From an uncultured Carboxylicivirga sp. (GTDB lineage Bacteria; Bacteroidota; Bacteroidia; Bacteroidales; Marinilabiliaceae), in NCBI RefSeq assembly GCF_963668385.1, contig NZ_OY764327.1:372001-436000 (forward strand): DNA of 64,000 bases. Direction: 5' to 3'. Positions 1 through 64,000 of this stretch are shown here, piece after piece; position 1 is the first letter of the stretch, and each line of letters opens with the position of its first letter. Made by a program: the position numbers and the translations under genes. Below the pieces are notes generated by a model that worked only from the letters and a program-made list of their open reading frames with translations, did no database searches and was not told the origin of the DNA.

Positions 1-929
1 GAACTTGCTCCGTTTCCTATTTTGGTTTCTCCCATTCCGTAGAAAAAGAATTGCAAGAACCAGGTAGTACCGGCCAATGCACAGAAAAGGTAGTTTTTCA
101 GTAAAGGTGTTTTTGTATCAACAAAATCTTTACCGGTTTTATTTTTGATGATAAGTCCCAGACTCCAGATAAGGTTAGTTGTTAACCCTCCCCAAAGAAT
201 AACCAGAAAAATGATGTTATTTTCAAACAGGTAAACTCCATCGGTTACAAAGGAAAAATTGTTTTCTACCGCAATAGAGCGAACTGCTTCTCCCATTTCT
301 TTTCCGGCATCGATACCAAAACTAAAGAATGCACTTAGCACACCTGAAATAACAGCGATAATTAAACCTTTGGTAAGTTTAAACTCACTATTAACGCCTT
401 CTTTTACATCTGCCAGATCTTTATCTTTCATTAACCCGGCCTTTCCGCTTAAGATGATTCCAATCAACATAACCAGAATACCAAACAGAATAATCTGACC
501 ACTTGTACAACCTAACATATCGGTAAACGAATCTCCTGCAGGCAATATTTCGCCCAGGTTACCCACATTACGTAAAATGGGCAAGCCCAACGATCCTACC
601 AACGAGGTTATTCCTAATAAAACAGAGTTTCCGAGCGACATGCCGAGGTAGCGGATTCCTAAACCATAGGTAAGACCTCCTATTCCCCACAATACACCCA
701 AAATATAAGTAAGACGAACAATAGATGAATCGGTAACACCAATAATATCGCTCCAGCCTGGTGTAGTTAATAAAACGGCGATAAAGGGCATAATCAACCA
801 TGAAAACAATCCGCCTACAATCCAGTAGACTTCCCATCTCCATTTTTTAACCAGATTATAAGGCATGTACCAACTTCCGGAAGCGGCTCCTCCCAGAGAG
901 TGAAAGATGATTCCTAAAATAACTTGCAT
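1..929 (-). CDS. rhaT: L-rhamnose/proton symporter RhaT (C-terminal end cut by window edge)
   Basis: Imports L-rhamnose with protons across the inner membrane. The reading frame runs from an ATG at 929 to the window edge, giving 309 visible residues; E. coli RhaT has 344, so only a short C-terminal piece is missing. The visible protein is almost all hydrophobic segments. Recognisable RhaT features are the N-terminal block HSLGGAASGSWYMPYNLVKK, the segment LWGIGGLTYGLGIRYLGMSLG and the late motif WFLQFFFYGMGETKIG, all matching the family position by position. It is divergent from an AraC regulator, and a paired direct repeat plus a -7-like box lie in the shared promoter. Context fits: the enzymes encoded downstream release rhamnose from RG-I. 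The catabolic genes (isomerase, kinase, aldolase) are not in the window. Family call is firm; substrate specificity is by homology. Confidence 0.93.
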   Translation of the reverse strand, partial: MQVILGIIFHSLGGAASGSWYMPYNLVKKWRWEVYWIVGGLFSWLIMPFIAVLLTTPGWSDIIGVTDSSIVRLTYILGVLWGIGGLTYGLGIRYLGMSLGNSVLLGITSLVGSLGLPILRNVGNLGEILPAGDSFTDMLGCTSGQIILFGILVMLIGIILSGKAGLMKDKDLADVKEGVNSEFKLTKGLIIAVISGVLSAFFSFGIDAGKEMGEAVRSIAVENNFSFVTDGVYLFENNIIFLVILWGGLTTNLIWSLGLIIKNKTGKDFVDTKTPLLKNYLFCALAGTTWFLQFFFYGMGETKIGNGAS

Positions 930-998
930 AATAGTATAACTAATTTGATTTAAGGGTAAATTGAAATATTAATTCAATATTTTAGCTGATAACAATGT

Positions 999-1006
999 CA
1001 AATGTA
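999..1006 (-). promoter_or_regulatory. Candidate -7 promoter box for rhaT
   Basis: Read on the minus strand the bases are TACATTTG, a perfect match to the Bacteroidota -7 consensus TAnnTTTG. It lies 70 bases upstream of the rhaT ATG. The AraC-type direct repeat at 1032-1062 sits just upstream of where the -33 element would fall, the usual place for an activator. No good -33 TTTG is visible, which fits an activator-dependent promoter. Confidence 0.45.
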
Positions 1007-1031
1007 TGTGACATAATCAATACTATCAATA

Positions 1032-1062
1032 CACTTTTTGGCATTTGATTTGCACTTTTTGG
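1032..1062. promoter_or_regulatory. Direct repeat CACTTTTTGG x2, 21 bp apart: candidate AraC-family operator
   Basis: CACTTTTTGG occurs at 1032-1041 and again at 1053-1062, a start-to-start distance of exactly 21 bp, or two helical turns. AraC/XylS dimers and their two helix-turn-helix motifs typically bind direct repeats with this spacing. The pair lies between rhaT and the AraC-family gene, next to the predicted rhaT -33 region and 8 bases before the regulator's own ATG. Activation of rhaT and autoregulation by the adjacent gene product are inferred. Confidence 0.55.
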
Positions 1063-1069
1063 ACCTAAT

Positions 1070-1963
1070 ATGAAAGATTTTTTCAAATACCTTACAGCTG
1101 GTGAGGAAGACAGAGCCTGGGGACTTTTTTTAACTGTTGCCGGCAAATCATATATAAAACCCGGATCGAGTTATCCACCCAGTGAACATCCGAGTGGATA
1201 TTACTTTACATGGGAAAACGGTCGAGTACTAAACGAGTATCAGATCAACTACATTACCGAAGGAAGAGGCACCCTTGAAAACGATCGTGGAAAGTTTGCA
1301 GTTAAGCCCGGATCATTAATGATAATACGCAAAGGTGAGTGGCATCGGTACCGCCCGGTAAGGTCGAGTGGATGGCAAGAACATTACATTGGTTTTGACG
1401 GAACACTGGCTCATCATTTCTTACAAAAAAATCAGGTACTTCAAGGACAATCGGTAATTGACTGCGGCGATCATGAAGACATTATCGATACCTATTTTCG
1501 AATTTTTGAACTTGCCAAAAATGAAGCGCCGGGCAACCACCATATAGCTTCGGGTTTTATTATTAAATTACTTGGATATATAGTAGCCCGACAAAAACAT
1601 AGAACATTTGCCGGAACCCAAATTGAAAAACTGATTCAGGAAGCACGTTTTCATATGAGAAAAAATATTGAGAAGGAAATTGATCTTGAAAAGCTGGCAC
1701 AGGATAATTGTATTGGCTACTCCTATTTCAGGAAGATGTTTAAAAAGTATACAGGCATATCGCCTCACCAGTATTACCTTGACTTAAAACTGATGCGGGC
1801 AAAAGAGCTTATTTTAACCTCCGATAAAAGTATTAAAGAGATCAGTTATGATTTGGGTTTTCAGTCGATCCATTATTTTAGCCGACTGTTTAAAAAGAAG
1901 GTAGGGCAAAATCCTTCGGAAATAAGAAGCACTGTTAAGAAGACGGAAGTTAATTTTAAATGA
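1070..1963 (+). CDS. AraC-family transcriptional regulator, probably of rhamnose uptake
   Basis: A 297-residue cytoplasmic regulator. Residues about 20-160 form a cupin-like ligand-binding domain; a typical strand pair is GRGTLENDRGKFAVKPGSLM followed by a W-H-R-Y turn. Residues about 190-290 carry the two helix-turn-helix motifs of the AraC/XylS family, with FRKMFKKYTGISPHQY in the first half and the signature YFSRLFKKKVGQNPSEIR in the second. The gene is divergent from the rhamnose symporter gene and has a 21-bp-spaced direct repeat directly upstream, so a RhaS/RhaR-like role answering to rhamnose is the simplest reading. The ligand is not shown by the sequence. Family assignment is firm, the effector is inference. 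Confidence 0.9.
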   Translation: MKDFFKYLTAGEEDRAWGLFLTVAGKSYIKPGSSYPPSEHPSGYYFTWENGRVLNEYQINYITEGRGTLENDRGKFAVKPGSLMIIRKGEWHRYRPVRSSGWQEHYIGFDGTLAHHFLQKNQVLQGQSVIDCGDHEDIIDTYFRIFELAKNEAPGNHHIASGFIIKLLGYIVARQKHRTFAGTQIEKLIQEARFHMRKNIEKEIDLEKLAQDNCIGYSYFRKMFKKYTGISPHQYYLDLKLMRAKELILTSDKSIKEISYDLGFQSIHYFSRLFKKKVGQNPSEIRSTVKKTEVNFK

Positions 1964-2072
1964 TACGATGTGATGATTTTCAATTATGCAAAAGATCAAA
2001 AACGGAATAGTCCATAGCACTGAGTCCGAAGTCCAAATGACTTATCTTTCTTTATAGCTATCGACTTTTTTC

Positions 2073-2348
2073 TTAATTCTCATCTCCTTCAAACTTCATA
2101 AGCACCTTATCCAGCATTTTTCGCAAAGGCGGATAGCTGATCTGATAGACTTCCTGCAGCTTAATAAGGTTACCCCTGTATTTAAAGTAATTGATGATTA
2201 ACTCTTGCTCGTCAGCAGGTAATTGCAAAAGGGTAGAAAAGGCAAACTGCCCCTCAACCTTCGTTTCGCAAGCCGGACATATCATTTGCTTAACCTGAAG
2301 AACTTCTTTACAACTGGGACAGTTAATGGGAACCGGATTTTTACTCAT
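2073..2348 (-). CDS. DUF2089 family small zinc-ribbon protein
   Basis: A 91-residue protein. An N-terminal zinc ribbon with cysteines at 10, 13, 24 and 27 (two CPxC pairs) is followed by a helical segment containing ISYPPLRKMLDKVL, which resembles the helix-turn-helix-like part of DUF2089 proteins (isyptvrnrld in relatives). The family is common in bacteria and has no firmly known function; a DNA-binding or regulatory role is often assumed from the ribbon plus helices. It is convergent with the AraC gene and has no obvious tie to glycan degradation. No partner gene is seen. It is preceded by the 21-bp tandem array. Confidence 0.85.
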   Translation of the reverse strand: MSKNPVPINCPSCKEVLQVKQMICPACETKVEGQFAFSTLLQLPADEQELIINYFKYRGNLIKLQEVYQISYPPLRKMLDKVLMKFEGDEN

Positions 2349-2429
2349 GGCATTTTAGATTTTAAAGCATTGTTAAGTTAATAATTAATGTTATTAATTT
2401 ATATATCAATCTATTTAATTTTTAATAAC

Positions 2430-2618
2430 TACTAGCTTACTTTACAATACTACTCTTTCACTTTTAACTATCGCTCTTTCACTTTGAAGGGTCGCTCATC
2501 TGCTTTGAAGCATTGCTACCTGCTTTTAAATAAATACTAAATTATTTTACATCATCAGGAAGTCACTTTGAAGTAACAAGAAGCACTCTTTAATGATTAA
2601 GAATCGTTTTGTAATGAA
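2430..2618. repeat. Degenerate 21-bp tandem repeat array
   Basis: This 344-base gene-free gap (2349-2692) mostly holds a diverged tandem array with a 21-bp period. The clearest units start at 2451, 2472, 2493 and 2514; each has a CTC or CTA near base 3 and CTTT or CTTTGAA around bases 10-16. Weaker units continue the phase upstream (2430) and downstream (2535, 2556, 2577, 2598). For example CACTTTGAAG recurs at 2480 and 2565. A short stretch reads as seven-residue repeats in one frame but is closed by stops, so a protein product is unlikely. The rest of the gap holds promoter sequence for the flanking genes, not resolved further. Confidence 0.6.
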
Positions 2619-2692
2619 TATCATTAATTATTGGGGGTGTTATCGATAATCGCATAGGTATTATTATCTTTAGGCAACTTAATCTGTTATCT

Positions 2693-3184
2693 ATGAAAAC
2701 CCATTACAATTGGAAAAAAGGACTATTCTCGTCCACCTACGAGATTTATACAAACAACCGCCTAGTTGGCACCCTAAAAGACAAAGCTTTTTGTAAAACC
2801 TCAAACGGAATTATCAACAACCATAAATATATATTTCAAACAACCAGTTTATTTAAGCCACAAACCAATATTATTGATGCCGACAGTCAAAAATTAATTG
2901 GAAATATTTCGTACGGAACCTGGATGACAAAAGCAACCATTAGTTTATCAGGCAAAACTTACCATTGGCAATACGACAATGTATGGAATACTAAATGGTC
3001 TATACTGGGACCTGATGGGATTGCTCTTCAAAGCCAATCCAAAACGAGCAGTGGCATGATAGAATTTAACTCTGAGAACGATGCTCTTATACTGTGCGGC
3101 TTATTCATAACCAATTATTTATTGCAAATGACAGTTATTATTGTAGCTGCAATGGTACCCATTTGGACCACTGCCATAAACTAG
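2693..3184 (+). CDS. Protein of unknown function with a C-terminal membrane segment
   Basis: A 163-residue protein that I do not recognise with certainty. It has no signal peptide. Residues 1-125 are rich in short alternating polar and hydrophobic stretches typical of beta strands, with repeated YxxxNxxxVGTLKDK-like and IGNIS turns. This resembles tubby or LURP-one-like barrels, but that is only an impression. Residues about 130-160 are strongly hydrophobic (LILCGLFITNYLLQMTVIIV) and probably anchor the protein in the inner membrane. It is followed after 16 bases by a methyltransferase gene, so the two are probably co-transcribed. No link to the pectin genes is seen. Confidence 0.6.
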   Translation: MKTHYNWKKGLFSSTYEIYTNNRLVGTLKDKAFCKTSNGIINNHKYIFQTTSLFKPQTNIIDADSQKLIGNISYGTWMTKATISLSGKTYHWQYDNVWNTKWSILGPDGIALQSQSKTSSGMIEFNSENDALILCGLFITNYLLQMTVIIVAAMVPIWTTAIN

Positions 3185-3200
3185 AACCAATACCTTTCTG

Positions 3201-4037
3201 ATGAAAACCTATCTGCAAACCAACTGGGATTTTGAATCTGATGAACTAATTGAGGTATTTGATGAGACACCACTATGGTCGGCACCATTCGGATTAAAAT
3301 TATTGGAAGAAATTAAATATAAAAAAGGAATCAAAGCTATAGACATTGGCTTTGGAGCCGGCTTCCCTCTTACAGAACTGGCCATGCGTTTGGGCACTAC
3401 CTCTAAAGTATATGGTATTGATCCGTGGGAAGCAGCCATCAGACGAGCGGAGAAAAAGATTAAAATCTTTGGCATCAGCAATATTGAAATCATACATGGT
3501 GATATCGAAAATATTCCACTCGAATCCAATAGCATCGATTTAGTGGTTAGCAATAATGGCTTAAACAATGTGGAAGACCTTACCCAATCTCTGACTGAAT
3601 GCGCCCGCATCAGCAAGCCGGGTGCTCAGTTCATCCAAACTATCAACCTGAATGAAACAATGACTGAATTTTATTCGGCTTTGACGGATGTTTTGAGACA
3701 AATTGGATTAACGGATTCCATTGGATTAATATCAGAACACATCTACAAAAAGCGCAAACCGCTGGATAAGTATTTAAAGATGATTGAAAATGCTGGTTTT
3801 ACAGTTGAATCAGTCACCCACGATCAGTTCAATTACCATTTTGCCGATGCCACTGCTATGTTTAATCATTTCTTTATCCGTCTTGCCTTTATTGATTCAT
3901 GGAAGGAATTAGTTCCACCAGAGCAACACGAGCAGGTGTTTTCTAAAGTTGAAGAAGCTCTCAATAAAAAAGCAGAACAAGAGGGCGTTTTAAAATTAAG
4001 TGTACCTTTTGTTGTGATTGATAACAGGAGAAAATAA
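3201..4037 (+). CDS. Class I SAM-dependent methyltransferase
   Basis: A 278-residue cytoplasmic enzyme with a Rossmann-type methyltransferase core. Motif I is AIDIGFGAGFPLTELA at about residues 48-63, motif II ends in YGIDPW (acidic residue for the SAM ribose), then IEIIHGDIENIPL and SIDLVVSNNGLNNVED supply motifs III and IV. This matches the Methyltransf_11/25 type. The acceptor cannot be deduced. It lies 16 bases after the unknown membrane protein gene and is convergent with the GH28 gene, separated by a hairpin. It is probably unrelated to the polysaccharide genes that follow. Confidence 0.85.
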   Translation: MKTYLQTNWDFESDELIEVFDETPLWSAPFGLKLLEEIKYKKGIKAIDIGFGAGFPLTELAMRLGTTSKVYGIDPWEAAIRRAEKKIKIFGISNIEIIHGDIENIPLESNSIDLVVSNNGLNNVEDLTQSLTECARISKPGAQFIQTINLNETMTEFYSALTDVLRQIGLTDSIGLISEHIYKKRKPLDKYLKMIENAGFTVESVTHDQFNYHFADATAMFNHFFIRLAFIDSWKELVPPEQHEQVFSKVEEALNKKAEQEGVLKLSVPFVVIDNRRK

Positions 4038-4043
4038 AAACAG

Positions 4044-4068
4044 CATCCCCACGCATTGCATGGGGATG
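4044..4068 (-). terminator. Hairpin terminator of the minus-strand GH28 operon
   Basis: CATCCCCA (4044-4051) pairs with TGGGGATG (4061-4068) around a 9-base loop. Read on the minus strand the stem is followed by CTGTTTTTATTTT, so it fits a Rho-independent terminator for the operon ending at 4105. On the plus strand there is no T-run after it, so termination of the methyltransferase transcript is less sure. Confidence 0.6.
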
Positions 4069-4104
4069 AATTAACATGGGGTGAATATTATAAAAACTTC
4101 TTAA

Positions 4105-5439
4105 CTACTCAATTTCCTTACCATTAACCACCACATTCGAGAAAGTAACATTGTTGATAAGTTCCTTTTTATAATCAGCTTTGGCAGTTGTAATAGTCAA
4201 ATCTTCAAATGTAAAATTCGAGAGTTTATCATACTCTGTTGTGTTGATATCAAAGAAGATTTCGCAATCAAGTTTGATGTTTTTCATGGTAATATGATCG
4301 GAATAAGAAAGTGGCACTTCTTCTCGCCCTTTTAAATCAAAAAACTGACGCCAAGGCTTTACATATATCATACTATAAGCCTGACCGATAATATTCTCAA
4401 CAGTAATATATTCGTATTTTTGAGGAGTATCGGGGCGCATCTTCAACCATAACAAACGCTTTGCTTCATCCACTTTGCAATTACGCATCACAATGTTTTT
4501 ATTGTGTATTGATTCGCTACCACAGGTTAAAGCAGCATGGCAAAAACCAAACTCACAATCTTCGACTATAATATTGGTATTTTCTCCATTTGTCGTATCC
4601 TGATCGGCCCACGGACCTTTTCCACCCTTCAAGGCAATGGCATCGTCATTTACCGACATATAACAGCCTTTTACCAACACATTAGAACACACATCTAAAT
4701 CGATGGCATCGGTACTTGGCGCCTTAACAGGTTGATAAGGGGAGTAAATATAAAGATCCAAAATCTTTACATTGCTGCATTGGTAATAATGACTCGACCA
4801 GAAACCAGCATTGATCAGCTTAACATCCTGCACCTGCACATTATCGCAATCCCAAATAAACACCAATCGTGGTCGTGATACTTCCAGATTTGTACATTTA
4901 GGATTTTCTTTTCTGCGTTGCCAAAATGCTTCCCAATATTTTAATCCGTTACCATTAATAGTTCCCTTTCCGGAGATGGTAAATCCATCAACCCCATATG
5001 CATTAACCAAAGCTGCAAAATAATCGATGCTCTGACCTTCCATTCGTGATTTCATAAATGGATAATTCTCAATTTCATCAGAACCTTTTAATGTAGCTCC
5101 ATCAGCCAGATACAGATGAGTTTTAGGTTTAAAAAACAAAGCACCACTCAAAAAAGTACCTTTGGGAATGATAATCACCCCTCCACCATTTAAAGAAGCC
5201 TCATCAATTATTTTCTGAATCACTTCGGTTTGAAGCACAGAGCTATCTGCTACTGCTCCATTATCAAGAATGTTATATTGCTTGCCCAGGTCTGCGAGTT
5301 TTATTTTTGTGGTATCTGAAAACCATGCAGGAACTTTTGTACCATCGGGGAATAAATCTACCTGTTGTTTCTTTTCAACAGCGCAGGACGCCAATAGCAT
5401 CACCGCCATTATTATGAATAAAAAATTATGTTTTTTCAT
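4105..5439 (-). CDS. GH28 family glycoside hydrolase (galacturonidase type), lipoprotein
   Basis: Likely removes galacturonic acid from RG-I or homogalacturonan oligosaccharides. The ATG at 5439 gives a lipoprotein signal ending LLASC-A; a TTG at 5448 in frame is a less likely start. The mature protein (about 425 residues, typical of the family) is a right-handed parallel beta-helix. GH28 active-site blocks are visible in order: STDAIDL (NTD equivalent), VNDDAIALKGG (DD pair near residue 263), TCGSES (replacing the GHG block) and LWLKMRP (R-I-K block). The altered GHG block is usual in exo-acting and rhamnogalacturonan-active Bacteroidota members, so strict endo-polygalacturonase activity is not expected. 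It is the last gene of the minus-strand operon, 139 bases after the PL11 gene. Confidence 0.88.
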   Translation of the reverse strand: MKKHNFLFIIMAVMLLASCAVEKKQQVDLFPDGTKVPAWFSDTTKIKLADLGKQYNILDNGAVADSSVLQTEVIQKIIDEASLNGGGVIIIPKGTFLSGALFFKPKTHLYLADGATLKGSDEIENYPFMKSRMEGQSIDYFAALVNAYGVDGFTISGKGTINGNGLKYWEAFWQRRKENPKCTNLEVSRPRLVFIWDCDNVQVQDVKLINAGFWSSHYYQCSNVKILDLYIYSPYQPVKAPSTDAIDLDVCSNVLVKGCYMSVNDDAIALKGGKGPWADQDTTNGENTNIIVEDCEFGFCHAALTCGSESIHNKNIVMRNCKVDEAKRLLWLKMRPDTPQKYEYITVENIIGQAYSMIYVKPWRQFFDLKGREEVPLSYSDHITMKNIKLDCEIFFDINTTEYDKLSNFTFEDLTITTAKADYKKELINNVTFSNVVVNGKEIE

Positions 5440-5578
5440 GATCTTCAAATTTTAATTTTATTAAAGATTCAACCTCATTAAGGTTGTCTTCCACTAGAAT
5501 TTAATCTCAACAGATATACATCTACTCCTGAGGTGATATTGTTAACTTCAGATAAGTTGAATATTTATGACATCATAA

Positions 5579-7825
5579 TTATTTAAAAACCAAAGTACCC
5601 TCATCAGTAAAAACACAACCATTAATAACTGTTTCAAGCTCTAGTTTTAAAGATTCTCCCTTTGGAAAATCAGATGCTTTTATTTTCAAAATTCGCTTAT
5701 TACTTACTTCTTTCCCATTGACTTTCCAGCAATAACTATCGTAGTTGTAACGCGCATCCAATTCAAACACCTCTTCATTACAAGTAAAGTTTTTTACCAC
5801 TTCGCGTTTGGTGCCTTGTAATCGCATATGCATCCCGTTGGGTCGACCATTCTTGGTTTCTCCCGATTTAGAATGAACCTGGCTTCCTTTTGTATAATAT
5901 TCAGGCCAGAATCGGCCAAGATCAGATCCCAGATAAAATCCGGTTTGCGTTGGTTGATTATAGGCTATGTTTTGAGTAATTACACTATTTCGATAAATAA
6001 CATCGCTTAATAGCGTGTAGAAACGATATTCCGTCTCAAACGGTGTCATATAAATACGTACCTCTTTATTATCCTTGGTTCTGACAACGACTTCTTCGCG
6101 CCAATCACCAAAAATATCAGCACTGATACATGGATTACCTTTGGTCCAGTTATTGGCAATCAAATCTTCTTCATCAGGAAGAGACAAGCGGTCGACTCCA
6201 TCGCCATTCCATTTTTCGATGTGAACAAAAGCACGACGAGGAACACCAGAACCATTCAACAGCTCCCGATTTAAATCACTATCCCACCAAATAGCCATGT
6301 TAATAGACGGAGTACGTTCCGTAATTAAACGGCCATCGGCAGTATAAACTCCATGAGAATGTGTAGTCCAAACCTCGCACCCTCTGAATCGTGGATCGAT
6401 ATCGGCAGCCAAGGCACGGCCCACATCTTCGTACGATGGAATACCCCAAAGCAACTCTCCGGTTGCAGCATCGCGCAATTCACTTCCAGCACGTGTGGGT
6501 ACCTCTTCGTGACAATCCCATACTTCCAAACCGGGTCGATCAATATCTATATCAGTCAGATGAATAGCATCACCATGACCCAATTTTGTATTATAACCCC
6601 GTGTTCCGTCATCATCAATCAGACAAGCCCCATAGGTCACCTCATCTTTTCCATCGCCATCCACATCACCAATACTCAGGTTATGATTTCCTTGTCCTGC
6701 ATATTCAAGATCTTTTGAATTACCACTATGAGAATCGAAACGCCAACGCTTGGTCAATTTTCCATCCCGATAGTCCCAGGCCTCCAAAACGGTTCGTGCA
6801 TAATAACCTCTGCAAATCAATATACTGGGTCGCTCACCATCGAAATAACCTACTCCACCTAAGAAACGATCCACTCGATTTCCATGACGATCGCCATAGC
6901 TATCAGGAGCTCCGCGCTCGATATAATCAGTTCGTGCTAATTCTTTACCCGTAGCCCCCTCTATCACCGATAGAAACTCAGGGCCCGTCAATATTTTGCC
7001 ATAGGTTCTGGAATTTTCATCCCTATCGACATAATCAGTAATTCCATCATTGTTAATATCTCCGATGGTTGCTCCGTCGCCAAACACGGTTCCTTCTGCT
7101 GTTTTAACAGCCAGTTCCGCTTTTCCATCACCATTAAAATCATACACCATCATCTGCGTATAATGCGCACCCTGACGGATATTCACGCCCAAGTCAACTC
7201 GCCACAAAAAAGTACCATCCATCTTGTAAGCCTCAATGATTGGACCTCCATTACAAACACCTCTGTGCGAATTATCTTTACCACTATTCTCGCGTTTAAT
7301 GATAAGTTCCATCTCACCATCACCGGTTAAATCACCAATACAGGCATCATTAGGCGAGTAATGAAAATCAGGATCTCCGGGAATGGCTTTCATTGGAATA
7401 GTTAGATAAGGCTTAACAGACTTTGCAGACAAAGTATATTCGCCCAGCACATAATCTTTTCCGGTTTCTTTTATGATATAAGTAAGATCTTTCGATTTCG
7501 CTGCAGATGAATCAACAAAGTAAGTACTCTGTGTAAGTCCTTCACTATTTAATTTTTGAGCTTTTTTATTTCCCTCCTTGCGATAGATATCAAAACTCAC
7601 CTTAACATCATCCTCCGGTAAAAAGCGCCAGCTTACAGCCACTTTTTCATCATCCTGACGAATAACCATCAAACCTCTTCCCAACTTCTCTTTTTGAATG
7701 TTCGACGAGTAAGCGGGACCTTTAATCTGACTATTATTTTGCGCATAAGTAGCAGCCCAACAAAAGATAAGGATGAATATTATTAAGTTTTTTTTTATTT
7801 GATAATAAATTTCGAGCATGCACAT
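5579..7825 (-). CDS. PL11 rhamnogalacturonan lyase
   Basis: Cuts the RG-I backbone by beta-elimination between rhamnose and galacturonate, leaving an unsaturated uronate. It has 748 residues with an N-terminal signal sequence ending ATYA-Q, and could start at either of two ATGs two codons apart (7825 or 7819). The PL11 eight-bladed propeller begins at LGRGLMVIRQDDEKVAVSWR and contains the repeated calcium-binding DxDGDG-type loops (DLTGDGEMEL, DFNGDGKAEL, DVDGDGKDEV). Conserved family blocks are NIRQGAHYTQ, GNRVDRFLGG, CRGYYART and GHGDAIHLTD. The last 75 residues form an extra Ig-like tail containing CWKVNGKEVSN. There is no T9SS domain, unlike the two PL11 paralogues at 29832 and 34511, so this one probably works in the periplasm or at the membrane on imported fragments. 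Confidence 0.93.
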   Translation of the reverse strand: MCMLEIYYQIKKNLIIFILIFCWAATYAQNNSQIKGPAYSSNIQKEKLGRGLMVIRQDDEKVAVSWRFLPEDDVKVSFDIYRKEGNKKAQKLNSEGLTQSTYFVDSSAAKSKDLTYIIKETGKDYVLGEYTLSAKSVKPYLTIPMKAIPGDPDFHYSPNDACIGDLTGDGEMELIIKRENSGKDNSHRGVCNGGPIIEAYKMDGTFLWRVDLGVNIRQGAHYTQMMVYDFNGDGKAELAVKTAEGTVFGDGATIGDINNDGITDYVDRDENSRTYGKILTGPEFLSVIEGATGKELARTDYIERGAPDSYGDRHGNRVDRFLGGVGYFDGERPSILICRGYYARTVLEAWDYRDGKLTKRWRFDSHSGNSKDLEYAGQGNHNLSIGDVDGDGKDEVTYGACLIDDDGTRGYNTKLGHGDAIHLTDIDIDRPGLEVWDCHEEVPTRAGSELRDAATGELLWGIPSYEDVGRALAADIDPRFRGCEVWTTHSHGVYTADGRLITERTPSINMAIWWDSDLNRELLNGSGVPRRAFVHIEKWNGDGVDRLSLPDEEDLIANNWTKGNPCISADIFGDWREEVVVRTKDNKEVRIYMTPFETEYRFYTLLSDVIYRNSVITQNIAYNQPTQTGFYLGSDLGRFWPEYYTKGSQVHSKSGETKNGRPNGMHMRLQGTKREVVKNFTCNEEVFELDARYNYDSYCWKVNGKEVSNKRILKIKASDFPKGESLKLELETVINGCVFTDEGTLVFK

Positions 7826-7855
7826 AAGCTTGGGATTCCTAGTTCCTCTTTTAAA

Positions 7856-9064
7856 TTAGTTACCATCCGGTTTTTGAATTTCAACAAAAGGTGTTGGATA
7901 CCATTTGTAAGAGGCAAAATCATCGGGTTTTTCAGGAGTGAAATCAGGTACATCATCCCTTAAATATTTAACAAGCGGTAAATTAATTTGCTTCATACCA
8001 TAAACCACACACTGCACAATTTGCGAACCTCCATAAGGATTGAAGTGCGTATTATCAGCCAATGGTTTAGGTTGATTAGGGAACGTATTAGCCGGGTAAT
8101 GCACAAAAGCATGTTTTGATTCATTAACCCCCATTGCTTCATATAAAGTACGAGTATAACTGTGTAAATCGATCAATGGGACATTAGCTGCTTCAGCCAC
8201 TTTCATCATGGCATCGGGATAATCGCCATGAGTCTCCATAATCTTACCTTCATCATTGAAGCTACGACGTTGAGTAGGTGTTACAAAAACAAGGTGCATT
8301 CCTTTGGCTTTCGCTTTATCAACAAATTCGTTTAAACGATCGGTAAAATTAAGATATGGGCCTTTTCCTTCTCCTTTCTCTTTTTGATCGTTATGACCAA
8401 ATTCAACAAAGATATAATCACCTTCTTTAGCCTGAGTTAATAACTTGGCCAAACGACCTCTGGCTATAAACCCGGTAGCAGTTTCGCCCGATTCGGCATA
8501 GTTAGCAACGGCCACTTTATCGTTAAAAAAGCGAGGCAACATCTGTCCCCATCCTATCCAGGGTTCATGATCCTGATCCACCACAGTGGAATTAGCGCAT
8601 AAAAAAACAGTAATAGCATCAGGTGCCGGTTCCATTTCGATATATTCAACCTGCGGCGATTCTCCATTAAATTCAAATGTGATATCATCATCCCAGTTTA
8701 GCTTACCAATCTCACGCTTTTTAATACGCACCTGTTTGGTTGAATCGATTTGAAGATCGCGCTTATTAATCACGAAAGAAATGTCTTTGAACTCTCCGGG
8801 TGCTGTTTCAATACCATTATAAAATAATCGGCGCGATTCACCCCTGATTACCGTATGTCCCCTTGCACTTTTTGATCCAACTTTTACATGAACCCTATAA
8901 TTTCCATCGGGTACATTTTTAAATGTTACAAATCCATTGTCGGCAACCGACAATGGATTATCAATTCGATAAGTAGCTTTCTTCTCAGAAGTACACGAAA
9001 CACTCAAAAGAAGCAAACCTACAATTGCAATATAATTATGGTGTAGTTTTAATCTAAAATTCAT
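7856..9064 (-). CDS. CE12 rhamnogalacturonan acetylesterase (SGNH hydrolase), lipoprotein
   Basis: Removes acetyl groups from galacturonate in RG-I. The signal peptide ends LLLLSVSC-T, so it is a lipoprotein. Residues about 30-145 form a separate beta-rich N-terminal domain; residues 150-385 are the SGNH fold. Block I reads CANSTVVDQ, where the classical GDS is replaced by ANS. The serine is kept, and an N before S is common in Bacteroidota CE12 relatives. Block III is VEFGHNDQ and block V is DNTHFNPYGG (the D-x-x-H pair). It is 3 bases downstream of the GH105 gene and 30 bases upstream of PL11, clearly one operon. Confidence 0.88.
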   Translation of the reverse strand: MNFRLKLHHNYIAIVGLLLLSVSCTSEKKATYRIDNPLSVADNGFVTFKNVPDGNYRVHVKVGSKSARGHTVIRGESRRLFYNGIETAPGEFKDISFVINKRDLQIDSTKQVRIKKREIGKLNWDDDITFEFNGESPQVEYIEMEPAPDAITVFLCANSTVVDQDHEPWIGWGQMLPRFFNDKVAVANYAESGETATGFIARGRLAKLLTQAKEGDYIFVEFGHNDQKEKGEGKGPYLNFTDRLNEFVDKAKAKGMHLVFVTPTQRRSFNDEGKIMETHGDYPDAMMKVAEAANVPLIDLHSYTRTLYEAMGVNESKHAFVHYPANTFPNQPKPLADNTHFNPYGGSQIVQCVVYGMKQINLPLVKYLRDDVPDFTPEKPDDFASYKWYPTPFVEIQKPDGN

Positions 9065-9067
9065 TTG

Positions 9068-10216
9068 TTATTCCTCCAACTTATAAACTTCAACTCCTGC
9101 CAACAAGAAACAACCTACTCCATAGTCTTCAAAATCAGGCACACTATCGTATTTTACAGGTTGACCATCTTTGGGTTCTTTACCTGTTCCCTGAACAAAT
9201 CCAAGGTAACCATTATCATGTATAGCATGTTTCACCATTGCATCCCACGACTTTTTAATAATAGGTAAGTAAGTTTCTTTATCTAGGATACCGTTATTAA
9301 CACCCCAGGCCATTCCGTATACAAACAATGAAGTTCCGGTTACTTCTTTTCCACCAAAGTTTTTAGGATCGTGTAAACTTACATTCCAAAAACCATCTTT
9401 ACGCTGACATTTTACTAAAGCATGTGTCATGGCTAAAAAGTCCTTTTTATAATCCTGGTAATGTTTTTCATCCGTTGGAATCTCTTCCATCACGCGAGCT
9501 AAAGCTGCGTAAACCCATCCGTTTCCACGAGACCAGTAACAATCTTCACCATTTGGTTCTTTATAAGGAGGGATAAAATCACCGTCGCGCCACCACAAAT
9601 CATCTTCGGCATTGTATAAACCGCCTGCCATCTGATTGCGACAGTATTCATACATATCCCACATTTTATCATAGTATTTAGGTTCATTCAAAGTAGTCCC
9701 TAATTTTGCAAACACCGGCATTCCCATCTGAATGGCATCAATCCACCACCAGTCATCGTTCTGTGGAGTATTCACCAGCATATCGAGGTTAGCAATCACT
9801 TTTCTGATCATATGAGGTTCGGGATTTAATCGGTATAAATCAATATAAGTCTGACCGGCACAATAATCATCTGCATTACGTGTAGAAGGACCATTGCGAT
9901 AATCCCATTTATGAAACTCAGACCAACCATAAGCATAATCGTAATACTTTTCTTCAGGCAGAATTGAATACAAGGCCATCAATCCTTCGTAATAAACACC
10001 GCGCGTCCATATATTACTAGGTCGTAATCGTCCAACATTCGAAGGAGCTTTATAATCTTCAAACTTGGTCATGAAATAATTATTAACCGAAACAATGGTC
10101 TTTAATGTTTCTTCGCGGTTGGGTATTGCTTGAGCAATAAGACTACTTATTGAGAGTCCGGATAATATTGCAAAAACAAAAACCCTTAGGATATATCTTT
10201 TACTTGCCTTGATCAT
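9068..10216 (-). CDS. GH105 unsaturated rhamnogalacturonyl hydrolase
   Basis: Removes the unsaturated galacturonyl residue that PL11 leaves at the non-reducing end, by hydration of the double bond. It has 382 residues, the usual family size, with a signal sequence (ISSLIAQA) that directs it to the periplasm. The (alpha/alpha)6 barrel is visible as repeated W and Y rich helices. The active-site block WWWIDAIQMGMPVF near residue 157 carries the Asp that aligns with the YteR catalytic acid, and YWSRGNGWVYAALARVM is the second hallmark. It is the first gene of the minus-strand operon, and its promoter lies in the large gap before 11139. Confidence 0.92.
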   Translation of the reverse strand: MIKASKRYILRVFVFAILSGLSISSLIAQAIPNREETLKTIVSVNNYFMTKFEDYKAPSNVGRLRPSNIWTRGVYYEGLMALYSILPEEKYYDYAYGWSEFHKWDYRNGPSTRNADDYCAGQTYIDLYRLNPEPHMIRKVIANLDMLVNTPQNDDWWWIDAIQMGMPVFAKLGTTLNEPKYYDKMWDMYEYCRNQMAGGLYNAEDDLWWRDGDFIPPYKEPNGEDCYWSRGNGWVYAALARVMEEIPTDEKHYQDYKKDFLAMTHALVKCQRKDGFWNVSLHDPKNFGGKEVTGTSLFVYGMAWGVNNGILDKETYLPIIKKSWDAMVKHAIHDNGYLGFVQGTGKEPKDGQPVKYDSVPDFEDYGVGCFLLAGVEVYKLEE

Positions 10217-10992
10217 TATTAATCGTTTTAATTCTTACTAATGCGAAGATAAACCGACCAACAATCAATACCCTGTAAAATCCTCCATAGGTATAGACGA
10301 TTGTACGAATGAAAGTTTTTGCACTATGCAACAAGACAATAAACAACCCCGAATTAAAACCACATACCCCTCATTAAAACCAGACTTTGTCTTCGTTTAC
10401 TATAACATATAGGTCAATACAAACTCCCCCATATTCTATATAAAGACGTATCTCTGTTGTTAATTCAATTTCATTATTGCAAGGTTCTTTGAAGAAAATA
10501 TAGAAGGCGCACCTCCCTCTGGAATTGTCAAGTAAAACTGAGCAATACAGCTACATTTATTCATCAGATGAAGATAACAACACAACTCCGATAGAGTTCC
10601 ATATAAGGAATCGGATACCATGCAAAACAAAATCATTAATCGAACACCAATGATTCAGTTTATTAGAAAAATCTACTCTATTCCATTAGCTAATCCACAT
10701 AAAAAACATGTTTTTCCAACCTTAAACAATTGCTAAAATAACTAGATCAATCCTTATTTTATCATTTTAGAACCAGAATACTACTTATCATATTATCAAA
10801 AGCCATACCCCAAAAAACACCCCTAATACAATCAATCAATCATCCTGTTTTTTTATTCTAGCAAGTAATCTTTTAATCTTTTTTCACTTTTTAAAAAGCA
10901 AAAACACTTTTTTTTTCTCCATTATAAAAAAACTACACCCATTCGTTAATAGCTCTATATCTGAACATTAACAACAGCCAGTATTATATTAC
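10217..10992. other. Long divergent intergenic region between the two operons
   Basis: The full gap runs 10217-11138. It is strongly AT-rich with no convincing coding frame on either strand. On the minus strand TATCTTCG (10243-10250) is a fair -7 box for the GH105 operon. A 20-bp-spaced direct repeat lies at 10346-10382. A second TTCTTTG sequence near 10484 resembles half of the HTCS-type motif but lacks its partner. The middle part (about 10500-10980) holds T-runs and A-runs and nothing else I can name; a small RNA is possible but not shown. Confidence 0.5.
10346..10382 (-). promoter_or_regulatory. Direct repeat ACCCC-nn-ATTAAAACCA x2, 20 bp apart: candidate operator of the GH105-CE12-PL11-GH28 operon
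   Basis: ACCCC plus ATTAAAACCA, separated by two variable bases, occurs at 10346-10362 and again at 10366-10382, offset by exactly 20 bp. Direct repeats about two helical turns apart suit the AraC-type DNA-binding domain of HTCS proteins. The repeat lies about 130-165 bases upstream of the GH105 start. A single CATTAAAACC also occurs near 40846 upstream of the trimodular enzyme gene. Function is inferred. Confidence 0.4.
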
Positions 10993-11016
10993 AGGTCTTT
11001 GTATTTTTCTCCATTT
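10993..11016 (+). promoter_or_regulatory. Shared motif AGGTCTTTG-N9-CCATTT upstream of the uptake operon (copy 1)
   Basis: AGGTCTTTG at 10993-11001, nine bases, then CCATTT at 11011-11016. The same pair with the same nine-base gap occurs at 40897-40920 and, slightly varied, at 60188-60211. It lies 146 bases before the first FAS1 gene. A TTTTACATT sequence with a -7-like TACATTCG follows 49 bases after the motif start, almost the same distance as in copy 2 (50). This looks like an activator site just upstream of a promoter; the HTCS is the natural candidate protein. Confidence 0.6.
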
Positions 11017-11138
11017 CATTTGGACAACCTTCTTTTACTTTTACATTCGATTATTCTTCTTAACGCTTATTAACTTTTTAAAGAGACATAAGTTGATAGC
11101 TGAAAAGAATAACATAATCGCTAAATAAACCTTTTGTT

Positions 11139-13400
11139 ATGAAAATTAGATCTATTTTGTCTTTATTCATTTCGCTGCTGCTTGTATATAGTTGCGAAAA
11201 TGAAAAAGAAACCTACTATGATAGGCCCGATTGGCTGGAGCCTAACATTCTTAACCAACTCCAGGAAAAAGGAAATTTCAATTCGTTTATTACTTGTATT
11301 GAAAAAGCAGGCTTCTCTAAATCATTAAATGGTGCCGGGTATTACACTGTATTTGCACCCACCGATGAAGCATTTAAAACTTTTATGCAAGAACACAACA
11401 TTTCTTCTGCTGAAAATATCTCTGCAGAAATGGCTCACGATATTGTTTCCTATGCTATCGTTCAAAACAGATACTCGGTTACTGAATTAGATGACTATCA
11501 AACAACAAACGAAGAAATTGAGAGACCGGACATAGCTTATAAACGTAAAACCAACTATTACAAATGGACTTACGACGAAGAAATCGAAGGCTATGGAACC
11601 GTAAAAGTAATTGATGCCAATGGCGTTGGACCTCTAGAATATACAGGTGCAGGAATTGATTACGAAGACAATAACTTTAAAAGCATACCTTATTTTACAA
11701 CTCCTTTTCTTCAGGCTTCAGGCTTATCAGCATACGATTATAACTATTTCTATCCTGATGTAACATTAGGCGATATTAATGTAGCAAATGCACAGGTAAC
11801 AGAAGCTGATTTATACGCCGAAAATGGCATTATTCATATTACAGATAAGGTTATTCTACCTCTTCCTAATATTGAAGAGGCATTAGCTGAAAAAGACAAC
11901 TATAGTACATTCAAAAGTATTCTTGATACCTATCTTAAATCATACCAATTAGCTGATGATTATTTCTTAATTAGAAATGAACAAGCAACAGGAAGTTATG
12001 ATGAGATTTTTGTGAAATTTTATAACGCAGCCTATTTTTCACCAAATGTTGAAAATTATCTACGTTATGGAGGGGGCGAAAGATATGATGACCAAATGGA
12101 AGGTTTTACCATGTTTGCACCCGACAATGCCGCTATAGAAACTTTCTTCAATGAGAAATTCTTAAAATACTATGAGTCTATCGAACAAATGTCGACTGAT
12201 CAAATTGCCGATTTTGTGAATGCTCATCTTTGGAAAAATGCCATTTGGCCAAGTAAGTTCAACACTTATCGTAATATTCATGGAGAGTTACCTCGCTTCG
12301 ATCCTGAAACAAACATTGATGATAAAACAATGTGTAGCAACGGCTTTTTCTACGGCACTAACATTGTACAAGGATCTGATTTATATTACACCGTATTTGG
12401 AGATGTATCATTAAATCCGAAATACTCTAACATGTTGAATGCAATCAACACCTTCCCTACCATTAAAACCTTACTAAAAAACAGTAGTCCTAACATCAAT
12501 ATTCAAATGATTTTATTGGATAACGATCAAATGGATGCTACGGGTATCAAATACAATTATGGTAGAGCAGCATGGGAAATCAGCGAAAACAATCCACTTG
12601 GAACAAACGCTTTAGTTGCACTTGAACGTTTATTAAACCTACATATCTTCTTAAACAAAGATGTAGATTTCTCAGTTCCGGGAATCTATAGAGCTGGATT
12701 ATTTGATAACGGAGAGTACGTTCGTTTAGCTTCTTTCCGTGGAAGATATTTCTTAACAGCTTCAGGTAACAACAGATATAATAGTGGCCCTGAATACCTT
12801 GGTCCTATTGAAGACCAGGCATCAAATGGACAATCTTATACAGTAGCTGAACCAATACTATTTACTACTGCAAACGTAGGTTATCATATCGAAAAAAATC
12901 TGGCCAGCTTTAATAAGTTCTACCAGTATTTATATAAATCGGCAACCAGTCCTAACTCTGAAGGTGAATCAAACCAGGGCTTTATTTACAATACTGTAAC
13001 AAAAGCCATAACCGACGTTAAGGTATCGGTACCAAACACCATTATTATACCAAGCGATGCAGCAATAGATCAGGCTGTTGCAGAAGGTTATCTACCACCA
13101 ATAACAGAGGCCTACTTTACTAAGGATGAACAGCAAATGGTTTACGACTTTGTGAAATACCACATTCTAACCAATAATATTATTGTTCCAAGTAACGACT
13201 TTTCGGCACCTGTAAAAACACTATATAAAACAGTTGACGGAGACACCTATGTTAACGTTATCTGTGTTGATAATACTATGGAAATATATGTACCAGGTTA
13301 TAGTCAGGCGGTTCATATTATAAATACACGTAGTAATGTTTTAGCCAACAGAGCTGTCATACATCAGGCAGATGATTTCTTACGCTATCCTAAAAATTAA
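11139..13400 (+). CDS. Multi-FAS1 (fasciclin) domain lipoprotein of the glycan uptake operon
   Basis: A 753-residue surface or periplasmic lipoprotein; the signal ends LLLVYSC-E at residue 19. FAS1-type folds are recognised by their boxes: YYTVFAPTDEAFKTF (near residue 65) and NGIIHITDKVILP (near 226) bracket the first; FTMFAPDNAAIETFF (near 322) opens the second; a diverged third follows; TIIIPSDAAIDQAV (near 632) and the closing ANRAVIHQADDFL mark the last. FAS1 domains usually mediate adhesion or carbohydrate contact. Its place directly before susC, 6 bases away, suggests it acts with the SusC/SusD pair, perhaps like SusE/SusF surface glycan-binding proteins. It is the first gene of the operon. 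Binding specificity is unknown. Confidence 0.85.
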   Translation: MKIRSILSLFISLLLVYSCENEKETYYDRPDWLEPNILNQLQEKGNFNSFITCIEKAGFSKSLNGAGYYTVFAPTDEAFKTFMQEHNISSAENISAEMAHDIVSYAIVQNRYSVTELDDYQTTNEEIERPDIAYKRKTNYYKWTYDEEIEGYGTVKVIDANGVGPLEYTGAGIDYEDNNFKSIPYFTTPFLQASGLSAYDYNYFYPDVTLGDINVANAQVTEADLYAENGIIHITDKVILPLPNIEEALAEKDNYSTFKSILDTYLKSYQLADDYFLIRNEQATGSYDEIFVKFYNAAYFSPNVENYLRYGGGERYDDQMEGFTMFAPDNAAIETFFNEKFLKYYESIEQMSTDQIADFVNAHLWKNAIWPSKFNTYRNIHGELPRFDPETNIDDKTMCSNGFFYGTNIVQGSDLYYTVFGDVSLNPKYSNMLNAINTFPTIKTLLKNSSPNINIQMILLDNDQMDATGIKYNYGRAAWEISENNPLGTNALVALERLLNLHIFLNKDVDFSVPGIYRAGLFDNGEYVRLASFRGRYFLTASGNNRYNSGPEYLGPIEDQASNGQSYTVAEPILFTTANVGYHIEKNLASFNKFYQYLYKSATSPNSEGESNQGFIYNTVTKAITDVKVSVPNTIIIPSDAAIDQAVAEGYLPPITEAYFTKDEQQMVYDFVKYHILTNNIIVPSNDFSAPVKTLYKTVDGDTYVNVICVDNTMEIYVPGYSQAVHIINTRSNVLANRAVIHQADDFLRYPKN

Positions 13401-13406
13401 TCATTC

Positions 13407-16400
13407 ATGAATAAGATATTCACAATACTAACAATATACGTACTAGCAGTATTAAGCACCCCTGCCTTTTCGCAGGACCGAATAACTGTTAACGGACGTG
13501 TTATAGATGATGTTGCATCAAGTCCCCTGCCTGGCGTAGGAGTAGTTGCACTTGACAAAAGCCAACGTATGCTCCATGGAACAATCACTAACCTTAATGG
13601 CGAGTTTGTAATAGATGTTCCTAAAGGAACTGCCAACTTAAAGTTCTCTTTCATTGGATTTAAAGAACAAATCATACCTTTCTCGGCTGATAAAAAGTTT
13701 TACGAAATAACGCTTAAAGAAGAAGTAGTAGAGATTGAAGGTATTCAGGTTACTGCCATCAAGAAAACTAACACCGGATTTATGAATCTGGATGAAAGAG
13801 ATTTAGCTATTCCGGTTGCAAAAATATCTGCTGAAGAATTTGACGATGTTCAAGCATCCAGTATTGACGAAGCCCTTCAAGGCCGTCTGGCTGGTGTTGA
13901 TATAGCCGCTAACTCAGGAGATCCTGGTGCTGGTATGTCAATCCGAATCAGAGGTGTAAGTTCATTATCTGCAGACAGCCGACCATTAATTGTGGTTGAT
14001 GATGTACCCTACGAAACCAACATCTCAGCCGACTTTGATTTTGCGACTGCCAACGAAGAAGGATATTCACAGATGTTGAATATTTCAGTAAACGACATTA
14101 AAGAAATTACTGTACTAAAAGATGCAGCAGCAACCGCAATGTGGGGTCCTAAAGCATCTAACGGAGTATTGATGGTAACCACCAAGCGTGGAGTTAGAGG
14201 CAGAGCCCCAAGAGTAACTTATACTTATCGTGGAACATACACCGAAGAGCCAGAAACACTTCCTGTACTTAGTGGTGATGAGTACTCTACCTTAATAATG
14301 GAAGCTTACATGAATACCTATAATGTACCTTTAAACACAAGTATACGCAAAGAATTCATGTATTTACCAACTGAACCCTATTACTATTACAACTATGGTC
14401 AGAATACTAACTGGATGGAAGCCATTTCTCAACCAGGGTACATTCATAACCACGACCTTTCAATTGATGGTGGTGGTGACAAAGCAACCTATCGTTTCTC
14501 AGTTAACTATCAGGATCAACAAGGGGTTACTTTAGGTAGCGGATTAGATCGTTTATCTACCCGACTAAATCTTGATTATTTTATTTCGGAGAGATTAAAA
14601 TTACGTGCTGACTTCTCGTTTGCACATGGTAACACTTATGGAAACTATACCGAAAATGGTTTAATCAGAGGTTCAAGTAGTATCAGAAGTACAGCTTACC
14701 GCATGATGCCTAACATGTCGATATACGAATACAATGCATTTGGCGAATTAACAGGTAACTATTTTGCACCAGAAGATAATGCTCAAGGCATTTTTCCAAG
14801 AATGTATAATCCTGTTGCATTAGCGGATTTAGGTGTTCAGGAAACCATTAATGATCGTATCAGTTCAAAATTTAATCTTCAATATAACATTACCGATCAT
14901 TTAAAGTATGCTCTTGACTTATCGTTGGATGTTAACTCCAATAAGCTTAAGCAATTTCTACCTCAGGAGGCAACCGGTGTTTCAATGACAAGTACCTATG
15001 CCAACCGAATGATTGATCGCGATGACGACTCATATAACATTTACACCAATAATAAATTAACCTACTTTAAGTCGTTTAACGAAGATAAGCATAAGCTTAC
15101 TGCAACACTTAACTTTCAAACTACCGAATATATTGGTTACGGATCATACTTAACCAAAACCAATGGTATTTCTTCGGCTCTTCCGGATGCATCGGGTAGC
15201 GGACGCGACAATATCGCCGGATATGGAGGTAGAACAGCTGAAAACAATGGTAGAACAGTAGGTGCCATGGCTATGGCCCATTACAGTCTTTTAGATCGTT
15301 ATATTATTTCAGCCGGTATTCGCCGCGATGGTAACTCGCGCTTCGATAAGAAATACCGTTGGGGTAACTTCCCAAGCTTATCTGCCGCATGGCGTATCTC
15401 AGGCGAACCATTTATGCAAAGTTTAACCTTTTTAGATGATGTTCGCTTACGTTTCAGTTACGGTGAAAACGGTCACCCACCAAGAAACGAATCAATGTTC
15501 TACAGTAACTATTACACTTACGGATTCTCGTACTTAGGAACAACAGGTGTTTACCCTGGTAATATGCAGTTACAAAACCTAAAATGGGAGAGTATTCGTT
15601 CAACCAATGCCGGTATTACAGCCGAAATGTTTGATGGAAGAATCACTAGTGATATCGACTTTTATAAAACCCGTACAGTTGACTTATTATCATACAAGGT
15701 AGCAACACAGTCAACCTCAGGTTATGGATCTCAATCGGTGAAAAACATTGGTACATTAGATAATTATGGTTGGGATTTACAAATCAGAACCTGGCCGGTA
15801 AGAACAAAAAACTGGAAAGTTTCGTTCGACTTTAACATTGCTCGTAACTACAATATAATCCGCGAATTAGCCGACGACTTTTCCGGTGTAATGCAACAAG
15901 CTCCGGGTAATGGAGAGTACATTCGATTTGCACAAATTGATAACCCTGCCGGATCGTTCTATGGATATCGCTACGACGGAGTATATACCAACCCCGATCA
16001 ATTGATGGCACGCGATGCTCATGGCAATGTCATTACCGATCCTAACGGCTTACCTGTTTACATGATTTACGATTATGGAAATACAGGATATGAATTCCAA
16101 TTAGGAGATGCCAGATATCAGGATGTTAATAAGGATGGTAATATCAACGGAGCCGACATTGTTTATCTGGGTAATGCTAACCCTGAATTTACAGGTGGTT
16201 TTGGTCAAAACATTACCTACAAAAACTTCTCGTTTAACTACTATTTCTATTATCGTGTTGGCAACGACATTATCAACAGCACCAAGATGAATGGTGAAAA
16301 AATGTCGAACTACGATAATCAAACCAAAGCAACTCTTAAACGATGGAGAAAAGTTGGTGATATCACAGATATTCCTCGTGCTACTTTTTACGGATACAAT

Positions 16401-16682
16401 TACATGGGGTCCAATCGCTTTGTTGAAGATGGCTCATTCTTACGTTTGAAATACATTACCTTAACGTATCGAATTCCTAAAACACTTTGCCAGCGATTAG
16501 GCATGCAAACGGCTCGCCTTTCAACCACTGTAAATAACCTGCTCACATTTACCAACTATAGTGGTCAGGATCCTGAAATTAGTATCAAATCAGAAGACGG
16601 AACCATGTATACCGTAGGTTATGACAACTCTCAAACTCCGGTTACCCGAAACGTCACATTTACTTTAAGTGTTCAATTTTAA
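13407..16682 (+). CDS. SusC-family TonB-dependent outer membrane transporter (pair 1)
   Basis: Imports oligosaccharides through the outer membrane using TonB energy. It has 1091 residues with a signal peptide ending PAFS-Q. A carboxypeptidase D-like domain at about 25-110 (VNGRVIDDVASSPLPGVGV) is followed by the plug, with LQGRLAGVDIAANSG, IRIRGVSSLSADSRPLIVVD and VLKDAAATAMWGPKASNGVL; the last replaces the usual AIYGSRAANG. The remainder is the 22-strand beta-barrel, ending in the aromatic C-terminus FTLSVQF needed for outer membrane insertion. It has 12 bases to susD. Its length, order and neighbours fit a SusC paired with the following SusD. Substrate is inferred to be RG-I fragments. Confidence 0.95.
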   Translation: MNKIFTILTIYVLAVLSTPAFSQDRITVNGRVIDDVASSPLPGVGVVALDKSQRMLHGTITNLNGEFVIDVPKGTANLKFSFIGFKEQIIPFSADKKFYEITLKEEVVEIEGIQVTAIKKTNTGFMNLDERDLAIPVAKISAEEFDDVQASSIDEALQGRLAGVDIAANSGDPGAGMSIRIRGVSSLSADSRPLIVVDDVPYETNISADFDFATANEEGYSQMLNISVNDIKEITVLKDAAATAMWGPKASNGVLMVTTKRGVRGRAPRVTYTYRGTYTEEPETLPVLSGDEYSTLIMEAYMNTYNVPLNTSIRKEFMYLPTEPYYYYNYGQNTNWMEAISQPGYIHNHDLSIDGGGDKATYRFSVNYQDQQGVTLGSGLDRLSTRLNLDYFISERLKLRADFSFAHGNTYGNYTENGLIRGSSSIRSTAYRMMPNMSIYEYNAFGELTGNYFAPEDNAQGIFPRMYNPVALADLGVQETINDRISSKFNLQYNITDHLKYALDLSLDVNSNKLKQFLPQEATGVSMTSTYANRMIDRDDDSYNIYTNNKLTYFKSFNEDKHKLTATLNFQTTEYIGYGSYLTKTNGISSALPDASGSGRDNIAGYGGRTAENNGRTVGAMAMAHYSLLDRYIISAGIRRDGNSRFDKKYRWGNFPSLSAAWRISGEPFMQSLTFLDDVRLRFSYGENGHPPRNESMFYSNYYTYGFSYLGTTGVYPGNMQLQNLKWESIRSTNAGITAEMFDGRITSDIDFYKTRTVDLLSYKVATQSTSGYGSQSVKNIGTLDNYGWDLQIRTWPVRTKNWKVSFDFNIARNYNIIRELADDFSGVMQQAPGNGEYIRFAQIDNPAGSFYGYRYDGVYTNPDQLMARDAHGNVITDPNGLPVYMIYDYGNTGYEFQLGDARYQDVNKDGNINGADIVYLGNANPEFTGGFGQNITYKNFSFNYYFYYRVGNDIINSTKMNGEKMSNYDNQTKATLKRWRKVGDITDIPRATFYGYNYMGSNRFVEDGSFLRLKYITLTYRIPKTLCQRLGMQTARLSTTVNNLLTFTNYSGQDPEISIKSEDGTMYTVGYDNSQTPVTRNVTFTLSVQF

Positions 16683-16694
16683 AAGTAAGCAGGC

Positions 16695-18209
16695 ATGTTA
16701 AAGAATTTCTATAATAAAACACAAAAAATCAAAGTACTTACAATGGCACTGCTTCTATCACTTATGAGTGTGTCTTGTAACGACTGGTTACACCTCGAAC
16801 CTCAAAATGCAATTACCGTTAAAGACTATTGGCAGTCGAAAGAAGAGGTACACAGTGCCGCCATGGGTATATACTCATCCATGCTTACTGATCATCCCTG
16901 GCTTTGGCTTCGTTGGGGTGAAGTAAGAGCCGAAATGGTAACTTCTACCAATTACTGGGATTACACATACGTTAATAACGGTGATATACTTCCTACTTTA
17001 GCACTTGTTGAATGGGCACCTCTATATCGTACCATTAACTTTTGTAATAACTTTATCGAAAAAGCACCATCAGTATTGGATCTTGACGAATCGTTTACTC
17101 CTGATATGCTTAATGCTTATTTATCCGAAGCATATGCCATCAGAGCGTTAATGTACTTTTATTTGGTTCGCTTTTATGGCGATGTACCACTTATTACAGA
17201 AGCTACTCTTTCTGATGATCAGGAATTAAGAGTACCTAAAAGTTCGATGGGTGAAGTACTTGCTCAAATCGAACAGGATTTGATTAAAGCGGAGCAAACA
17301 GCAGTTGAAAATTACGACGATATCGAAAATGATAAAGGAAGAATTACAAAAGCTGCCATTAACACTATGCAAGCCGATTTATACTTATGGACCAATGAGT
17401 ACGACAAAAGTATTACAGCAGCCGATAAAGTAATTAATTCAGGAAAATTCGGTTTGGTTCCTTTTGGAGAAGAGTGGTTAACTACTCTGTTTCATCAAAC
17501 CAACTCTATTGAAGGAATTTTTGAATTACAATACAGCGATCAGTACCTGAATCCTTTTAATAGTGCATTAAACCTTAACCCCGTGTTTACGGCTAACGCT
17601 GATATCATTGAAAATTTCTTTCCAATAGATATTTATTTAGATCCGGATAGTGCCGATATACGTGGCGACAGAGGTTCGTACCGTTCATCGCGCCAGTACA
17701 AACTTTGGAAATACATTGGTGTGAACCGAAGTTTAGCCAAAACAGAAGAACAATACACCTCAAATTTTATGGTGTATCGTTATGCCGATGTTCTTTTATT
17801 AAAAGCTGAAGCACTTGCAATGAGAGCTAATGAAGGTGACTTAAACGAATCGTTACGCCTGATTAATGTAATCAGAAACAGAGCTAAGGCTGCCAAAGAA
17901 ACTCAGGAAATTTCAGACAATGAAACTCCGACAACCCATGGATTGATAACATACATTGTGAATGAAAGAGCCCGGGAATTTGCTTTTGAAGGAAAACGCT
18001 GGCCGGACATCCTCAGAAACGCACGACGTAATAACTACGAACGAATGGATTTAATCCGATCAATGGTATTGTTGGCTTCCCCTAGTAATCGTACTCAAAC
18101 TATTTTAAGTAAATACCAGGACACCTTAAGTCATTATTTCCCAATACCACAGGTTGATATTGATGCTGGTTATCCGATACTGGAACAAAATACTTTTTAC
18201 AGAAATTAA
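16695..18209 (+). CDS. SusD/RagB-family glycan-binding lipoprotein (pair 1)
   Basis: Surface lipoprotein that forms a lid on the SusC barrel and binds glycans. It has 504 residues; the signal peptide ends MSVSC-N. Typical SusD features are the start LHLEPQNAITVKDYWQSKEE, the helical TPR-like region with YLSEAYAIRALMYFYLVRFYGDVPL, and the C-terminal block YADVLLLKAEALAMRANE followed by FEGKRWPDILR. It lies 12 bases after susC of the first pair, so the two are co-translated partners. A FAS1 lipoprotein gene follows. The ligand is not visible in the sequence. Confidence 0.95.
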   Translation: MLKNFYNKTQKIKVLTMALLLSLMSVSCNDWLHLEPQNAITVKDYWQSKEEVHSAAMGIYSSMLTDHPWLWLRWGEVRAEMVTSTNYWDYTYVNNGDILPTLALVEWAPLYRTINFCNNFIEKAPSVLDLDESFTPDMLNAYLSEAYAIRALMYFYLVRFYGDVPLITEATLSDDQELRVPKSSMGEVLAQIEQDLIKAEQTAVENYDDIENDKGRITKAAINTMQADLYLWTNEYDKSITAADKVINSGKFGLVPFGEEWLTTLFHQTNSIEGIFELQYSDQYLNPFNSALNLNPVFTANADIIENFFPIDIYLDPDSADIRGDRGSYRSSRQYKLWKYIGVNRSLAKTEEQYTSNFMVYRYADVLLLKAEALAMRANEGDLNESLRLINVIRNRAKAAKETQEISDNETPTTHGLITYIVNERAREFAFEGKRWPDILRNARRNNYERMDLIRSMVLLASPSNRTQTILSKYQDTLSHYFPIPQVDIDAGYPILEQNTFYRN

Positions 18210-18337
18210 TTTAAGTTGATAAACCAAAGCAGATGAAAAGATCAAATAACATCAATCAGCTATCAGAAAAACAGATTAATGGCTTAAGCTCTTCATCTGC
18301 AGGTTTGGGTAAAAATGTTTTTGAAAATCTAAGAACT

Positions 18338-20083
18338 ATGAAAATATCATCTTTTATACAAAAAAGTACCTTCCTCTTACTAATCGTTGCCGGCATTTTG
18401 GCCAGCTGCCAACCAGAGGAATATACCGAGAGAACCAGTTACGAACAGTTAATTGGCGAATACCTTGAATCAAATCCGGATCAATTCTCGACTTATATTC
18501 AAGTACTTGAAAAAAGTAATTCCATGGCATTTTTAAAAGCCTATGGCGCATATACCGTATTTGCTCCCAATAACGATGCTTTTAAACGCTACTTCGAAGA
18601 AAAAGGCAAAACACTGGATCAATTCTCAGAAGAAGAATTAAAAGATTTGGTTCGCTTCCATACCATTAGAGATACCATTGCTTCGACCCTGTTTATTGAT
18701 GGTAGAATGCAAACGCAAACCATGTATGGACAATACCTGACAACCAAAGCTGAAAATTCGGACGACGATTTGAAATACCTGATCAATAAAAGTGCCGAAA
18801 TCGATATTAAAGATAAGCGTTTATTAAATGGTGTATTTTATTCGGTTAATGATGTTTTGGACCCCGAAACAAGAACCTTAAAAGAGATGCTGGCTGGCAT
18901 GCCTGATTATAGTATTTTTTACGAAGGTTTAGTACAAACAACACTTGCCGATACTCTTAACTTAAGAGTAAGTCGTGAATCAGAACAGGTACGTAATTTC
19001 ACCGTAATAGCTATTCCTAACGAGGCTTACGAAAAAGAAGGAATTCTTAGTTACGATGATCTTGCCAAGGAATATTCTGACACCGGAGATCCAACCCTGG
19101 CTACCGACAGCTTATACCTATACATGGCTTACCATATTTTAGACAACCAGCTAAAATATGTTTCCGACCTGCAAGAACAAGCTGCTCACTTAACTTATGC
19201 TCCGCTTGAAGTAATTACCATCAAAAACGCCAATGGAAATGTATTGATAAACGAAGATGTATTTAATGGTGTTGTTGAACCCGGTTACCCCATTAACCGT
19301 CAGCTTTCGGATGTTACAACTAATAATGGAGTATTACACTTTGTTGATAGTGACTATGGTATTAAAGTACGTCAACCCTTCCCTGTTTACTGGGAAGTAA
19401 CCGACCAATTGGAGATCAGAAAAATGCCGGGAGTATATGGTAAACAAAGTGTTGCATTATCACCTGGTCAGTTAGAAGACATTACTTGGCCTGAAGGTCA
19501 TGACATTGATTACACCGTTGGTCTATCTAACTCTCCTTATCCATATGTAATGGGCGATTACCTAAATATATACTTAAGACCCGAGATAGTTCCTTGGATT
19601 GAATTTACTACTCCTTTATTAGTTAAAGGTAAATACAAACTATGGACATGTACTCGTAATGTATACCCTTCTTCGGGTTATCGTAATCCTATTTTCTTTG
19701 TGTATTTCGATGATGAAGTACTTCCGGTTATCATTGATACTAACACCACATTAAGTCGTGATGTTAGTGAAGAAGAATATGAATTACAAGGCTTTAAATG
19801 GTATTCATTCTGGCCCGAACGCGATTCAACAGCTTACCGCTATGTTGATGGATCAGGTTCAGGACGTTTTACCGGTCAGTTAGCCGGAACCATCAATGTT
19901 GAAACAACCGGTCGCCACAAAGTAAAATTTGTTGGTATTACAGCATTTGCGGGTCAACACTTATGGTTAGATCAAATCCACTTTATACCAAGTGATATGG
20001 ATCAGATTTGGCCAAGAAGTAATGTAGAAGATAACTCTCGCATTTACAAAGAAGGGTTACCTGCCATGACCGTACCGGAATAA
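18338..20083 (+). CDS. FAS1 domain lipoprotein with C-terminal beta-sandwich domain
   Basis: A surface lipoprotein of 581 residues from the ATG at 18338, which puts the lipobox (GILASC-Q) 24 residues from the start. The longer in-frame start at 18233 would leave an untypical 59-residue leader. FAS1 domain one spans about 45-165 (AYTVFAPNNDAFKRYF, LLNGVFYSVNDVLDP). A second FAS1-like domain runs to about 330 (NNGVLHFVDSDYG). Residues about 345-575 form an unrelated beta-rich domain with many aromatics (MPGVYGKQ, TSRGRH-like turns, HLWLDQIHFIPSD) resembling a carbohydrate-binding jelly roll. Its position between the two SusC/SusD pairs suggests glycan binding at the cell surface. The role is inference. 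Confidence 0.82.
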   Translation: MKISSFIQKSTFLLLIVAGILASCQPEEYTERTSYEQLIGEYLESNPDQFSTYIQVLEKSNSMAFLKAYGAYTVFAPNNDAFKRYFEEKGKTLDQFSEEELKDLVRFHTIRDTIASTLFIDGRMQTQTMYGQYLTTKAENSDDDLKYLINKSAEIDIKDKRLLNGVFYSVNDVLDPETRTLKEMLAGMPDYSIFYEGLVQTTLADTLNLRVSRESEQVRNFTVIAIPNEAYEKEGILSYDDLAKEYSDTGDPTLATDSLYLYMAYHILDNQLKYVSDLQEQAAHLTYAPLEVITIKNANGNVLINEDVFNGVVEPGYPINRQLSDVTTNNGVLHFVDSDYGIKVRQPFPVYWEVTDQLEIRKMPGVYGKQSVALSPGQLEDITWPEGHDIDYTVGLSNSPYPYVMGDYLNIYLRPEIVPWIEFTTPLLVKGKYKLWTCTRNVYPSSGYRNPIFFVYFDDEVLPVIIDTNTTLSRDVSEEEYELQGFKWYSFWPERDSTAYRYVDGSGSGRFTGQLAGTINVETTGRHKVKFVGITAFAGQHLWLDQIHFIPSDMDQIWPRSNVEDNSRIYKEGLPAMTVPE

Positions 20084-20093
20084 CCTGCTAACA

Positions 20094-21653
20094 ATGGATA
20101 GAAAAAATATAAATATGAAAAAATATATCAATCACATATCAGCTGTATTATTGGTGCTGTTCTTCGTTGGATGCCAGGATGCATGGGAAGACCATGCTGA
20201 GCTGGCTGACACGACCCCTTCGGAGAGCATAATGCAGCTGCTCGAAGCCAAATCGGAGTACAGTAACTTTGTTTCGGCAATTAAAACAACTGGCTTAGAC
20301 AGTGTACTTAATCAACCCATTATGCTTACCGTTTGGGCTCCGGCTAACGATGTTTTTACCAACCTTCCTGAAGACAAAGAAGAACTAAAAACACTAGTTG
20401 GAAACCACATTGCTTATGGTTCGGTGCAATTGGCACAATTAGCAGGCACAAAACGCCTGTCGATGGTAAACGGAAAATACATCACCGTAGATGGAACAAA
20501 AAAAACAGTAGATCAGATAACTGTAAATACGACTGACATTCCTGCCAAAGATGGTTTCTTACAATTAATTGATAATAAACTTAGCCCCCGAATGAACATT
20601 TGGGAATACATCGAAAGTTATTCGGGAACCAATAAGCAAATCGATTACCTGAATTCATTATCCGGGGATGTTTTTGATCCTGAAATTGCCAAGATTATTG
20701 GCTATAATAATAACGGTGAAGCTATTTATGATACGCTATCCGGGATGGTTTGGAGAAACTCCTTTTTAGATAATGTAGCTGATTTACGAGTAGAAGATTC
20801 GACTTATACCTTATTGATAGTTGACGATGCGGCCTTTGACCAGGAATTTGAACGCTATACTCCTTTCTTTTTGGTATCATCTGCCCCTACAGAAGAGGCT
20901 GCAGCCTTGAATAAGGAAATGTGTTTATCAAAAATAACAAAAGACTACTGTTTTAGTACAAGTTATTCTTCATCAGAAATACCTTCCCAATTGCTATCTG
21001 TTGATTCAGTCATGGTACCTATTGATAAAGATCTTATTGTAGAATCATATTATGCAAGTAACGGATGGATACATCATATTTCTACCTGTCCTGTTCCATT
21101 AGAAAACAAGATACTCCCCATTTTTATTGAGGCTGAATCGATTAACCGATATATCAGTAACTACACTATTAATGGAAACAGTATTATGGGATCGCCCACC
21201 GGTAATTTAAGGGTACGCCCCGAAGCTTCTGGTGGTTATGATTACGTTTTAGATAACTCTGCATCGAATGTACAAGCTTCGGGCTTAATACTTCACGCCG
21301 GAATGGTTGCATCAACAACCTATAAATTTTATTGGAAGGCAGTGAACGATTTTAACGGTTCGTATCGTTTACCTAATCGATCTGAAGACTTCGTTTTAAG
21401 ACAAAAACTTGGTACTACAACATTGAGAAGTGAAAACAATGGTCGTTTTGATTTCAACCCAATGGTAGGAGCTTCACCTGAATATACCGATGTAACAGCA
21501 ACTTCTTATGCCGAAGCGGTAGAACAAGAAGTAGGCAGCATAACCTACACTTCAATGCGAGATATTTATTTATGGCTTCAAAACGAAGGCGACAAAGCTG
21601 TTACTGCCGATTACATAAAACTTGTACCTGTTTTCGAACAAACTGAAAATTAA
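20094..21653 (+). CDS. FAS1 domain lipoprotein with CBM-like C-terminal domain
   Basis: A 519-residue lipoprotein; the signal peptide ends LFFVGC-Q. An alternative ATG at 20115 removes seven residues and gives an equally good signal. One clear FAS1 domain covers about 45-165 (PIMLTVWAPANDVFTNL, PAKDGFLQLIDNKL) and a diverged second one about 168-345 (TYTLLIVDDAAFDQEF, NGWIHHISTCPVPL). Residues about 345-515 start with IFIEAESINRY, like the AE strand of CBM6/35 modules, and end with YLWLQNEGDKAVTADYIKLV, the usual last strand of such jelly rolls. It sits 10 bases after the previous FAS1 gene and 6 bases before the second susC. Probably a surface glycan-binding accessory. Confidence 0.82.
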   Translation: MDRKNINMKKYINHISAVLLVLFFVGCQDAWEDHAELADTTPSESIMQLLEAKSEYSNFVSAIKTTGLDSVLNQPIMLTVWAPANDVFTNLPEDKEELKTLVGNHIAYGSVQLAQLAGTKRLSMVNGKYITVDGTKKTVDQITVNTTDIPAKDGFLQLIDNKLSPRMNIWEYIESYSGTNKQIDYLNSLSGDVFDPEIAKIIGYNNNGEAIYDTLSGMVWRNSFLDNVADLRVEDSTYTLLIVDDAAFDQEFERYTPFFLVSSAPTEEAAALNKEMCLSKITKDYCFSTSYSSSEIPSQLLSVDSVMVPIDKDLIVESYYASNGWIHHISTCPVPLENKILPIFIEAESINRYISNYTINGNSIMGSPTGNLRVRPEASGGYDYVLDNSASNVQASGLILHAGMVASTTYKFYWKAVNDFNGSYRLPNRSEDFVLRQKLGTTTLRSENNGRFDFNPMVGASPEYTDVTATSYAEAVEQEVGSITYTSMRDIYLWLQNEGDKAVTADYIKLVPVFEQTEN

Positions 21654-21659
21654 TGCATC

Positions 21660-24600
21660 ATGACGAATATTAAATATCTATACCTACTCATTTTTGTCTT
21701 AATAGGAGGCACCATGGCCATGGCCCAACAGGGTGAACAATCCCTGAAGGTTAGTGGTACCGTTTATGATGTACAAACAAATTTACCTGTTGAGTTTGTA
21801 GCCATCGATAACGATACGGTAGCTTCTACTTTTAGTGATATCGAAGGAAAATACAACATTAAAGTGCTCAAACATCAGGGCGTATTAAAAGTTTCGGCAT
21901 TTGGATATATCAACCAGGACGTAATCATTGCCGGGCGATCAGAAATAAACATCTACCTGTCACCATTAGGATACTCATCTTTGCAGCGTGATGTTCACAC
22001 CGGTTTTTATAGTAATAAACAAGCTTATACATCACAGGCAATTACTAACCTAGAGGTAAACACTCCATATGACAATGCAGCCAGAACCGGATCCGAAACG
22101 GGCGAAAGCACTTTTAAAGGACGCGTTCCTGGTATGGAAGTATTGAGCCGTTCAGGTGTTCCGGGCGTTGGTTCCGATATCTTTTTAAGAGGTTTTTCTT
22201 CATTATATGGAAGTAACCGTCCACTAATTGTTGTTGATGGAATGGTTTACGATGACCGCGAGTATGGAACAAGCATTATTAACGGACAACGTAAGAACCA
22301 GTTTACAGCAATTGACATCACCGACATCGAAAACATCACAGTTGTTAAAGATGCAGCTTCCATTTATGGAGCGAAAGCCGCGAATGGAGTTATTTACATT
22401 CGCACCAATCATGCCACAGAGCAATCGAATAAAATTGAATTAAATATGTCGGGTGGTGTTAACCTGGCTCCACAAGGATATCCTCTAATGAATGCCGATG
22501 ATTTTTCGTTGTTCATGTATGATATGCACCAAAGCCAAGGTTTATCAAGTGATTCTATTCAGCGTCTTCCATACATGATTAACTCAAAAAGTTACGAAGA
22601 CTATTATCGTTACCATAACAATACCGACTGGCAAAAAGAACTATTTGCACAGAGCTACAACACTAATATTAGTTTTAGAATTACCGGTGGTGACGACGTT
22701 GCATTGTATGCCCTATCTGTTGGTTATCTTAAAAACGAAGGTACAGTTAATGGGACCGACTATGACAAATTTAATATGCGATTTAACTCTGATATTAAGA
22801 TAAGTAAGGTTTTTAGCCTTAACTCTAATATCAGTTTTATGAGAGGACAACAAAACCATAAAAGCGGTACAAGTATTAATAGTTTGGATAATCCTTACTT
22901 TCAATCATTGGTAAAATCTCCACTTTTAACTTCGTTTAAACGTACTTCAACAGGAATTTTTAGTCCGGTATATGAAGACTACGACATTTTTGGGATCTCG
23001 AACCCCACTTCAATTCTTGAATGTGCTAACCCAATGGAACAACAAGTGCGTAACTATCGCTTTGTGGGTTCTTTTAACTTCAATGCTAAAATAAACAAGA
23101 ATTTAAGCTTGCATAATTTAGTTGGAGTAGTATTTGACAAAGATCGCGAAACCTTCTTCATCCCTTCATATGGTATTGTTCCAGATACAACTGATTTAGG
23201 TGTTGTATATAATCGCAATGGATTCAGAACACTTAAGCAGTTCACCATTAATAATGATTTTAGAGTTAACTACCAGAAAACATTTAATGGAATGCATGAT
23301 TTTAATGCGATTGCGGGAGCCCGAATTAATATCAACCAAGCTGAAGAAGACCGTGCTACAGGAGCTAATACCCCTAGTGATCAGTACACCTCAGTTGGAC
23401 AAGGCGACCCTCTTTTTAATAAATCAGGTGGATTCTTAAGCGATTGGAGTTCTATTACTTATTATGCTATGGCTAATTACGCTTTCCATAATAAATACTT
23501 CTTATCTGCCAGTGTTTCGCTTGATGGAGCTTCGCACTATGGTGAAGACGCTGATGGAGTTAAATTAGGCGATTATGTTTATGGAGTATTTCCATCTGTA
23601 TCAGGTGCCTGGTTACTTTCATCCGAGAACTTCATGTCTAATATCTCATTTGTTAATCTGCTTAAGCTAAGAGCCAGCTACGGTTTAACCGGTAACGACG
23701 ATTATAGCCTATATCATCGCTATAAATATTATTCAGGCATTAACTACCTAGGTCAACAGGGTATTGTACGTGGTAATATCCCCAACCCTGCTATTCAATG
23801 GGAAACCAATACTAAATTGAACCTTGGACTTGATATGGAATTGTTGAAAAGCCGCTTAATTCTTTCAGCTGATGTTTACCAAAACAAAACCGACAATATG
23901 ATCGAAAATAAGGTGGCATCGATTTATTCCGGTGAAGCTAACTACTTCTTCAACAATGGTAGCTTTACTACTCAAGGTATAGATTTAGGTATTACTGGTA
24001 AAATTATTACAGGTAAAGTTAACTGGGATTTAGGTGTTGCCATAGGTAAATACAACACAGAAGTTACTGCTTTAAACGACAACCGCCTGGAATCTGAATT
24101 ATATGGAGCTACTATTTTAACTGAAGTAGGTGGCCCGGTTGGCGTATTTTATGGTTATGAAACAGCGGGTGTATATGCTACATCACAAGATGCTGCCAAT
24201 TCAAAATTAGGCAATTACTTAACCAACACCTCAGTTGTTCCTTTCGAAGCGGGTGATGTAATTTTTGTTGATCATCATAATGACAATATCGAAAATGAAT
24301 CTTACACAAGTATTATTGATGATAAAGACCGTGTGGTAATTGGTGATCCAACTCCTGATTTCTTTGGCGAAATTAATACCCGTGTTAATTATAAAGATAT
24401 TACCCTAATTGCTAACGTTGGTTTCTCGTATGGTGGTGATGTTTTTAATGTAATGCGCTATCAATTAGAAAGTATGGACTCATACAACAATCAAACCAAT
24501 GCTGCCCGTAATAGATGGCGTTACGAAGGACAGGTAACTGACATGCCAAAAGCAAGCTATAACGACCCAATGATGAATAACCGCTTTTCGGATCGTTGGA

Positions 24601-24842
24601 TCGAAGATGGATCATATATCCGATTAAGAAACATAACATTAAGTTATAAATTACCAATCAGTACTGGTTTTATGGATCGTCCAGAGGTATATGTTACCGG
24701 TAACAACCTATTAACATTTACTGATTATAAAGGATTAGATCCTGATTTTAGTGCAAGTAATAATACGCTTACACGAGGTATTGATATGGGACTGGCTCCT
24801 CAAAGTAAATCCATCTTATTGGGTATTAAACTAAAACTTTAA
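21660..24842 (+). CDS. SusC-family TonB-dependent outer membrane transporter (pair 2)
   Basis: A second TonB-dependent importer, 1060 residues, with signal peptide ending MAMA-Q. It has the N-terminal carboxypeptidase D-like domain (VSGTVYDVQTNLPVEFVAI), the plug with FKGRVPGMEVLSRSG, IFLRGFSSLYGSNRPLIVVD and VVKDAASIYGAKAANGVIYI, and a barrel ending LLGIKLKL. It is clearly diverged from pair 1: the linker between the N-domain and plug is different and the barrels share little beyond family motifs. The two pairs may therefore import different fragments, for example backbone versus side chain. It is separated by 21 bases from its susD. Confidence 0.95.
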   Translation: MTNIKYLYLLIFVLIGGTMAMAQQGEQSLKVSGTVYDVQTNLPVEFVAIDNDTVASTFSDIEGKYNIKVLKHQGVLKVSAFGYINQDVIIAGRSEINIYLSPLGYSSLQRDVHTGFYSNKQAYTSQAITNLEVNTPYDNAARTGSETGESTFKGRVPGMEVLSRSGVPGVGSDIFLRGFSSLYGSNRPLIVVDGMVYDDREYGTSIINGQRKNQFTAIDITDIENITVVKDAASIYGAKAANGVIYIRTNHATEQSNKIELNMSGGVNLAPQGYPLMNADDFSLFMYDMHQSQGLSSDSIQRLPYMINSKSYEDYYRYHNNTDWQKELFAQSYNTNISFRITGGDDVALYALSVGYLKNEGTVNGTDYDKFNMRFNSDIKISKVFSLNSNISFMRGQQNHKSGTSINSLDNPYFQSLVKSPLLTSFKRTSTGIFSPVYEDYDIFGISNPTSILECANPMEQQVRNYRFVGSFNFNAKINKNLSLHNLVGVVFDKDRETFFIPSYGIVPDTTDLGVVYNRNGFRTLKQFTINNDFRVNYQKTFNGMHDFNAIAGARININQAEEDRATGANTPSDQYTSVGQGDPLFNKSGGFLSDWSSITYYAMANYAFHNKYFLSASVSLDGASHYGEDADGVKLGDYVYGVFPSVSGAWLLSSENFMSNISFVNLLKLRASYGLTGNDDYSLYHRYKYYSGINYLGQQGIVRGNIPNPAIQWETNTKLNLGLDMELLKSRLILSADVYQNKTDNMIENKVASIYSGEANYFFNNGSFTTQGIDLGITGKIITGKVNWDLGVAIGKYNTEVTALNDNRLESELYGATILTEVGGPVGVFYGYETAGVYATSQDAANSKLGNYLTNTSVVPFEAGDVIFVDHHNDNIENESYTSIIDDKDRVVIGDPTPDFFGEINTRVNYKDITLIANVGFSYGGDVFNVMRYQLESMDSYNNQTNAARNRWRYEGQVTDMPKASYNDPMMNNRFSDRWIEDGSYIRLRNITLSYKLPISTGFMDRPEVYVTGNNLLTFTDYKGLDPDFSASNNTLTRGIDMGLAPQSKSILLGIKLKL

Positions 24843-24863
24843 TCAACGGAAACAATCATTATT

Positions 24864-26600
24864 ATGAAAAATAATTCTCTAATAATAGCCTTCTGTTTAG
24901 CATTCATCACTCTTTTTTCTGCATGTAATGATATTCTAGACGTTAAGGATATGGATGTGCTTAAAGAAAGTGAGCATTATAAAACAATTGCCGATGCAAA
25001 CAATGCCATTTTTGGTGCCTATGCACTGTTTCAGGATATAGCTCCTCAACTGGTGGTTCTAAACGAGCTTAGAGCCGATTTGATGGACATTACTTATAAT
25101 GCCGATCACTTTTTGGAAGATGTTGACAAACATACTACAACATTAGATAATCCTTGGACTGATCCTCGTCCCTTCTATCGCGTTATTAACAACTGTAACG
25201 ACGTGATGAAAAACCTTACAGCAATGTACGAGAATTCAAGAATAACACGCGAACAATACAATCAGCGCTATTCTGATATGGGTGCATTACGTAGCTACGT
25301 TTACCTTCAATTAATTATTCAATATGGTTCGGTGCCTTATATTACCGAACCTGTTGAAACCATTGATGATATTTTAAACAACACCAATATTAAAGTGCTG
25401 GGTTTGGAAGATATGGTTGCCGAATTATTGGATTTTATGGAGAACATCCCATACAAAGCTCCTTACAGCGACACTGATATGACATCGGGATTCGATGGAT
25501 TTGCATTGAATCGTGCTTTTATCGATAAAGAGTATCTTTTGGGTGAGTTAAATTTATGGAATGGAAATTACCTGCAAGCAGCTTCTTACTTTAAAAGAAT
25601 TATGGAACGCAGTGCCGGTAATATGGATCAGTATAAAATACCAACCGACTTTTTTACCGGAAGTAATTATCATAGTCGTTATGCCAGATACCACGAAAAT
25701 GATCTGGAAAGTGCCATGAATCGCTGGCCAACCATGTTTTCGACTTATGGAACAAGCGATTTTAACAATGAGTGGATTTGGTTAATGTATTACCACAAAC
25801 AATACGAACCCTCACCATTTTACGAATTATTCTCATACGATAATGGCGAATACTATTTAAAACCATCTGCTGCTGCCATCAATAACTGGAATTCGCAGGT
25901 TCAATCAAATGGTTTCCTTGGTGATTTCAGAGGTAACATTGAAGATGGTGATGGAAATACCGGATCGTATAAAATGATTGGAAACAATCCGGTAATTACA
26001 AAGTATACATCCGATCATGAAGAGAACAATCCTCTTCAAAAACCAGGGAAATGGTTTAAATGGCGTGCCAGCTCTTTACATTTACGTTATAGCGAAGCAG
26101 CCAATAGAGACGGTAAACATACCGTGGCCTATGCTTTAATCAACAATGGTATCCAACCTAATTATGCATTCTCAGGAAATAAAGATACCATATACGGACA
26201 GTTCAACTATGAGATGACTAATTTACCTTTTCCATATGATTTTGATGCACGAACTACCAATAATTTACAAACACCTCCTGCCTATCGTGGTTTATGGTAT
26301 CGTAATGTTGGAATTAGAAACAGAGTGAGTTTACAAAACTTTACGGTTGCTGAACCAAGTGACTCTTTGCTTACTATCGAAGATAAAATTTTGGAAGAAA
26401 ATGCATTGGAAATGGCCTTTGAGGGAGACCGATGGGGCGATTTAGTACGTATTTCTATTCGTCGTGGCGACCCAACTATTCTCGCCAATAAAGTGGCACG
26501 CAAATTTGAGCTGGCTGGTGATGAAGCTACAGCCAACCGTTTAAGAACCTATCTGTCTGACAGAAATAACTGGTGGTTACCGTTGGTTAACAAAGAATAA
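24864..26600 (+). CDS. SusD/RagB-family glycan-binding lipoprotein (pair 2)
   Basis: A 578-residue lipoprotein with signal peptide ending TLFSAC-N. SusD features are ILDVKDMDVLKESEHYKTIADANNAIFGAYALFQD near the start, then MGALRSYVYLQLIIQYGSVPYITEP, and the C-terminal LEMAFEGDRWGDLVRISIRRGDP. It is longer than the pair 1 SusD owing to an insertion around residues 265-480 with aromatic-rich loops. It ends the uptake operon and is followed by two small hairpins. Ligand unknown; RG-I fragments inferred from context. Confidence 0.94.
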   Translation: MKNNSLIIAFCLAFITLFSACNDILDVKDMDVLKESEHYKTIADANNAIFGAYALFQDIAPQLVVLNELRADLMDITYNADHFLEDVDKHTTTLDNPWTDPRPFYRVINNCNDVMKNLTAMYENSRITREQYNQRYSDMGALRSYVYLQLIIQYGSVPYITEPVETIDDILNNTNIKVLGLEDMVAELLDFMENIPYKAPYSDTDMTSGFDGFALNRAFIDKEYLLGELNLWNGNYLQAASYFKRIMERSAGNMDQYKIPTDFFTGSNYHSRYARYHENDLESAMNRWPTMFSTYGTSDFNNEWIWLMYYHKQYEPSPFYELFSYDNGEYYLKPSAAAINNWNSQVQSNGFLGDFRGNIEDGDGNTGSYKMIGNNPVITKYTSDHEENNPLQKPGKWFKWRASSLHLRYSEAANRDGKHTVAYALINNGIQPNYAFSGNKDTIYGQFNYEMTNLPFPYDFDARTTNNLQTPPAYRGLWYRNVGIRNRVSLQNFTVAEPSDSLLTIEDKILEENALEMAFEGDRWGDLVRISIRRGDPTILANKVARKFELAGDEATANRLRTYLSDRNNWWLPLVNKE

Positions 26601-26607
26601 AAAATCA

Positions 26608-26626
26608 GGGGTGTTTAATACACCCC
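26608..26626 (+). terminator. Hairpin after the uptake operon
   Basis: GGGGTGT (26608-26614) pairs with ACACCCC (26620-26626) around a 5-base loop, 7 bases after the susD stop. There is no T-run, so it may stabilise the 3' end or weaken read-through rather than fully terminate. Confidence 0.4.
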
Positions 26627-26657
26627 CTATTACAAACCTATTACAGCAATGAAAAAT

Positions 26658-26690
26658 AAATAATAGCAAAGGCTATCATTATTTTGATAT
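26658..26690 (+). terminator. Second hairpin, same core as the terminators near 52600 and 53190
   Basis: An imperfect stem with loop AAAG whose core GCAAAGGCTATCAT (26666-26679) is identical over 14 bases to the hairpin at 52611-52624, followed by a T-rich stretch. It lies between susD and the T9SS protein gene and may end the uptake transcript. Confidence 0.4.
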
Positions 26691-26716
26691 ATATTTTAAA
26701 CTAAATTCATTTTATT

Positions 26717-29578
26717 ATGAAAAAATTCTATCTAAGTAAATTTAAATCGCTTTACATGGCAACAGCTATTTTGTTAGCTGGATCAAGCCTAAAAGCTCAA
26801 GATGATTTAACATGGAACGGAAATGTTAGTTCCAACTATTTAGAAACGCAAAACTGGACGCCGGAAGGTACCGTTGATGGTAACAACATTACATTCGGAA
26901 ATACAAGTTCCTACACTAATCCATGTATCATTGATGGTACCAGTGACATAACCGTTAACATTATGGATATGTTTGCAGAATCAACAGTTGATGAAAATGA
27001 TCCCAACATTACTTATCCAGCGGGGGTTGTCACCATTAATATGGCTCCAGGCACAACTTTCAGAGTTAATGGCAACAGAGCACCTGCCGGTGATTATATG
27101 AAAGGTACACTAAACATAACAGGTGGTAACTACCATTATAACAGACTCAAGAATTACTATATGGATTCTGATGAGTCAATTGTTAATCTAAATTGTGAAA
27201 CAGCTACTTATCGTCATGTGGTTGCTTTGGGTAATGGCAATACACCATCTGCCGGAGGTAGAATGAATATTGAAGGATCAACTATCGTTTACATGAATGG
27301 TTTAATTAGAGTCCCTACCAATATTCCTGATAAAGTAAGTATTTCACTTACCGATAATGCTCAAATGTATATTAATGGTGACTTGGTTGACTATATTCAC
27401 ACTTGTATTGATAATGGAAACATTATTACGAGTGAAGATATGGATGTAGTTGCTGAATATGATCCGAATACATTAAAAACACATGTCTATTTGCGCGCAA
27501 AAGATGCATTTATTATTGAGCCAGCCGATCGTCAGTTACTAGTGGTTGGAGAAGCTGGCAGCACTGTTTCTGTAATCGAAAATGATGGTTATACTAATAT
27601 GACTGGTGGTGTTCAGTGGGTATATGGTACTACTGACGGAAATTATACTTCTGAGTTTACTGGTGAAACCGGTACTTCTATTGATCCAGTATTTACTGAA
27701 GCCGGTACATTTTTCATGGCTTTAAAAGGGACCGATGGAACTTCAACAATTCATTATTCGAACAGTGTTGAATTCCAGGTATCTTCCAACCTTGTAAATG
27801 TATCTCCAGAAGTAGCTCAAAACTTACGTTTAGGTCAAACTGCAGCAACATTAACCGTTACTGAAGAGCAAACAGCTTCAACTCGCGACTGGAAAATTTC
27901 AACTACTGCTGGTGGACCTTATTCTTCATTTGATACTCCTGTTGGCACAACAACCTGTACTCCAGAATTCACAGAAGCGGGTATGTATTACATAGTTTGC
28001 GTATCTACCATTAATGGAGTTGCCTATCAATCAAAAGAAATACAAATTAATGTTTCGGAATGGAATGCTGCAGCATTGAATATAACGTATACTGGCCCCA
28101 ACAACGGTCCTGCAGAAAATATGCTAAATTGGGATCCTGCTGCATACATTCACAAGAATGCGATTACCATTCCTGATGATATAAATGCAATTATTAATAA
28201 AGCAGGTAAAGACACTTTAGCGGGTATTACTATTGGATTAAATGGAGTATTAACAGTTAAAGGAGAATCTCCAACTGATACAATTTGGTACAGAGCTGAC
28301 CATAATTCATCTCCGGGATCTTTCTTAATTGAAGAAGGTGTCTTTATTAAAGAAAAAGGATTTATGCGTTTGTACGATGTAAATACTACATTCACAGTAA
28401 CCGGGAACGCTAAAGCCATCTTCACAACCGATACTCAATACGAAGCAACAGTATTGTTATCAAAAACAAATGCAGTTAATCCACCTGATGGATCAAACAT
28501 GTATATTCAGGATAATGCACAAATTTTATTCAATACATGGCCGGGTCGTATCTCAGGCGCGGCAGAATATGGTAACTTCTATTTACAAGACAATGCTCAA
28601 TATGTGTTTAGTGGCAACGCCATAGGTTATCTATCTATCTACGTTAATGGCGAAGAAGACAGTGAAGGTAATATTACACGTTATCCATCATTTATTGCTC
28701 CTCAAGGTTTCGAAGTTAAAATGATTTATGATGCTAACGCTGATGAAACCATCATTTATGCACAAGATATTAATTCATTGTACATTGCAAACCCTGAAGA
28801 ACAAAAAATAGCATCAGGTCAGGCGTCTGAACCTCTTACTTTGCAAGGTGCCGGTCTTTATAGCTCTTTTGAATGGGTATGGTCTGAAGTACGCGATGGA
28901 GAATATCAATCATTCAGTCCTGCTGTTACAGGCCAATCAGGAGTAGTTAGCTTCGATGAGCCTGGAACATACTTTGTAAAATGTATTGCTGATGGAAGTT
29001 ACACAACTACCAACTTTGCCATTGTTAATATTGTTCCAGTAGCCATTACACCTGGAGATGATCAGGAATTAGCCACAAATGGAATTGGAGCACAACTTAC
29101 AGCAGTTTATGCCGATGGTTACATTCCTGTTGAGTGGATGGCTCGTCTAAAAGGTGATACAGAATATCAATCATTTGAAGCTTTAATTGGTACTCCAATG
29201 ACAGGTGATACTTACGAACCTTATGGGGAATCATTTGGTACTCACTTTATAGTTTGTAAGTTTACCACACCAACAGGTGAAACCATTTACTCAAACGAAG
29301 TAGGTATTTGGGTTGATGAAGCAATGAGTATTAAACCTGAAAAAGAAGAATTAGGTATGAAAATTTATCCTAATCCATCTGATGGTAATTTCTATATTGA
29401 TGTAGATTCAAAAGAATCTGTAACCATTGAAGTTATTAATACTGCAGGTGCCTTAGTAAGCAAAAAACAAGTTACAGCTGCTGGTTCAATACCTGTATCT
29501 CTTACAACTAAAGGTTTATACCTTGTAAAAGTTACATCTGGTAAAACAGTTAAAGTTGAACGTATAATTGTTAAATAA
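26717..29578 (+). CDS. Large T9SS-secreted protein with two beta-helix/Ig-like units, function unknown
   Basis: A 953-residue exported protein. Signal peptide ends GSSLKA-Q. Residues about 25-260 read like a beta-helix or stacked strand domain (WNGNVSSNYLETQNW, MNIEGSTIVYMNGL, ISLTDNAQMYINGD). Two Ig-like domains follow (about 260-455). A second copy of the whole arrangement covers about 455-860: strand repeats again with MYIQDNAQILFNTW, then Ig-like domains. The end, from about 880, is a T9SS type A sorting domain: MKIYPNPSDGNFYIDVD and a final K-rich strand GKTVKVERIIVK. There is no recognised catalytic motif, so an adhesive, scaffold or glycan-binding function is more likely than an enzyme. 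It follows the uptake operon and precedes a good terminator. Confidence 0.75.
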   Translation: MKKFYLSKFKSLYMATAILLAGSSLKAQDDLTWNGNVSSNYLETQNWTPEGTVDGNNITFGNTSSYTNPCIIDGTSDITVNIMDMFAESTVDENDPNITYPAGVVTINMAPGTTFRVNGNRAPAGDYMKGTLNITGGNYHYNRLKNYYMDSDESIVNLNCETATYRHVVALGNGNTPSAGGRMNIEGSTIVYMNGLIRVPTNIPDKVSISLTDNAQMYINGDLVDYIHTCIDNGNIITSEDMDVVAEYDPNTLKTHVYLRAKDAFIIEPADRQLLVVGEAGSTVSVIENDGYTNMTGGVQWVYGTTDGNYTSEFTGETGTSIDPVFTEAGTFFMALKGTDGTSTIHYSNSVEFQVSSNLVNVSPEVAQNLRLGQTAATLTVTEEQTASTRDWKISTTAGGPYSSFDTPVGTTTCTPEFTEAGMYYIVCVSTINGVAYQSKEIQINVSEWNAAALNITYTGPNNGPAENMLNWDPAAYIHKNAITIPDDINAIINKAGKDTLAGITIGLNGVLTVKGESPTDTIWYRADHNSSPGSFLIEEGVFIKEKGFMRLYDVNTTFTVTGNAKAIFTTDTQYEATVLLSKTNAVNPPDGSNMYIQDNAQILFNTWPGRISGAAEYGNFYLQDNAQYVFSGNAIGYLSIYVNGEEDSEGNITRYPSFIAPQGFEVKMIYDANADETIIYAQDINSLYIANPEEQKIASGQASEPLTLQGAGLYSSFEWVWSEVRDGEYQSFSPAVTGQSGVVSFDEPGTYFVKCIADGSYTTTNFAIVNIVPVAITPGDDQELATNGIGAQLTAVYADGYIPVEWMARLKGDTEYQSFEALIGTPMTGDTYEPYGESFGTHFIVCKFTTPTGETIYSNEVGIWVDEAMSIKPEKEELGMKIYPNPSDGNFYIDVDSKESVTIEVINTAGALVSKKQVTAAGSIPVSLTTKGLYLVKVTSGKTVKVERIIVK

Positions 29579-29587
29579 CTCATTATT

Positions 29588-29619
29588 AAAGGAAAGCTCT
29601 TAAGGAGCTTTCCTTTTTT
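29588..29619 (+). terminator. Rho-independent terminator
   Basis: AAAGGAAAGCTC pairs with GAGCTTTCCTTT around a short loop (TTAAG), followed by TTTT. It lies 9 bases after the stop of the T9SS protein gene and closes that transcript. Confidence 0.85.
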
Positions 29620-29703
29620 ACCTTAAAACAAAACCTATCGAATAAACGTATTACTTTTACTATATTTCAACCACTTACCTGTCCATAACTAACAAAAGAA
29701 GAT

Positions 29704-29721
29704 ATGCCTTATCCAAGGCAT
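29704..29721. repeat. Short inverted repeat in the promoter of the first giant PL11
   Basis: ATGCCTT (29704-29710) and AAGGCAT (29715-29721) form a perfect inverted repeat with a 4-base centre, 111 bases upstream of the gene at 29832. It has no T-run and could be a regulator site or a leader hairpin. It does not recur elsewhere in the window. Confidence 0.3.
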
Positions 29722-29831
29722 TTGTGCTTTGAAAAAAACTAAAATAAAGGGAACAACCACTTTAATTCGAAAACAACACTAAATCAATATATAGCAGAAT
29801 AACAACTGCGTACCTATAAGCCCTACCAATT

Positions 29832-32800
29832 ATGAAAATTAAATCATTACATATGAAAAATCTAAAAAATCTGATACAAACCATATTAGTCCTGAGCTTG
29901 TGGGTATTGTGTCAAAACACAAGTGCTCAGCGAAAAATGGAAGCACTCGACCGGGGTGTTGTTGCCGTACAATCCGGAAATGATATATATGTAGGATGGA
30001 GAATCTTATCATCCGAACTTCGTAATGTTACTTATAATATTTATCGCGATGGTGTTAAAATAAATACTGCTCCAATCACTGGTGCTAGTAATTACGTGGA
30101 CACATCAGGTAGTAGTTCTTCTAAATATTCAGTTTCAGCTATCATCGATGGTACAGAACAAAACACATCAAACGAAGTAGCTGTTTGGAGTAATCAATAT
30201 CTGGATATTCCAATCGATAATTCAACTTATCCTGCTACTAAATACAGTATTAGTGATGCCTCAGTAGGAGACCTAGATGGCGATGGTCAATTCGAAGTTG
30301 TGATCAAACGATTGGCAAATGATAAAACCCAATACACTACCGACTACAATCTTTTGGAAGCCTATAAACTAGATGGTACTCATATGTGGACTATCAATTT
30401 AGGACCCAACATGAATGATGGAACCGAAATCAACTTTTTGGTATATGATTTTAACGGGGATGGAAAAGCCGAAATTGCCACTCGTACTTCCGATGGTTTT
30501 ACAGATGGTACCGGTACTTATGTTGGAGATAGAGATGGAGATGGAAAAGTTAACTACCAATATTCGTTTGTATATAATTCAAGCTACTACAGAACAGAAG
30601 GACCCGATTATATTTCTATTTTCGAAGGTGAGACAGGTAAAGAACTTGCCTGGGATAATTACATTGCCCTTGCTCCTATCTCACAATGGGGTACGCCCGG
30701 TATGAGTTTATCGCAATACGGACACAGAGCCAATAAATGCATGTGGACAGTTGCTTATTTAGACGGAAAAACTCCTAGTATAGTTAACGGTCGTGGTATT
30801 TATCACCGCATAAAACTTGAAGCCTGGAATTGGGACGGTACAAACTTATCAAAACAATGGGCATGGGATAGTAACCCTAATGGGGCTGCTACTTCATATA
30901 CCGGACAAGGAAACCATAACCTGAGCTGTGCCGATGTTGACAATGATGGCTGCGACGAGATCGTGTACGGAGCCATGGTTGTGAATAACGATGGAACAGG
31001 CTTATATTCAACAGGCTTTGGTCATGGAGATGCTATTCATGTAAGTGCAATGGATCCCGATCATTATGGATTAAAAACATGGCAATGTTTAGAAGGTGGA
31101 AATACCTGGGGAGCAACCTTGCGTAACTCAATCGATGGGGAGCTATTGATTCGCTACAGATCAAACCGCGATTGTGGTAGAGCTGCAGCAGGAGATATCA
31201 ACCCAAACAAAACAGGTTGGGAAATGTGGGCAGCTACCGAATGTCCGATGTACAATGTAGATGGCTCTGTGGTTGGATCTAACAATGTAGCAATGAGTCA
31301 AATGATTTGGTGGGATGGCGATTTATCTCGCGAATTTCTGGATCATTACAATTTTTCATCTACCAGTGGATACGGAACACCCGAAATCACAAAATACAAT
31401 CCAACTACTTTAAGTGCTTACAGGCTTTTGCTTGCTACAGGAATGGCTTCCAATAACTGGACAAAAGGAAATCCTTGTTTACAAGCTGATGTTTTAGGTG
31501 ACTGGCGCGAGGAATTTATCGTTCGCAGTGCTGATAACACTTTTTTCCGTATTTATACAACAACTAATGTAACCGATTTCAGAATGCCAACATTGATGCA
31601 CGAGCCTCAATATCGCATTGCTGTAGCATGGCAAAATAACTCCTATAACCAACCTCCTCATACAGCCATTTATATGGGATCTGAAACAGAGGAAGCTGTC
31701 CCCTATCCTACCATCAATAATAAAACAGCATGGGTTTCGGGTCCAAATTGGGGCGATGGTTCTGCAAGCTGGATTGACGAAGATGGAAATTCAACCTCAT
31801 ACGCAAATGGTGCTGACGTATTATTTGATTTTCTTGGCGACAATAGTAGTGCTGTAAATATTACAAGTGCAGTTTCACCACGAAGCGTCACTGTTTTCTC
31901 TCAAAACAATTACACTTTTGAAGGAACAGGCAAACTAACCGGTGCGATGGAGTTATTAAAAGCCGGAACCGGAAGCCTGAATCTTAATTCAGATAACGAC
32001 TACACGGGTACTACCAAAGTTTACAATGGTAACCTTATTATCAATCAATCATTATCTGCCAGCCCTGTTGAAGTGGGTATGTACGGACAGTTATTCATTA
32101 ACGGTTCCATTGGTAACAGTGTTAAAATAATGTCGCGAGGCAAGTTAAATGCGGGTTCAGAAAGCTCATCTGCAGGTACCGGTTCAATCGGGAATGGTTT
32201 AACTCTTGAATCAGAGTCAAAATGCTATTTCGATTTATCTTCTTCAAGCGATGGTGATAACGATTTATTAGCTGTTACAGGTGATGTAACTATTTCTGGT
32301 CTGGTTCATCTAACCATCAACCGCACAGCTAACACATTAGATCCCGGAATTTACCCACTAATTACATTTGATGGAAGCTTTAACGGTTCAATTGATGATA
32401 TAGAATTACTAGGTGTAAATGATGTAGCCTGTCAAATTATTCAGACAGAAAATTCAATTGCTCTCGAAGTTTTAGAAGTAAGAGAAAGTACTGAGTTAGT
32501 ATGGTCTGGATCAAAAAGTAATATCTGGGATTTTGCGGGTGATTACAACTGGTTAAATAACAACACTGAAGATTGGTTTTTAGGTAATGATGTGGTTAAT
32601 TTTACTGATGCCGGAGTAGAAAAAACCATTGATATTACCGAAAATGTACCCGTTGGTAATATGGTAATTGACGCCACTTCTGATTATACTTTTGATGGTG
32701 ATGGAATCATATCTGGAGAAGGAGGACTTACAAAACAAAACACAGGTCGCTTATATATCAATAATAACAATGATTTCACTGGTCCGGTAGTTTTAAATGG

Positions 32801-34448
32801 CGGATATGTTTCGGTTCCGTTTATTTCAAATGGTAACACACCGGGTCCATTGGGAGCTTCATCAGGTGAAGCATCAAACTTTACAGTTAACCAAACAACC
32901 ATGTATTTGGGTAGCAGTTTCTCTACCAATCGTAACATAACCATTGGTGATAACAATGCCCAGTTCTATATAGCCGGTCCAGCAACCGTAACAATGGGAG
33001 GTACTTTTACAGGTAATGGTACTCTAATAAAAGCCGGACCCGGCACATTAAACATTTCTGAGAGCAATACTCATTATGCAACAACTATTAGTGATGGATC
33101 AATTGTTTTAGGATCTGAAGCAGCTAACACAGGCGGAGTCGGAGAATTGCTTACGCTAAGAAATGCAACACTATCAATGCAGAATTCGACAGGTACAGGA
33201 ACGACTGCTAATTGGGATATTGATGTTCCATTAGGATACTACGGAACCATTAATATGGACGGAAGATGCGACTTTGGAGGATTATTAACCGGTAGCGGTA
33301 CTCTTAATTTAAACACTCCATATGTTCGTTCTCATATAAACGGTGACTGGTCAACATTTGAAGGACAATTAAACTTTACAACCACTAACGGTGGATGGTT
33401 TATATGTGGAAATAGTGCCGGATACCCGAATGCAGCCATTAACTTAGGTGATAATGTATTCGGAGTTTATCGTCACTCAAGTGATGCTATTATTGAAATT
33501 GGAGAATTAACTGGTGCATCATCCTCTGAATTAGGATCAGGCGAGGCTGGAGCTACAACTATCACATGGAAAGTGGGAGGGAAAAATACAGATGCAACAT
33601 TTGATGGAAAAATAACAAATACTGCCTATAAAAATGCAGGTGCACAAACAGCAATTATTAAAACAGGGAGTGGCAAATGGTCGCTAACCAATGCTAATTC
33701 ATACACTGGCGGAACCATTATTGAAGCCGGAACATTAATAGTAGCAAACACCACAGGTAGTGCAACCGGAATAGGCAGTATTAGTGTTGAAGCAGCTGCA
33801 TCATTAGCTGGTACTGGTGCTGTTACTGGTCAGGTAACTGTGCATGCAGATGGTAATTTGAGACCTGGACCAACTTCAGGTAATGGAAAACTAACCATGT
33901 ACAATGGTCTTATTTTTGAAAATGGAAGTAATTTGTATATAAAAGTAAATCCTCTGGCAGGAACATATGACATGGTTTCTGTTAACGGAAATGTAGTATT
34001 AAACACTTCACTTAACTTCACAAAAATCAGAGGAAGTTATGCTGCTGGCCAGTCTTATCAGATTTTTGATGCAAGTTCAATCTCAGGACAAATAATATCT
34101 ATCTCTCCAGAATCTCCGGGCGAAGGCCTTTTCTGGGATACTTCTGAGTTATATACTTCTGGCATTATTAAAGTAACTGATACTCCAACTGGTATTTTTG
34201 AAAATAAATATTCGAATCTTGAAATCTATCCAAATCCAAGTAATGGTGAAATAAATATTAACCTTTCAGATATGTCTGGAACAGGTATTATTTCAGTTGA
34301 AAACATGGGTGGTTCAAATGTTTACACAGGAACAATTGAAGGAGGTAGTAAAACTCCAATTTCATTGTCACAGTTACCTTCAGGTGTATATATTGTTAAA
34401 ATACAAATCAACAATAAATATTACATTAACAAAATCATTATCTCATAA
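29832..34448 (+). CDS. PL11-like lyase fused to beta-strand repeats and a T9SS sorting domain (paralogue 1, diverged)
   Basis: A 1538-residue secreted protein. Signal peptide ends NTSA-Q; the ATG at 29853 is an alternative start. Residues about 35-620 form a PL11 propeller starting MEALDRGVVAVQSGNDIYVGW, with calcium-loop repeats DLDGDGQFE, DFNGDGKAE and DVDNDGCDE. Several blocks conserved in the other two PL11 proteins of the window are changed: NIRAGAHYTQ becomes NMNDGTEINF, GNRVDRFLA becomes GHRANKCMW and TRGYYTR becomes GRGIYHR. Activity or substrate may therefore differ. From about 625 to 1430 there are autotransporter-type beta-strand repeats (such as GTGSLNLNSDNDYTGTTKVY and GSGKWSLTNANSYTGGTIIE). 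The C-terminus from about 1455 (LEIYPNPSNGEININL) is a T9SS type A sorting domain. It has terminators on both sides. Confidence 0.85.
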   Translation: MKIKSLHMKNLKNLIQTILVLSLWVLCQNTSAQRKMEALDRGVVAVQSGNDIYVGWRILSSELRNVTYNIYRDGVKINTAPITGASNYVDTSGSSSSKYSVSAIIDGTEQNTSNEVAVWSNQYLDIPIDNSTYPATKYSISDASVGDLDGDGQFEVVIKRLANDKTQYTTDYNLLEAYKLDGTHMWTINLGPNMNDGTEINFLVYDFNGDGKAEIATRTSDGFTDGTGTYVGDRDGDGKVNYQYSFVYNSSYYRTEGPDYISIFEGETGKELAWDNYIALAPISQWGTPGMSLSQYGHRANKCMWTVAYLDGKTPSIVNGRGIYHRIKLEAWNWDGTNLSKQWAWDSNPNGAATSYTGQGNHNLSCADVDNDGCDEIVYGAMVVNNDGTGLYSTGFGHGDAIHVSAMDPDHYGLKTWQCLEGGNTWGATLRNSIDGELLIRYRSNRDCGRAAAGDINPNKTGWEMWAATECPMYNVDGSVVGSNNVAMSQMIWWDGDLSREFLDHYNFSSTSGYGTPEITKYNPTTLSAYRLLLATGMASNNWTKGNPCLQADVLGDWREEFIVRSADNTFFRIYTTTNVTDFRMPTLMHEPQYRIAVAWQNNSYNQPPHTAIYMGSETEEAVPYPTINNKTAWVSGPNWGDGSASWIDEDGNSTSYANGADVLFDFLGDNSSAVNITSAVSPRSVTVFSQNNYTFEGTGKLTGAMELLKAGTGSLNLNSDNDYTGTTKVYNGNLIINQSLSASPVEVGMYGQLFINGSIGNSVKIMSRGKLNAGSESSSAGTGSIGNGLTLESESKCYFDLSSSSDGDNDLLAVTGDVTISGLVHLTINRTANTLDPGIYPLITFDGSFNGSIDDIELLGVNDVACQIIQTENSIALEVLEVRESTELVWSGSKSNIWDFAGDYNWLNNNTEDWFLGNDVVNFTDAGVEKTIDITENVPVGNMVIDATSDYTFDGDGIISGEGGLTKQNTGRLYINNNNDFTGPVVLNGGYVSVPFISNGNTPGPLGASSGEASNFTVNQTTMYLGSSFSTNRNITIGDNNAQFYIAGPATVTMGGTFTGNGTLIKAGPGTLNISESNTHYATTISDGSIVLGSEAANTGGVGELLTLRNATLSMQNSTGTGTTANWDIDVPLGYYGTINMDGRCDFGGLLTGSGTLNLNTPYVRSHINGDWSTFEGQLNFTTTNGGWFICGNSAGYPNAAINLGDNVFGVYRHSSDAIIEIGELTGASSSELGSGEAGATTITWKVGGKNTDATFDGKITNTAYKNAGAQTAIIKTGSGKWSLTNANSYTGGTIIEAGTLIVANTTGSATGIGSISVEAAASLAGTGAVTGQVTVHADGNLRPGPTSGNGKLTMYNGLIFENGSNLYIKVNPLAGTYDMVSVNGNVVLNTSLNFTKIRGSYAAGQSYQIFDASSISGQIISISPESPGEGLFWDTSELYTSGIIKVTDTPTGIFENKYSNLEIYPNPSNGEININLSDMSGTGIISVENMGGSNVYTGTIEGGSKTPISLSQLPSGVYIVKIQINNKYYINKIIIS

Positions 34449-34454
34449 TTTATT

Positions 34455-34490
34455 GCCCCTTTGGTTATTCCATTTACCAAAGGGGCTTTT
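34455..34490 (+). terminator. Strong Rho-independent terminator between the two giant PL11 genes
   Basis: GCCCCTTTGGT (34455-34465) pairs perfectly with ACCAAAGGGGC (34476-34486), followed by TTTT. Only 20 bases separate its end from the next ATG, so either the next gene has a promoter overlapping the terminator or it depends on read-through. Confidence 0.88.
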
Positions 34491-34510
34491 ATCAGCATAT
34501 CCAATCCCTT

Positions 34511-37500
34511 ATGAAAACATCCTTAACATCTTTATTGATATTCTTCATTCTAATCGGATTTTCTTTATCCGCTTTTTCTCAAAGACAAATTGAAGACCTC
34601 GACAGAGGAGTAGTAGCTGTAAGAACCAACTCTAATGAAGTATTTATTAGTTGGCGTTGGCTAGGTACCGAACCCAATGATGTAGCTTTTAACATCTATC
34701 GCGATGATACTAAAATCAACTCCACTCCTATTACTCAATCTACCAACTTTATAGATAACTCATCTGCTGCTGCTCAATACTCGGTTGCTGCCGTTATCAA
34801 TAATATTGAACAAGAGAAATCAATCCCGGTTGATATCTGGGATAATCAATATCTCGAAGTAAACCTAAATCGTCCTACAGGAGGTACAACACCTGATGGA
34901 GTTAATTACACCTACTCGCCTAACGACTGTAGCGTAGGTGATTTAACAGGCGATGGAAAATACGAAATTATAGTTAAATGGGATCCTTCCAATTCAAAAG
35001 ACAACTCTCAGTCGGGCTATACCGGAAATGTATATTTAGATGCCTACCAAACAGATGGAACTCAACTATGGAGAATTGATTTAGGAAAAAACATTCGCGC
35101 AGGTGCCCATTATACTCAATACCTGGTATACGACTTTGACGGAAACGGCATTGCTGAGTTAGTATGTAAAACAGCTCCGGGAACAAAAGATAATTCAGGA
35201 AGCTACTTAAGTACAGGACCTGCTGCTTCTACTAATCATTTAGCTGATTATCGTAACTCAAAAGGATACATTTTATCCGGACCAGAATACCTTACCATTT
35301 TTAACGGAAATACTGGTAATGAAATGCAAACTGTCTATTATACCCCAGCACGAGGAAATGTAAGTGATTGGGGGGATAGTTATGGTAATCGTGTAGACCG
35401 CTTTTTAGCCTGTGTTGCTTATCTCGATGGTGAAAAACCAAGCATAGTAATGACTCGTGGATATTATACACGTTCTGTTTTATCTGCTTGGGATTGGGAT
35501 GGTACAAACCTTACTCAGCGATGGATATTTGATAGTAACACACCCGGCAACGGAGCTTATTATGGACAGGGAAACCATAATTTAAGTGTAGCTGATGTTG
35601 ATGAGGATGGTAAAGATGAAATTATCTATGGCTCTTGTACGATCAACGATAACGGAACAGGATTATACTCAACAGGACTGGGGCATGGCGATGCATTACA
35701 TGTTTCGGATATGGATCCCGATCATCCTGGTTTAGAAGTTTTCATGCCTCACGAAGATGACGGAAACGGAATGACATACCGAGATGCTGCCACTGGGGAA
35801 ATACTATGGCAGATAAGAGCGCCCGGAGAGGATGTTGGACGTGGTGTTGCCGGAGATATTAGTCCTGATCATAGAGGCTACGAAAGATGGTCGTCAACAG
35901 GAGATGGTGTTTATAGTGTGGATGGTGAAGTGATAGGAGGAAAAACAGCCATGAACTTTTTAGTTTGGTGGGATGGTGATTTAACCCGAGAACTTTTAGA
36001 CGGCGTTAACATAAGCAAATACAAGGTGGGAACTCTTCTTACCGCTTATGGTTGTGAGTCGAACAACAGTACAAAAGCAACTCCTAACTTATCCGGCGAT
36101 ATTTTAGGCGACTGGCGCGAAGAAGTCATTTTACGAACTTCAGACAATACCAAATTACGCATCTATACTACAACCAACGAAACAACTTATCGCTTAAAAA
36201 CATTAATGCACGATCCTCAATATCGTTTGGCGATAGCATGGCAAAACGTGGGTTATAACCAGCCTCCTCACCCTGGATTTTTCCTTGGTACAGATATGCA
36301 AGAACCGCCTTTAGCTCCTATCGTTCAGGCACAACTAAAATGGGAAGGTACCAGTAGTTTTAATTGGGATATTAATAATTCATCAAACTGGAAATTAAAA
36401 GATGGAACTTCGTCTGTTTTTAATAACAATGAAGATGTTTTATTCTCTATGTCAGGAAATAATACATCTGATATTATTATCAATCAAACATTAACCCCAT
36501 TAAAAGTCTCAGTGGTTTCTCCTGACAATTATACTTTTAGTGGCACAGGGGAGTTAAGCGGCGATATGTTCCTATCAAAAAGTGGAGTTGGTACCCTGAC
36601 CATCAATACAGATAACACCTATACTGGCGAAACTTATGTGTCAGAAGGTTTCTTAGAAGTAAATGGTAGTATCGAATCAAGTCAGGCGATTGTTGATAGT
36701 AAGGGTGCTATTTCAGGTGCAGGTACTCTAGGAAATACATTACTAAATGAAGGTGCAAGTCTTTGGGCTGGATACCATAGCAGCGCTGCCACAACAACTA
36801 TCAATGGAAATTTAAACATTGCCAACAATACCTCAATCCATTTCGATTTAAGTGACGACCCAAGTGGAACTAGTAAAACGAATGATCAAATCATTATTAA
36901 TGGAGATTTGAATATTGTTGACAATACAGTATTTAGCTTTAACAAAACAGATGAATTTTTAAACGACGGAACCTACTCTCTAATAACATTTACCGGTTCT
37001 TTGTCAGGATCTATTGAGAACATTCAAGTAGAAGGATTGCGCGAACTGGTAACCGGCATCTCTTTGGTTGGACAAACCATTGTACTAACAACTGAAGCAC
37101 CTCGAGCTCCTGCTTCCATTGTGTGGGATGGCAACGAAAACAACACATGGAACCTTTTACAAAACGTTAATTGGCTAAATAATGGAGAAGATGACTTTTT
37201 TGCCTTTGGCGATAATGTCCTTTTTGATGATAATGGTAATCACGATGTAGTGGTAGGTGATGATGTTACTATCGGAAGTATGGAAGTTAATTCCACCACA
37301 GCCTATACATTTACGGGGGATGGTTCTATTTCTGGTTCAGGTGGGTTGACTAAATCGGGTACAGGAAATCTTACTCTTAATGACAACAACACATTTACCG
37401 GAAATGTAGAATTAACCTCCGGATTTACTTTTGTCAGTACATTGGCTAATATTGGACAAAGCAGTTCTCTGGGCGAAGGCAGCAACGATCCGGCAAGTAT

Positions 37501-39076
37501 TTCAATGAATGGCGGTAGCTTATACTACTCAGGTGATGAAGAATCTACCAACAGAGGTATAACTGTGGGTGAAAACAATGGCCAAATGTATATTCCGGTG
37601 AGTAAGTCATTAACACTGGATGGCCCAACTACCGGAACAGGTAATTTTATTAAACGTGGTGATGGAGTCCTTAATATTTCAGGCTCAAGTACATTAACAG
37701 GAGAGTTTGTGATAAGTGAAGGCTCTGTCAAATTGGTAAGTGAAGATGCTAACTCCAATGGACTTGGCCTAAACAAAGTATCAATCCAAAATGCCTCATT
37801 AACCATGTTAAATAACATAGGCACCTGGAATGATATTAACTGGAATATTGAAGTTATAAACGGTTATAACGCTACCATTAATCTTGATAGCAGATGTGAT
37901 ATTTTTGGCAGTTTAACAGGGGCTGGAACACTAAATCTTAATAGTCCGGCCAACCGATCTCATATACGTGGAGATTGGTCTGCTTTTGAAGGACAAATTA
38001 ATGTAAGCACAACCAACAGTGGCTGGTTTATTTGTGGTAATTCATCTGGATATCCTAATGCTGCCATTTATTTGGACGATGATGTATTTGGTGTATATCA
38101 AAATAACTCGGATGCAATCATTCCAATAGGAGAATTAACAGGTGCAGCAACATCCGAATTAGGATCAGGAGAAGCTGGCGCAACAACCATCACTTGGAAA
38201 ATTGGAGGATTAGGTACAAATGCTGTATTTGATGGAAAAATAACTAATAAAGCTTATAAAAATGATGGTGCACAAACGGCCATAATAAAAACGGGTGCTG
38301 GTAGTTGGACTCTTACTAATTCCAATACATATAGTGGAGGAACCACTATTGAAGAAGGAACCTTAATTGTGGCCAATACAACAGGTAGTGCAACCGGAAC
38401 CAATAGTATTTGGGTAGAAGCAAACGGGTCATTAGCTGGGGCAGGTGCGATTACAGGGCAAGTAACAGTTGCCAACGAAGCTAGTTTGCACCCGGGTCCT
38501 ACTTCTGGATTAGGAACTTTAACCATCTACAATAATCTTATTCTTGAAACAGGAAGTACATGTTATTTTAAAGTCAATGCATCTACCGGAACTTACGATC
38601 AAATAGTGGCAAACGGTACTGTAACTTTAAATGGTGATCTAAACTTTAAAAAATTGAGAGGAACATTTAGTGCAGGCCAATCATATTCTATTATTAATGC
38701 TACTGAAATTACAGGACAAATTACTGGCATTACACCAGAATATCCTGCCGAAGGCCTGTTCTGGGATCTGTCTGAATTGTATACTACAGGAGTAATTAAA
38801 ATAACAGATACTCCTACTGCAATCGCTCCGGTTGAATCCAATGATCAAATTCACGTCTATCCTAATCCGGTGAAAAACATCATTAATATTAAGTTGGATA
38901 ATTCGCTGAACAAAGCAGATATTGAAATCAGAGACGTATCAGGTCGCCTGGTTAAAAAGATGAAATCCAATAGCAATATCTTCAACATTGAATTTAGTAA
39001 TCAATCAAATGGAATTTATTTCATCTCAATTAAACAAAACGACGAAATATTCATCAAAAAAGTAGTGAAAAATTAA
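34511..39076 (+). CDS. PL11 rhamnogalacturonan lyase fused to beta-strand repeats and a T9SS sorting domain (paralogue 2)
   Basis: A 1521-residue secreted lyase. Signal peptide ends LSAFS-Q. The PL11 propeller (about 25-600) has all family blocks intact: IEDLDRGVVAVRTNSNEVF, NIRAGAHYTQYLVYDFDGNG, GNRVDRFLACVAYLDGEKP, MTRGYYTRSVLSAWDWDG, GHGDALHVSDMDPDHPG and DVGRGVAGDISPDHRG. It should cut RG-I outside the cell. Residues about 610-1425 are beta-strand repeats homologous to those of the preceding gene; the last 300 residues before the sorting domain are nearly the same in both (GSGEAGATTITWK is identical). The T9SS domain starts near 1440 (IHVYPNPVKNIINIKL). It is a tandem paralogue of the preceding gene and the more canonical member of the pair. 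Confidence 0.92.
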   Translation: MKTSLTSLLIFFILIGFSLSAFSQRQIEDLDRGVVAVRTNSNEVFISWRWLGTEPNDVAFNIYRDDTKINSTPITQSTNFIDNSSAAAQYSVAAVINNIEQEKSIPVDIWDNQYLEVNLNRPTGGTTPDGVNYTYSPNDCSVGDLTGDGKYEIIVKWDPSNSKDNSQSGYTGNVYLDAYQTDGTQLWRIDLGKNIRAGAHYTQYLVYDFDGNGIAELVCKTAPGTKDNSGSYLSTGPAASTNHLADYRNSKGYILSGPEYLTIFNGNTGNEMQTVYYTPARGNVSDWGDSYGNRVDRFLACVAYLDGEKPSIVMTRGYYTRSVLSAWDWDGTNLTQRWIFDSNTPGNGAYYGQGNHNLSVADVDEDGKDEIIYGSCTINDNGTGLYSTGLGHGDALHVSDMDPDHPGLEVFMPHEDDGNGMTYRDAATGEILWQIRAPGEDVGRGVAGDISPDHRGYERWSSTGDGVYSVDGEVIGGKTAMNFLVWWDGDLTRELLDGVNISKYKVGTLLTAYGCESNNSTKATPNLSGDILGDWREEVILRTSDNTKLRIYTTTNETTYRLKTLMHDPQYRLAIAWQNVGYNQPPHPGFFLGTDMQEPPLAPIVQAQLKWEGTSSFNWDINNSSNWKLKDGTSSVFNNNEDVLFSMSGNNTSDIIINQTLTPLKVSVVSPDNYTFSGTGELSGDMFLSKSGVGTLTINTDNTYTGETYVSEGFLEVNGSIESSQAIVDSKGAISGAGTLGNTLLNEGASLWAGYHSSAATTTINGNLNIANNTSIHFDLSDDPSGTSKTNDQIIINGDLNIVDNTVFSFNKTDEFLNDGTYSLITFTGSLSGSIENIQVEGLRELVTGISLVGQTIVLTTEAPRAPASIVWDGNENNTWNLLQNVNWLNNGEDDFFAFGDNVLFDDNGNHDVVVGDDVTIGSMEVNSTTAYTFTGDGSISGSGGLTKSGTGNLTLNDNNTFTGNVELTSGFTFVSTLANIGQSSSLGEGSNDPASISMNGGSLYYSGDEESTNRGITVGENNGQMYIPVSKSLTLDGPTTGTGNFIKRGDGVLNISGSSTLTGEFVISEGSVKLVSEDANSNGLGLNKVSIQNASLTMLNNIGTWNDINWNIEVINGYNATINLDSRCDIFGSLTGAGTLNLNSPANRSHIRGDWSAFEGQINVSTTNSGWFICGNSSGYPNAAIYLDDDVFGVYQNNSDAIIPIGELTGAATSELGSGEAGATTITWKIGGLGTNAVFDGKITNKAYKNDGAQTAIIKTGAGSWTLTNSNTYSGGTTIEEGTLIVANTTGSATGTNSIWVEANGSLAGAGAITGQVTVANEASLHPGPTSGLGTLTIYNNLILETGSTCYFKVNASTGTYDQIVANGTVTLNGDLNFKKLRGTFSAGQSYSIINATEITGQITGITPEYPAEGLFWDLSELYTTGVIKITDTPTAIAPVESNDQIHVYPNPVKNIINIKLDNSLNKADIEIRDVSGRLVKKMKSNSNIFNIEFSNQSNGIYFISIKQNDEIFIKKVVKN

Positions 39077-39080
39077 TAAT

Positions 39081-39128
39081 AAACAGGCTTTTGATTATTT
39101 CCAATAAGAAATCAAAAGCCTGTTTCCC
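39081..39128 (+). terminator. Rho-independent terminator with 15-bp perfect stem
   Basis: AAACAGGCTTTTGAT (39081-39095) pairs with ATCAAAAGCCTGTTT (39111-39125). It starts 5 bases after the PL11 stop codon and ends that transcript. The sulfatase gene therefore needs its own promoter in 39129-39241. Confidence 0.85.
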
Positions 39129-39241
39129 TTGTATTTATTTACAGACACTTGACTAAAAATCCATTCCAAACAAATATTGAAGAAGCTATTTTTATTATTC
39201 AATACAACAACCCTAAATAATAATCAGTAATAACAAATCCA

Positions 39242-40789
39242 ATGATCAGTTTATATAATAAACGGACAATAAAACGTCTATTACATTTAACAAAGTATAT
39301 ATTCCCATCTATCTTTATTTTTTCATCTTGCCAAATAAAAGAAAGTAATAAGCAAACGGAATCTTCCCGGCCCAATATTATTTTTCTGATGGACGACCAG
39401 CATCGTTGGGATGCATTAGGTGTTGTTGATTCTACAATGCATACTCCGGCTTTGGATAAATTGGCTGAAGAAGGTGTACGTTTTACCCAGGCGGTATGTC
39501 AGGCTCCCATGTGCGTAGCAAGTCGTAATTCAATGATGATGGGACTTTATCCGAATCAAATAGGAATTGTTCGTAACCAGCATGGTTTGCAGGATTCGCT
39601 TCTTCCGGCAAAAACTCTTGCCCAGTTATTTCAGGAAGCCGGATATGAAACGGCCGGATTTGGGAAAACGCATTGGGGCACAAGTTCGCAACCTTTTATT
39701 CCTTCAAAACGAGGATTTGAAACCAGATACATTGGTGAGTGTCGCGAGCAAGGTGCAGTTATGATGATTGATGTCGCTCCGGAACGAAAAGCACGCTATA
39801 ACGAAGAAGTGAAAGAATACGGAGGTGGGGAGGAAAAACCAGCTGGATACATTGGTAAAACAAGCGAAATAGCAGAAGGCGATCATCGCGATGGATGGGT
39901 ATTTGAACAATGCCTTAATTACATTGACAAAAGAGAAGATGCCCGCCCATTATTTTTATATCTGTCTTTCTTAAAACCTCATGCAGGCCATAATGTGCCT
40001 AAAGGCTACGAAGATTTTTATGATCTTGAGACTACCAAATATGCCGAGCAACCACCTTGGAATGAAGAGCATTCTGAACACGCATCAGGAGTAAACCGCA
40101 GAGAGATGTATGTTAACTTCTGGAAAAATGCTACAGAAAAACAGTGGAAAGAAATGACTCTACGATACAAAGCCAACTGCTCGTGGATAGATCATATGTT
40201 TGAACGCACACTTGATGCCCTAAAAGCAAAACACCTTTTAGATAATGCTATAATTATCTATGTGTCAGACCATGGCGAAATGTTAGGCGAACGTTATTAT
40301 CGCTTCAACAAATACTGTTTGTACGAGTCCAGTGTTCGTGTTCCTTTTATACTTTCAGGAAGTGCCTTGCCAAAGCAACTAGCAGGAAAGATTGACAAGC
40401 GAAATGCAGGATTGATTGACGTACTCCCTACCCTGCTTTCGGCAGCCAACATTGATATTCCTCAAAGTGCCGTTGGAATAAACCTACTGGATACTGCTCA
40501 AAACCGAGATGCTTCATTTTGTGCTTTACACGAAAAGAAAGATCAGGCAGCATTTATGTGGAGAGATAATTCATACAAACTAATTCTGGTGATGAAACGC
40601 AAAAACAATATCAATGATTATACGATGAATGATATTATTGCCGGAGAATTTTACGATCTGGAAAATGATCCCAAAGAATGGACCAACTTATACCCTACTT
40701 CAAGCAATGATCCTAAGGTTATAAAAATGACGCAAGCCTTACTTCATCAGTTGAAATCAATAAATATGGATTTACATCCATTGAAATAA
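39242..40789 (+). CDS. Type I (formylglycine-dependent) sulfatase
   Basis: Hydrolyses a sulfate ester, presumably on a sugar of the target glycan. It has 515 residues; the N-terminus has a lipoprotein-like signal ending IFSSC-Q. The S1 family start PNIIFLMDDQHRWDALG holds the metal-binding DD. The maturation motif is MCVASRNS with Cys91 as the residue converted to formylglycine; it reads C-x-A-x-R rather than the common C-x-P-x-R, an accepted variant. The later block IYVSDHGEMLGERYYRFNK supplies the second metal and sulfate ligands. The maturase (anSME) is not in the window. It is flanked by a terminator before and the trimodular gene 206 bases after, so it may be a separate transcript. A sulfatase is unexpected for plain RG-I. 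Confidence 0.92.
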   Translation: MISLYNKRTIKRLLHLTKYIFPSIFIFSSCQIKESNKQTESSRPNIIFLMDDQHRWDALGVVDSTMHTPALDKLAEEGVRFTQAVCQAPMCVASRNSMMMGLYPNQIGIVRNQHGLQDSLLPAKTLAQLFQEAGYETAGFGKTHWGTSSQPFIPSKRGFETRYIGECREQGAVMMIDVAPERKARYNEEVKEYGGGEEKPAGYIGKTSEIAEGDHRDGWVFEQCLNYIDKREDARPLFLYLSFLKPHAGHNVPKGYEDFYDLETTKYAEQPPWNEEHSEHASGVNRREMYVNFWKNATEKQWKEMTLRYKANCSWIDHMFERTLDALKAKHLLDNAIIIYVSDHGEMLGERYYRFNKYCLYESSVRVPFILSGSALPKQLAGKIDKRNAGLIDVLPTLLSAANIDIPQSAVGINLLDTAQNRDASFCALHEKKDQAAFMWRDNSYKLILVMKRKNNINDYTMNDIIAGEFYDLENDPKEWTNLYPTSSNDPKVIKMTQALLHQLKSINMDLHPLK

Positions 40790-40896
40790 CACTTACAAAC
40801 ATGCAAAATAGTACCACTGCAGGAATCTAACTATAATACAGGCACATTAAAACCGTATAGAAATGTATACTCACAAGATGTGATAGCAAAATTTAA

Positions 40897-40920
40897 AGGT
40901 CTTTGCACTATTTTCCATTT
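40897..40920 (+). promoter_or_regulatory. Shared motif AGGTCTTTG-N9-CCATTT upstream of the trimodular enzyme operon (copy 2)
   Basis: AGGTCTTTG at 40897-40905, nine bases, CCATTT at 40915-40920, identical in both halves and in spacing to copy 1 at 10993. It lies 99 bases before the ATG at 40996. TTTTACATT follows, with TACATTAA 50 bases from the motif start, as in copy 1 (49). Likely operator of the 40996-51941 operon. Confidence 0.6.
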
Positions 40921-40995
40921 GCCACCCTATGTGTGAAGGGTATTTTTACATTAACGGAAATTGAGCTGATTTAGCTCTGAATTTGAAGAATTACT

Positions 40996-43900
40996 ATGAA
41001 AAGAAATGCACAACTAGTACTAATTTTATTACTCACTTTAATACCATTTACACATGAGTTGAGTGCGCAAAAAAAGAAATCAAAAACAACAGAAATAAAC
41101 GATTCGAGCACTCCTTTGCATTTACTACAACCCGATTATTCGTTCAATTATCATATACCTACAATTAACGAGGTACAAGGTAAGATGGACGGAATACTTC
41201 AGTATCTTTCAAATTCTACACCGCCAACAATTATCAATACTCAATCCAATAGTGTTGTTACCGATTACTCAAAAATAGATCGCTACTGCGAGCTTCAAAA
41301 AGGCGACTTTCGCCTAACCTCTTATGAGTGGGGCGTAACTTATGCTGGAATGCTGAAAATGAATGAGGTTTCGAACAATCCTCAATATCTTAAATATGTA
41401 ACCGACAGATTAGACTTTTTAGCTGAAGTAGCTCCTTACTACAAAAACCTTCTTGCTGAAACAGGTACAATCGATCCGTTAATAAACAAAGTGGTTAATC
41501 CACAAGCCTTAGATGATGCAGGTGCCATGTGTGCAGCGGTAATTAAAACAGGCCGCCAGACTGGCAATCTTAATAACTACCAATCGATGATTGATACGTA
41601 CATCGATTATATCATGTATCATCAACAAAGATTATTTGACGGTACTTTTGCGCGTAATCGTCCTCAACATAATTCGGTTTGGACCGATGATATGTTTATG
41701 AGTATACCTGCTTTATTACAAAAGGCACCTTACGATACCGATCTTAGTTTCAATAATGAAGCAGCTAAACAAATAAAACAGTTTACCGAGAGAATGTGGG
41801 TTCCCGAAAAAGGACTATTCCGTCACGGATGGGTTGAAGGCGAAACCGATCAACCCAACTTCTTTTGGGCTAGAGCAAATGGCTGGGCACTGCTTACCTT
41901 ATGCGAAGCCTTAGACAAATTACCTCGCAGTAACCCGGAATATCCAAACATTCTTAAACTATATCAACAACACATTCAATCTATTGTAAGCTACCAATCT
42001 TCGAATGGATTATGGCATCAGTTACTTGATAAAGACGATAGTTATCTCGAAACATCGGCAACTGCTATTTTCGTGTATGCTCTTGCCCATGGTATCAATA
42101 AAGGATGGATTAGTGGTACTTTATACGGACCAGCCACTCTGTTAGGTTGGAATGCTTTAAACGAAAAAATTACAGATAAAGGTAAAGTTGAAGGTACTTG
42201 TGTAGGCACAGGTATGGGTTTTGATGCCGCCTTTTATTATCACCGTCCGGTGAGTGAATATGCAGCACATGGTTATGGCCCTGCTCTTTTGGCCGGAGCT
42301 GAAGTAATTGCTTTACTTAAAAACTGGCATCCTAAAATGAATGATAGTGCCATTCACTTTTACAAAATAGCACAAAATCACGACGAACCAATCTTTGAAA
42401 TTCAGGATCCATCGCGCCCTCCATACATGAGAGCCGGTAGCACACGTAAAGGTAAAAATCCGGTACTTTTCATTATTGGCGATTCAACTGTTAAAAACGG
42501 AAGCGGAAAAGGCGACCGTGGTCAATGGGGATGGGGAAGTTTCTTCGATCGTTTTGTTGATACCACCAAAATAAGCGTCGAAAATCATGCCTTGGGTGGC
42601 CGTAGCAGCCGTTCGTTTATCAGAGAGGGTTTATGGCAACATGTTTTAGAAGGGCTTCAGCCAGGCGATTATCTGATTATACAATTTGGTCACAACGATG
42701 GAGGTCCACTCAATACTGGTCGCGCCAGAGCATCGCTACATAGTGCAGGCGAAGAATCAGAGACAGTAATCATGCAACGTACCGGAGGTCCCGAAACAGT
42801 TTACTCGTATGGCCACTACATGCGTACTTATATTCGTCAGGCTAAAGCTCATGGTGTAAACGTTATTGCCTTATCGCATACACCGGGTAACAGATGGACA
42901 GACGATAAAATGAATCGTTGTACCGATACTTTTGCTGCATGGACCAAACAAGTAGCCGAAGAAGAAGGAGTTTGCTACATCGATCATAACGAGCTTTGTG
43001 CCGAACAATATGATAAAATTGGTAAAGAAGCTACCAAACCCTATTACAAAGACAATGTTCACACATCATACGATGGCGCTATTTTACACGGTTCAACATT
43101 GGCAAAAGCCATACTTGATTTGAATGGTTGCGATCTTAAAAACTATATCAAACCCGAAGCTTTAACTACCAAAGGAAAAGTAGCACCCAAACCGTTATAC
43201 CGCGATCCGGTATTTGATGGTGCAGCCGATCCTGAAGTGGTATGGAACGAAAAAGAACAACGTTGGTTTATGTTTTACACCAACCGCCGAGCCAACATGA
43301 AAAACACCAATGGTGTTGACTGGGTACATGGTACTAAAATTAATATTGCCGAGTCGCTTGATAACGGAGTAACCTGGAATTTCAGAGGAACTGCCAACAT
43401 CAATTACGGAGTGGATGAATATACCTATTGGGCTCCCGATATTGTTGAAGACAACGGAACTTTCCATATGTTTTTAACCATTGTTCCGGGTATTTTTTCC
43501 GATTGGCAACATCCCCGATACCTTGTTCACTTAACCAGTACTAACCTGTTAGATTGGGAATTTGAATCAAAAATCAATCTGACTTCCGACAAAGTGATTG
43601 ATGCCGGAGTAATTCAAAAACCGGATGGTTCGTGGAGGATGTTTTATAACAACGAAAGAGATGGAAAAACCATTTATTATGCCGATAGCCCTGACTTGTA
43701 CAAATGGGAAGATAAAGGTAAAATCATTGCTGAACGTGGTGAAGGTCCAAAGATATTTGAATGGAAAGGCAAATATTTTATGGTGATAGATACCTGGAGA
43801 GGTCTGGCAATTCATTCATCAACCGATTTGGATAACTGGACGCGTCAAACAGATCATATTCTTCAAAAAGGTGGATCGGGTAAAGATGATGGTGTGCACG

Positions 43901-44106
43901 GACAGCATTGCGACGTAATTGTTAGCAATAACAAAGCATATATCTTTTATTTCACCCATCCGGGAAGAGTTGGTGATAAAGCCAAAGAAGATAACTATGA
44001 CACCCGAAGAACCTCCATTCAGGTAGGCGAATTGGAATACTACAATGGAGTAATTACCTGCAACAGAAATAAATCAGTAGAAATAAACCTTATCCCAAAG
44101 AAATAA
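40996..44106 (+). CDS. Trimodular GH105 - CE12 - GH43-like enzyme
   Basis: A 1036-residue periplasmic enzyme with three catalytic modules in one chain; the signal peptide ends ELSA-Q. Residues about 50-450 are GH105: SVWTDDMFMSIPALL near 229 holds the catalytic Asp and FFWARANGWALLTLCEAL is the second hallmark. Residues about 485-715 are a CE12 SGNH esterase with all blocks: IIGDSTVKNG (Ser near 497), IIQFGHNDGG and DNVHTSYDG. Residues about 730-1036 form a five-bladed propeller like GH43: AADPEVVWN, TYWAPDIV, VIDAGVIQK and GEGPKIFEW give the expected Asp, Asp and Glu. The chain would unload unsaturated uronate, acetyl and one side-chain sugar from the same oligosaccharide. It starts the operon that runs to 51941. 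The GH43-like specificity is not known. Confidence 0.88.
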   Translation: MKRNAQLVLILLLTLIPFTHELSAQKKKSKTTEINDSSTPLHLLQPDYSFNYHIPTINEVQGKMDGILQYLSNSTPPTIINTQSNSVVTDYSKIDRYCELQKGDFRLTSYEWGVTYAGMLKMNEVSNNPQYLKYVTDRLDFLAEVAPYYKNLLAETGTIDPLINKVVNPQALDDAGAMCAAVIKTGRQTGNLNNYQSMIDTYIDYIMYHQQRLFDGTFARNRPQHNSVWTDDMFMSIPALLQKAPYDTDLSFNNEAAKQIKQFTERMWVPEKGLFRHGWVEGETDQPNFFWARANGWALLTLCEALDKLPRSNPEYPNILKLYQQHIQSIVSYQSSNGLWHQLLDKDDSYLETSATAIFVYALAHGINKGWISGTLYGPATLLGWNALNEKITDKGKVEGTCVGTGMGFDAAFYYHRPVSEYAAHGYGPALLAGAEVIALLKNWHPKMNDSAIHFYKIAQNHDEPIFEIQDPSRPPYMRAGSTRKGKNPVLFIIGDSTVKNGSGKGDRGQWGWGSFFDRFVDTTKISVENHALGGRSSRSFIREGLWQHVLEGLQPGDYLIIQFGHNDGGPLNTGRARASLHSAGEESETVIMQRTGGPETVYSYGHYMRTYIRQAKAHGVNVIALSHTPGNRWTDDKMNRCTDTFAAWTKQVAEEEGVCYIDHNELCAEQYDKIGKEATKPYYKDNVHTSYDGAILHGSTLAKAILDLNGCDLKNYIKPEALTTKGKVAPKPLYRDPVFDGAADPEVVWNEKEQRWFMFYTNRRANMKNTNGVDWVHGTKINIAESLDNGVTWNFRGTANINYGVDEYTYWAPDIVEDNGTFHMFLTIVPGIFSDWQHPRYLVHLTSTNLLDWEFESKINLTSDKVIDAGVIQKPDGSWRMFYNNERDGKTIYYADSPDLYKWEDKGKIIAERGEGPKIFEWKGKYFMVIDTWRGLAIHSSTDLDNWTRQTDHILQKGGSGKDDGVHGQHCDVIVSNNKAYIFYFTHPGRVGDKAKEDNYDTRRTSIQVGELEYYNGVITCNRNKSVEINLIPKK

Positions 44107-44136
44107 TCCACTCATAAAAGCCAAAACATAAGCATC

Positions 44137-44883
44137 ATGAATTTAAAATCCTTGATATTTCTTCCTCTTTTACTTTTAATCGTCAGTTGTGAACAGGAAA
44201 AACCGGTAAACTTATTAATTGCCGGCGATTCAACTGCACAATCATACGATACCACCAAAACATTAATGCGAGGTTGGGCGCAAATGCTTCCTGATTTTCT
44301 GGATAGCACAATTACGGTTAAAAACCACGCAAAAGCAGGTCGTAGTACCAAATCGTTTATTGAGGAAGAGCGCTGGGATAAATTAATTGAAGATACCCAA
44401 GCTGGCGATTATGTAATTATTCAATTTGGGCACAACGATGCTTCTAATCGCCCCGAACGTCATGCATCTTATCCAGAGTATCGTCAAAATCTGGTAAAGA
44501 TGATTAATGATGTGCAAGCCAAACAGGCCAACCCTATTTTAGCAACATCAATAGTGATGCGCACCTTTAATGGTAAGGCTTTAATTGACGATCGTTTATT
44601 AGGTTACCCTGTAATTACACGCCAAATAGCCGATTCGCTTCATTTGCCATTACTGGATATTTACAGCCGAAGTCGCGATATGGTTATTATGCTGGGCGAC
44701 GAACCTTCAAAAGAACTGTATATGTGGTTTGGACCCGGACTGGATTCTCTTCGCCCTGATGGTTCACAAGACGACACTCATTTAAGAGAAGCAGGCGCCA
44801 CTGCAATTGCCGAGTTGGCAGCCAAGGAAATCAAAAAACTCAATCTGAAAAACTTATCATCTCATGTTGTATTACCTGAATAG
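44137..44883 (+). CDS. CE12 rhamnogalacturonan acetylesterase (SGNH hydrolase), lipoprotein
   Basis: A 248-residue single-domain esterase with a lipoprotein signal ending LLIVSC-E. SGNH blocks are LLIAGDSTAQSYD (catalytic Ser), NHAKAGRSTKSF, VIIQFGHNDASN (Asn block) and QDDTHLREAGA (Asp and His). The size and blocks match fungal and bacterial rhamnogalacturonan acetylesterases of CE12. It follows the trimodular enzyme by 30 bases and overlaps the GH106 gene by 20 bases, so translation is coupled. With the other two it makes three CE12 modules in the window, which points to a heavily acetylated substrate. Confidence 0.9.
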   Translation: MNLKSLIFLPLLLLIVSCEQEKPVNLLIAGDSTAQSYDTTKTLMRGWAQMLPDFLDSTITVKNHAKAGRSTKSFIEEERWDKLIEDTQAGDYVIIQFGHNDASNRPERHASYPEYRQNLVKMINDVQAKQANPILATSIVMRTFNGKALIDDRLLGYPVITRQIADSLHLPLLDIYSRSRDMVIMLGDEPSKELYMWFGPGLDSLRPDGSQDDTHLREAGATAIAELAAKEIKKLNLKNLSSHVVLPE

Positions 44884-47644
44884 ATTAAAGCCTCTGTTTT
44901 TCGGATTAGTGTTAACCTTTTCTGCAGCATGCCAGCAAGATGTTAAATGGCCCGATGAGTCGCTTACGACCAAACCCGGGGCCCGTTGGTGGTGGCTGGG
45001 AAGCGCTGTTGACGAAGCCAATCTTACGTATAACCTCGAAGAATACTCCAAAGCAGGCATTGGCGCTTTGGAAATAACTCCCATTTACGGAGTACAAAAC
45101 AACGATGAAAACAACATTGATTTTCTATCGGACAGATGGATGCAAGTATACAAACATACGCAAAATGAAGCCCATCGCCTGAACATGCAAATCGACATGA
45201 ATACGGGTACCGGCTGGCCATTTGGTGGTCCTCAGGTGAAGCCCGAAGATGCAGCATCAAAACTAATTGTTCAGGAATATTCTTTAAAAGGTGGTGAATC
45301 ATTAAAAGACAAAATTGAGCCCAAAGATGAACGTCAACGCGAATTTGCACACCTGGCTTGCCTAATGGCTCTTGATGGTAATAACCAACCAATTGATTTA
45401 ACTTCAAAAGTATCAGATAATCAATTAAACTGGACGGCTCCAAAAGGAGAATGGAAAATAATAGCTCTTTTCGAAGGGCATACTTTTCAACAGGTTAAAA
45501 GGGCTGCCCCCGGAGGTAAAGGTTTGGTGATTGACCACTTATCAGAAACAGCATTACCTCATTATTTGCAGCGCTTTACCGATGCCTTCAATAAGAACAA
45601 TGCTCCGGCTCCCGGCTTTTTCTTTACCGACTCTTACGAAGTGTATCAGGCAGACTGGACTCCTAACCTGCTTCAAGCATTCGAAAACAAGTTTCAGTAT
45701 AAATTACAGGATTACCTACCCTACTTTTTAAGCAGCGAGCATAACGATACCACTGCTCGAATTATTTCTGATTACCGCGAGTTATTAAGCGAACTTCTGG
45801 TTAATAATTTCACCACTAAATGGACTGAGTGGGCTCATCAAATGGGTTCTCAAACACGTAGTCAGGCACATGGATCTCCCGGTAATTTAATTGATTTATA
45901 TGCAGCAGTTGATGTACCCGAATGCGAAGGCTTTGGCTTATCTGATTTTCATATAAACGGGTTACGAAAAGATTCGCTGACACGACATAACGATTCTGAT
46001 CTATCAATGTTAAAATATGCCTCTTCAGCAGCGCATATATCAGGTAAGCAATATACTTCATCCGAAACATTTACCTGGCTTACCGAACATTTCAGAACGT
46101 CTTTATCTCAATGCAAACCAGATCTTGATTTGATGTTTGTATCTGGTGTTAACAGGGTTTATTTCCATGGTACGACTTATAGCCCTAAAGAGGCTGAATG
46201 GCCGGGGTGGAAATTTTATGCATCGGTAGATATGAGCCCTACAAACCCACTTTGGGACGATGCAGGAGCATTCTTTAAATACATTTCGCGCGTTCAATCC
46301 TTTTTGCAAATGGGGCAACCCGACAATGATTTTCTGGTGTACTTACCTGTTTACGACATGTGGCACGAACAAGACGGACGCCTGTTGATGTTTGATATTC
46401 ATAAGATGCAACAAAGGGCACCTGAATTTATCGATGTTATTCACCAAATCAGTAATGCAGGTTATGATGTTGACTATATCTCTGATGCTTTTATCAAAAA
46501 TACACAGGTAAGTAATGGACAATTGCTAACATCAGGTGGTTCGGCATATAAAGCCCTAATAGTGCCCGCGGCAAAAAAGATGCCTGCCGATGTGTTACAA
46601 CAACTTATAAAACTAGCTAAAGAGGGTGCTCAGATCATTTTCATGGATCATTATCCAGAAGATGTTCCCGGGTTTCATCAGTTAGACGAGCGCCGACAAG
46701 CTTTGCAAAACAGTTTATCACAACTTCCTCAAAGCTCTTTTGAGAAAAGTGAAAAACTAAGTTTAGGTAGTGGATCCATCATTACTGGCTCTGACTTTGT
46801 AACTACTCTTGCTAAAACAGATATTCAACCAGAAGAGCTGAAGAAAGAATATGGATTATCATACATCCGTAGAAAAAATACCGACGGACACCATTACTTC
46901 ATCAGTGCTTTGAAACAAGGTGATACAGACCAATGGATCACTTTAGCTCAACCTTTTCAATCGGCCGTTATTTTCGATCCTCTTACCGGAAAAATTGGCA
47001 AAGCTGCCATCAGAAGCAAGAATGGATGTAAACAAGTTAGAATTCAGCTAAACTCAGGTGCTTCAATGATTTTAAAAACTTATACATCAAAAACACTTTG
47101 TTGTTCTGATTGGCCATATATCAACGAAGAGAAAAAACCTTTTGTATTAAATAACAACTGGCAATTATACTTCACCGAAAGTACTCCTGCAATAACAGAT
47201 ACTTTTAGTATGCCGGCTGTTCAATCGTGGACCATGCTTCCAAATCCAAACGCATCGATTAATATGGGAACGGCCAAGTATACTACTACATTCTCAGCCC
47301 ATAAAGATATGGCAGACGAGTGGCTACTTGACTTAGGTGATGTACGAGAAACCGCACGTGTAACAGTTAACGGAACAATGGTTGATACACTTTGGTCGGT
47401 ACCTTATCGCGTTAGAATAGGATCGTACCTAAAAGAAGGCTTAAACTCGCTGGAAATTGAGGTAACCAACCTTCCGGCTAATCGAATTGCCGAAATGGAT
47501 CGTGAAGGTATACAATGGCGAAAATTTAAAGAGATTAATCTGGTAGACATCAATTATTCAAGAAATCTATATAGCAATTGGGAAGTAATGCCATCGGGCT
47601 TAAACAGCGAAGTGAAGTTAATACCGGTAAACTTATCCAATTAG
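44864..47644 (+). CDS. GH106 alpha-L-rhamnosidase
   Basis: Releases terminal alpha-L-rhamnose, here probably from RG-I backbone fragments after GH105 has acted. It has 926 residues and a lipoprotein-type signal ending LTFSAAC-Q. GH106 features are the start PGARWWWLGSAVDEANLTYN and ALEITPIYGV, the substrate-site segment MNTGTGWPFGGPQV, the ASSAAHISGKQYTSSETFTW block near residue 400, and the C-terminal galactose-binding-like sandwich (LLDLGDVRETARVTVNG). Its ATG lies inside the end of the CE12 gene (20-base overlap). The freed rhamnose matches the RhaT transporter at the left edge. Confidence 0.93.
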   Translation: MLYYLNRLKPLFFGLVLTFSAACQQDVKWPDESLTTKPGARWWWLGSAVDEANLTYNLEEYSKAGIGALEITPIYGVQNNDENNIDFLSDRWMQVYKHTQNEAHRLNMQIDMNTGTGWPFGGPQVKPEDAASKLIVQEYSLKGGESLKDKIEPKDERQREFAHLACLMALDGNNQPIDLTSKVSDNQLNWTAPKGEWKIIALFEGHTFQQVKRAAPGGKGLVIDHLSETALPHYLQRFTDAFNKNNAPAPGFFFTDSYEVYQADWTPNLLQAFENKFQYKLQDYLPYFLSSEHNDTTARIISDYRELLSELLVNNFTTKWTEWAHQMGSQTRSQAHGSPGNLIDLYAAVDVPECEGFGLSDFHINGLRKDSLTRHNDSDLSMLKYASSAAHISGKQYTSSETFTWLTEHFRTSLSQCKPDLDLMFVSGVNRVYFHGTTYSPKEAEWPGWKFYASVDMSPTNPLWDDAGAFFKYISRVQSFLQMGQPDNDFLVYLPVYDMWHEQDGRLLMFDIHKMQQRAPEFIDVIHQISNAGYDVDYISDAFIKNTQVSNGQLLTSGGSAYKALIVPAAKKMPADVLQQLIKLAKEGAQIIFMDHYPEDVPGFHQLDERRQALQNSLSQLPQSSFEKSEKLSLGSGSIITGSDFVTTLAKTDIQPEELKKEYGLSYIRRKNTDGHHYFISALKQGDTDQWITLAQPFQSAVIFDPLTGKIGKAAIRSKNGCKQVRIQLNSGASMILKTYTSKTLCCSDWPYINEEKKPFVLNNNWQLYFTESTPAITDTFSMPAVQSWTMLPNPNASINMGTAKYTTTFSAHKDMADEWLLDLGDVRETARVTVNGTMVDTLWSVPYRVRIGSYLKEGLNSLEIEVTNLPANRIAEMDREGIQWRKFKEINLVDINYSRNLYSNWEVMPSGLNSEVKLIPVNLSN

Positions 47645-47663
47645 AATTAAAATCATTGCGAAC

Positions 47664-49109
47664 ATGAAGAAGTTAACATTTATACTTTTACTTGTAACCA
47701 TTAACCTTTATGCTCAAAAAGAAGCATCCATTCCACAATTTGAGTGGATGAAAAAGGTGGGAGCAAAATCCTTTCCTCAGAATACACAAGTATACTCAGT
47801 TAGAGATTATGGTGCCATAGGCGATGCAGTAGAGCTAAACACCAAAGCCATTCAGGCTGCCATCGACGCAGCCGAAGCCAATGGGGGTGGTATCGTCACC
47901 TTCGAACCGGGTGTATATCTTACCGGATCGGTATTTATTGGCAATAATGTTAACTTTCATATTCCTAAGGGAACCATGCTTATTGGTAGTCAAAACATCG
48001 AAGACTACAAAGAGATTAATACACGAGTAGCCGGTGTTGAAATGAAATGGCCATCGGCACTTATCAACATTATTGGTAAAAATAATGCTGCCATATCGGG
48101 TACAGGCACAATACATGGCAAAGGAAAAGTATTTTGGGATAAATACTGGACGATGCGTAAAGACTATGAAAAGAAAGGCTTGCGCTGGATTGTAGATTAC
48201 GATTGCGAACGGCCCCGAGGAATTCTTATTTCGGATAGTAAAGACATTACGGTTGATGGAGTGGTTCTTTACCAATCGGGCTTTTGGAGCTTACACATTC
48301 TGTATTCGACTCATGTAACCGTAAGTAACATGATTATCAGTAATAACATTGAAGGTCATGGCCCTAGTACCGATGGAATCGATATTGATTCTTCCTCTTT
48401 TATTTTGGTTGAAAACAGCTCAATTAATTGCAACGATGATAACTTTTGCCTGAAAGCCGGCCGTGATGCAGATGGATTAAAAGTGAATCGTCCTTGCGAA
48501 TACATTGTAATACGCAATTGCTATGCAGGTTTAGGAGCAGGTCTGTTTACCTGTGGTAGCGAAACATCGGGAAGCATTCGCAATGTAGTGGCTTATAACC
48601 TGAAGGCTGAAAATACCATCTTTGGCTTGCGCTTTAAAAGTGCCATGAACAGAGGCGGAACCGTCGAAAACATCTATTTATCCAACATCGAAATGAATAA
48701 GGTACGTTATCCATTATCTGTTGATTTAAATTGGAATCCGGCTTACAGCTATTCAACCCTCCCCGAAGGGTATAAAGCAGATGAAGTGCCCGAACACTGG
48801 AACAAAATGCTTGAACATGTTGACCCCAAAAATGGTACACCTAAATTCAAAAATATCACCTTTACTGATTTAACGGCTACCGATGCCGAAGTTTGCATGC
48901 GCATAGGTGGTATTAAAGCCAGCACAATTGATAACTTTACTTTTAAGAATGTATCTATTAAAGGCGAAAAATCAGGTTTTATCAAACATGCACGTAACTG
49001 GGATTGCGAAACCCTTAACATTGTTGGCTTGGATCATCTATCGCTTGAGAATAACAAAAAAGTTAAGATCGAATACAACGATATGGTTAATCAGATAATA
49101 ACAAAATAA
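47664..49109 (+). CDS. GH28 family glycoside hydrolase (galacturonidase type)
   Basis: A second GH28, 481 residues, with a signal peptide ending NLYA-Q (periplasmic). The beta-helix carries PSTDGIDIDSS (NTD equivalent), INCNDDNFCLKAGRDADG (DD pair near residue 257), LFTCGSETSG (GHG position) and GLRFKSAMNRGG (R-x-K block). It starts with the RDYGAIGDAVELNTKAIQAA strand-turn usual for exo-acting bacterial members. It is only weakly similar to the GH28 at 4105, so the two likely act on different linkages. It lies 19 bases after GH106 and 6 bases before GH2. Confidence 0.9.
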   Translation: MKKLTFILLLVTINLYAQKEASIPQFEWMKKVGAKSFPQNTQVYSVRDYGAIGDAVELNTKAIQAAIDAAEANGGGIVTFEPGVYLTGSVFIGNNVNFHIPKGTMLIGSQNIEDYKEINTRVAGVEMKWPSALINIIGKNNAAISGTGTIHGKGKVFWDKYWTMRKDYEKKGLRWIVDYDCERPRGILISDSKDITVDGVVLYQSGFWSLHILYSTHVTVSNMIISNNIEGHGPSTDGIDIDSSSFILVENSSINCNDDNFCLKAGRDADGLKVNRPCEYIVIRNCYAGLGAGLFTCGSETSGSIRNVVAYNLKAENTIFGLRFKSAMNRGGTVENIYLSNIEMNKVRYPLSVDLNWNPAYSYSTLPEGYKADEVPEHWNKMLEHVDPKNGTPKFKNITFTDLTATDAEVCMRIGGIKASTIDNFTFKNVSIKGEKSGFIKHARNWDCETLNIVGLDHLSLENNKKVKIEYNDMVNQIITK

Positions 49110-49115
49110 TATAGA

Positions 49116-51941
49116 ATGAACCGCAACTTATATTTAATCTGCATACTAATGCTGTTTCCATTTATAACCAATGGGCAGGAAACGGAACAGCTTTATTTGT
49201 CAGGAACAGGCTTAGACAATACTGTCACCTGGGATTTTTATTGTTCCGATGGTCATAACAGTGGTAAATGGGGCAAAATAGAAGTGCCATCGCAATGGGA
49301 ATTGCAAGGCTATGGAGAGTATTCTTATGGCCGATGGTACAAAAAAAACGAAGAAGTTTCGAAAGAAACAGGTACCTATCGCTACTCGTTTAAAGTACCC
49401 AAATCGTGGACTGACAAACAGGTAAACATTATTTTTGAAGGTTCTATGACCGACACTGAGGTTTTTATCAACGGGCATAAAGCCGGCGCTACACATCAGG
49501 GTGGTTTTTATCGTTTCTCATACAACATCAGCGATAAGTTATTAATAGGAAAGAAAAACCGCTTGGAAGTAATTGTTCATAAACACTCGGAGAATGCCAG
49601 CATCAACCGTGCAGAACGAATGGCCGACTGGTGGTTGTTCGGAGGCATCTATCGTCCGGTGTACCTAGAAGCCAAACCTCAACAAGCCATTACTCATGTG
49701 GCTGTTGATGCACAGGCCAATGGTACATTAAACGCCGAGGTTGATTTATCTGCCCCAATAAGCGGAGCTAAAATAGTTGCTTCCATCGAGCCTCTTACAG
49801 GCCAAGGCAGCTTTAAAGAAGTTACACTTCCGTTAAATGATAATGAGCTAAAACAAACCATTAGTACTAAATGGGACAATGTTATTAGCTGGAATCCTGA
49901 GTATCCTCAGTTATATGTATTAAACCTTAAGCTGGTTGATCAAGCAAATAAAACACTGCATTCCTGGAATTCGCGCATTGGTTTCCGCACGGTTGAGTTC
50001 CGCCCTAAAGACGGATTCTATGTGAACGATACCAAAATCATCATGAAAGGTATTAACCGTCACTCGTTTCATCCTGATGGAGGAAGAACCACCAGCCGCG
50101 AAATTAGCAAGCAGGATGTTTTGTTAATGAAAGAAATGAACATCAATGCCGTTCGTTTTCACTATCCTCCCGATCAGCACTTTTTAGAAATGTGCGATTC
50201 TTTGGGCTTATTTGTAATGGACGAATTGGCCGGATGGCAAAACTGCTACGACTCTAAAGTTGGGCCTAAATTACAGAAAGAAATGCTGATGCGCGATGTG
50301 AATCATCCCAGCATAGTTGTATGGAGTAACGGTAACGAAGGAGGATGGAACTACGATTTAGACGCTCACTTTGCCGATTACGATCCTCAAAAAAGACATG
50401 TGATACATCCATGGGCCGATTTTAACGATGTGGATGCTCACCACTACCCTACTTACCTTACAGGCGTAGCCCGCTTTACCAATGGCTACAAAGTATTTTT
50501 ACCTACTGAATTTATGCATGGTATGTACGATCAGGGTCATGGTGCCGGACTGGAAGATTTTTGGTTAAACTGGACTTCGCATCCATTGTTTGCCGGAGCT
50601 TTTATGTGGGCATTTTGCGATAATTCGGTGAAACGTTCTGATAGAGGAGGCAAACTCGATTCGGATGATTTCCGCGCTCCCGATGGTATTGTGGGGCCTT
50701 ATCGCGAAAAAGAAGGCAGCGTATTTACCGTACGCGAGGTATGGGCTCCAATACAGTTTAAAAAGTTGTTTATCACTCCTTCATTCAAAGGAAACTTTAC
50801 CATTTCGAACACTTACTTGTTTACCAACTTAAACGACTGTAGTGCCCAGTACCGCCTTTACTCCATCGATTCACCGTTAAAAGGTGCTAATAAAAAAGTA
50901 ATTAGCGAAGGAACTGTTAACCTACCCGCTCTTAATCCGGGCGAAACAGGAATGGCTCATATGGAGCTTCCTGATCATTTCTTCGATGCCGATGTGTTAG
51001 AGATAGAGGCTTTCGATCCTCATGGTAAAGCAATTTGCAACTGGTCGTGGCCTGTTAAATATGCCAGCGAATACTTTAAAACACAGGAATCAGAGATACA
51101 AAACACTCAGAAAGTGAAAGTAGTGGAACAAAACAATGCTACCACTCTATCGGCCAATGGCGTATCGGTTCGTTTTAATCAAACCAACGGCCAGCTCGAA
51201 GAAGTGAGCAATGCCAATGGTGTTATTCCGTTTAACAATGGTCCGGTGGCAGTTGGTATGAAAATACAGTTTAAAGAGTGCTACGCTCGTCAGGATGAAA
51301 AAACAGCTCAATTTGTGGCCAAGTATCTGGGTGCTATTGATTCAATTGTATGGACCATGGATGCCGACGGACTTTTAAAGATGGATGCGGTGATGCTGAA
51401 TCGTGCCCGCGGTGGCCAAGGCTTCGACGATGCTTTTACCGATAATGAGATTTACAACCTTGGATTAACATTCTCGTACCCCGAAGAGTTGGCCAAGGGA
51501 ATGGAATGGTTTGGACGTGGGCCTTACCGCGTGTGGAAAAACCGCATCAAAGGTACCAACTACAACCTGTGGCAAAAAGATTACAATAATACCATCACCG
51601 GCGAAAGCGATTATGGTTTAACTTATCCTGAGTTTAAAGGATATCATGCCAACCTGTATTGGGCTACCATTGAATCGGACAAAGCACCTTTTACAGTATA
51701 TGCCGAAACCGATGGCGTATTTATGAGGGTATTTACCCCTGAAGAACCTCACGGACGTCAGGATGGGAAAGCTACTATGCCTGCTTTCCCCGAAGGAGAT
51801 ATATCGTTTTTATACGACATCCCGGCCATCAGGTCGTTTAAACCTACTTCGCAACAAGGGCCACACAGTCAGCCGGGTAATATCCGCATTAAAGTAGGCG
51901 ACGAAGGCATACGTATGGTATTGAATTTTGATTTTAGATAG
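49116..51941 (+). CDS. GH2 family glycoside hydrolase (beta-galactosidase type)
   Basis: A 941-residue periplasmic enzyme; signal peptide ends ITNG-Q. Domain order is typical: sugar-binding sandwich (about 25-190, with VFINGHKAGATHQGGFYRFS), Ig-like (about 195-290), TIM barrel (about 295-570) and C-terminal beta domains (the last like Bgal_small_N). Acid/base Glu is in VWSNGNEGGWNY near residue 407 and the nucleophile Glu in FLPTEFMHG near 464. RHSFHPDGGRTTS and AVRFHYPPD are further GH2 hallmarks. Bacteroidota RG-I loci often carry such enzymes for beta-galactose side chains, but beta-glucuronidase or other specificity cannot be excluded. Last gene of the operon. Confidence 0.9.
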   Translation: MNRNLYLICILMLFPFITNGQETEQLYLSGTGLDNTVTWDFYCSDGHNSGKWGKIEVPSQWELQGYGEYSYGRWYKKNEEVSKETGTYRYSFKVPKSWTDKQVNIIFEGSMTDTEVFINGHKAGATHQGGFYRFSYNISDKLLIGKKNRLEVIVHKHSENASINRAERMADWWLFGGIYRPVYLEAKPQQAITHVAVDAQANGTLNAEVDLSAPISGAKIVASIEPLTGQGSFKEVTLPLNDNELKQTISTKWDNVISWNPEYPQLYVLNLKLVDQANKTLHSWNSRIGFRTVEFRPKDGFYVNDTKIIMKGINRHSFHPDGGRTTSREISKQDVLLMKEMNINAVRFHYPPDQHFLEMCDSLGLFVMDELAGWQNCYDSKVGPKLQKEMLMRDVNHPSIVVWSNGNEGGWNYDLDAHFADYDPQKRHVIHPWADFNDVDAHHYPTYLTGVARFTNGYKVFLPTEFMHGMYDQGHGAGLEDFWLNWTSHPLFAGAFMWAFCDNSVKRSDRGGKLDSDDFRAPDGIVGPYREKEGSVFTVREVWAPIQFKKLFITPSFKGNFTISNTYLFTNLNDCSAQYRLYSIDSPLKGANKKVISEGTVNLPALNPGETGMAHMELPDHFFDADVLEIEAFDPHGKAICNWSWPVKYASEYFKTQESEIQNTQKVKVVEQNNATTLSANGVSVRFNQTNGQLEEVSNANGVIPFNNGPVAVGMKIQFKECYARQDEKTAQFVAKYLGAIDSIVWTMDADGLLKMDAVMLNRARGGQGFDDAFTDNEIYNLGLTFSYPEELAKGMEWFGRGPYRVWKNRIKGTNYNLWQKDYNNTITGESDYGLTYPEFKGYHANLYWATIESDKAPFTVYAETDGVFMRVFTPEEPHGRQDGKATMPAFPEGDISFLYDIPAIRSFKPTSQQGPHSQPGNIRIKVGDEGIRMVLNFDFR

Positions 51942-51971
51942 TAATATTGGGATTTAGTAATAAATGAAGAG

Positions 51972-52003
51972 GGATGATGGCAAAGACTGTCATCCTTTTT
52001 TGA
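51972..52003 (+). terminator. Terminator of the 40996-51941 operon
   Basis: GGATGA (51972-51977) pairs with TCATCC (51990-51995) with extra inner pairing, followed by TTTTTT. It lies 30 bases after the GH2 stop. Related hairpins occur at 52597-52632 and 53177-53212. Confidence 0.75.
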
Positions 52004-52089
52004 TTGGTACTAGTGCCAAGTAATAAGTGCCAAGTGCAAATTCAGTCCCTATAATACCTATGCGTTCTTTGATACCAATGTTTGGATCC

Positions 52090-52341
52090 TATCTGCCTGT
52101 CAATGGGATGCATCTGGCTGTTTCAGGTAAGCATCTGCACATCCAAGGTAAGTATCTGTCTGCGTTAGGTAACACAGTGACAGTATCAGGTACGATGCTG
52201 TCAATGCCGGGTAGGCATCTGGCTGTGTCAGGTAAGCATCTGCCTATCCAAGGTAAGCATCTGGCTGCGTAAAGTAACACAGTGGCTGTATCAGGTACGA
52301 TGCTGTCAATGCCGGGTAGGCATCTGGCTGTATCAGGTCAG
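52090..52341. repeat. 21-bp tandem repeat array with a 105-bp higher-order unit
   Basis: Twelve head-to-tail units of exactly 21 bp start at 52090. Most begin CATCTG and end AGGTAAG. Five consecutive units form a block of 105 bp: the units at 52195, 52216, 52237, 52258 and 52279 are each followed 105 bases later, or preceded 105 bases earlier, by a near-identical unit (52195 and 52300 are identical). Because 21 is a multiple of three, several frames read as seven-residue repeats, but each is short and stops within or just after the array. No spacers of unrelated sequence occur, so it is not CRISPR. Confidence 0.88.
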
Positions 52342-52365
52342 CATTATAAATCCGCAAAAAACAAC

Positions 52366-52384
52366 TCAACTTTAGAGAAGTTGA
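52366..52384. repeat. Short palindrome TCAACTT...AAGTTGA (copy 1)
   Basis: Seven-base arms around a five-base centre; the counterpart at 52946-52964 is a perfect eight-base stem with loop AGA. One of a set of REP-like palindromes in this gap. Confidence 0.55.
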
Positions 52385-52420
52385 ATATCTATAGAATAGT
52401 TTAAGAAACACCTCATCACT

Positions 52421-52437
52421 CAACTCCAGCGGAGTTG
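52421..52437. repeat. REP-like palindrome CAACTCC-AGC-GGAGTTG (copy 1)
   Basis: Perfect seven-base stem with the three-base loop AGC. Repeated exactly at 53001-53017 and, with loop TCT, at 52755-52771. Confidence 0.7.
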
Positions 52438-52596
52438 TATAACAATATCTTGTTAAAGTGCACTTAGCACCATCCTCTACGCACCAACACCTCAACCTTA
52501 ATTAACACATAATAAGATTCTTCAACATTATTGTGGCACACTATTTGCAACACTACTGTCAGTAGATTTTTTTTCAAGATTTGGGTTTAGGTTAAT

Positions 52597-52632
52597 AAAA
52601 AAGGATGATGGCAAAGGCTATCATCCTTTTTT
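52597..52632. terminator. Bidirectional terminator hairpin inside repeat copy 1
   Basis: AAAAAAGGATGAT pairs with ATCATCCTTTTTT around a GC-containing loop. The A-run and T-run on both sides make it usable on either strand. Confidence 0.6.
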
Positions 52633-52754
52633 GATTTTATGAGTGCCGAGTAAGAAGTGCATAGTACAAATTCAGTCACTAATACCCCAGATTTATGTAC
52701 TTGTAATTGTGGCACTCTACTAAAAATTTATCATTAACCTTCTTACAAATGATA

Positions 52755-52771
52755 CAACTCCTCTGGAGTTG
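52755..52771. repeat. REP-like palindrome CAACTCC-TCT-GGAGTTG
   Basis: Perfect seven-base stem with loop TCT, the same arms as 52421 and 53001, but outside the 280-base copies, so it is an independent member of the family. Confidence 0.65.
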
Positions 52772-52802
52772 ATGGACAATTATTAATTAACCATACTAGA
52801 TA

Positions 52803-52823
52803 TATATCCCCGCTGGGGATATA
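52803..52823. repeat. REP-like palindrome TATATCCCC-GCT-GGGGATATA
   Basis: Perfect nine-base stem with loop GCT. Different arms but the same design (arms ending in CC/GG and a three-base loop) as the neighbouring palindromes. Confidence 0.65.
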
Positions 52824-52860
52824 AAGAAGTACAATATCGCGAAACTTATTTATTCATCTT

Positions 52861-52890
52861 AACCACAGATAACACCAATTTACACCGATT
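52861..52890. repeat. CACAGAT/ACACCGAT-type simple repeat
   Basis: About 30 bases made of diverged copies of a 9- to 10-base word (ACCACAGAT, AACACCAAT, TACACCGAT). Similar sequences occur dispersed in non-coding DNA of many bacteria. No function is known to me. Confidence 0.45.
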
Positions 52891-52940
52891 ATTCCACCAT
52901 TTCGGAATGACACATTACCTTGTGCACATCCACGAGAAAC

Positions 52941-53220
52941 ACAACTCAACTTCAGAGAAGTTGAATATCCATAGAATAGTTTAAGCAACACCTCATCACT
53001 CAACTCCAGCGGAGTTGTATAACAATATCATGTTAAAGTACACTTAGTACCAGCCACTACACACTAACACGTCAACCTTAATTAACACTAAATAAGATTC
53101 TTCAACACTATTGTGGCACACTACTTGCAATACTATTATCAGTAGATTTTTTTTCAAGATTTGGGTTTAGGTTAATAAAAAAGGATGATGGCAACGGCTA
53201 TCATCCTTTTTTAATTTTAT
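52941..53220. repeat. 280-base direct repeat, copy 2
   Basis: Gap-free counterpart of 52361-52640. It keeps both palindromes (52946-52964 and 53001-53017) and the terminator (53177-53212). Mismatches are spread evenly, so the duplication is not brand new. Confidence 0.88.
53177..53212 (-). terminator. Terminator of the GH115-HTCS operon
   Basis: AAAAAAGGATGAT pairs with ATCATCCTTTTTT. On the minus strand it lies 45 bases after the GH115 stop and is followed by a T-run, so it should end the minus-strand transcript. It is the right end of repeat copy 2. Confidence 0.65.
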
Positions 53221-53256
53221 ATGGATACTAATCTCAATTAGCTTTAAACTTTTATT

Positions 53257-55740
53257 CTACTCATTGGGTATCTCATAAAAGGCAGGATAGCCAGCCGGAA
53301 TTACTGCCAACTGATCTATTACAATACCCGTTTGATTTACCTCTAATACCAGGTGATGCTTTCCTTTTTCGCTAATGCTTATTTCTTTATTAATCACTTG
53401 TGCATTACGCAGCACATTCTCCTTCCATTCGCGGCTTCGTCCACGGGTATTCAGATGATAAACCGATGCCGGTTCATCATCTACCTTTACACTAAGCTGA
53501 TGATCGAAATTATTGGCATGTGTTGGCAAACACCTCACCTGAATGATGTACTTACCCGGTTCTTTTACTTTAAAATGATAGCTTACCCATGGCTTTTCAT
53601 CCCGAAACTCACGGTTATTCAACGGAAGCAGAGTAATGGCTTTACCACTGTAACCCAATCCATCAACCACCTGCCATTGCACCTCATCGGGTGTTTTCTG
53701 ACGATCGAAATCAGCAGCCTGTATAAAAAATGGCTCCTCGCCATCGTATGGCTTTACCGAATCTGTTTGCATTAATGTATCCGATATCTCAGGCATATGA
53801 AAAACCGGCAGATTACGAGGTGCCGCATTCATCATATAATTCCACTTACCATCCTCCATTGAATTATATTGAGCGGTAAGCTCCTGTATTTGCTTATAGG
53901 CTCTTTGGGCCTTTTGAGTGTACAATGCTTTTTCGTTATTACTTTGGGCTTCATCGGCCAGCTGTGCAAATAAAAACTTACGATTCATCCATGCAGCTCC
54001 TCTCACCGGATACTCAACCAACTGAAAAAAGGCATCTTGTAAATGATCATCTATATCAAGTTTTACCTCATCTAATTTTTCTGTAAGCACCTCATAATTC
54101 TCAATACGACGCATCAACTCATTGTTATTTACCGATGATGAAAAAGCTGAATGATGCGTTACAGTAGTAGGTTCTGTCTGGCTCCAGCCCATAAACTCAG
54201 GGCGACGTAAAAACGCCAGGCGATAATATTCTTGCATGATATCGGCAATAACATCAGCCTTTTTGCTTCCGAACTCACGTGTGCAATAATTAAGTAAATG
54301 CTGATGAAGCGTGGTGGCTGTTACACTGTTAATATCCCAGGCCATATTTAAAAACAGCTCCATTCCATACTCGTTGGGTTTGATATCACCCACATTGGCA
54401 ATCCACATATTGCGCGCACCATTTTGGTAAGCACGGTTCATTTCAAACCATATTAAACCGGGTTGTGTGGTACTCAACCACAGGTAATCGTGCGGACGCC
54501 CCCAATAACTGATATGGTAATAAACTCCGGCACCACCCGATCGTTTCTGCTCCTGATCGTTACTAAGTCGGCGGATATATCCGTAATTATCGTCGCACCA
54601 CATCAGGGTAACATCATCGGGTACCTCAAGGCCTGCATTGTATAAATCAAGCACCTCTTTATAAGGCACCAGTACCTGCGGAATTTCGGCTACCGTTTTA
54701 CCCAGCGTACTGCTGATTAAGCTGCGCTGATCGCGGAATATGGTATCCATAATGGCAACCATCTCCTGCTGGTTAGATGCACCTTCCATTTTCGAATCGT
54801 GAATACCACGCATACCAATACTTAAAATACATTCGTTACCCGCCTCTTTAATCTCATCGATACGCTCTTGCCAGTATTGCTTTACATTGCTACTGTTGGT
54901 AAAGTAGTTGAATTGACCTCGATCTTCCTTACTCCACTCTCGCACATTGTTTCGAAGCATGGGTTCGGCATGGCTTGATCCTAACACAATATGATAACGT
55001 GCCGCCATTTCTTTGTTTCCCTCCACCGAAAAAAAGGCGTTGGTACAATGATGCATGGCCGGCCATATGGTATTGGCTTTCAAGCGAAGCAATAGCTGAA
55101 ATATTTTCTCGTATGTTTTAGGGCCAATATCACCTGTTTCGGGTTCGAAGGTTTTGGCAGCCCAGGGCTGAAGTCCCCAATCCTCGTCATTTAAAAAGAC
55201 ACCTCGAAACTTAACCGAAGGCGACTGCTGAATACCACCTTCCGGAATATGTACTTTTATTTTATCAATTGGCTGAGGCTTAACATCGGCCCACCACTTC
55301 CAGGGCGAAACACCCATTTGTTCTGCCAGTTCAAACACACCATAAACAGTACCCCTAACATCACTTCCGGCTATGTATAAACTTTTACCCTTTGTTTGAA
55401 TATGAAAGCTTTCCCACTTTGGTTCATCATCTTTTAAATTAGCACCCAACGATTGAATTAAACTACCACTTTGTTGCCCGATATATATCACCGGGGTTTT
55501 GGTGTCTTTACTTCGGGTATCGGAAAATACCACTCTGGGTCTTATACCTGTTAAAGCTTCCAAATCATCGGCCAATTCATTAGCAGCCCACTTAATCAGC
55601 TCGTCTTCGCTATTATCAACACAAATAACCACATGATCTTTACCCGAAGTAATGATAAAATCGGACTGGTGTCCGGAACAAGACCATAAGATACATAGGC
55701 CCGATAGTAAAACGAGTCGCAAAAACAACTTCATATTCAT
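53257..55740 (-). CDS. GH115 alpha-glucuronidase family enzyme
   Basis: Removes alpha-linked glucuronic acid or its 4-O-methyl form from polysaccharide side chains. It has 827 residues with an N-terminal lipoprotein-like signal (LCILWSC-S). Family hallmarks are SPSVKFRGVFLNDEDWGLQP, LRLKANTIWPAMHHCTNAFF, GSSHAEPMLRNNVREW, LMWCDDNYGYIRRL and GGAGVYYHISYWGRPHDYLW, followed by a helical section and a C-terminal beta domain (about 660-820). GH115 is best known from glucuronoxylan, and also acts on arabinogalactan; in this locus a glucuronate decoration on RG-I galactan or arabinogalactan side chains is the likely target. It is directly downstream of the HTCS gene (9-base gap), so the regulator and this enzyme share a transcript. 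Confidence 0.93.
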   Translation of the reverse strand: MNMKLFLRLVLLSGLCILWSCSGHQSDFIITSGKDHVVICVDNSEDELIKWAANELADDLEALTGIRPRVVFSDTRSKDTKTPVIYIGQQSGSLIQSLGANLKDDEPKWESFHIQTKGKSLYIAGSDVRGTVYGVFELAEQMGVSPWKWWADVKPQPIDKIKVHIPEGGIQQSPSVKFRGVFLNDEDWGLQPWAAKTFEPETGDIGPKTYEKIFQLLLRLKANTIWPAMHHCTNAFFSVEGNKEMAARYHIVLGSSHAEPMLRNNVREWSKEDRGQFNYFTNSSNVKQYWQERIDEIKEAGNECILSIGMRGIHDSKMEGASNQQEMVAIMDTIFRDQRSLISSTLGKTVAEIPQVLVPYKEVLDLYNAGLEVPDDVTLMWCDDNYGYIRRLSNDQEQKRSGGAGVYYHISYWGRPHDYLWLSTTQPGLIWFEMNRAYQNGARNMWIANVGDIKPNEYGMELFLNMAWDINSVTATTLHQHLLNYCTREFGSKKADVIADIMQEYYRLAFLRRPEFMGWSQTEPTTVTHHSAFSSSVNNNELMRRIENYEVLTEKLDEVKLDIDDHLQDAFFQLVEYPVRGAAWMNRKFLFAQLADEAQSNNEKALYTQKAQRAYKQIQELTAQYNSMEDGKWNYMMNAAPRNLPVFHMPEISDTLMQTDSVKPYDGEEPFFIQAADFDRQKTPDEVQWQVVDGLGYSGKAITLLPLNNREFRDEKPWVSYHFKVKEPGKYIIQVRCLPTHANNFDHQLSVKVDDEPASVYHLNTRGRSREWKENVLRNAQVINKEISISEKGKHHLVLEVNQTGIVIDQLAVIPAGYPAFYEIPNE

Positions 55741-55749
55741 GGGATTTTA

Positions 55750-58700
55750 TTATTCAGATTTTGATTGGCTTTCTACTAATTTCATTTGATCGGTTCCAAA
55801 CTTAGATGGTGCACAACCAAACTGCGCCTTAAAGCATTTACTAAAGTAAAAAGGATCTTCGATACCGACCTGCCAGGACACTTCGGATACGGTATGCTTT
55901 TTCTCTACCAATAACTCAGCAGCTCTCTTCATACGCTTAATTTTAATCAGCTCGTTGGGCGAATAACCCGTTAATCCTTTCACTTTTTTATAAAAGATAG
56001 TACGTGATAATCCGGCCAATTCGGTAAATTCGGTAACTGTAAAGCTGGCATCGGCCAAATGTTTATCAACAATGTCGTTAATAAGAGTATAAAACTCCTG
56101 GTCTTTCTTCTCTTCACTAAGTGCACCTATTTTTACATCAATATCAACCGAGAAACGTTTCTTCAGCTTCTCGCGCTGATCAATCAATCCATATATACGC
56201 GATAACAAGAACTTAAGACTAAATGGCTTCATAATATAAGCATCGGCACCACATTCACTCCCCTGCAACTGGATAGTATCAGACGACATAGCTGTTAATA
56301 GAATGATTGGGATATGACTGGTTTCGAAATTATCTTTCAACCGTCGGGTTACTTCTAAACCATCCATCTCAGGCATTTTTACATCACAAATAATTAAAGC
56401 TGGATTAGTGTTAATGGCTTTCTCCAAACCGTCTTTACCATCAACGGCTAGTTCAATATTAAAGTGATGCTTTAATTCTTCGCTCAGGTATTCTCTTATA
56501 TCGTAATTATCATCAATAATAAGCACCTTTGAATTCGATGGGCTTACCGGGCGTTTGATATCCGCTTCTTCGTTTTGCTTAATCAGCTTATCTTCATCCT
56601 CTGCCAATGGTTGCGAATTCACATAACGAACATCGTGATACAGCTCTTCATTGGTTGGCAATTCAACTACAAACACCGAACCACCTTGAGGATTGGCCTC
56701 GTAATGGACTATACCTTTATGTGCTTCCACAAACTCCTTCACCAACTCTAAACCAACACCTGTTCCTTCAGGCGAAAAATTAACCTGCTTAAATCGACTA
56801 AACAACATGTCCTGCTTGTCTTTTGGCACACCAATACCAGTATCGGTTACCGAAATAACACAGCGATTTTCTTCTTCGTGTTTTTCCAGCTTAAATACAA
56901 TACTACCATTTGCCGGCGTAAACTTAAAGGCATTGGATAAGAGGTTAAAAAGAATTTTCTCCAACTTATTTCTATCCACATAAAAGTTCCACTTCTCTTG
57001 TAATCCTTCAAATTGGTAATCGATACTTTTTTGAAAAGCAATCTCTTTAAACTCGTAGTACACATTTAATGCATACTCGTTAATATCAGTCTTTTCAAGA
57101 TTAAGCGTTAATATATTATTCTGCAATTTACGGAATTCCAACAGCTGATCGATCAACCTCGACATTTGTTGCGTATTACGATTTAATAAGCCTAAATGAC
57201 GAGTAACATCATCGGGCAGTTCTTCTTTTTTATCGTTGATACTTTCTAAAGCTCCTTTTATTAATGTTAAAGGAGTTCGGAACTCGTGCGACACATTAGT
57301 AAAGAATCGCAACTTATAATCAGTCACTTGCTTCTCCATTTTTACCGCAGTGTTCAACTTATTAATGCGAAACAGGAATTTAATGAATATCAACCCCAGC
57401 AAAGCAATAAGCAGCACATAAATGATAACGGCATATATCGATCTCCAGAATGTTGGCTGAACTGTAACCTGGCAGGTAGTAACTTCATCGTTCCACTCAC
57501 CATCGGCATTAGCACCTTTAACCATAAAGGTATATGTACCTGCAGGCATATTTTTATAGGTTGCCCAGTTATTATTATTGGGTTTACTCCAAAACTGATC
57601 AAACCCATCCATCTTATACGAATATTTATTTCTTTTGGGATCGGTAAGATCAAGACATGAGAAAAAGAACGAGAACGTGCGTTGATCGTAACTTAGCACC
57701 ACTTTATCAACTTTATTTATAGATTGTTTAAGTGGTGAGTTTTGATGTTCGCTCTCCATTCGTTGATCGAAAACATACAGGTCTGTTAATATGGTCTGAG
57801 GCACTTCCTTATTATGAGCATCCAAATCTCCCGGATCAAAAACCAACAAACCGTCTAAAGTTCCCCACAATAACTCTCCATTATCATTTTGTAAGCTGGC
57901 ATTTTCGCCATAAAAATTACCATAGGTACTATTAGAAAAATAATAAGTAACAAATGTTTTTGTGACAGGATCAAATGGTGCCAAACCATTTTCGGTTCCG
58001 GCCCATATGGTACCATCTTTACTCTCTTGAATAGATGTTACAATATCAGATGGTAAACCATCTTTTTTGGTATACTTAACAAACGCTCCCTGACGATCGA
58101 GACTATTTTTATCAAAAAGGTTTAAACCACCACCAGCAGTTCCTACCCACAATTGGCCTTTACTGTCTTCAAATATTGTTTTGATATCATTACAATTAAG
58201 CCCTACAGGATGCCCCGAGTTATAGGTATAAATAGTAAAGGCTTTAGGATTCACTAAAATCTCTTCGTATTTAAAGCTGATCAAACCATCGTAACTACCT
58301 GCCCATATCTTTCCTTCTTTATCTTGTAGCAAGCATCTTACATAACTAACATTTTCACGATTATTGAAAAAATGTTTAAACATCATTCCTTTCGGTGTTT
58401 CTTCCACCATATCAATTCCACCACCAAAAGAGGCTATCCAAATTCTGTCATCCTTATCTTTTATGATATCGAAAATAGAGTTATGGCTAATGGTTTGATT
58501 AATTTCATTATTGGCTTTAAAGTGATAGTATTGTTGAAAAGTATTTTTATCAATTACATAAATTCCGTTTCCTTTTGTTCCCACCCATATACGTCCTTTG
58601 GCATCTTCACAAACCGCATAAGGGTTAATGTTCTTTTTTACTACCTTCTTATTCACTAAATCCTTATCGTACAGATAAAGGCTACCATTTTTAGTACCAA

Positions 58701-60087
58701 TCCATATATTAGCATCGGTATCTTTATAAACAACTCTTACATTATTATTGGTACCAATAGCTCCTTCTTCTTCAGGCTTAACATACTCAGCATGATACTT
58801 TTCTTTTACCACCTTTATAAGCCCTGCATATTCGCTACCAATCCATAAATTTCCATGTTTATCATTTATAATAGATAAAAGATAATCGGAAGCAGGACTA
58901 TTCTCTTTTTGATCATATGAATAGTTGGTAAGGAAATCATTATCCGAATCATATCGATACAATCCATTTCCGTATGTTGTTATCCAATAAATCCCTTCTT
59001 CATCAATCAAAACATTGTAACGACCATCATCTATCACATTAGCTACATCGGGCTCAATAAGTGTAAGTTCTTTTACCCTATCTTTTATAGCATCATAAAA
59101 GAATACTTTGCCAGAATAATCATAAATCCAAATCGCATTTCTACTATCTTCAATTATTTGCGGAGCACCTTTAAAATGATGTTTTTGGTTTAGTGCATTT
59201 TTAGTGAAGGTACCTGTTTCAATATCAATTTTATATAACTCCTCGTTTAACGAGGATGCTATTAACGAATTACTATTAAGCTTTTTTAAATCGAGGAATG
59301 TATCTTCAAATTTACTTTTAAAGGAAGAGATAAAAGCCCTTTTATTTTGCTGATACCGTTGAATTAATCCCTTATCAGTTAAAAAATAAATGATACCTGC
59401 GTGCTCTACAGCTTCCACAAAACGACCGTTACTATCACCATCGAAGAAATGTTGAATTTTAAATTCTTTATTTATTGTATTCAAACCTTTTTCAGTACCA
59501 ATCCAAGTGTTTTCTTCCGAGTCTTCGAATAAAAACTGAACGACTTCATCATCTAATTTATTATCACTTAACGACGAATGATATAATACTTCAGGCAAAT
59601 TACTTGCTCCCTTTCCTATTTTTACGCAGCCATTGCCTCCCCATAACCATATAAAGCCATCCTTAGTTTGAGTATAGTGTGTATATGGTAATGAAATGGA
59701 CTTGCCATCAAAACTAAAATTAATAAATGTCTCAGTATTGGAGTTATAACAGCTAAAAGTATTTGCATAAGTAAGTATCCAAATAAAACCATTATCGTCT
59801 TCAAAGATACTTTTTACGCGCTGGTCTGGAATATTTAACGGACTTTCGGGTTCGGGCTTATAAGTAATAAATCTATTTCCATCGTAACGTACCAAACCAT
59901 CGAGAGTACCGACCCACAAAAATCCTTTATTATCAAATAGAAGACTTCGAACCGTATTCTGAGACAATCCATCTTTAGTACTGATCTGACTAAACGTTAT
60001 TGTTTCCTGAGCCCGAACACTTTTGGTAAGTAAAAAAATGAGTAACAATACCCCTAAATTGTAAACACTCTTGTAGATTTTATTCAT
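55750..60087 (-). CDS. Hybrid two-component system regulator (HTCS)
   Basis: One-protein sensor kinase and transcription factor that likely switches on this locus. The ATG at 60087 gives a clean signal peptide (LLTKSVRA-Q) and 1445 residues; an ATG at 60120 would add 11. The periplasmic part has two propellers of Reg_prop repeats (GLWVGTLDGLVRYDG-type motifs, many W-x-G-T) and a Y_Y_Y domain (YSYKMDGFDQFW), then a membrane helix near residues 880-905. The kinase has the H box FTNVSHEFRTPLTLIK, N box LLSNAFKFTP and G boxes DTGIGVP and GTGVGLELVKEF. The receiver has LIIDDNYDIREYL and the phosphorylated Asp in ICDVKMPEMDG. The C-terminal AraC domain ends YFSKCFKAQFGCAPSKF. HTCS proteins sense oligosaccharides in the periplasm; RG-I fragments are the inferred ligand. 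Confidence 0.95.
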   Translation of the reverse strand: MNKIYKSVYNLGVLLLIFLLTKSVRAQETITFSQISTKDGLSQNTVRSLLFDNKGFLWVGTLDGLVRYDGNRFITYKPEPESPLNIPDQRVKSIFEDDNGFIWILTYANTFSCYNSNTETFINFSFDGKSISLPYTHYTQTKDGFIWLWGGNGCVKIGKGASNLPEVLYHSSLSDNKLDDEVVQFLFEDSEENTWIGTEKGLNTINKEFKIQHFFDGDSNGRFVEAVEHAGIIYFLTDKGLIQRYQQNKRAFISSFKSKFEDTFLDLKKLNSNSLIASSLNEELYKIDIETGTFTKNALNQKHHFKGAPQIIEDSRNAIWIYDYSGKVFFYDAIKDRVKELTLIEPDVANVIDDGRYNVLIDEEGIYWITTYGNGLYRYDSDNDFLTNYSYDQKENSPASDYLLSIINDKHGNLWIGSEYAGLIKVVKEKYHAEYVKPEEEGAIGTNNNVRVVYKDTDANIWIGTKNGSLYLYDKDLVNKKVVKKNINPYAVCEDAKGRIWVGTKGNGIYVIDKNTFQQYYHFKANNEINQTISHNSIFDIIKDKDDRIWIASFGGGIDMVEETPKGMMFKHFFNNRENVSYVRCLLQDKEGKIWAGSYDGLISFKYEEILVNPKAFTIYTYNSGHPVGLNCNDIKTIFEDSKGQLWVGTAGGGLNLFDKNSLDRQGAFVKYTKKDGLPSDIVTSIQESKDGTIWAGTENGLAPFDPVTKTFVTYYFSNSTYGNFYGENASLQNDNGELLWGTLDGLLVFDPGDLDAHNKEVPQTILTDLYVFDQRMESEHQNSPLKQSINKVDKVVLSYDQRTFSFFFSCLDLTDPKRNKYSYKMDGFDQFWSKPNNNNWATYKNMPAGTYTFMVKGANADGEWNDEVTTCQVTVQPTFWRSIYAVIIYVLLIALLGLIFIKFLFRINKLNTAVKMEKQVTDYKLRFFTNVSHEFRTPLTLIKGALESINDKKEELPDDVTRHLGLLNRNTQQMSRLIDQLLEFRKLQNNILTLNLEKTDINEYALNVYYEFKEIAFQKSIDYQFEGLQEKWNFYVDRNKLEKILFNLLSNAFKFTPANGSIVFKLEKHEEENRCVISVTDTGIGVPKDKQDMLFSRFKQVNFSPEGTGVGLELVKEFVEAHKGIVHYEANPQGGSVFVVELPTNEELYHDVRYVNSQPLAEDEDKLIKQNEEADIKRPVSPSNSKVLIIDDNYDIREYLSEELKHHFNIELAVDGKDGLEKAINTNPALIICDVKMPEMDGLEVTRRLKDNFETSHIPIILLTAMSSDTIQLQGSECGADAYIMKPFSLKFLLSRIYGLIDQREKLKKRFSVDIDVKIGALSEEKKDQEFYTLINDIVDKHLADASFTVTEFTELAGLSRTIFYKKVKGLTGYSPNELIKIKRMKRAAELLVEKKHTVSEVSWQVGIEDPFYFSKCFKAQFGCAPSKFGTDQMKLVESQSKSE

Positions 60088-60187
60088 ATGTATATGTGCT
60101 TCTTCAATCGAAAAATACAATCAAATTCCAACAGCTAATAAAATTACATAATATATTAAACCTGCATAAGGATATGTCATTTTTTTC

Positions 60188-60211
60188 AGTTCTTTGTATG
60201 ATTCTCCATAC
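60188..60211 (+). promoter_or_regulatory. Variant of the shared motif, AGTTCTTTG-N9-CCATAC, upstream of the GH43-like gene (copy 3)
   Basis: AGTTCTTTG at 60188-60196, nine bases, CCAT at 60206-60209, 78 bases before the ATG at 60266. It matches copies 1 and 2 in 8 of 9 bases of the left half, in the gap and in the CCAT core; the variable gap also resembles copy 1 (TAT...TTCT). It lies in the 178-base region shared with the divergent HTCS gene, so it could also affect regulator expression. Confidence 0.5.
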
Positions 60212-60265
60212 AATAAAACAGAGATAGCAATTACCTTGCACTTCAAATATTTTAACCACTGAAGC

Positions 60266-61225
60266 ATGATTAATAAGTACTTAACAAAACTCAGTTTTGC
60301 TTTATTCATTTTCCTATCGGGCTGTACCTGTAATACCAAAGATGTTTATCTGTTCTCTTACTTCATAAATGGCGGACAAGATGGACTACATCTAGCGTAT
60401 AGTTATGATGGACTACAATGGGATAAATTAAACAATGGAGAGTCGCTATTAAAGCCAATGATAGGCAAAGATCGCTTAATGCGCGACCCAAGTATTGCGC
60501 AAGGAAAAGATGGTGTATTTCATATGGTATGGACTACCGGCTGGTGGGATAAAGGCATTGGTTATGCTTCGTCAACAGACCTTATTAATTGGTCGGAGCA
60601 ACAATACATTCCCGTTATGGAACATTTACCAACCACTAAAAACAGTTGGGCACCTGAAGTATTTTATGATAATGATGAAGACCTTTTCTACATTATTTGG
60701 GCATCAACAGTTCCTGAATTATATCCTGAAATCGAAACTTTACCAAACGAGAAAGGACTAAACCACAGACAATATTATACAACCACCAAAGATTTTATAT
60801 CATTTGCTCCGACTCAACTTTTCTTCGATCCAGGATTTAGTGTAATTGATGCTGCCATTTTAAAGAGGAAATCAGATTATTTGATGGTTGTTAAAAACGA
60901 AATGTCGGCTCCTGTTGAAAAGAATCTTCGTTTAACCTTTACTAAACATCTTAAAGATGGTTTTCCTACAGAAGTTACAAAAAGTGTATCGGGTAATTCG
61001 TGGGTTGAAGGGCCTACCCCATTACAATTAGGTGATTATATCTACATTTATTTTGATAAATATCGCGAGAAAAAATATGGAGCTATTCGTTCGCTAGATG
61101 GTGAAAATTGGGAAGATGTATCAGAAACAATTAATCTACCTAAAGGTATCCGTCATGGTACAGCCTTTAAAACATCTGAAGATATATTAAATAAACTTCT
61201 TAGTTTGAGTAATTCTAAAGAATAA
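60266..61225 (+). CDS. GH43-like five-bladed propeller lipoprotein
   Basis: A 319-residue lipoprotein with signal ending IFLSGC-T. The clan GH-F five-bladed propeller is seen from the repeated W-x-x-x and D-G-x-x-W turns, and the three acidic positions appear in MRDPSIAQG (Asp), SVIDAAILK (Asp) and WVEGPTPLQ (Glu); WAPEVFYDND is another family block. It probably removes arabinose or galactose from RG-I side chains; the exact family or subfamily cannot be fixed by eye. It is divergent from the HTCS gene and has the shared motif in its promoter, so it appears to belong to the same regulon. A terminator follows 11 bases after its stop. Confidence 0.8.
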   Translation: MINKYLTKLSFALFIFLSGCTCNTKDVYLFSYFINGGQDGLHLAYSYDGLQWDKLNNGESLLKPMIGKDRLMRDPSIAQGKDGVFHMVWTTGWWDKGIGYASSTDLINWSEQQYIPVMEHLPTTKNSWAPEVFYDNDEDLFYIIWASTVPELYPEIETLPNEKGLNHRQYYTTTKDFISFAPTQLFFDPGFSVIDAAILKRKSDYLMVVKNEMSAPVEKNLRLTFTKHLKDGFPTEVTKSVSGNSWVEGPTPLQLGDYIYIYFDKYREKKYGAIRSLDGENWEDVSETINLPKGIRHGTAFKTSEDILNKLLSLSNSKE

Positions 61226-61236
61226 TAACCAAAATA

Positions 61237-61268
61237 AAAGGCTGTCTGCATTAAAACAGACAGCCTTT
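61237..61268 (+). terminator. Rho-independent terminator (usable both ways)
   Basis: AAAGGCTGTCTG (61237-61248) pairs with CAGACAGCCTTT (61257-61268). It lies between the convergent GH43-like gene and the T9SS protein gene, marks the right end of the glycan locus, and can serve both. Confidence 0.85.
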
Positions 61269-61300
61269 ATGAAACTATAAATCAGAGTTACTTAGGTTCT

Positions 61301-64000
61301 CTAACGCACTACTACTTTTTGCACAGTATTTTCAACCTTCACAAGGTAAACACCCTTACTGCAATGAATATTTGTAGTATATTCTCCAGCATAACGACCA
61401 ACTAATCGACCATCTACTGTATACAATTGAATATCCTTACCTACTGCATTTTTAACAATAACAGCATCTTCAATTGAATATATCTTAACAGCATTTCTAT
61501 CGATATCTCCAATCGCAGTACTAACATCAACGGTTACATCAACCTCATTTGAGTTATAAGATTCACCTTTATCGTAAACAGCTGTTACCTTATATTTATA
61601 AGAACCATCTCCAGGCTCATCAGTAAATGCAGGTTCTGATAACAATTCAGTGTTCAGCAATTCATTGTCTCTGTAAATATTGTATCCCAACAATTGAACA
61701 ACTTCAGGATCAACATCTGTATTTTCATAGGTTATATCGTCAATAGCTAGATAAAGTGTTTGCTCAGAAACAGATTGAATAGCAAAATATTTTGCTCCTT
61801 CTGGTAATGAGTATGTGTACATATGCCAGTAAATGTATGGCATGCTAACATAGTCTCCTTCCGATAATTTAATAAAACTATCTGGGTGCTTATCGGTAGT
61901 TGAATACCAGATAACCATATGTTCATTTCCATATAACTCGGTTGGTTGTTTTGCCCAAAAAGTAATATCCTGCGCCTTTGATGACAACATTGGTGATATT
62001 AACCAATTATTATTAGCTACATTATCAGACGCCGGACTAACTAAGTATTTTTTACCACTATGAGCTTCAAATATTTCATCTTCTGCAAACGATTCTGAAT
62101 TAAACACCTGAAATGCCATTGGCTTTCCTTGATTAGGATATTCACCTAAAATAGGACTCACTAATGTAGCATCACCATCTAAATCAAGTGTTGTCCAATC
62201 TCCAAAATTGTGAGTAACAAAATCCATATAAGATTCAAAATCTTCAGTTACAGTCTCAAAAACTGGAGTTGGGTTCATTTCTGGTTCCAACCAACTCAAA
62301 CTAACCTCTGTTTGATTAACAGTAGCATCTAAACTTTGCGGCTGAGGATAAGAAGGTTTTCTGACAGATACATGATATTCTTCTGAAATATTATTAGCTT
62401 GATCTTCATCTGCTTCAAACAATATCTCTGCAGAATAATTATAATAGTCATCTCCGGTAGTCACATCTTCGAGCCCTGCTTTTACTGTAAATTCAAATTC
62501 AAGAGTTTGATCGGGATCAATCGTTACACCTTCAATAGTTTTAGTTGCACCTGGCAATGATGAAAAAACAACCTGATAATTAGATGTTGCAGTTGCACCG
62601 GCATTTTTAATTAATGCTTTATAAACAACCTCATCGTTAATATTAACACGTTTGGGTCCTTCCATTGAAATAACCTTTAGATCATTATCAACAGCATTGT
62701 ATATACTAATATTATCAATTAGCATGTTATATCCATAACCTGATACACCAAGTATACCCAAATTAATACTCCCCGAATTTTTGTAGTTTATCAATGAAGC
62801 TTCATAATATGTCCATCCGTTGCTATTAGCAGCCATGTAAATAGGATCTGTAACATCTTCATATGCTCCGTTATCGGCTGAAACTTGCATTTTAACAAAA
62901 TCTTCATAACCACTTTCGTCATCATAATGAAACATCCAGAACCCAACCACCGGATTACTCATCGAACTTATATCAATTGCAGGTGATACCATTCTACTTG
63001 TTCCACCCTCATAAGTATCCCACGAATTAAAAAGAATCATTCCTCCATCATTATCCTGAGGATTAGCATTAATAGAAAAATAAGAATCAACAATACTCCA
63101 TTGAGCAGCATTATCACCTTCTACCCAAACACTTGTCCATGGAATATTAGTAGCTTGAGTATTTGCAAATGATTCTTTAAAAGGTGCAATTATTGGTTCT
63201 CCAAATACGATTGTATTCGTACTAACTCCAACACTCTCACCAGCAACACTTTTAGCAAACACTTCGTAATAAACAGCAGCTTGTCCTTCTGATTGGTTAG
63301 GCGTTTCGTCAGTATACATTGTAGCATTAATGCCATTAGCAATTTCGGTTGTTCCATTCTTGACAATTCGATAAGTTAGCTCATCCGAATTAATAAAAGA
63401 ATTGTTAATACCAGATGTTGGAGCTGTCCACGTAATCCTTGCCTTTGATCCCAATTTTTCTAATAAAGGTTGAGTAATTCCTACAGGTGTATCAATACCA
63501 ATATAAATTGTTTTTTCAGTAACAGGACCGTCTCCATAAGAATTAGAGGCAACAACTTTATAAGTATTAAATCCATTAACAGGATCATTATCTATCCATT
63601 GCAAATCATCTCCAGCTAAAACATCACTAAAAACATATATGGGATCAGTTTCTTCTCCTCTGAATATTTCAACTTTCGATACTTCGGGTAAATCTTCACC
63701 GGCCCATGTCAAAGTAGGAACAGTGAAAGAAATATTTGCAGATAATTGTCCATTTTCAGCAGCTTCTATATTCAAATCTGTAATCGAATTAGGAGCATTC
63801 TTATTACCAGATTCAACTAACTCAACATTATCAATTTCTAAACGAAATCTTTCGGGCTGACTATATACAAAAAATGCGAATTGATATTCTCCACTTTCAG
63901 GAACATTAATAGTAAGTTCTTTTTGAACCGGATTTGAATCCACGTAAGTAGGATAATCGACTAAAACTGTTTGATTCGATTCCTGATCGATAAGAACTAC
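61301..64000 (-). CDS. Large T9SS-exported surface protein, N-terminal part outside the window
   Basis: The frame is open from the window edge, so 900 C-terminal residues are visible and the true start is not. An in-frame GTG at 63943 is inside the gene, not its start. Domains in order: the end of a beta-sandwich (LTINVPESGEYQFAFFVYS), two fibronectin III-like domains (SKVEIFRGEET, ARITWTAPTSGI), a MAM-like or choice-of-anchor J domain (PFKESFANTQATNIPWTSVW to YNMLIDNISIY), a CARDB-like domain (VNINDEVVYKALIKNAGATA), a second anchor J-like domain (VTEDFESYMDFVTHNFGDW to LAIDDITYE), a short fibronectin-like piece, and a C-terminal sorting domain ending KGVYLVKVENTVQKVVVR. Such modules occur at the C-end of secreted peptidases and adhesins; the catalytic or binding head would be outside the window. 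Not evidently part of the RG-I system. Confidence 0.82.
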   Translation of the reverse strand, partial: VVLIDQESNQTVLVDYPTYVDSNPVQKELTINVPESGEYQFAFFVYSQPERFRLEIDNVELVESGNKNAPNSITDLNIEAAENGQLSANISFTVPTLTWAGEDLPEVSKVEIFRGEETDPIYVFSDVLAGDDLQWIDNDPVNGFNTYKVVASNSYGDGPVTEKTIYIGIDTPVGITQPLLEKLGSKARITWTAPTSGINNSFINSDELTYRIVKNGTTEIANGINATMYTDETPNQSEGQAAVYYEVFAKSVAGESVGVSTNTIVFGEPIIAPFKESFANTQATNIPWTSVWVEGDNAAQWSIVDSYFSINANPQDNDGGMILFNSWDTYEGGTSRMVSPAIDISSMSNPVVGFWMFHYDDESGYEDFVKMQVSADNGAYEDVTDPIYMAANSNGWTYYEASLINYKNSGSINLGILGVSGYGYNMLIDNISIYNAVDNDLKVISMEGPKRVNINDEVVYKALIKNAGATATSNYQVVFSSLPGATKTIEGVTIDPDQTLEFEFTVKAGLEDVTTGDDYYNYSAEILFEADEDQANNISEEYHVSVRKPSYPQPQSLDATVNQTEVSLSWLEPEMNPTPVFETVTEDFESYMDFVTHNFGDWTTLDLDGDATLVSPILGEYPNQGKPMAFQVFNSESFAEDEIFEAHSGKKYLVSPASDNVANNNWLISPMLSSKAQDITFWAKQPTELYGNEHMVIWYSTTDKHPDSFIKLSEGDYVSMPYIYWHMYTYSLPEGAKYFAIQSVSEQTLYLAIDDITYENTDVDPEVVQLLGYNIYRDNELLNTELLSEPAFTDEPGDGSYKYKVTAVYDKGESYNSNEVDVTVDVSTAIGDIDRNAVKIYSIEDAVIVKNAVGKDIQLYTVDGRLVGRYAGEYTTNIHCSKGVYLVKVENTVQKVVVR

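Follow-up and report, generated by a model that had tools for sequence, protein, structure and literature searches.

A locus of Carboxylicivirga carries the short spaced pattern AGKTCTTTG-N9-CCAT before three of its transcription units and, close by, a gene for an HTCS regulator, which raises the question of whether the pattern marks the site from which that regulator controls its neighbours. The stretch analysed, hereafter the window, comprises 64,000 nucleotides (bases 372001-436000 of a single-contig 6.27-Mb genome, G000). Nine window proteins, submitted to Pfam as residues without the first Met, fall into the FAS1, SusC, SusD, rhamnogalacturonan lyase family 11, GH106, GH88/105-type, GH43 and HTCS families, and the window is therefore read as a rhamnogalacturonan-I (RG-I) utilisation locus. 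The HTCS combines a propeller-type sensor, HisKA, HATPase and receiver domains and an AraC-type DNA-binding domain in one protein. On the comparisons described below, the motif very probably forms the core of an operator through which the HTCS activates its RG-I cluster. We infer that the HTCS binds the sites and that the cluster is induced, rhamnogalacturonan being the presumed inducer because of the gene content of the cluster.

The motif in the window and in the genome

The first-pass annotation had placed the motif 146, 99 and 78 bases before the respective ATG, counted from the motif start, and these distances are correct: with zero mismatches the pattern occurs three times in the window, always on the plus strand, at the core starts of operators 1 to 3 (Table 1). 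The three upstream regions are identical in 16 of 22 columns, compared with a maximum of 13 in 200 dinucleotide shuffles.

Table 1. Predicted regulatory sites and genes of the locus (window coordinates)
Feature	Position	Strand	Remarks
Predicted operator 1	10983..11019	+	Before FAS1/SusC/SusD operon; core 10993-11014; exact match, conserved in two congeners, direct repeat
Operator 1, distal half-site	10987-10996	+	TATTACAGGT
Operator 1, proximal half-site	11007-11016	+	TTCTCCATTT
-7 element TACTTTTA	11036..11043	+	43 bases after motif start; 3' end overlapped by TTTTACATT (from 11039)
Predicted operator 2	40887..40923	+	Core 40897-40918; before operon headed by trimodular GH88/105-GDSL enzyme
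-7 element TATTTTTA	40941..40948	+	44 bases from motif start
Predicted operator 3	60178..60214	+	Core 60188-60209; divergent HTCS/GH43 intergenic region
-7-like element TACCTTGC	60232..60239	+	4/6 match; 44 bases from motif start
HTCS	55750..60087	-	Pfam: Reg_prop, Y_Y_Y, HisKA, HATPase_c, Response_reg, HTH_18/HTH_AraC; ATG at 60087-60085
Putative operon FAS1-SusC-SusD-FAS1-FAS1-SusC-SusD	11139..26600	+	Target 1; first three genes named by Pfam, others by reading translations
Putative operon trimodular enzyme, GDSL-type esterase, GH106, GH28-like, GH2-like	40996..51941	+	Target 2; genes at 40996 and 44864 named by Pfam, others by reading translations
GH43-like gene	60266..61225	+	Target 3; Pfam
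Putative operon GH105, esterase, PL11-like, GH28-like	4105..10216	-	Probable target 4; gene at 9068 by Pfam (Glyco_hydro_88), others by reading translations
Diverged candidate operator, GH105 operon	10270..10305	-	TTTTACAGGG (10280-10271) in proximal half-site position; distal half poor
-7-like element TATCTTCG, GH105 operon	10244..10251	-	
Weak candidate operator, sulfatase gene	39133..39169	+	Core from 39143; -7-like element from 39187
AraC-family regulator	1070..1963	+	Cluster edge; named by reading; HTH part matches other AraC-type proteins

Four exact matches to the short pattern exist in the 6.27-Mb genome, three of them the window sites. The fourth (G000:C1:4480840) was rejected, since it lies on the other strand inside an ORF, is unlike the three sites outside the motif core and scores 2.4 bits with the full matrix, as against 39-43 bits for the three. 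Small phage-like genes, named by reading only, surround this match (L121 8652-12236). Exact matches outside the cluster in G061 (C43) and G016 (C53), among the matches listed, were likewise taken as chance. When one mismatch is allowed, the genome yields 33 matches and the reversed control 24; at up to two mismatches the window yields six, with a shuffle mean of 3.6. The short form is weak by itself, and makes a poor tool for scanning. A genome-wide scan, which the earlier annotation had proposed for the short pattern, recovers only the three window sites at up to two mismatches when run with the extended pattern MAGKTCTTTGYAYNWTTNTCCATT, so that at this stringency the motif is confined to the RG-I locus; at three mismatches there are three additional genome matches, and two in the reversed control.

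Two further features of the window may be mentioned here. A 105-bp tandem repeat, also readable as 21-bp units, occupies 52110-52344, where convergent genes leave a gap of 1.3 kb; pieces like it recur elsewhere in the genome, and the corresponding gap in G001 measures about 0.3 kb. The PL11 gene at 29832 is preceded by two hairpins, a strong terminator-like one with T's behind it and then a short one (29588-29620, 29704-29721), both conserved in three species, with a fold z-score of -3.3 for the region. No Rfam match at the gathering score was found in the window.

Sites in orthologous clusters

The comparison of orthologous promoters that had also been proposed finds the motif conserved in each of the eight further genomes examined that hold an HTCS orthologue, in some of them weakly. 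The cluster is largely syntenic in G001 (Carboxylicivirga linearis, of the same genus as the window genome, with an HTCS 76% identical) and in G006 (Marinilabiliaceae bacterium A049), where GH115 was not found in the stretch compared. In these two congeners the element forms a conserved island in all three promoters, with one core base changed at the first site of G001.

The nine sites from the three promoters in these three species (window genome, G001 and G006) were used to build a matrix, which was then run over eight held-out stretches (426,984 bases), taken from six genomes that possess an HTCS orthologue (G061, G062, G063, G080, G027 and G016). Twelve matches scored at least 20 bits, and 12 of the 12 lie ahead of a cluster gene, at 76-164 bases from its ATG, whereas 20 shuffles of each held-out stretch gave one match of at least 20 bits in total; these counts are not independent, since the sites share ancestry. 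Lower scores were also seen. The best in the main G062 stretch is 15.3 bits, and the GH105 sites reach 16.2 bits in G061 and 15.3 in G080, values that shuffles also attain. The divergent HTCS/GH43 promoter carries a site in eight of the nine genomes with an HTCS orthologue. As described for HTCS operators in Bacteroides, the sites lie before operons of the HTCS's own cluster and are conserved in orthologous clusters. Duplicate records were counted once throughout: G060, G064 and G065 have the same contigs and matches as G001, G006 and G027, and the contigs of G081 and G083 are those of the records behind G062 and G063.

The occurrence of the motif can also be set against that of the regulator. 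Defined as a near full-length match of at least 42% identity, an HTCS orthologue is present in 8 of 71 family genomes: G000, G001, G006, G080, G081 (its contig is that of the P. marinum record G062), G083 (that of the P. sediminum record G063), G027 and G016. The next-best matches, at 38% (G083) and 37% (G067), were counted as paralogues. The consensus at up to three mismatches is found in six of the 71 genomes, all of them among the eight holders (Fisher p 2e-7), and in none of the 63 genomes without an orthologue, the reversed control also giving 0; the two holders missed by the consensus pattern, G080 and G016, were found by the matrix only. The association is strong yet partly trivial: motif and HTCS both travel with the cluster, so that the association alone does not name the binder. 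The C-terminal DNA-binding part of the HTCS is 68-90% identical in seven orthologues and 33-46% identical in ten aligned family paralogues, the corresponding values being 40% for G016 and 21% for a Bacteroides nordii protein. Although the G016 HTCS shows 42% identity, with a DNA-binding part in the paralogue range, one site (21.4 bits) persists in that genome.

Repeat structure, promoter geometry and further candidates

A set of 25 aligned sites was assembled from the nine training sites, the 12 held-out matches of at least 20 bits, three held-out sites of 15.3-16.2 bits (G061 20806-, G062 38417+ and G080 82408+) and one of 11.4 bits (G062 38377-), which was included for its place, pointing away from GH105 within the same intergenic region. 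The set contains neither the GH105 nor the sulfatase candidate of the window, and a 15.2-bit match outside the cluster (G080 21191) was left out. Four of the 25 sites thus lie at 11-16 bits, a range also reached by shuffles, and the three of 15.3-16.2 bits score below the largest shuffle score of their own stretch (19.5, 15.9 and 19.9, respectively). As these four weak sites were picked partly by place, the 25-site statistics rest in part on position; the count of 12 in 12 does not.

The consensus of the 25 sites is aTTTTaCAGGt.TTTGTAt.ATTtTCCATTt. The motif as first described stands, but is incomplete, being part of a larger element of ∼33 bp that consists of two imperfect direct repeats 20 bp apart, a distal TTTTACAGGT-like and a proximal TTTTCCATTT-like half-site, with a conserved TTTGTAT between them. 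Column-profile correlation singles out offsets of 20 (permutation p 0.001) and 10 (p 0.005), all other offsets from 4 to 25 giving p > 0.2. Similarly, the distal and proximal ten-mers are alike in 5.5 of 10 letters at offset 20 and in at most 4.3 at the other offsets from 8 to 33. The offset agrees with the layout of Bacteroides HTCS operators, in which two sites lie about 21 bp apart.

The element also holds a nearly fixed position relative to the promoter. The published consensus for the primary sigma factor of Bacteroidota is TAnnTTTG at -7 and TTTG near -33 (PMC7366714, available text). When the best match to TAnnTTTG was sought at offsets 40-48 from the motif start, 24 of the 25 sites had one of at least 4/6 at 43-45 bases, and 19 had one of at least 5/6 at +43 to +45. 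The mean match peaks at offsets 43 (4.0/6) and 44 (3.3/6) and is no higher than 2.8 elsewhere between 22 and 66. The -7 element of Bacteroidota promoters is thus recognisable, whereas the -33 element is not: TTTG stands 18-22 bp before the -7 element in just one of the 25 sites, and in the 24 sites where the -33 box is missing its usual position is occupied by the proximal half-site. The TTTTACATT box that had been noted 49 and 50 bases after copies 1 and 2 is indeed present, but at 46 and 47 bases start-to-start; it begins three bases into the -7 element and is the 3' end of that element, not a second regulatory box. Taken as a general rule, TTYCAT-N21-22-TAnnTTTG shows no genome-wide enrichment (23 matches, control 24), and this geometry is therefore not established as a general rule.

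Whilst the proposal of an HTCS operator gains support from these comparisons, the regulon of three units proposed with it is likely too small. The GH105 operon is preceded by a diverged candidate whose block with TTTTACAGGG is conserved in three species, with ATTTACAGGG in G006, shifted by no base. The distance from it to TAnnTTCG is 29, 30 and 30 bases in the three species, the same spacing as that of the proximal half-site elsewhere. Here the proximal position carries distal-half letters, a hint that both halves are versions of one unit. The sulfatase candidate is weaker: it scores 12.7 bits here and 13.3 in G001, with a -7 match of 5/6 at 44 in both, and was not found in G006. A conserved promoter block in a paralogous cluster reaches 11.9 bits in G001, so that a score of 12.7-13.3 bits, as for the sulfatase gene, is not specific alone. 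No site of at least 6 bits was found in the gaps preceding the PL11 genes at 29832 and 34511.

The paralogous cluster, near 3.83 Mb and with an HTCS 34% identical, was scanned over 40 kb in each of the three species with the 25-site matrix, and no site was accepted there. Of the best scores, 17.6 falls within the HTCS ORF and 14.5 within an ORF as well, and the match of 14.4, located 24 bases ahead of an ORF, is not conserved. Upstream of the ORF starting at G000:C1:3850623 (L172), this cluster has a conserved block of its own with TTCCAT (TTACAT in this genome), in which, counted by hand, about 25 bp separate CCAT from a downstream -7-like element.

The regulator, its proposed mode of action and its setting

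What, then, recognises the element? AraC-type domains are also able to bind direct repeats, and the AraC-family regulator at the edge of the cluster could in principle occupy the sites whilst the HTCS acts elsewhere. Counterparts of this protein, 71-91% identical, exist in six other genomes, and in G001, G006, G061 and G080 they lie in or near the cluster. In G062 and G063, however, the counterpart is on a contig other than the cluster stretches examined, and in G027 and G016, where the motif is present, only HTH parts match (E 4e-12 or weaker); these two assemblies are 76% and 92% complete, so that the absence is not proof. The HTCS adjoins a site in eight of the nine genomes, and we consider the AraC-family protein an unlikely binder.

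The nearly fixed distance to the -7 element might alternatively mean that the whole element is simply a core promoter read by some particular sigma factor and that no dedicated regulator is involved. Such a promoter would be expected neither to be absent, as the extended motif is at up to two mismatches, from the rest of the 6.27-Mb genome nor to be lacking, as the consensus is at up to three, from every family genome without the HTCS orthologue; in addition, the primary-sigma consensus, as given in the available text of PMC7366714, has no such upstream part. This explanation is therefore very improbable. Chance resemblance among AT-rich upstream sequences is less credible still, and can for practical purposes be set aside: the frequency of the short pattern at one mismatch and its exact off-cluster matches in G061 and G016 do lend it something, but the conservation in congeners, the placement of all 12 strong held-out matches before cluster genes and the excess of common columns over the shuffle maximum speak against it.

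With the HTCS as the preferred regulator, the following sequence of events may be envisaged. A periplasmic RG-I oligosaccharide would bind the propeller sensor, the kinase would phosphorylate the receiver domain, and two HTCS protomers would use their AraC-type domains to contact the two half-sites from the same face of the DNA. As the proximal half-site covers the place of the absent -33 box, RNA polymerase would need the bound HTCS in order to start. The SusC/SusD operon, the trimodular-enzyme operon and the GH43 gene would thereby be switched on, probably together with the GH105 operon and perhaps with the sulfatase gene and the HTCS gene itself.

A more far-reaching version, which we put forward only tentatively and consider rather less probable than not, is that the operator replaces the -33 element: the proximal half-site would be locked to the -7 box, the bound HTCS would take over the -33 contact and, the switch being part of the promoter itself, entire transport operons could be exchanged downstream of it. 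In the outgroup clusters of G061, G063, G027 and G080, the SusC next to GH105 shares only about 25-27% identity with the window SusC proteins, and a search at E 1e-30 gave no FAS1 match. The diverged SusC still has a strong site before it in G061, G063 and G027. The transporter genes seem to have changed behind an operator that was kept.

The layout agrees with the accepted HTCS scheme of periplasmic oligosaccharide sensing, a one-protein phosphorelay and AraC-type domains on a direct repeat. Predicted Bacteroides HTCS motifs are direct repeats with a mean period of ∼21 bp; in the available text of the same source, HTCS_Rgu-1 (BT4111/BT4124) of B. thetaiotaomicron has two 12-bp sites with a 9-bp spacer (period 21) and HTCS_Rgu-2 (BT4178/BT4182) two 14-bp sites with a 6-bp spacer (period 20) (PMC3878776). 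Binding of BT4124 to a bt4114 promoter fragment is seen in gel shifts (PMC11253607, available text), as is that of BT0366 to the BT0365 operon promoter and the BT0366/BT0367 intergenic region (PMC5061871, available text). Like the two Rgu systems, the present one joins an AraC-type HTCS to rhamnogalacturonan genes through direct-repeat operators, predicted there and here; it differs in that the window locus comes from another Bacteroidota family, and the likeness is one of layout. HTCS_Ara-1 (BT0366) of B. thetaiotaomicron has the same layout as window sites 1 and 3, but serves an arabinan regulon and shares the BT0365 promoter with a second repressor, AraR. No title on a rhamnogalacturonan regulator of Carboxylicivirga was found among the titles listed from a collection of open-access papers, and PMC12125979 was set aside as a source on HTCS operators, as its available text concerns a Vibrio xylose regulator.

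The motif is thus new, whilst the type of switch is already known from the direct-repeat HTCS operators of Bacteroides in the related gut bacteria. Less expected are the near-fixed spacing to the -7 element, the absent -33 box and the fact that the operator persists ahead of such diverged SusC genes. For an HTCS from outside the gut genus Bacteroides, the analysis provides a predicted operator, a half-site register and a promoter geometry, together with a regulon prediction that is directly testable. How such a regulator could activate transcription is suggested by the nearly constant distance to the -7 element together with the lack of a -33 box.
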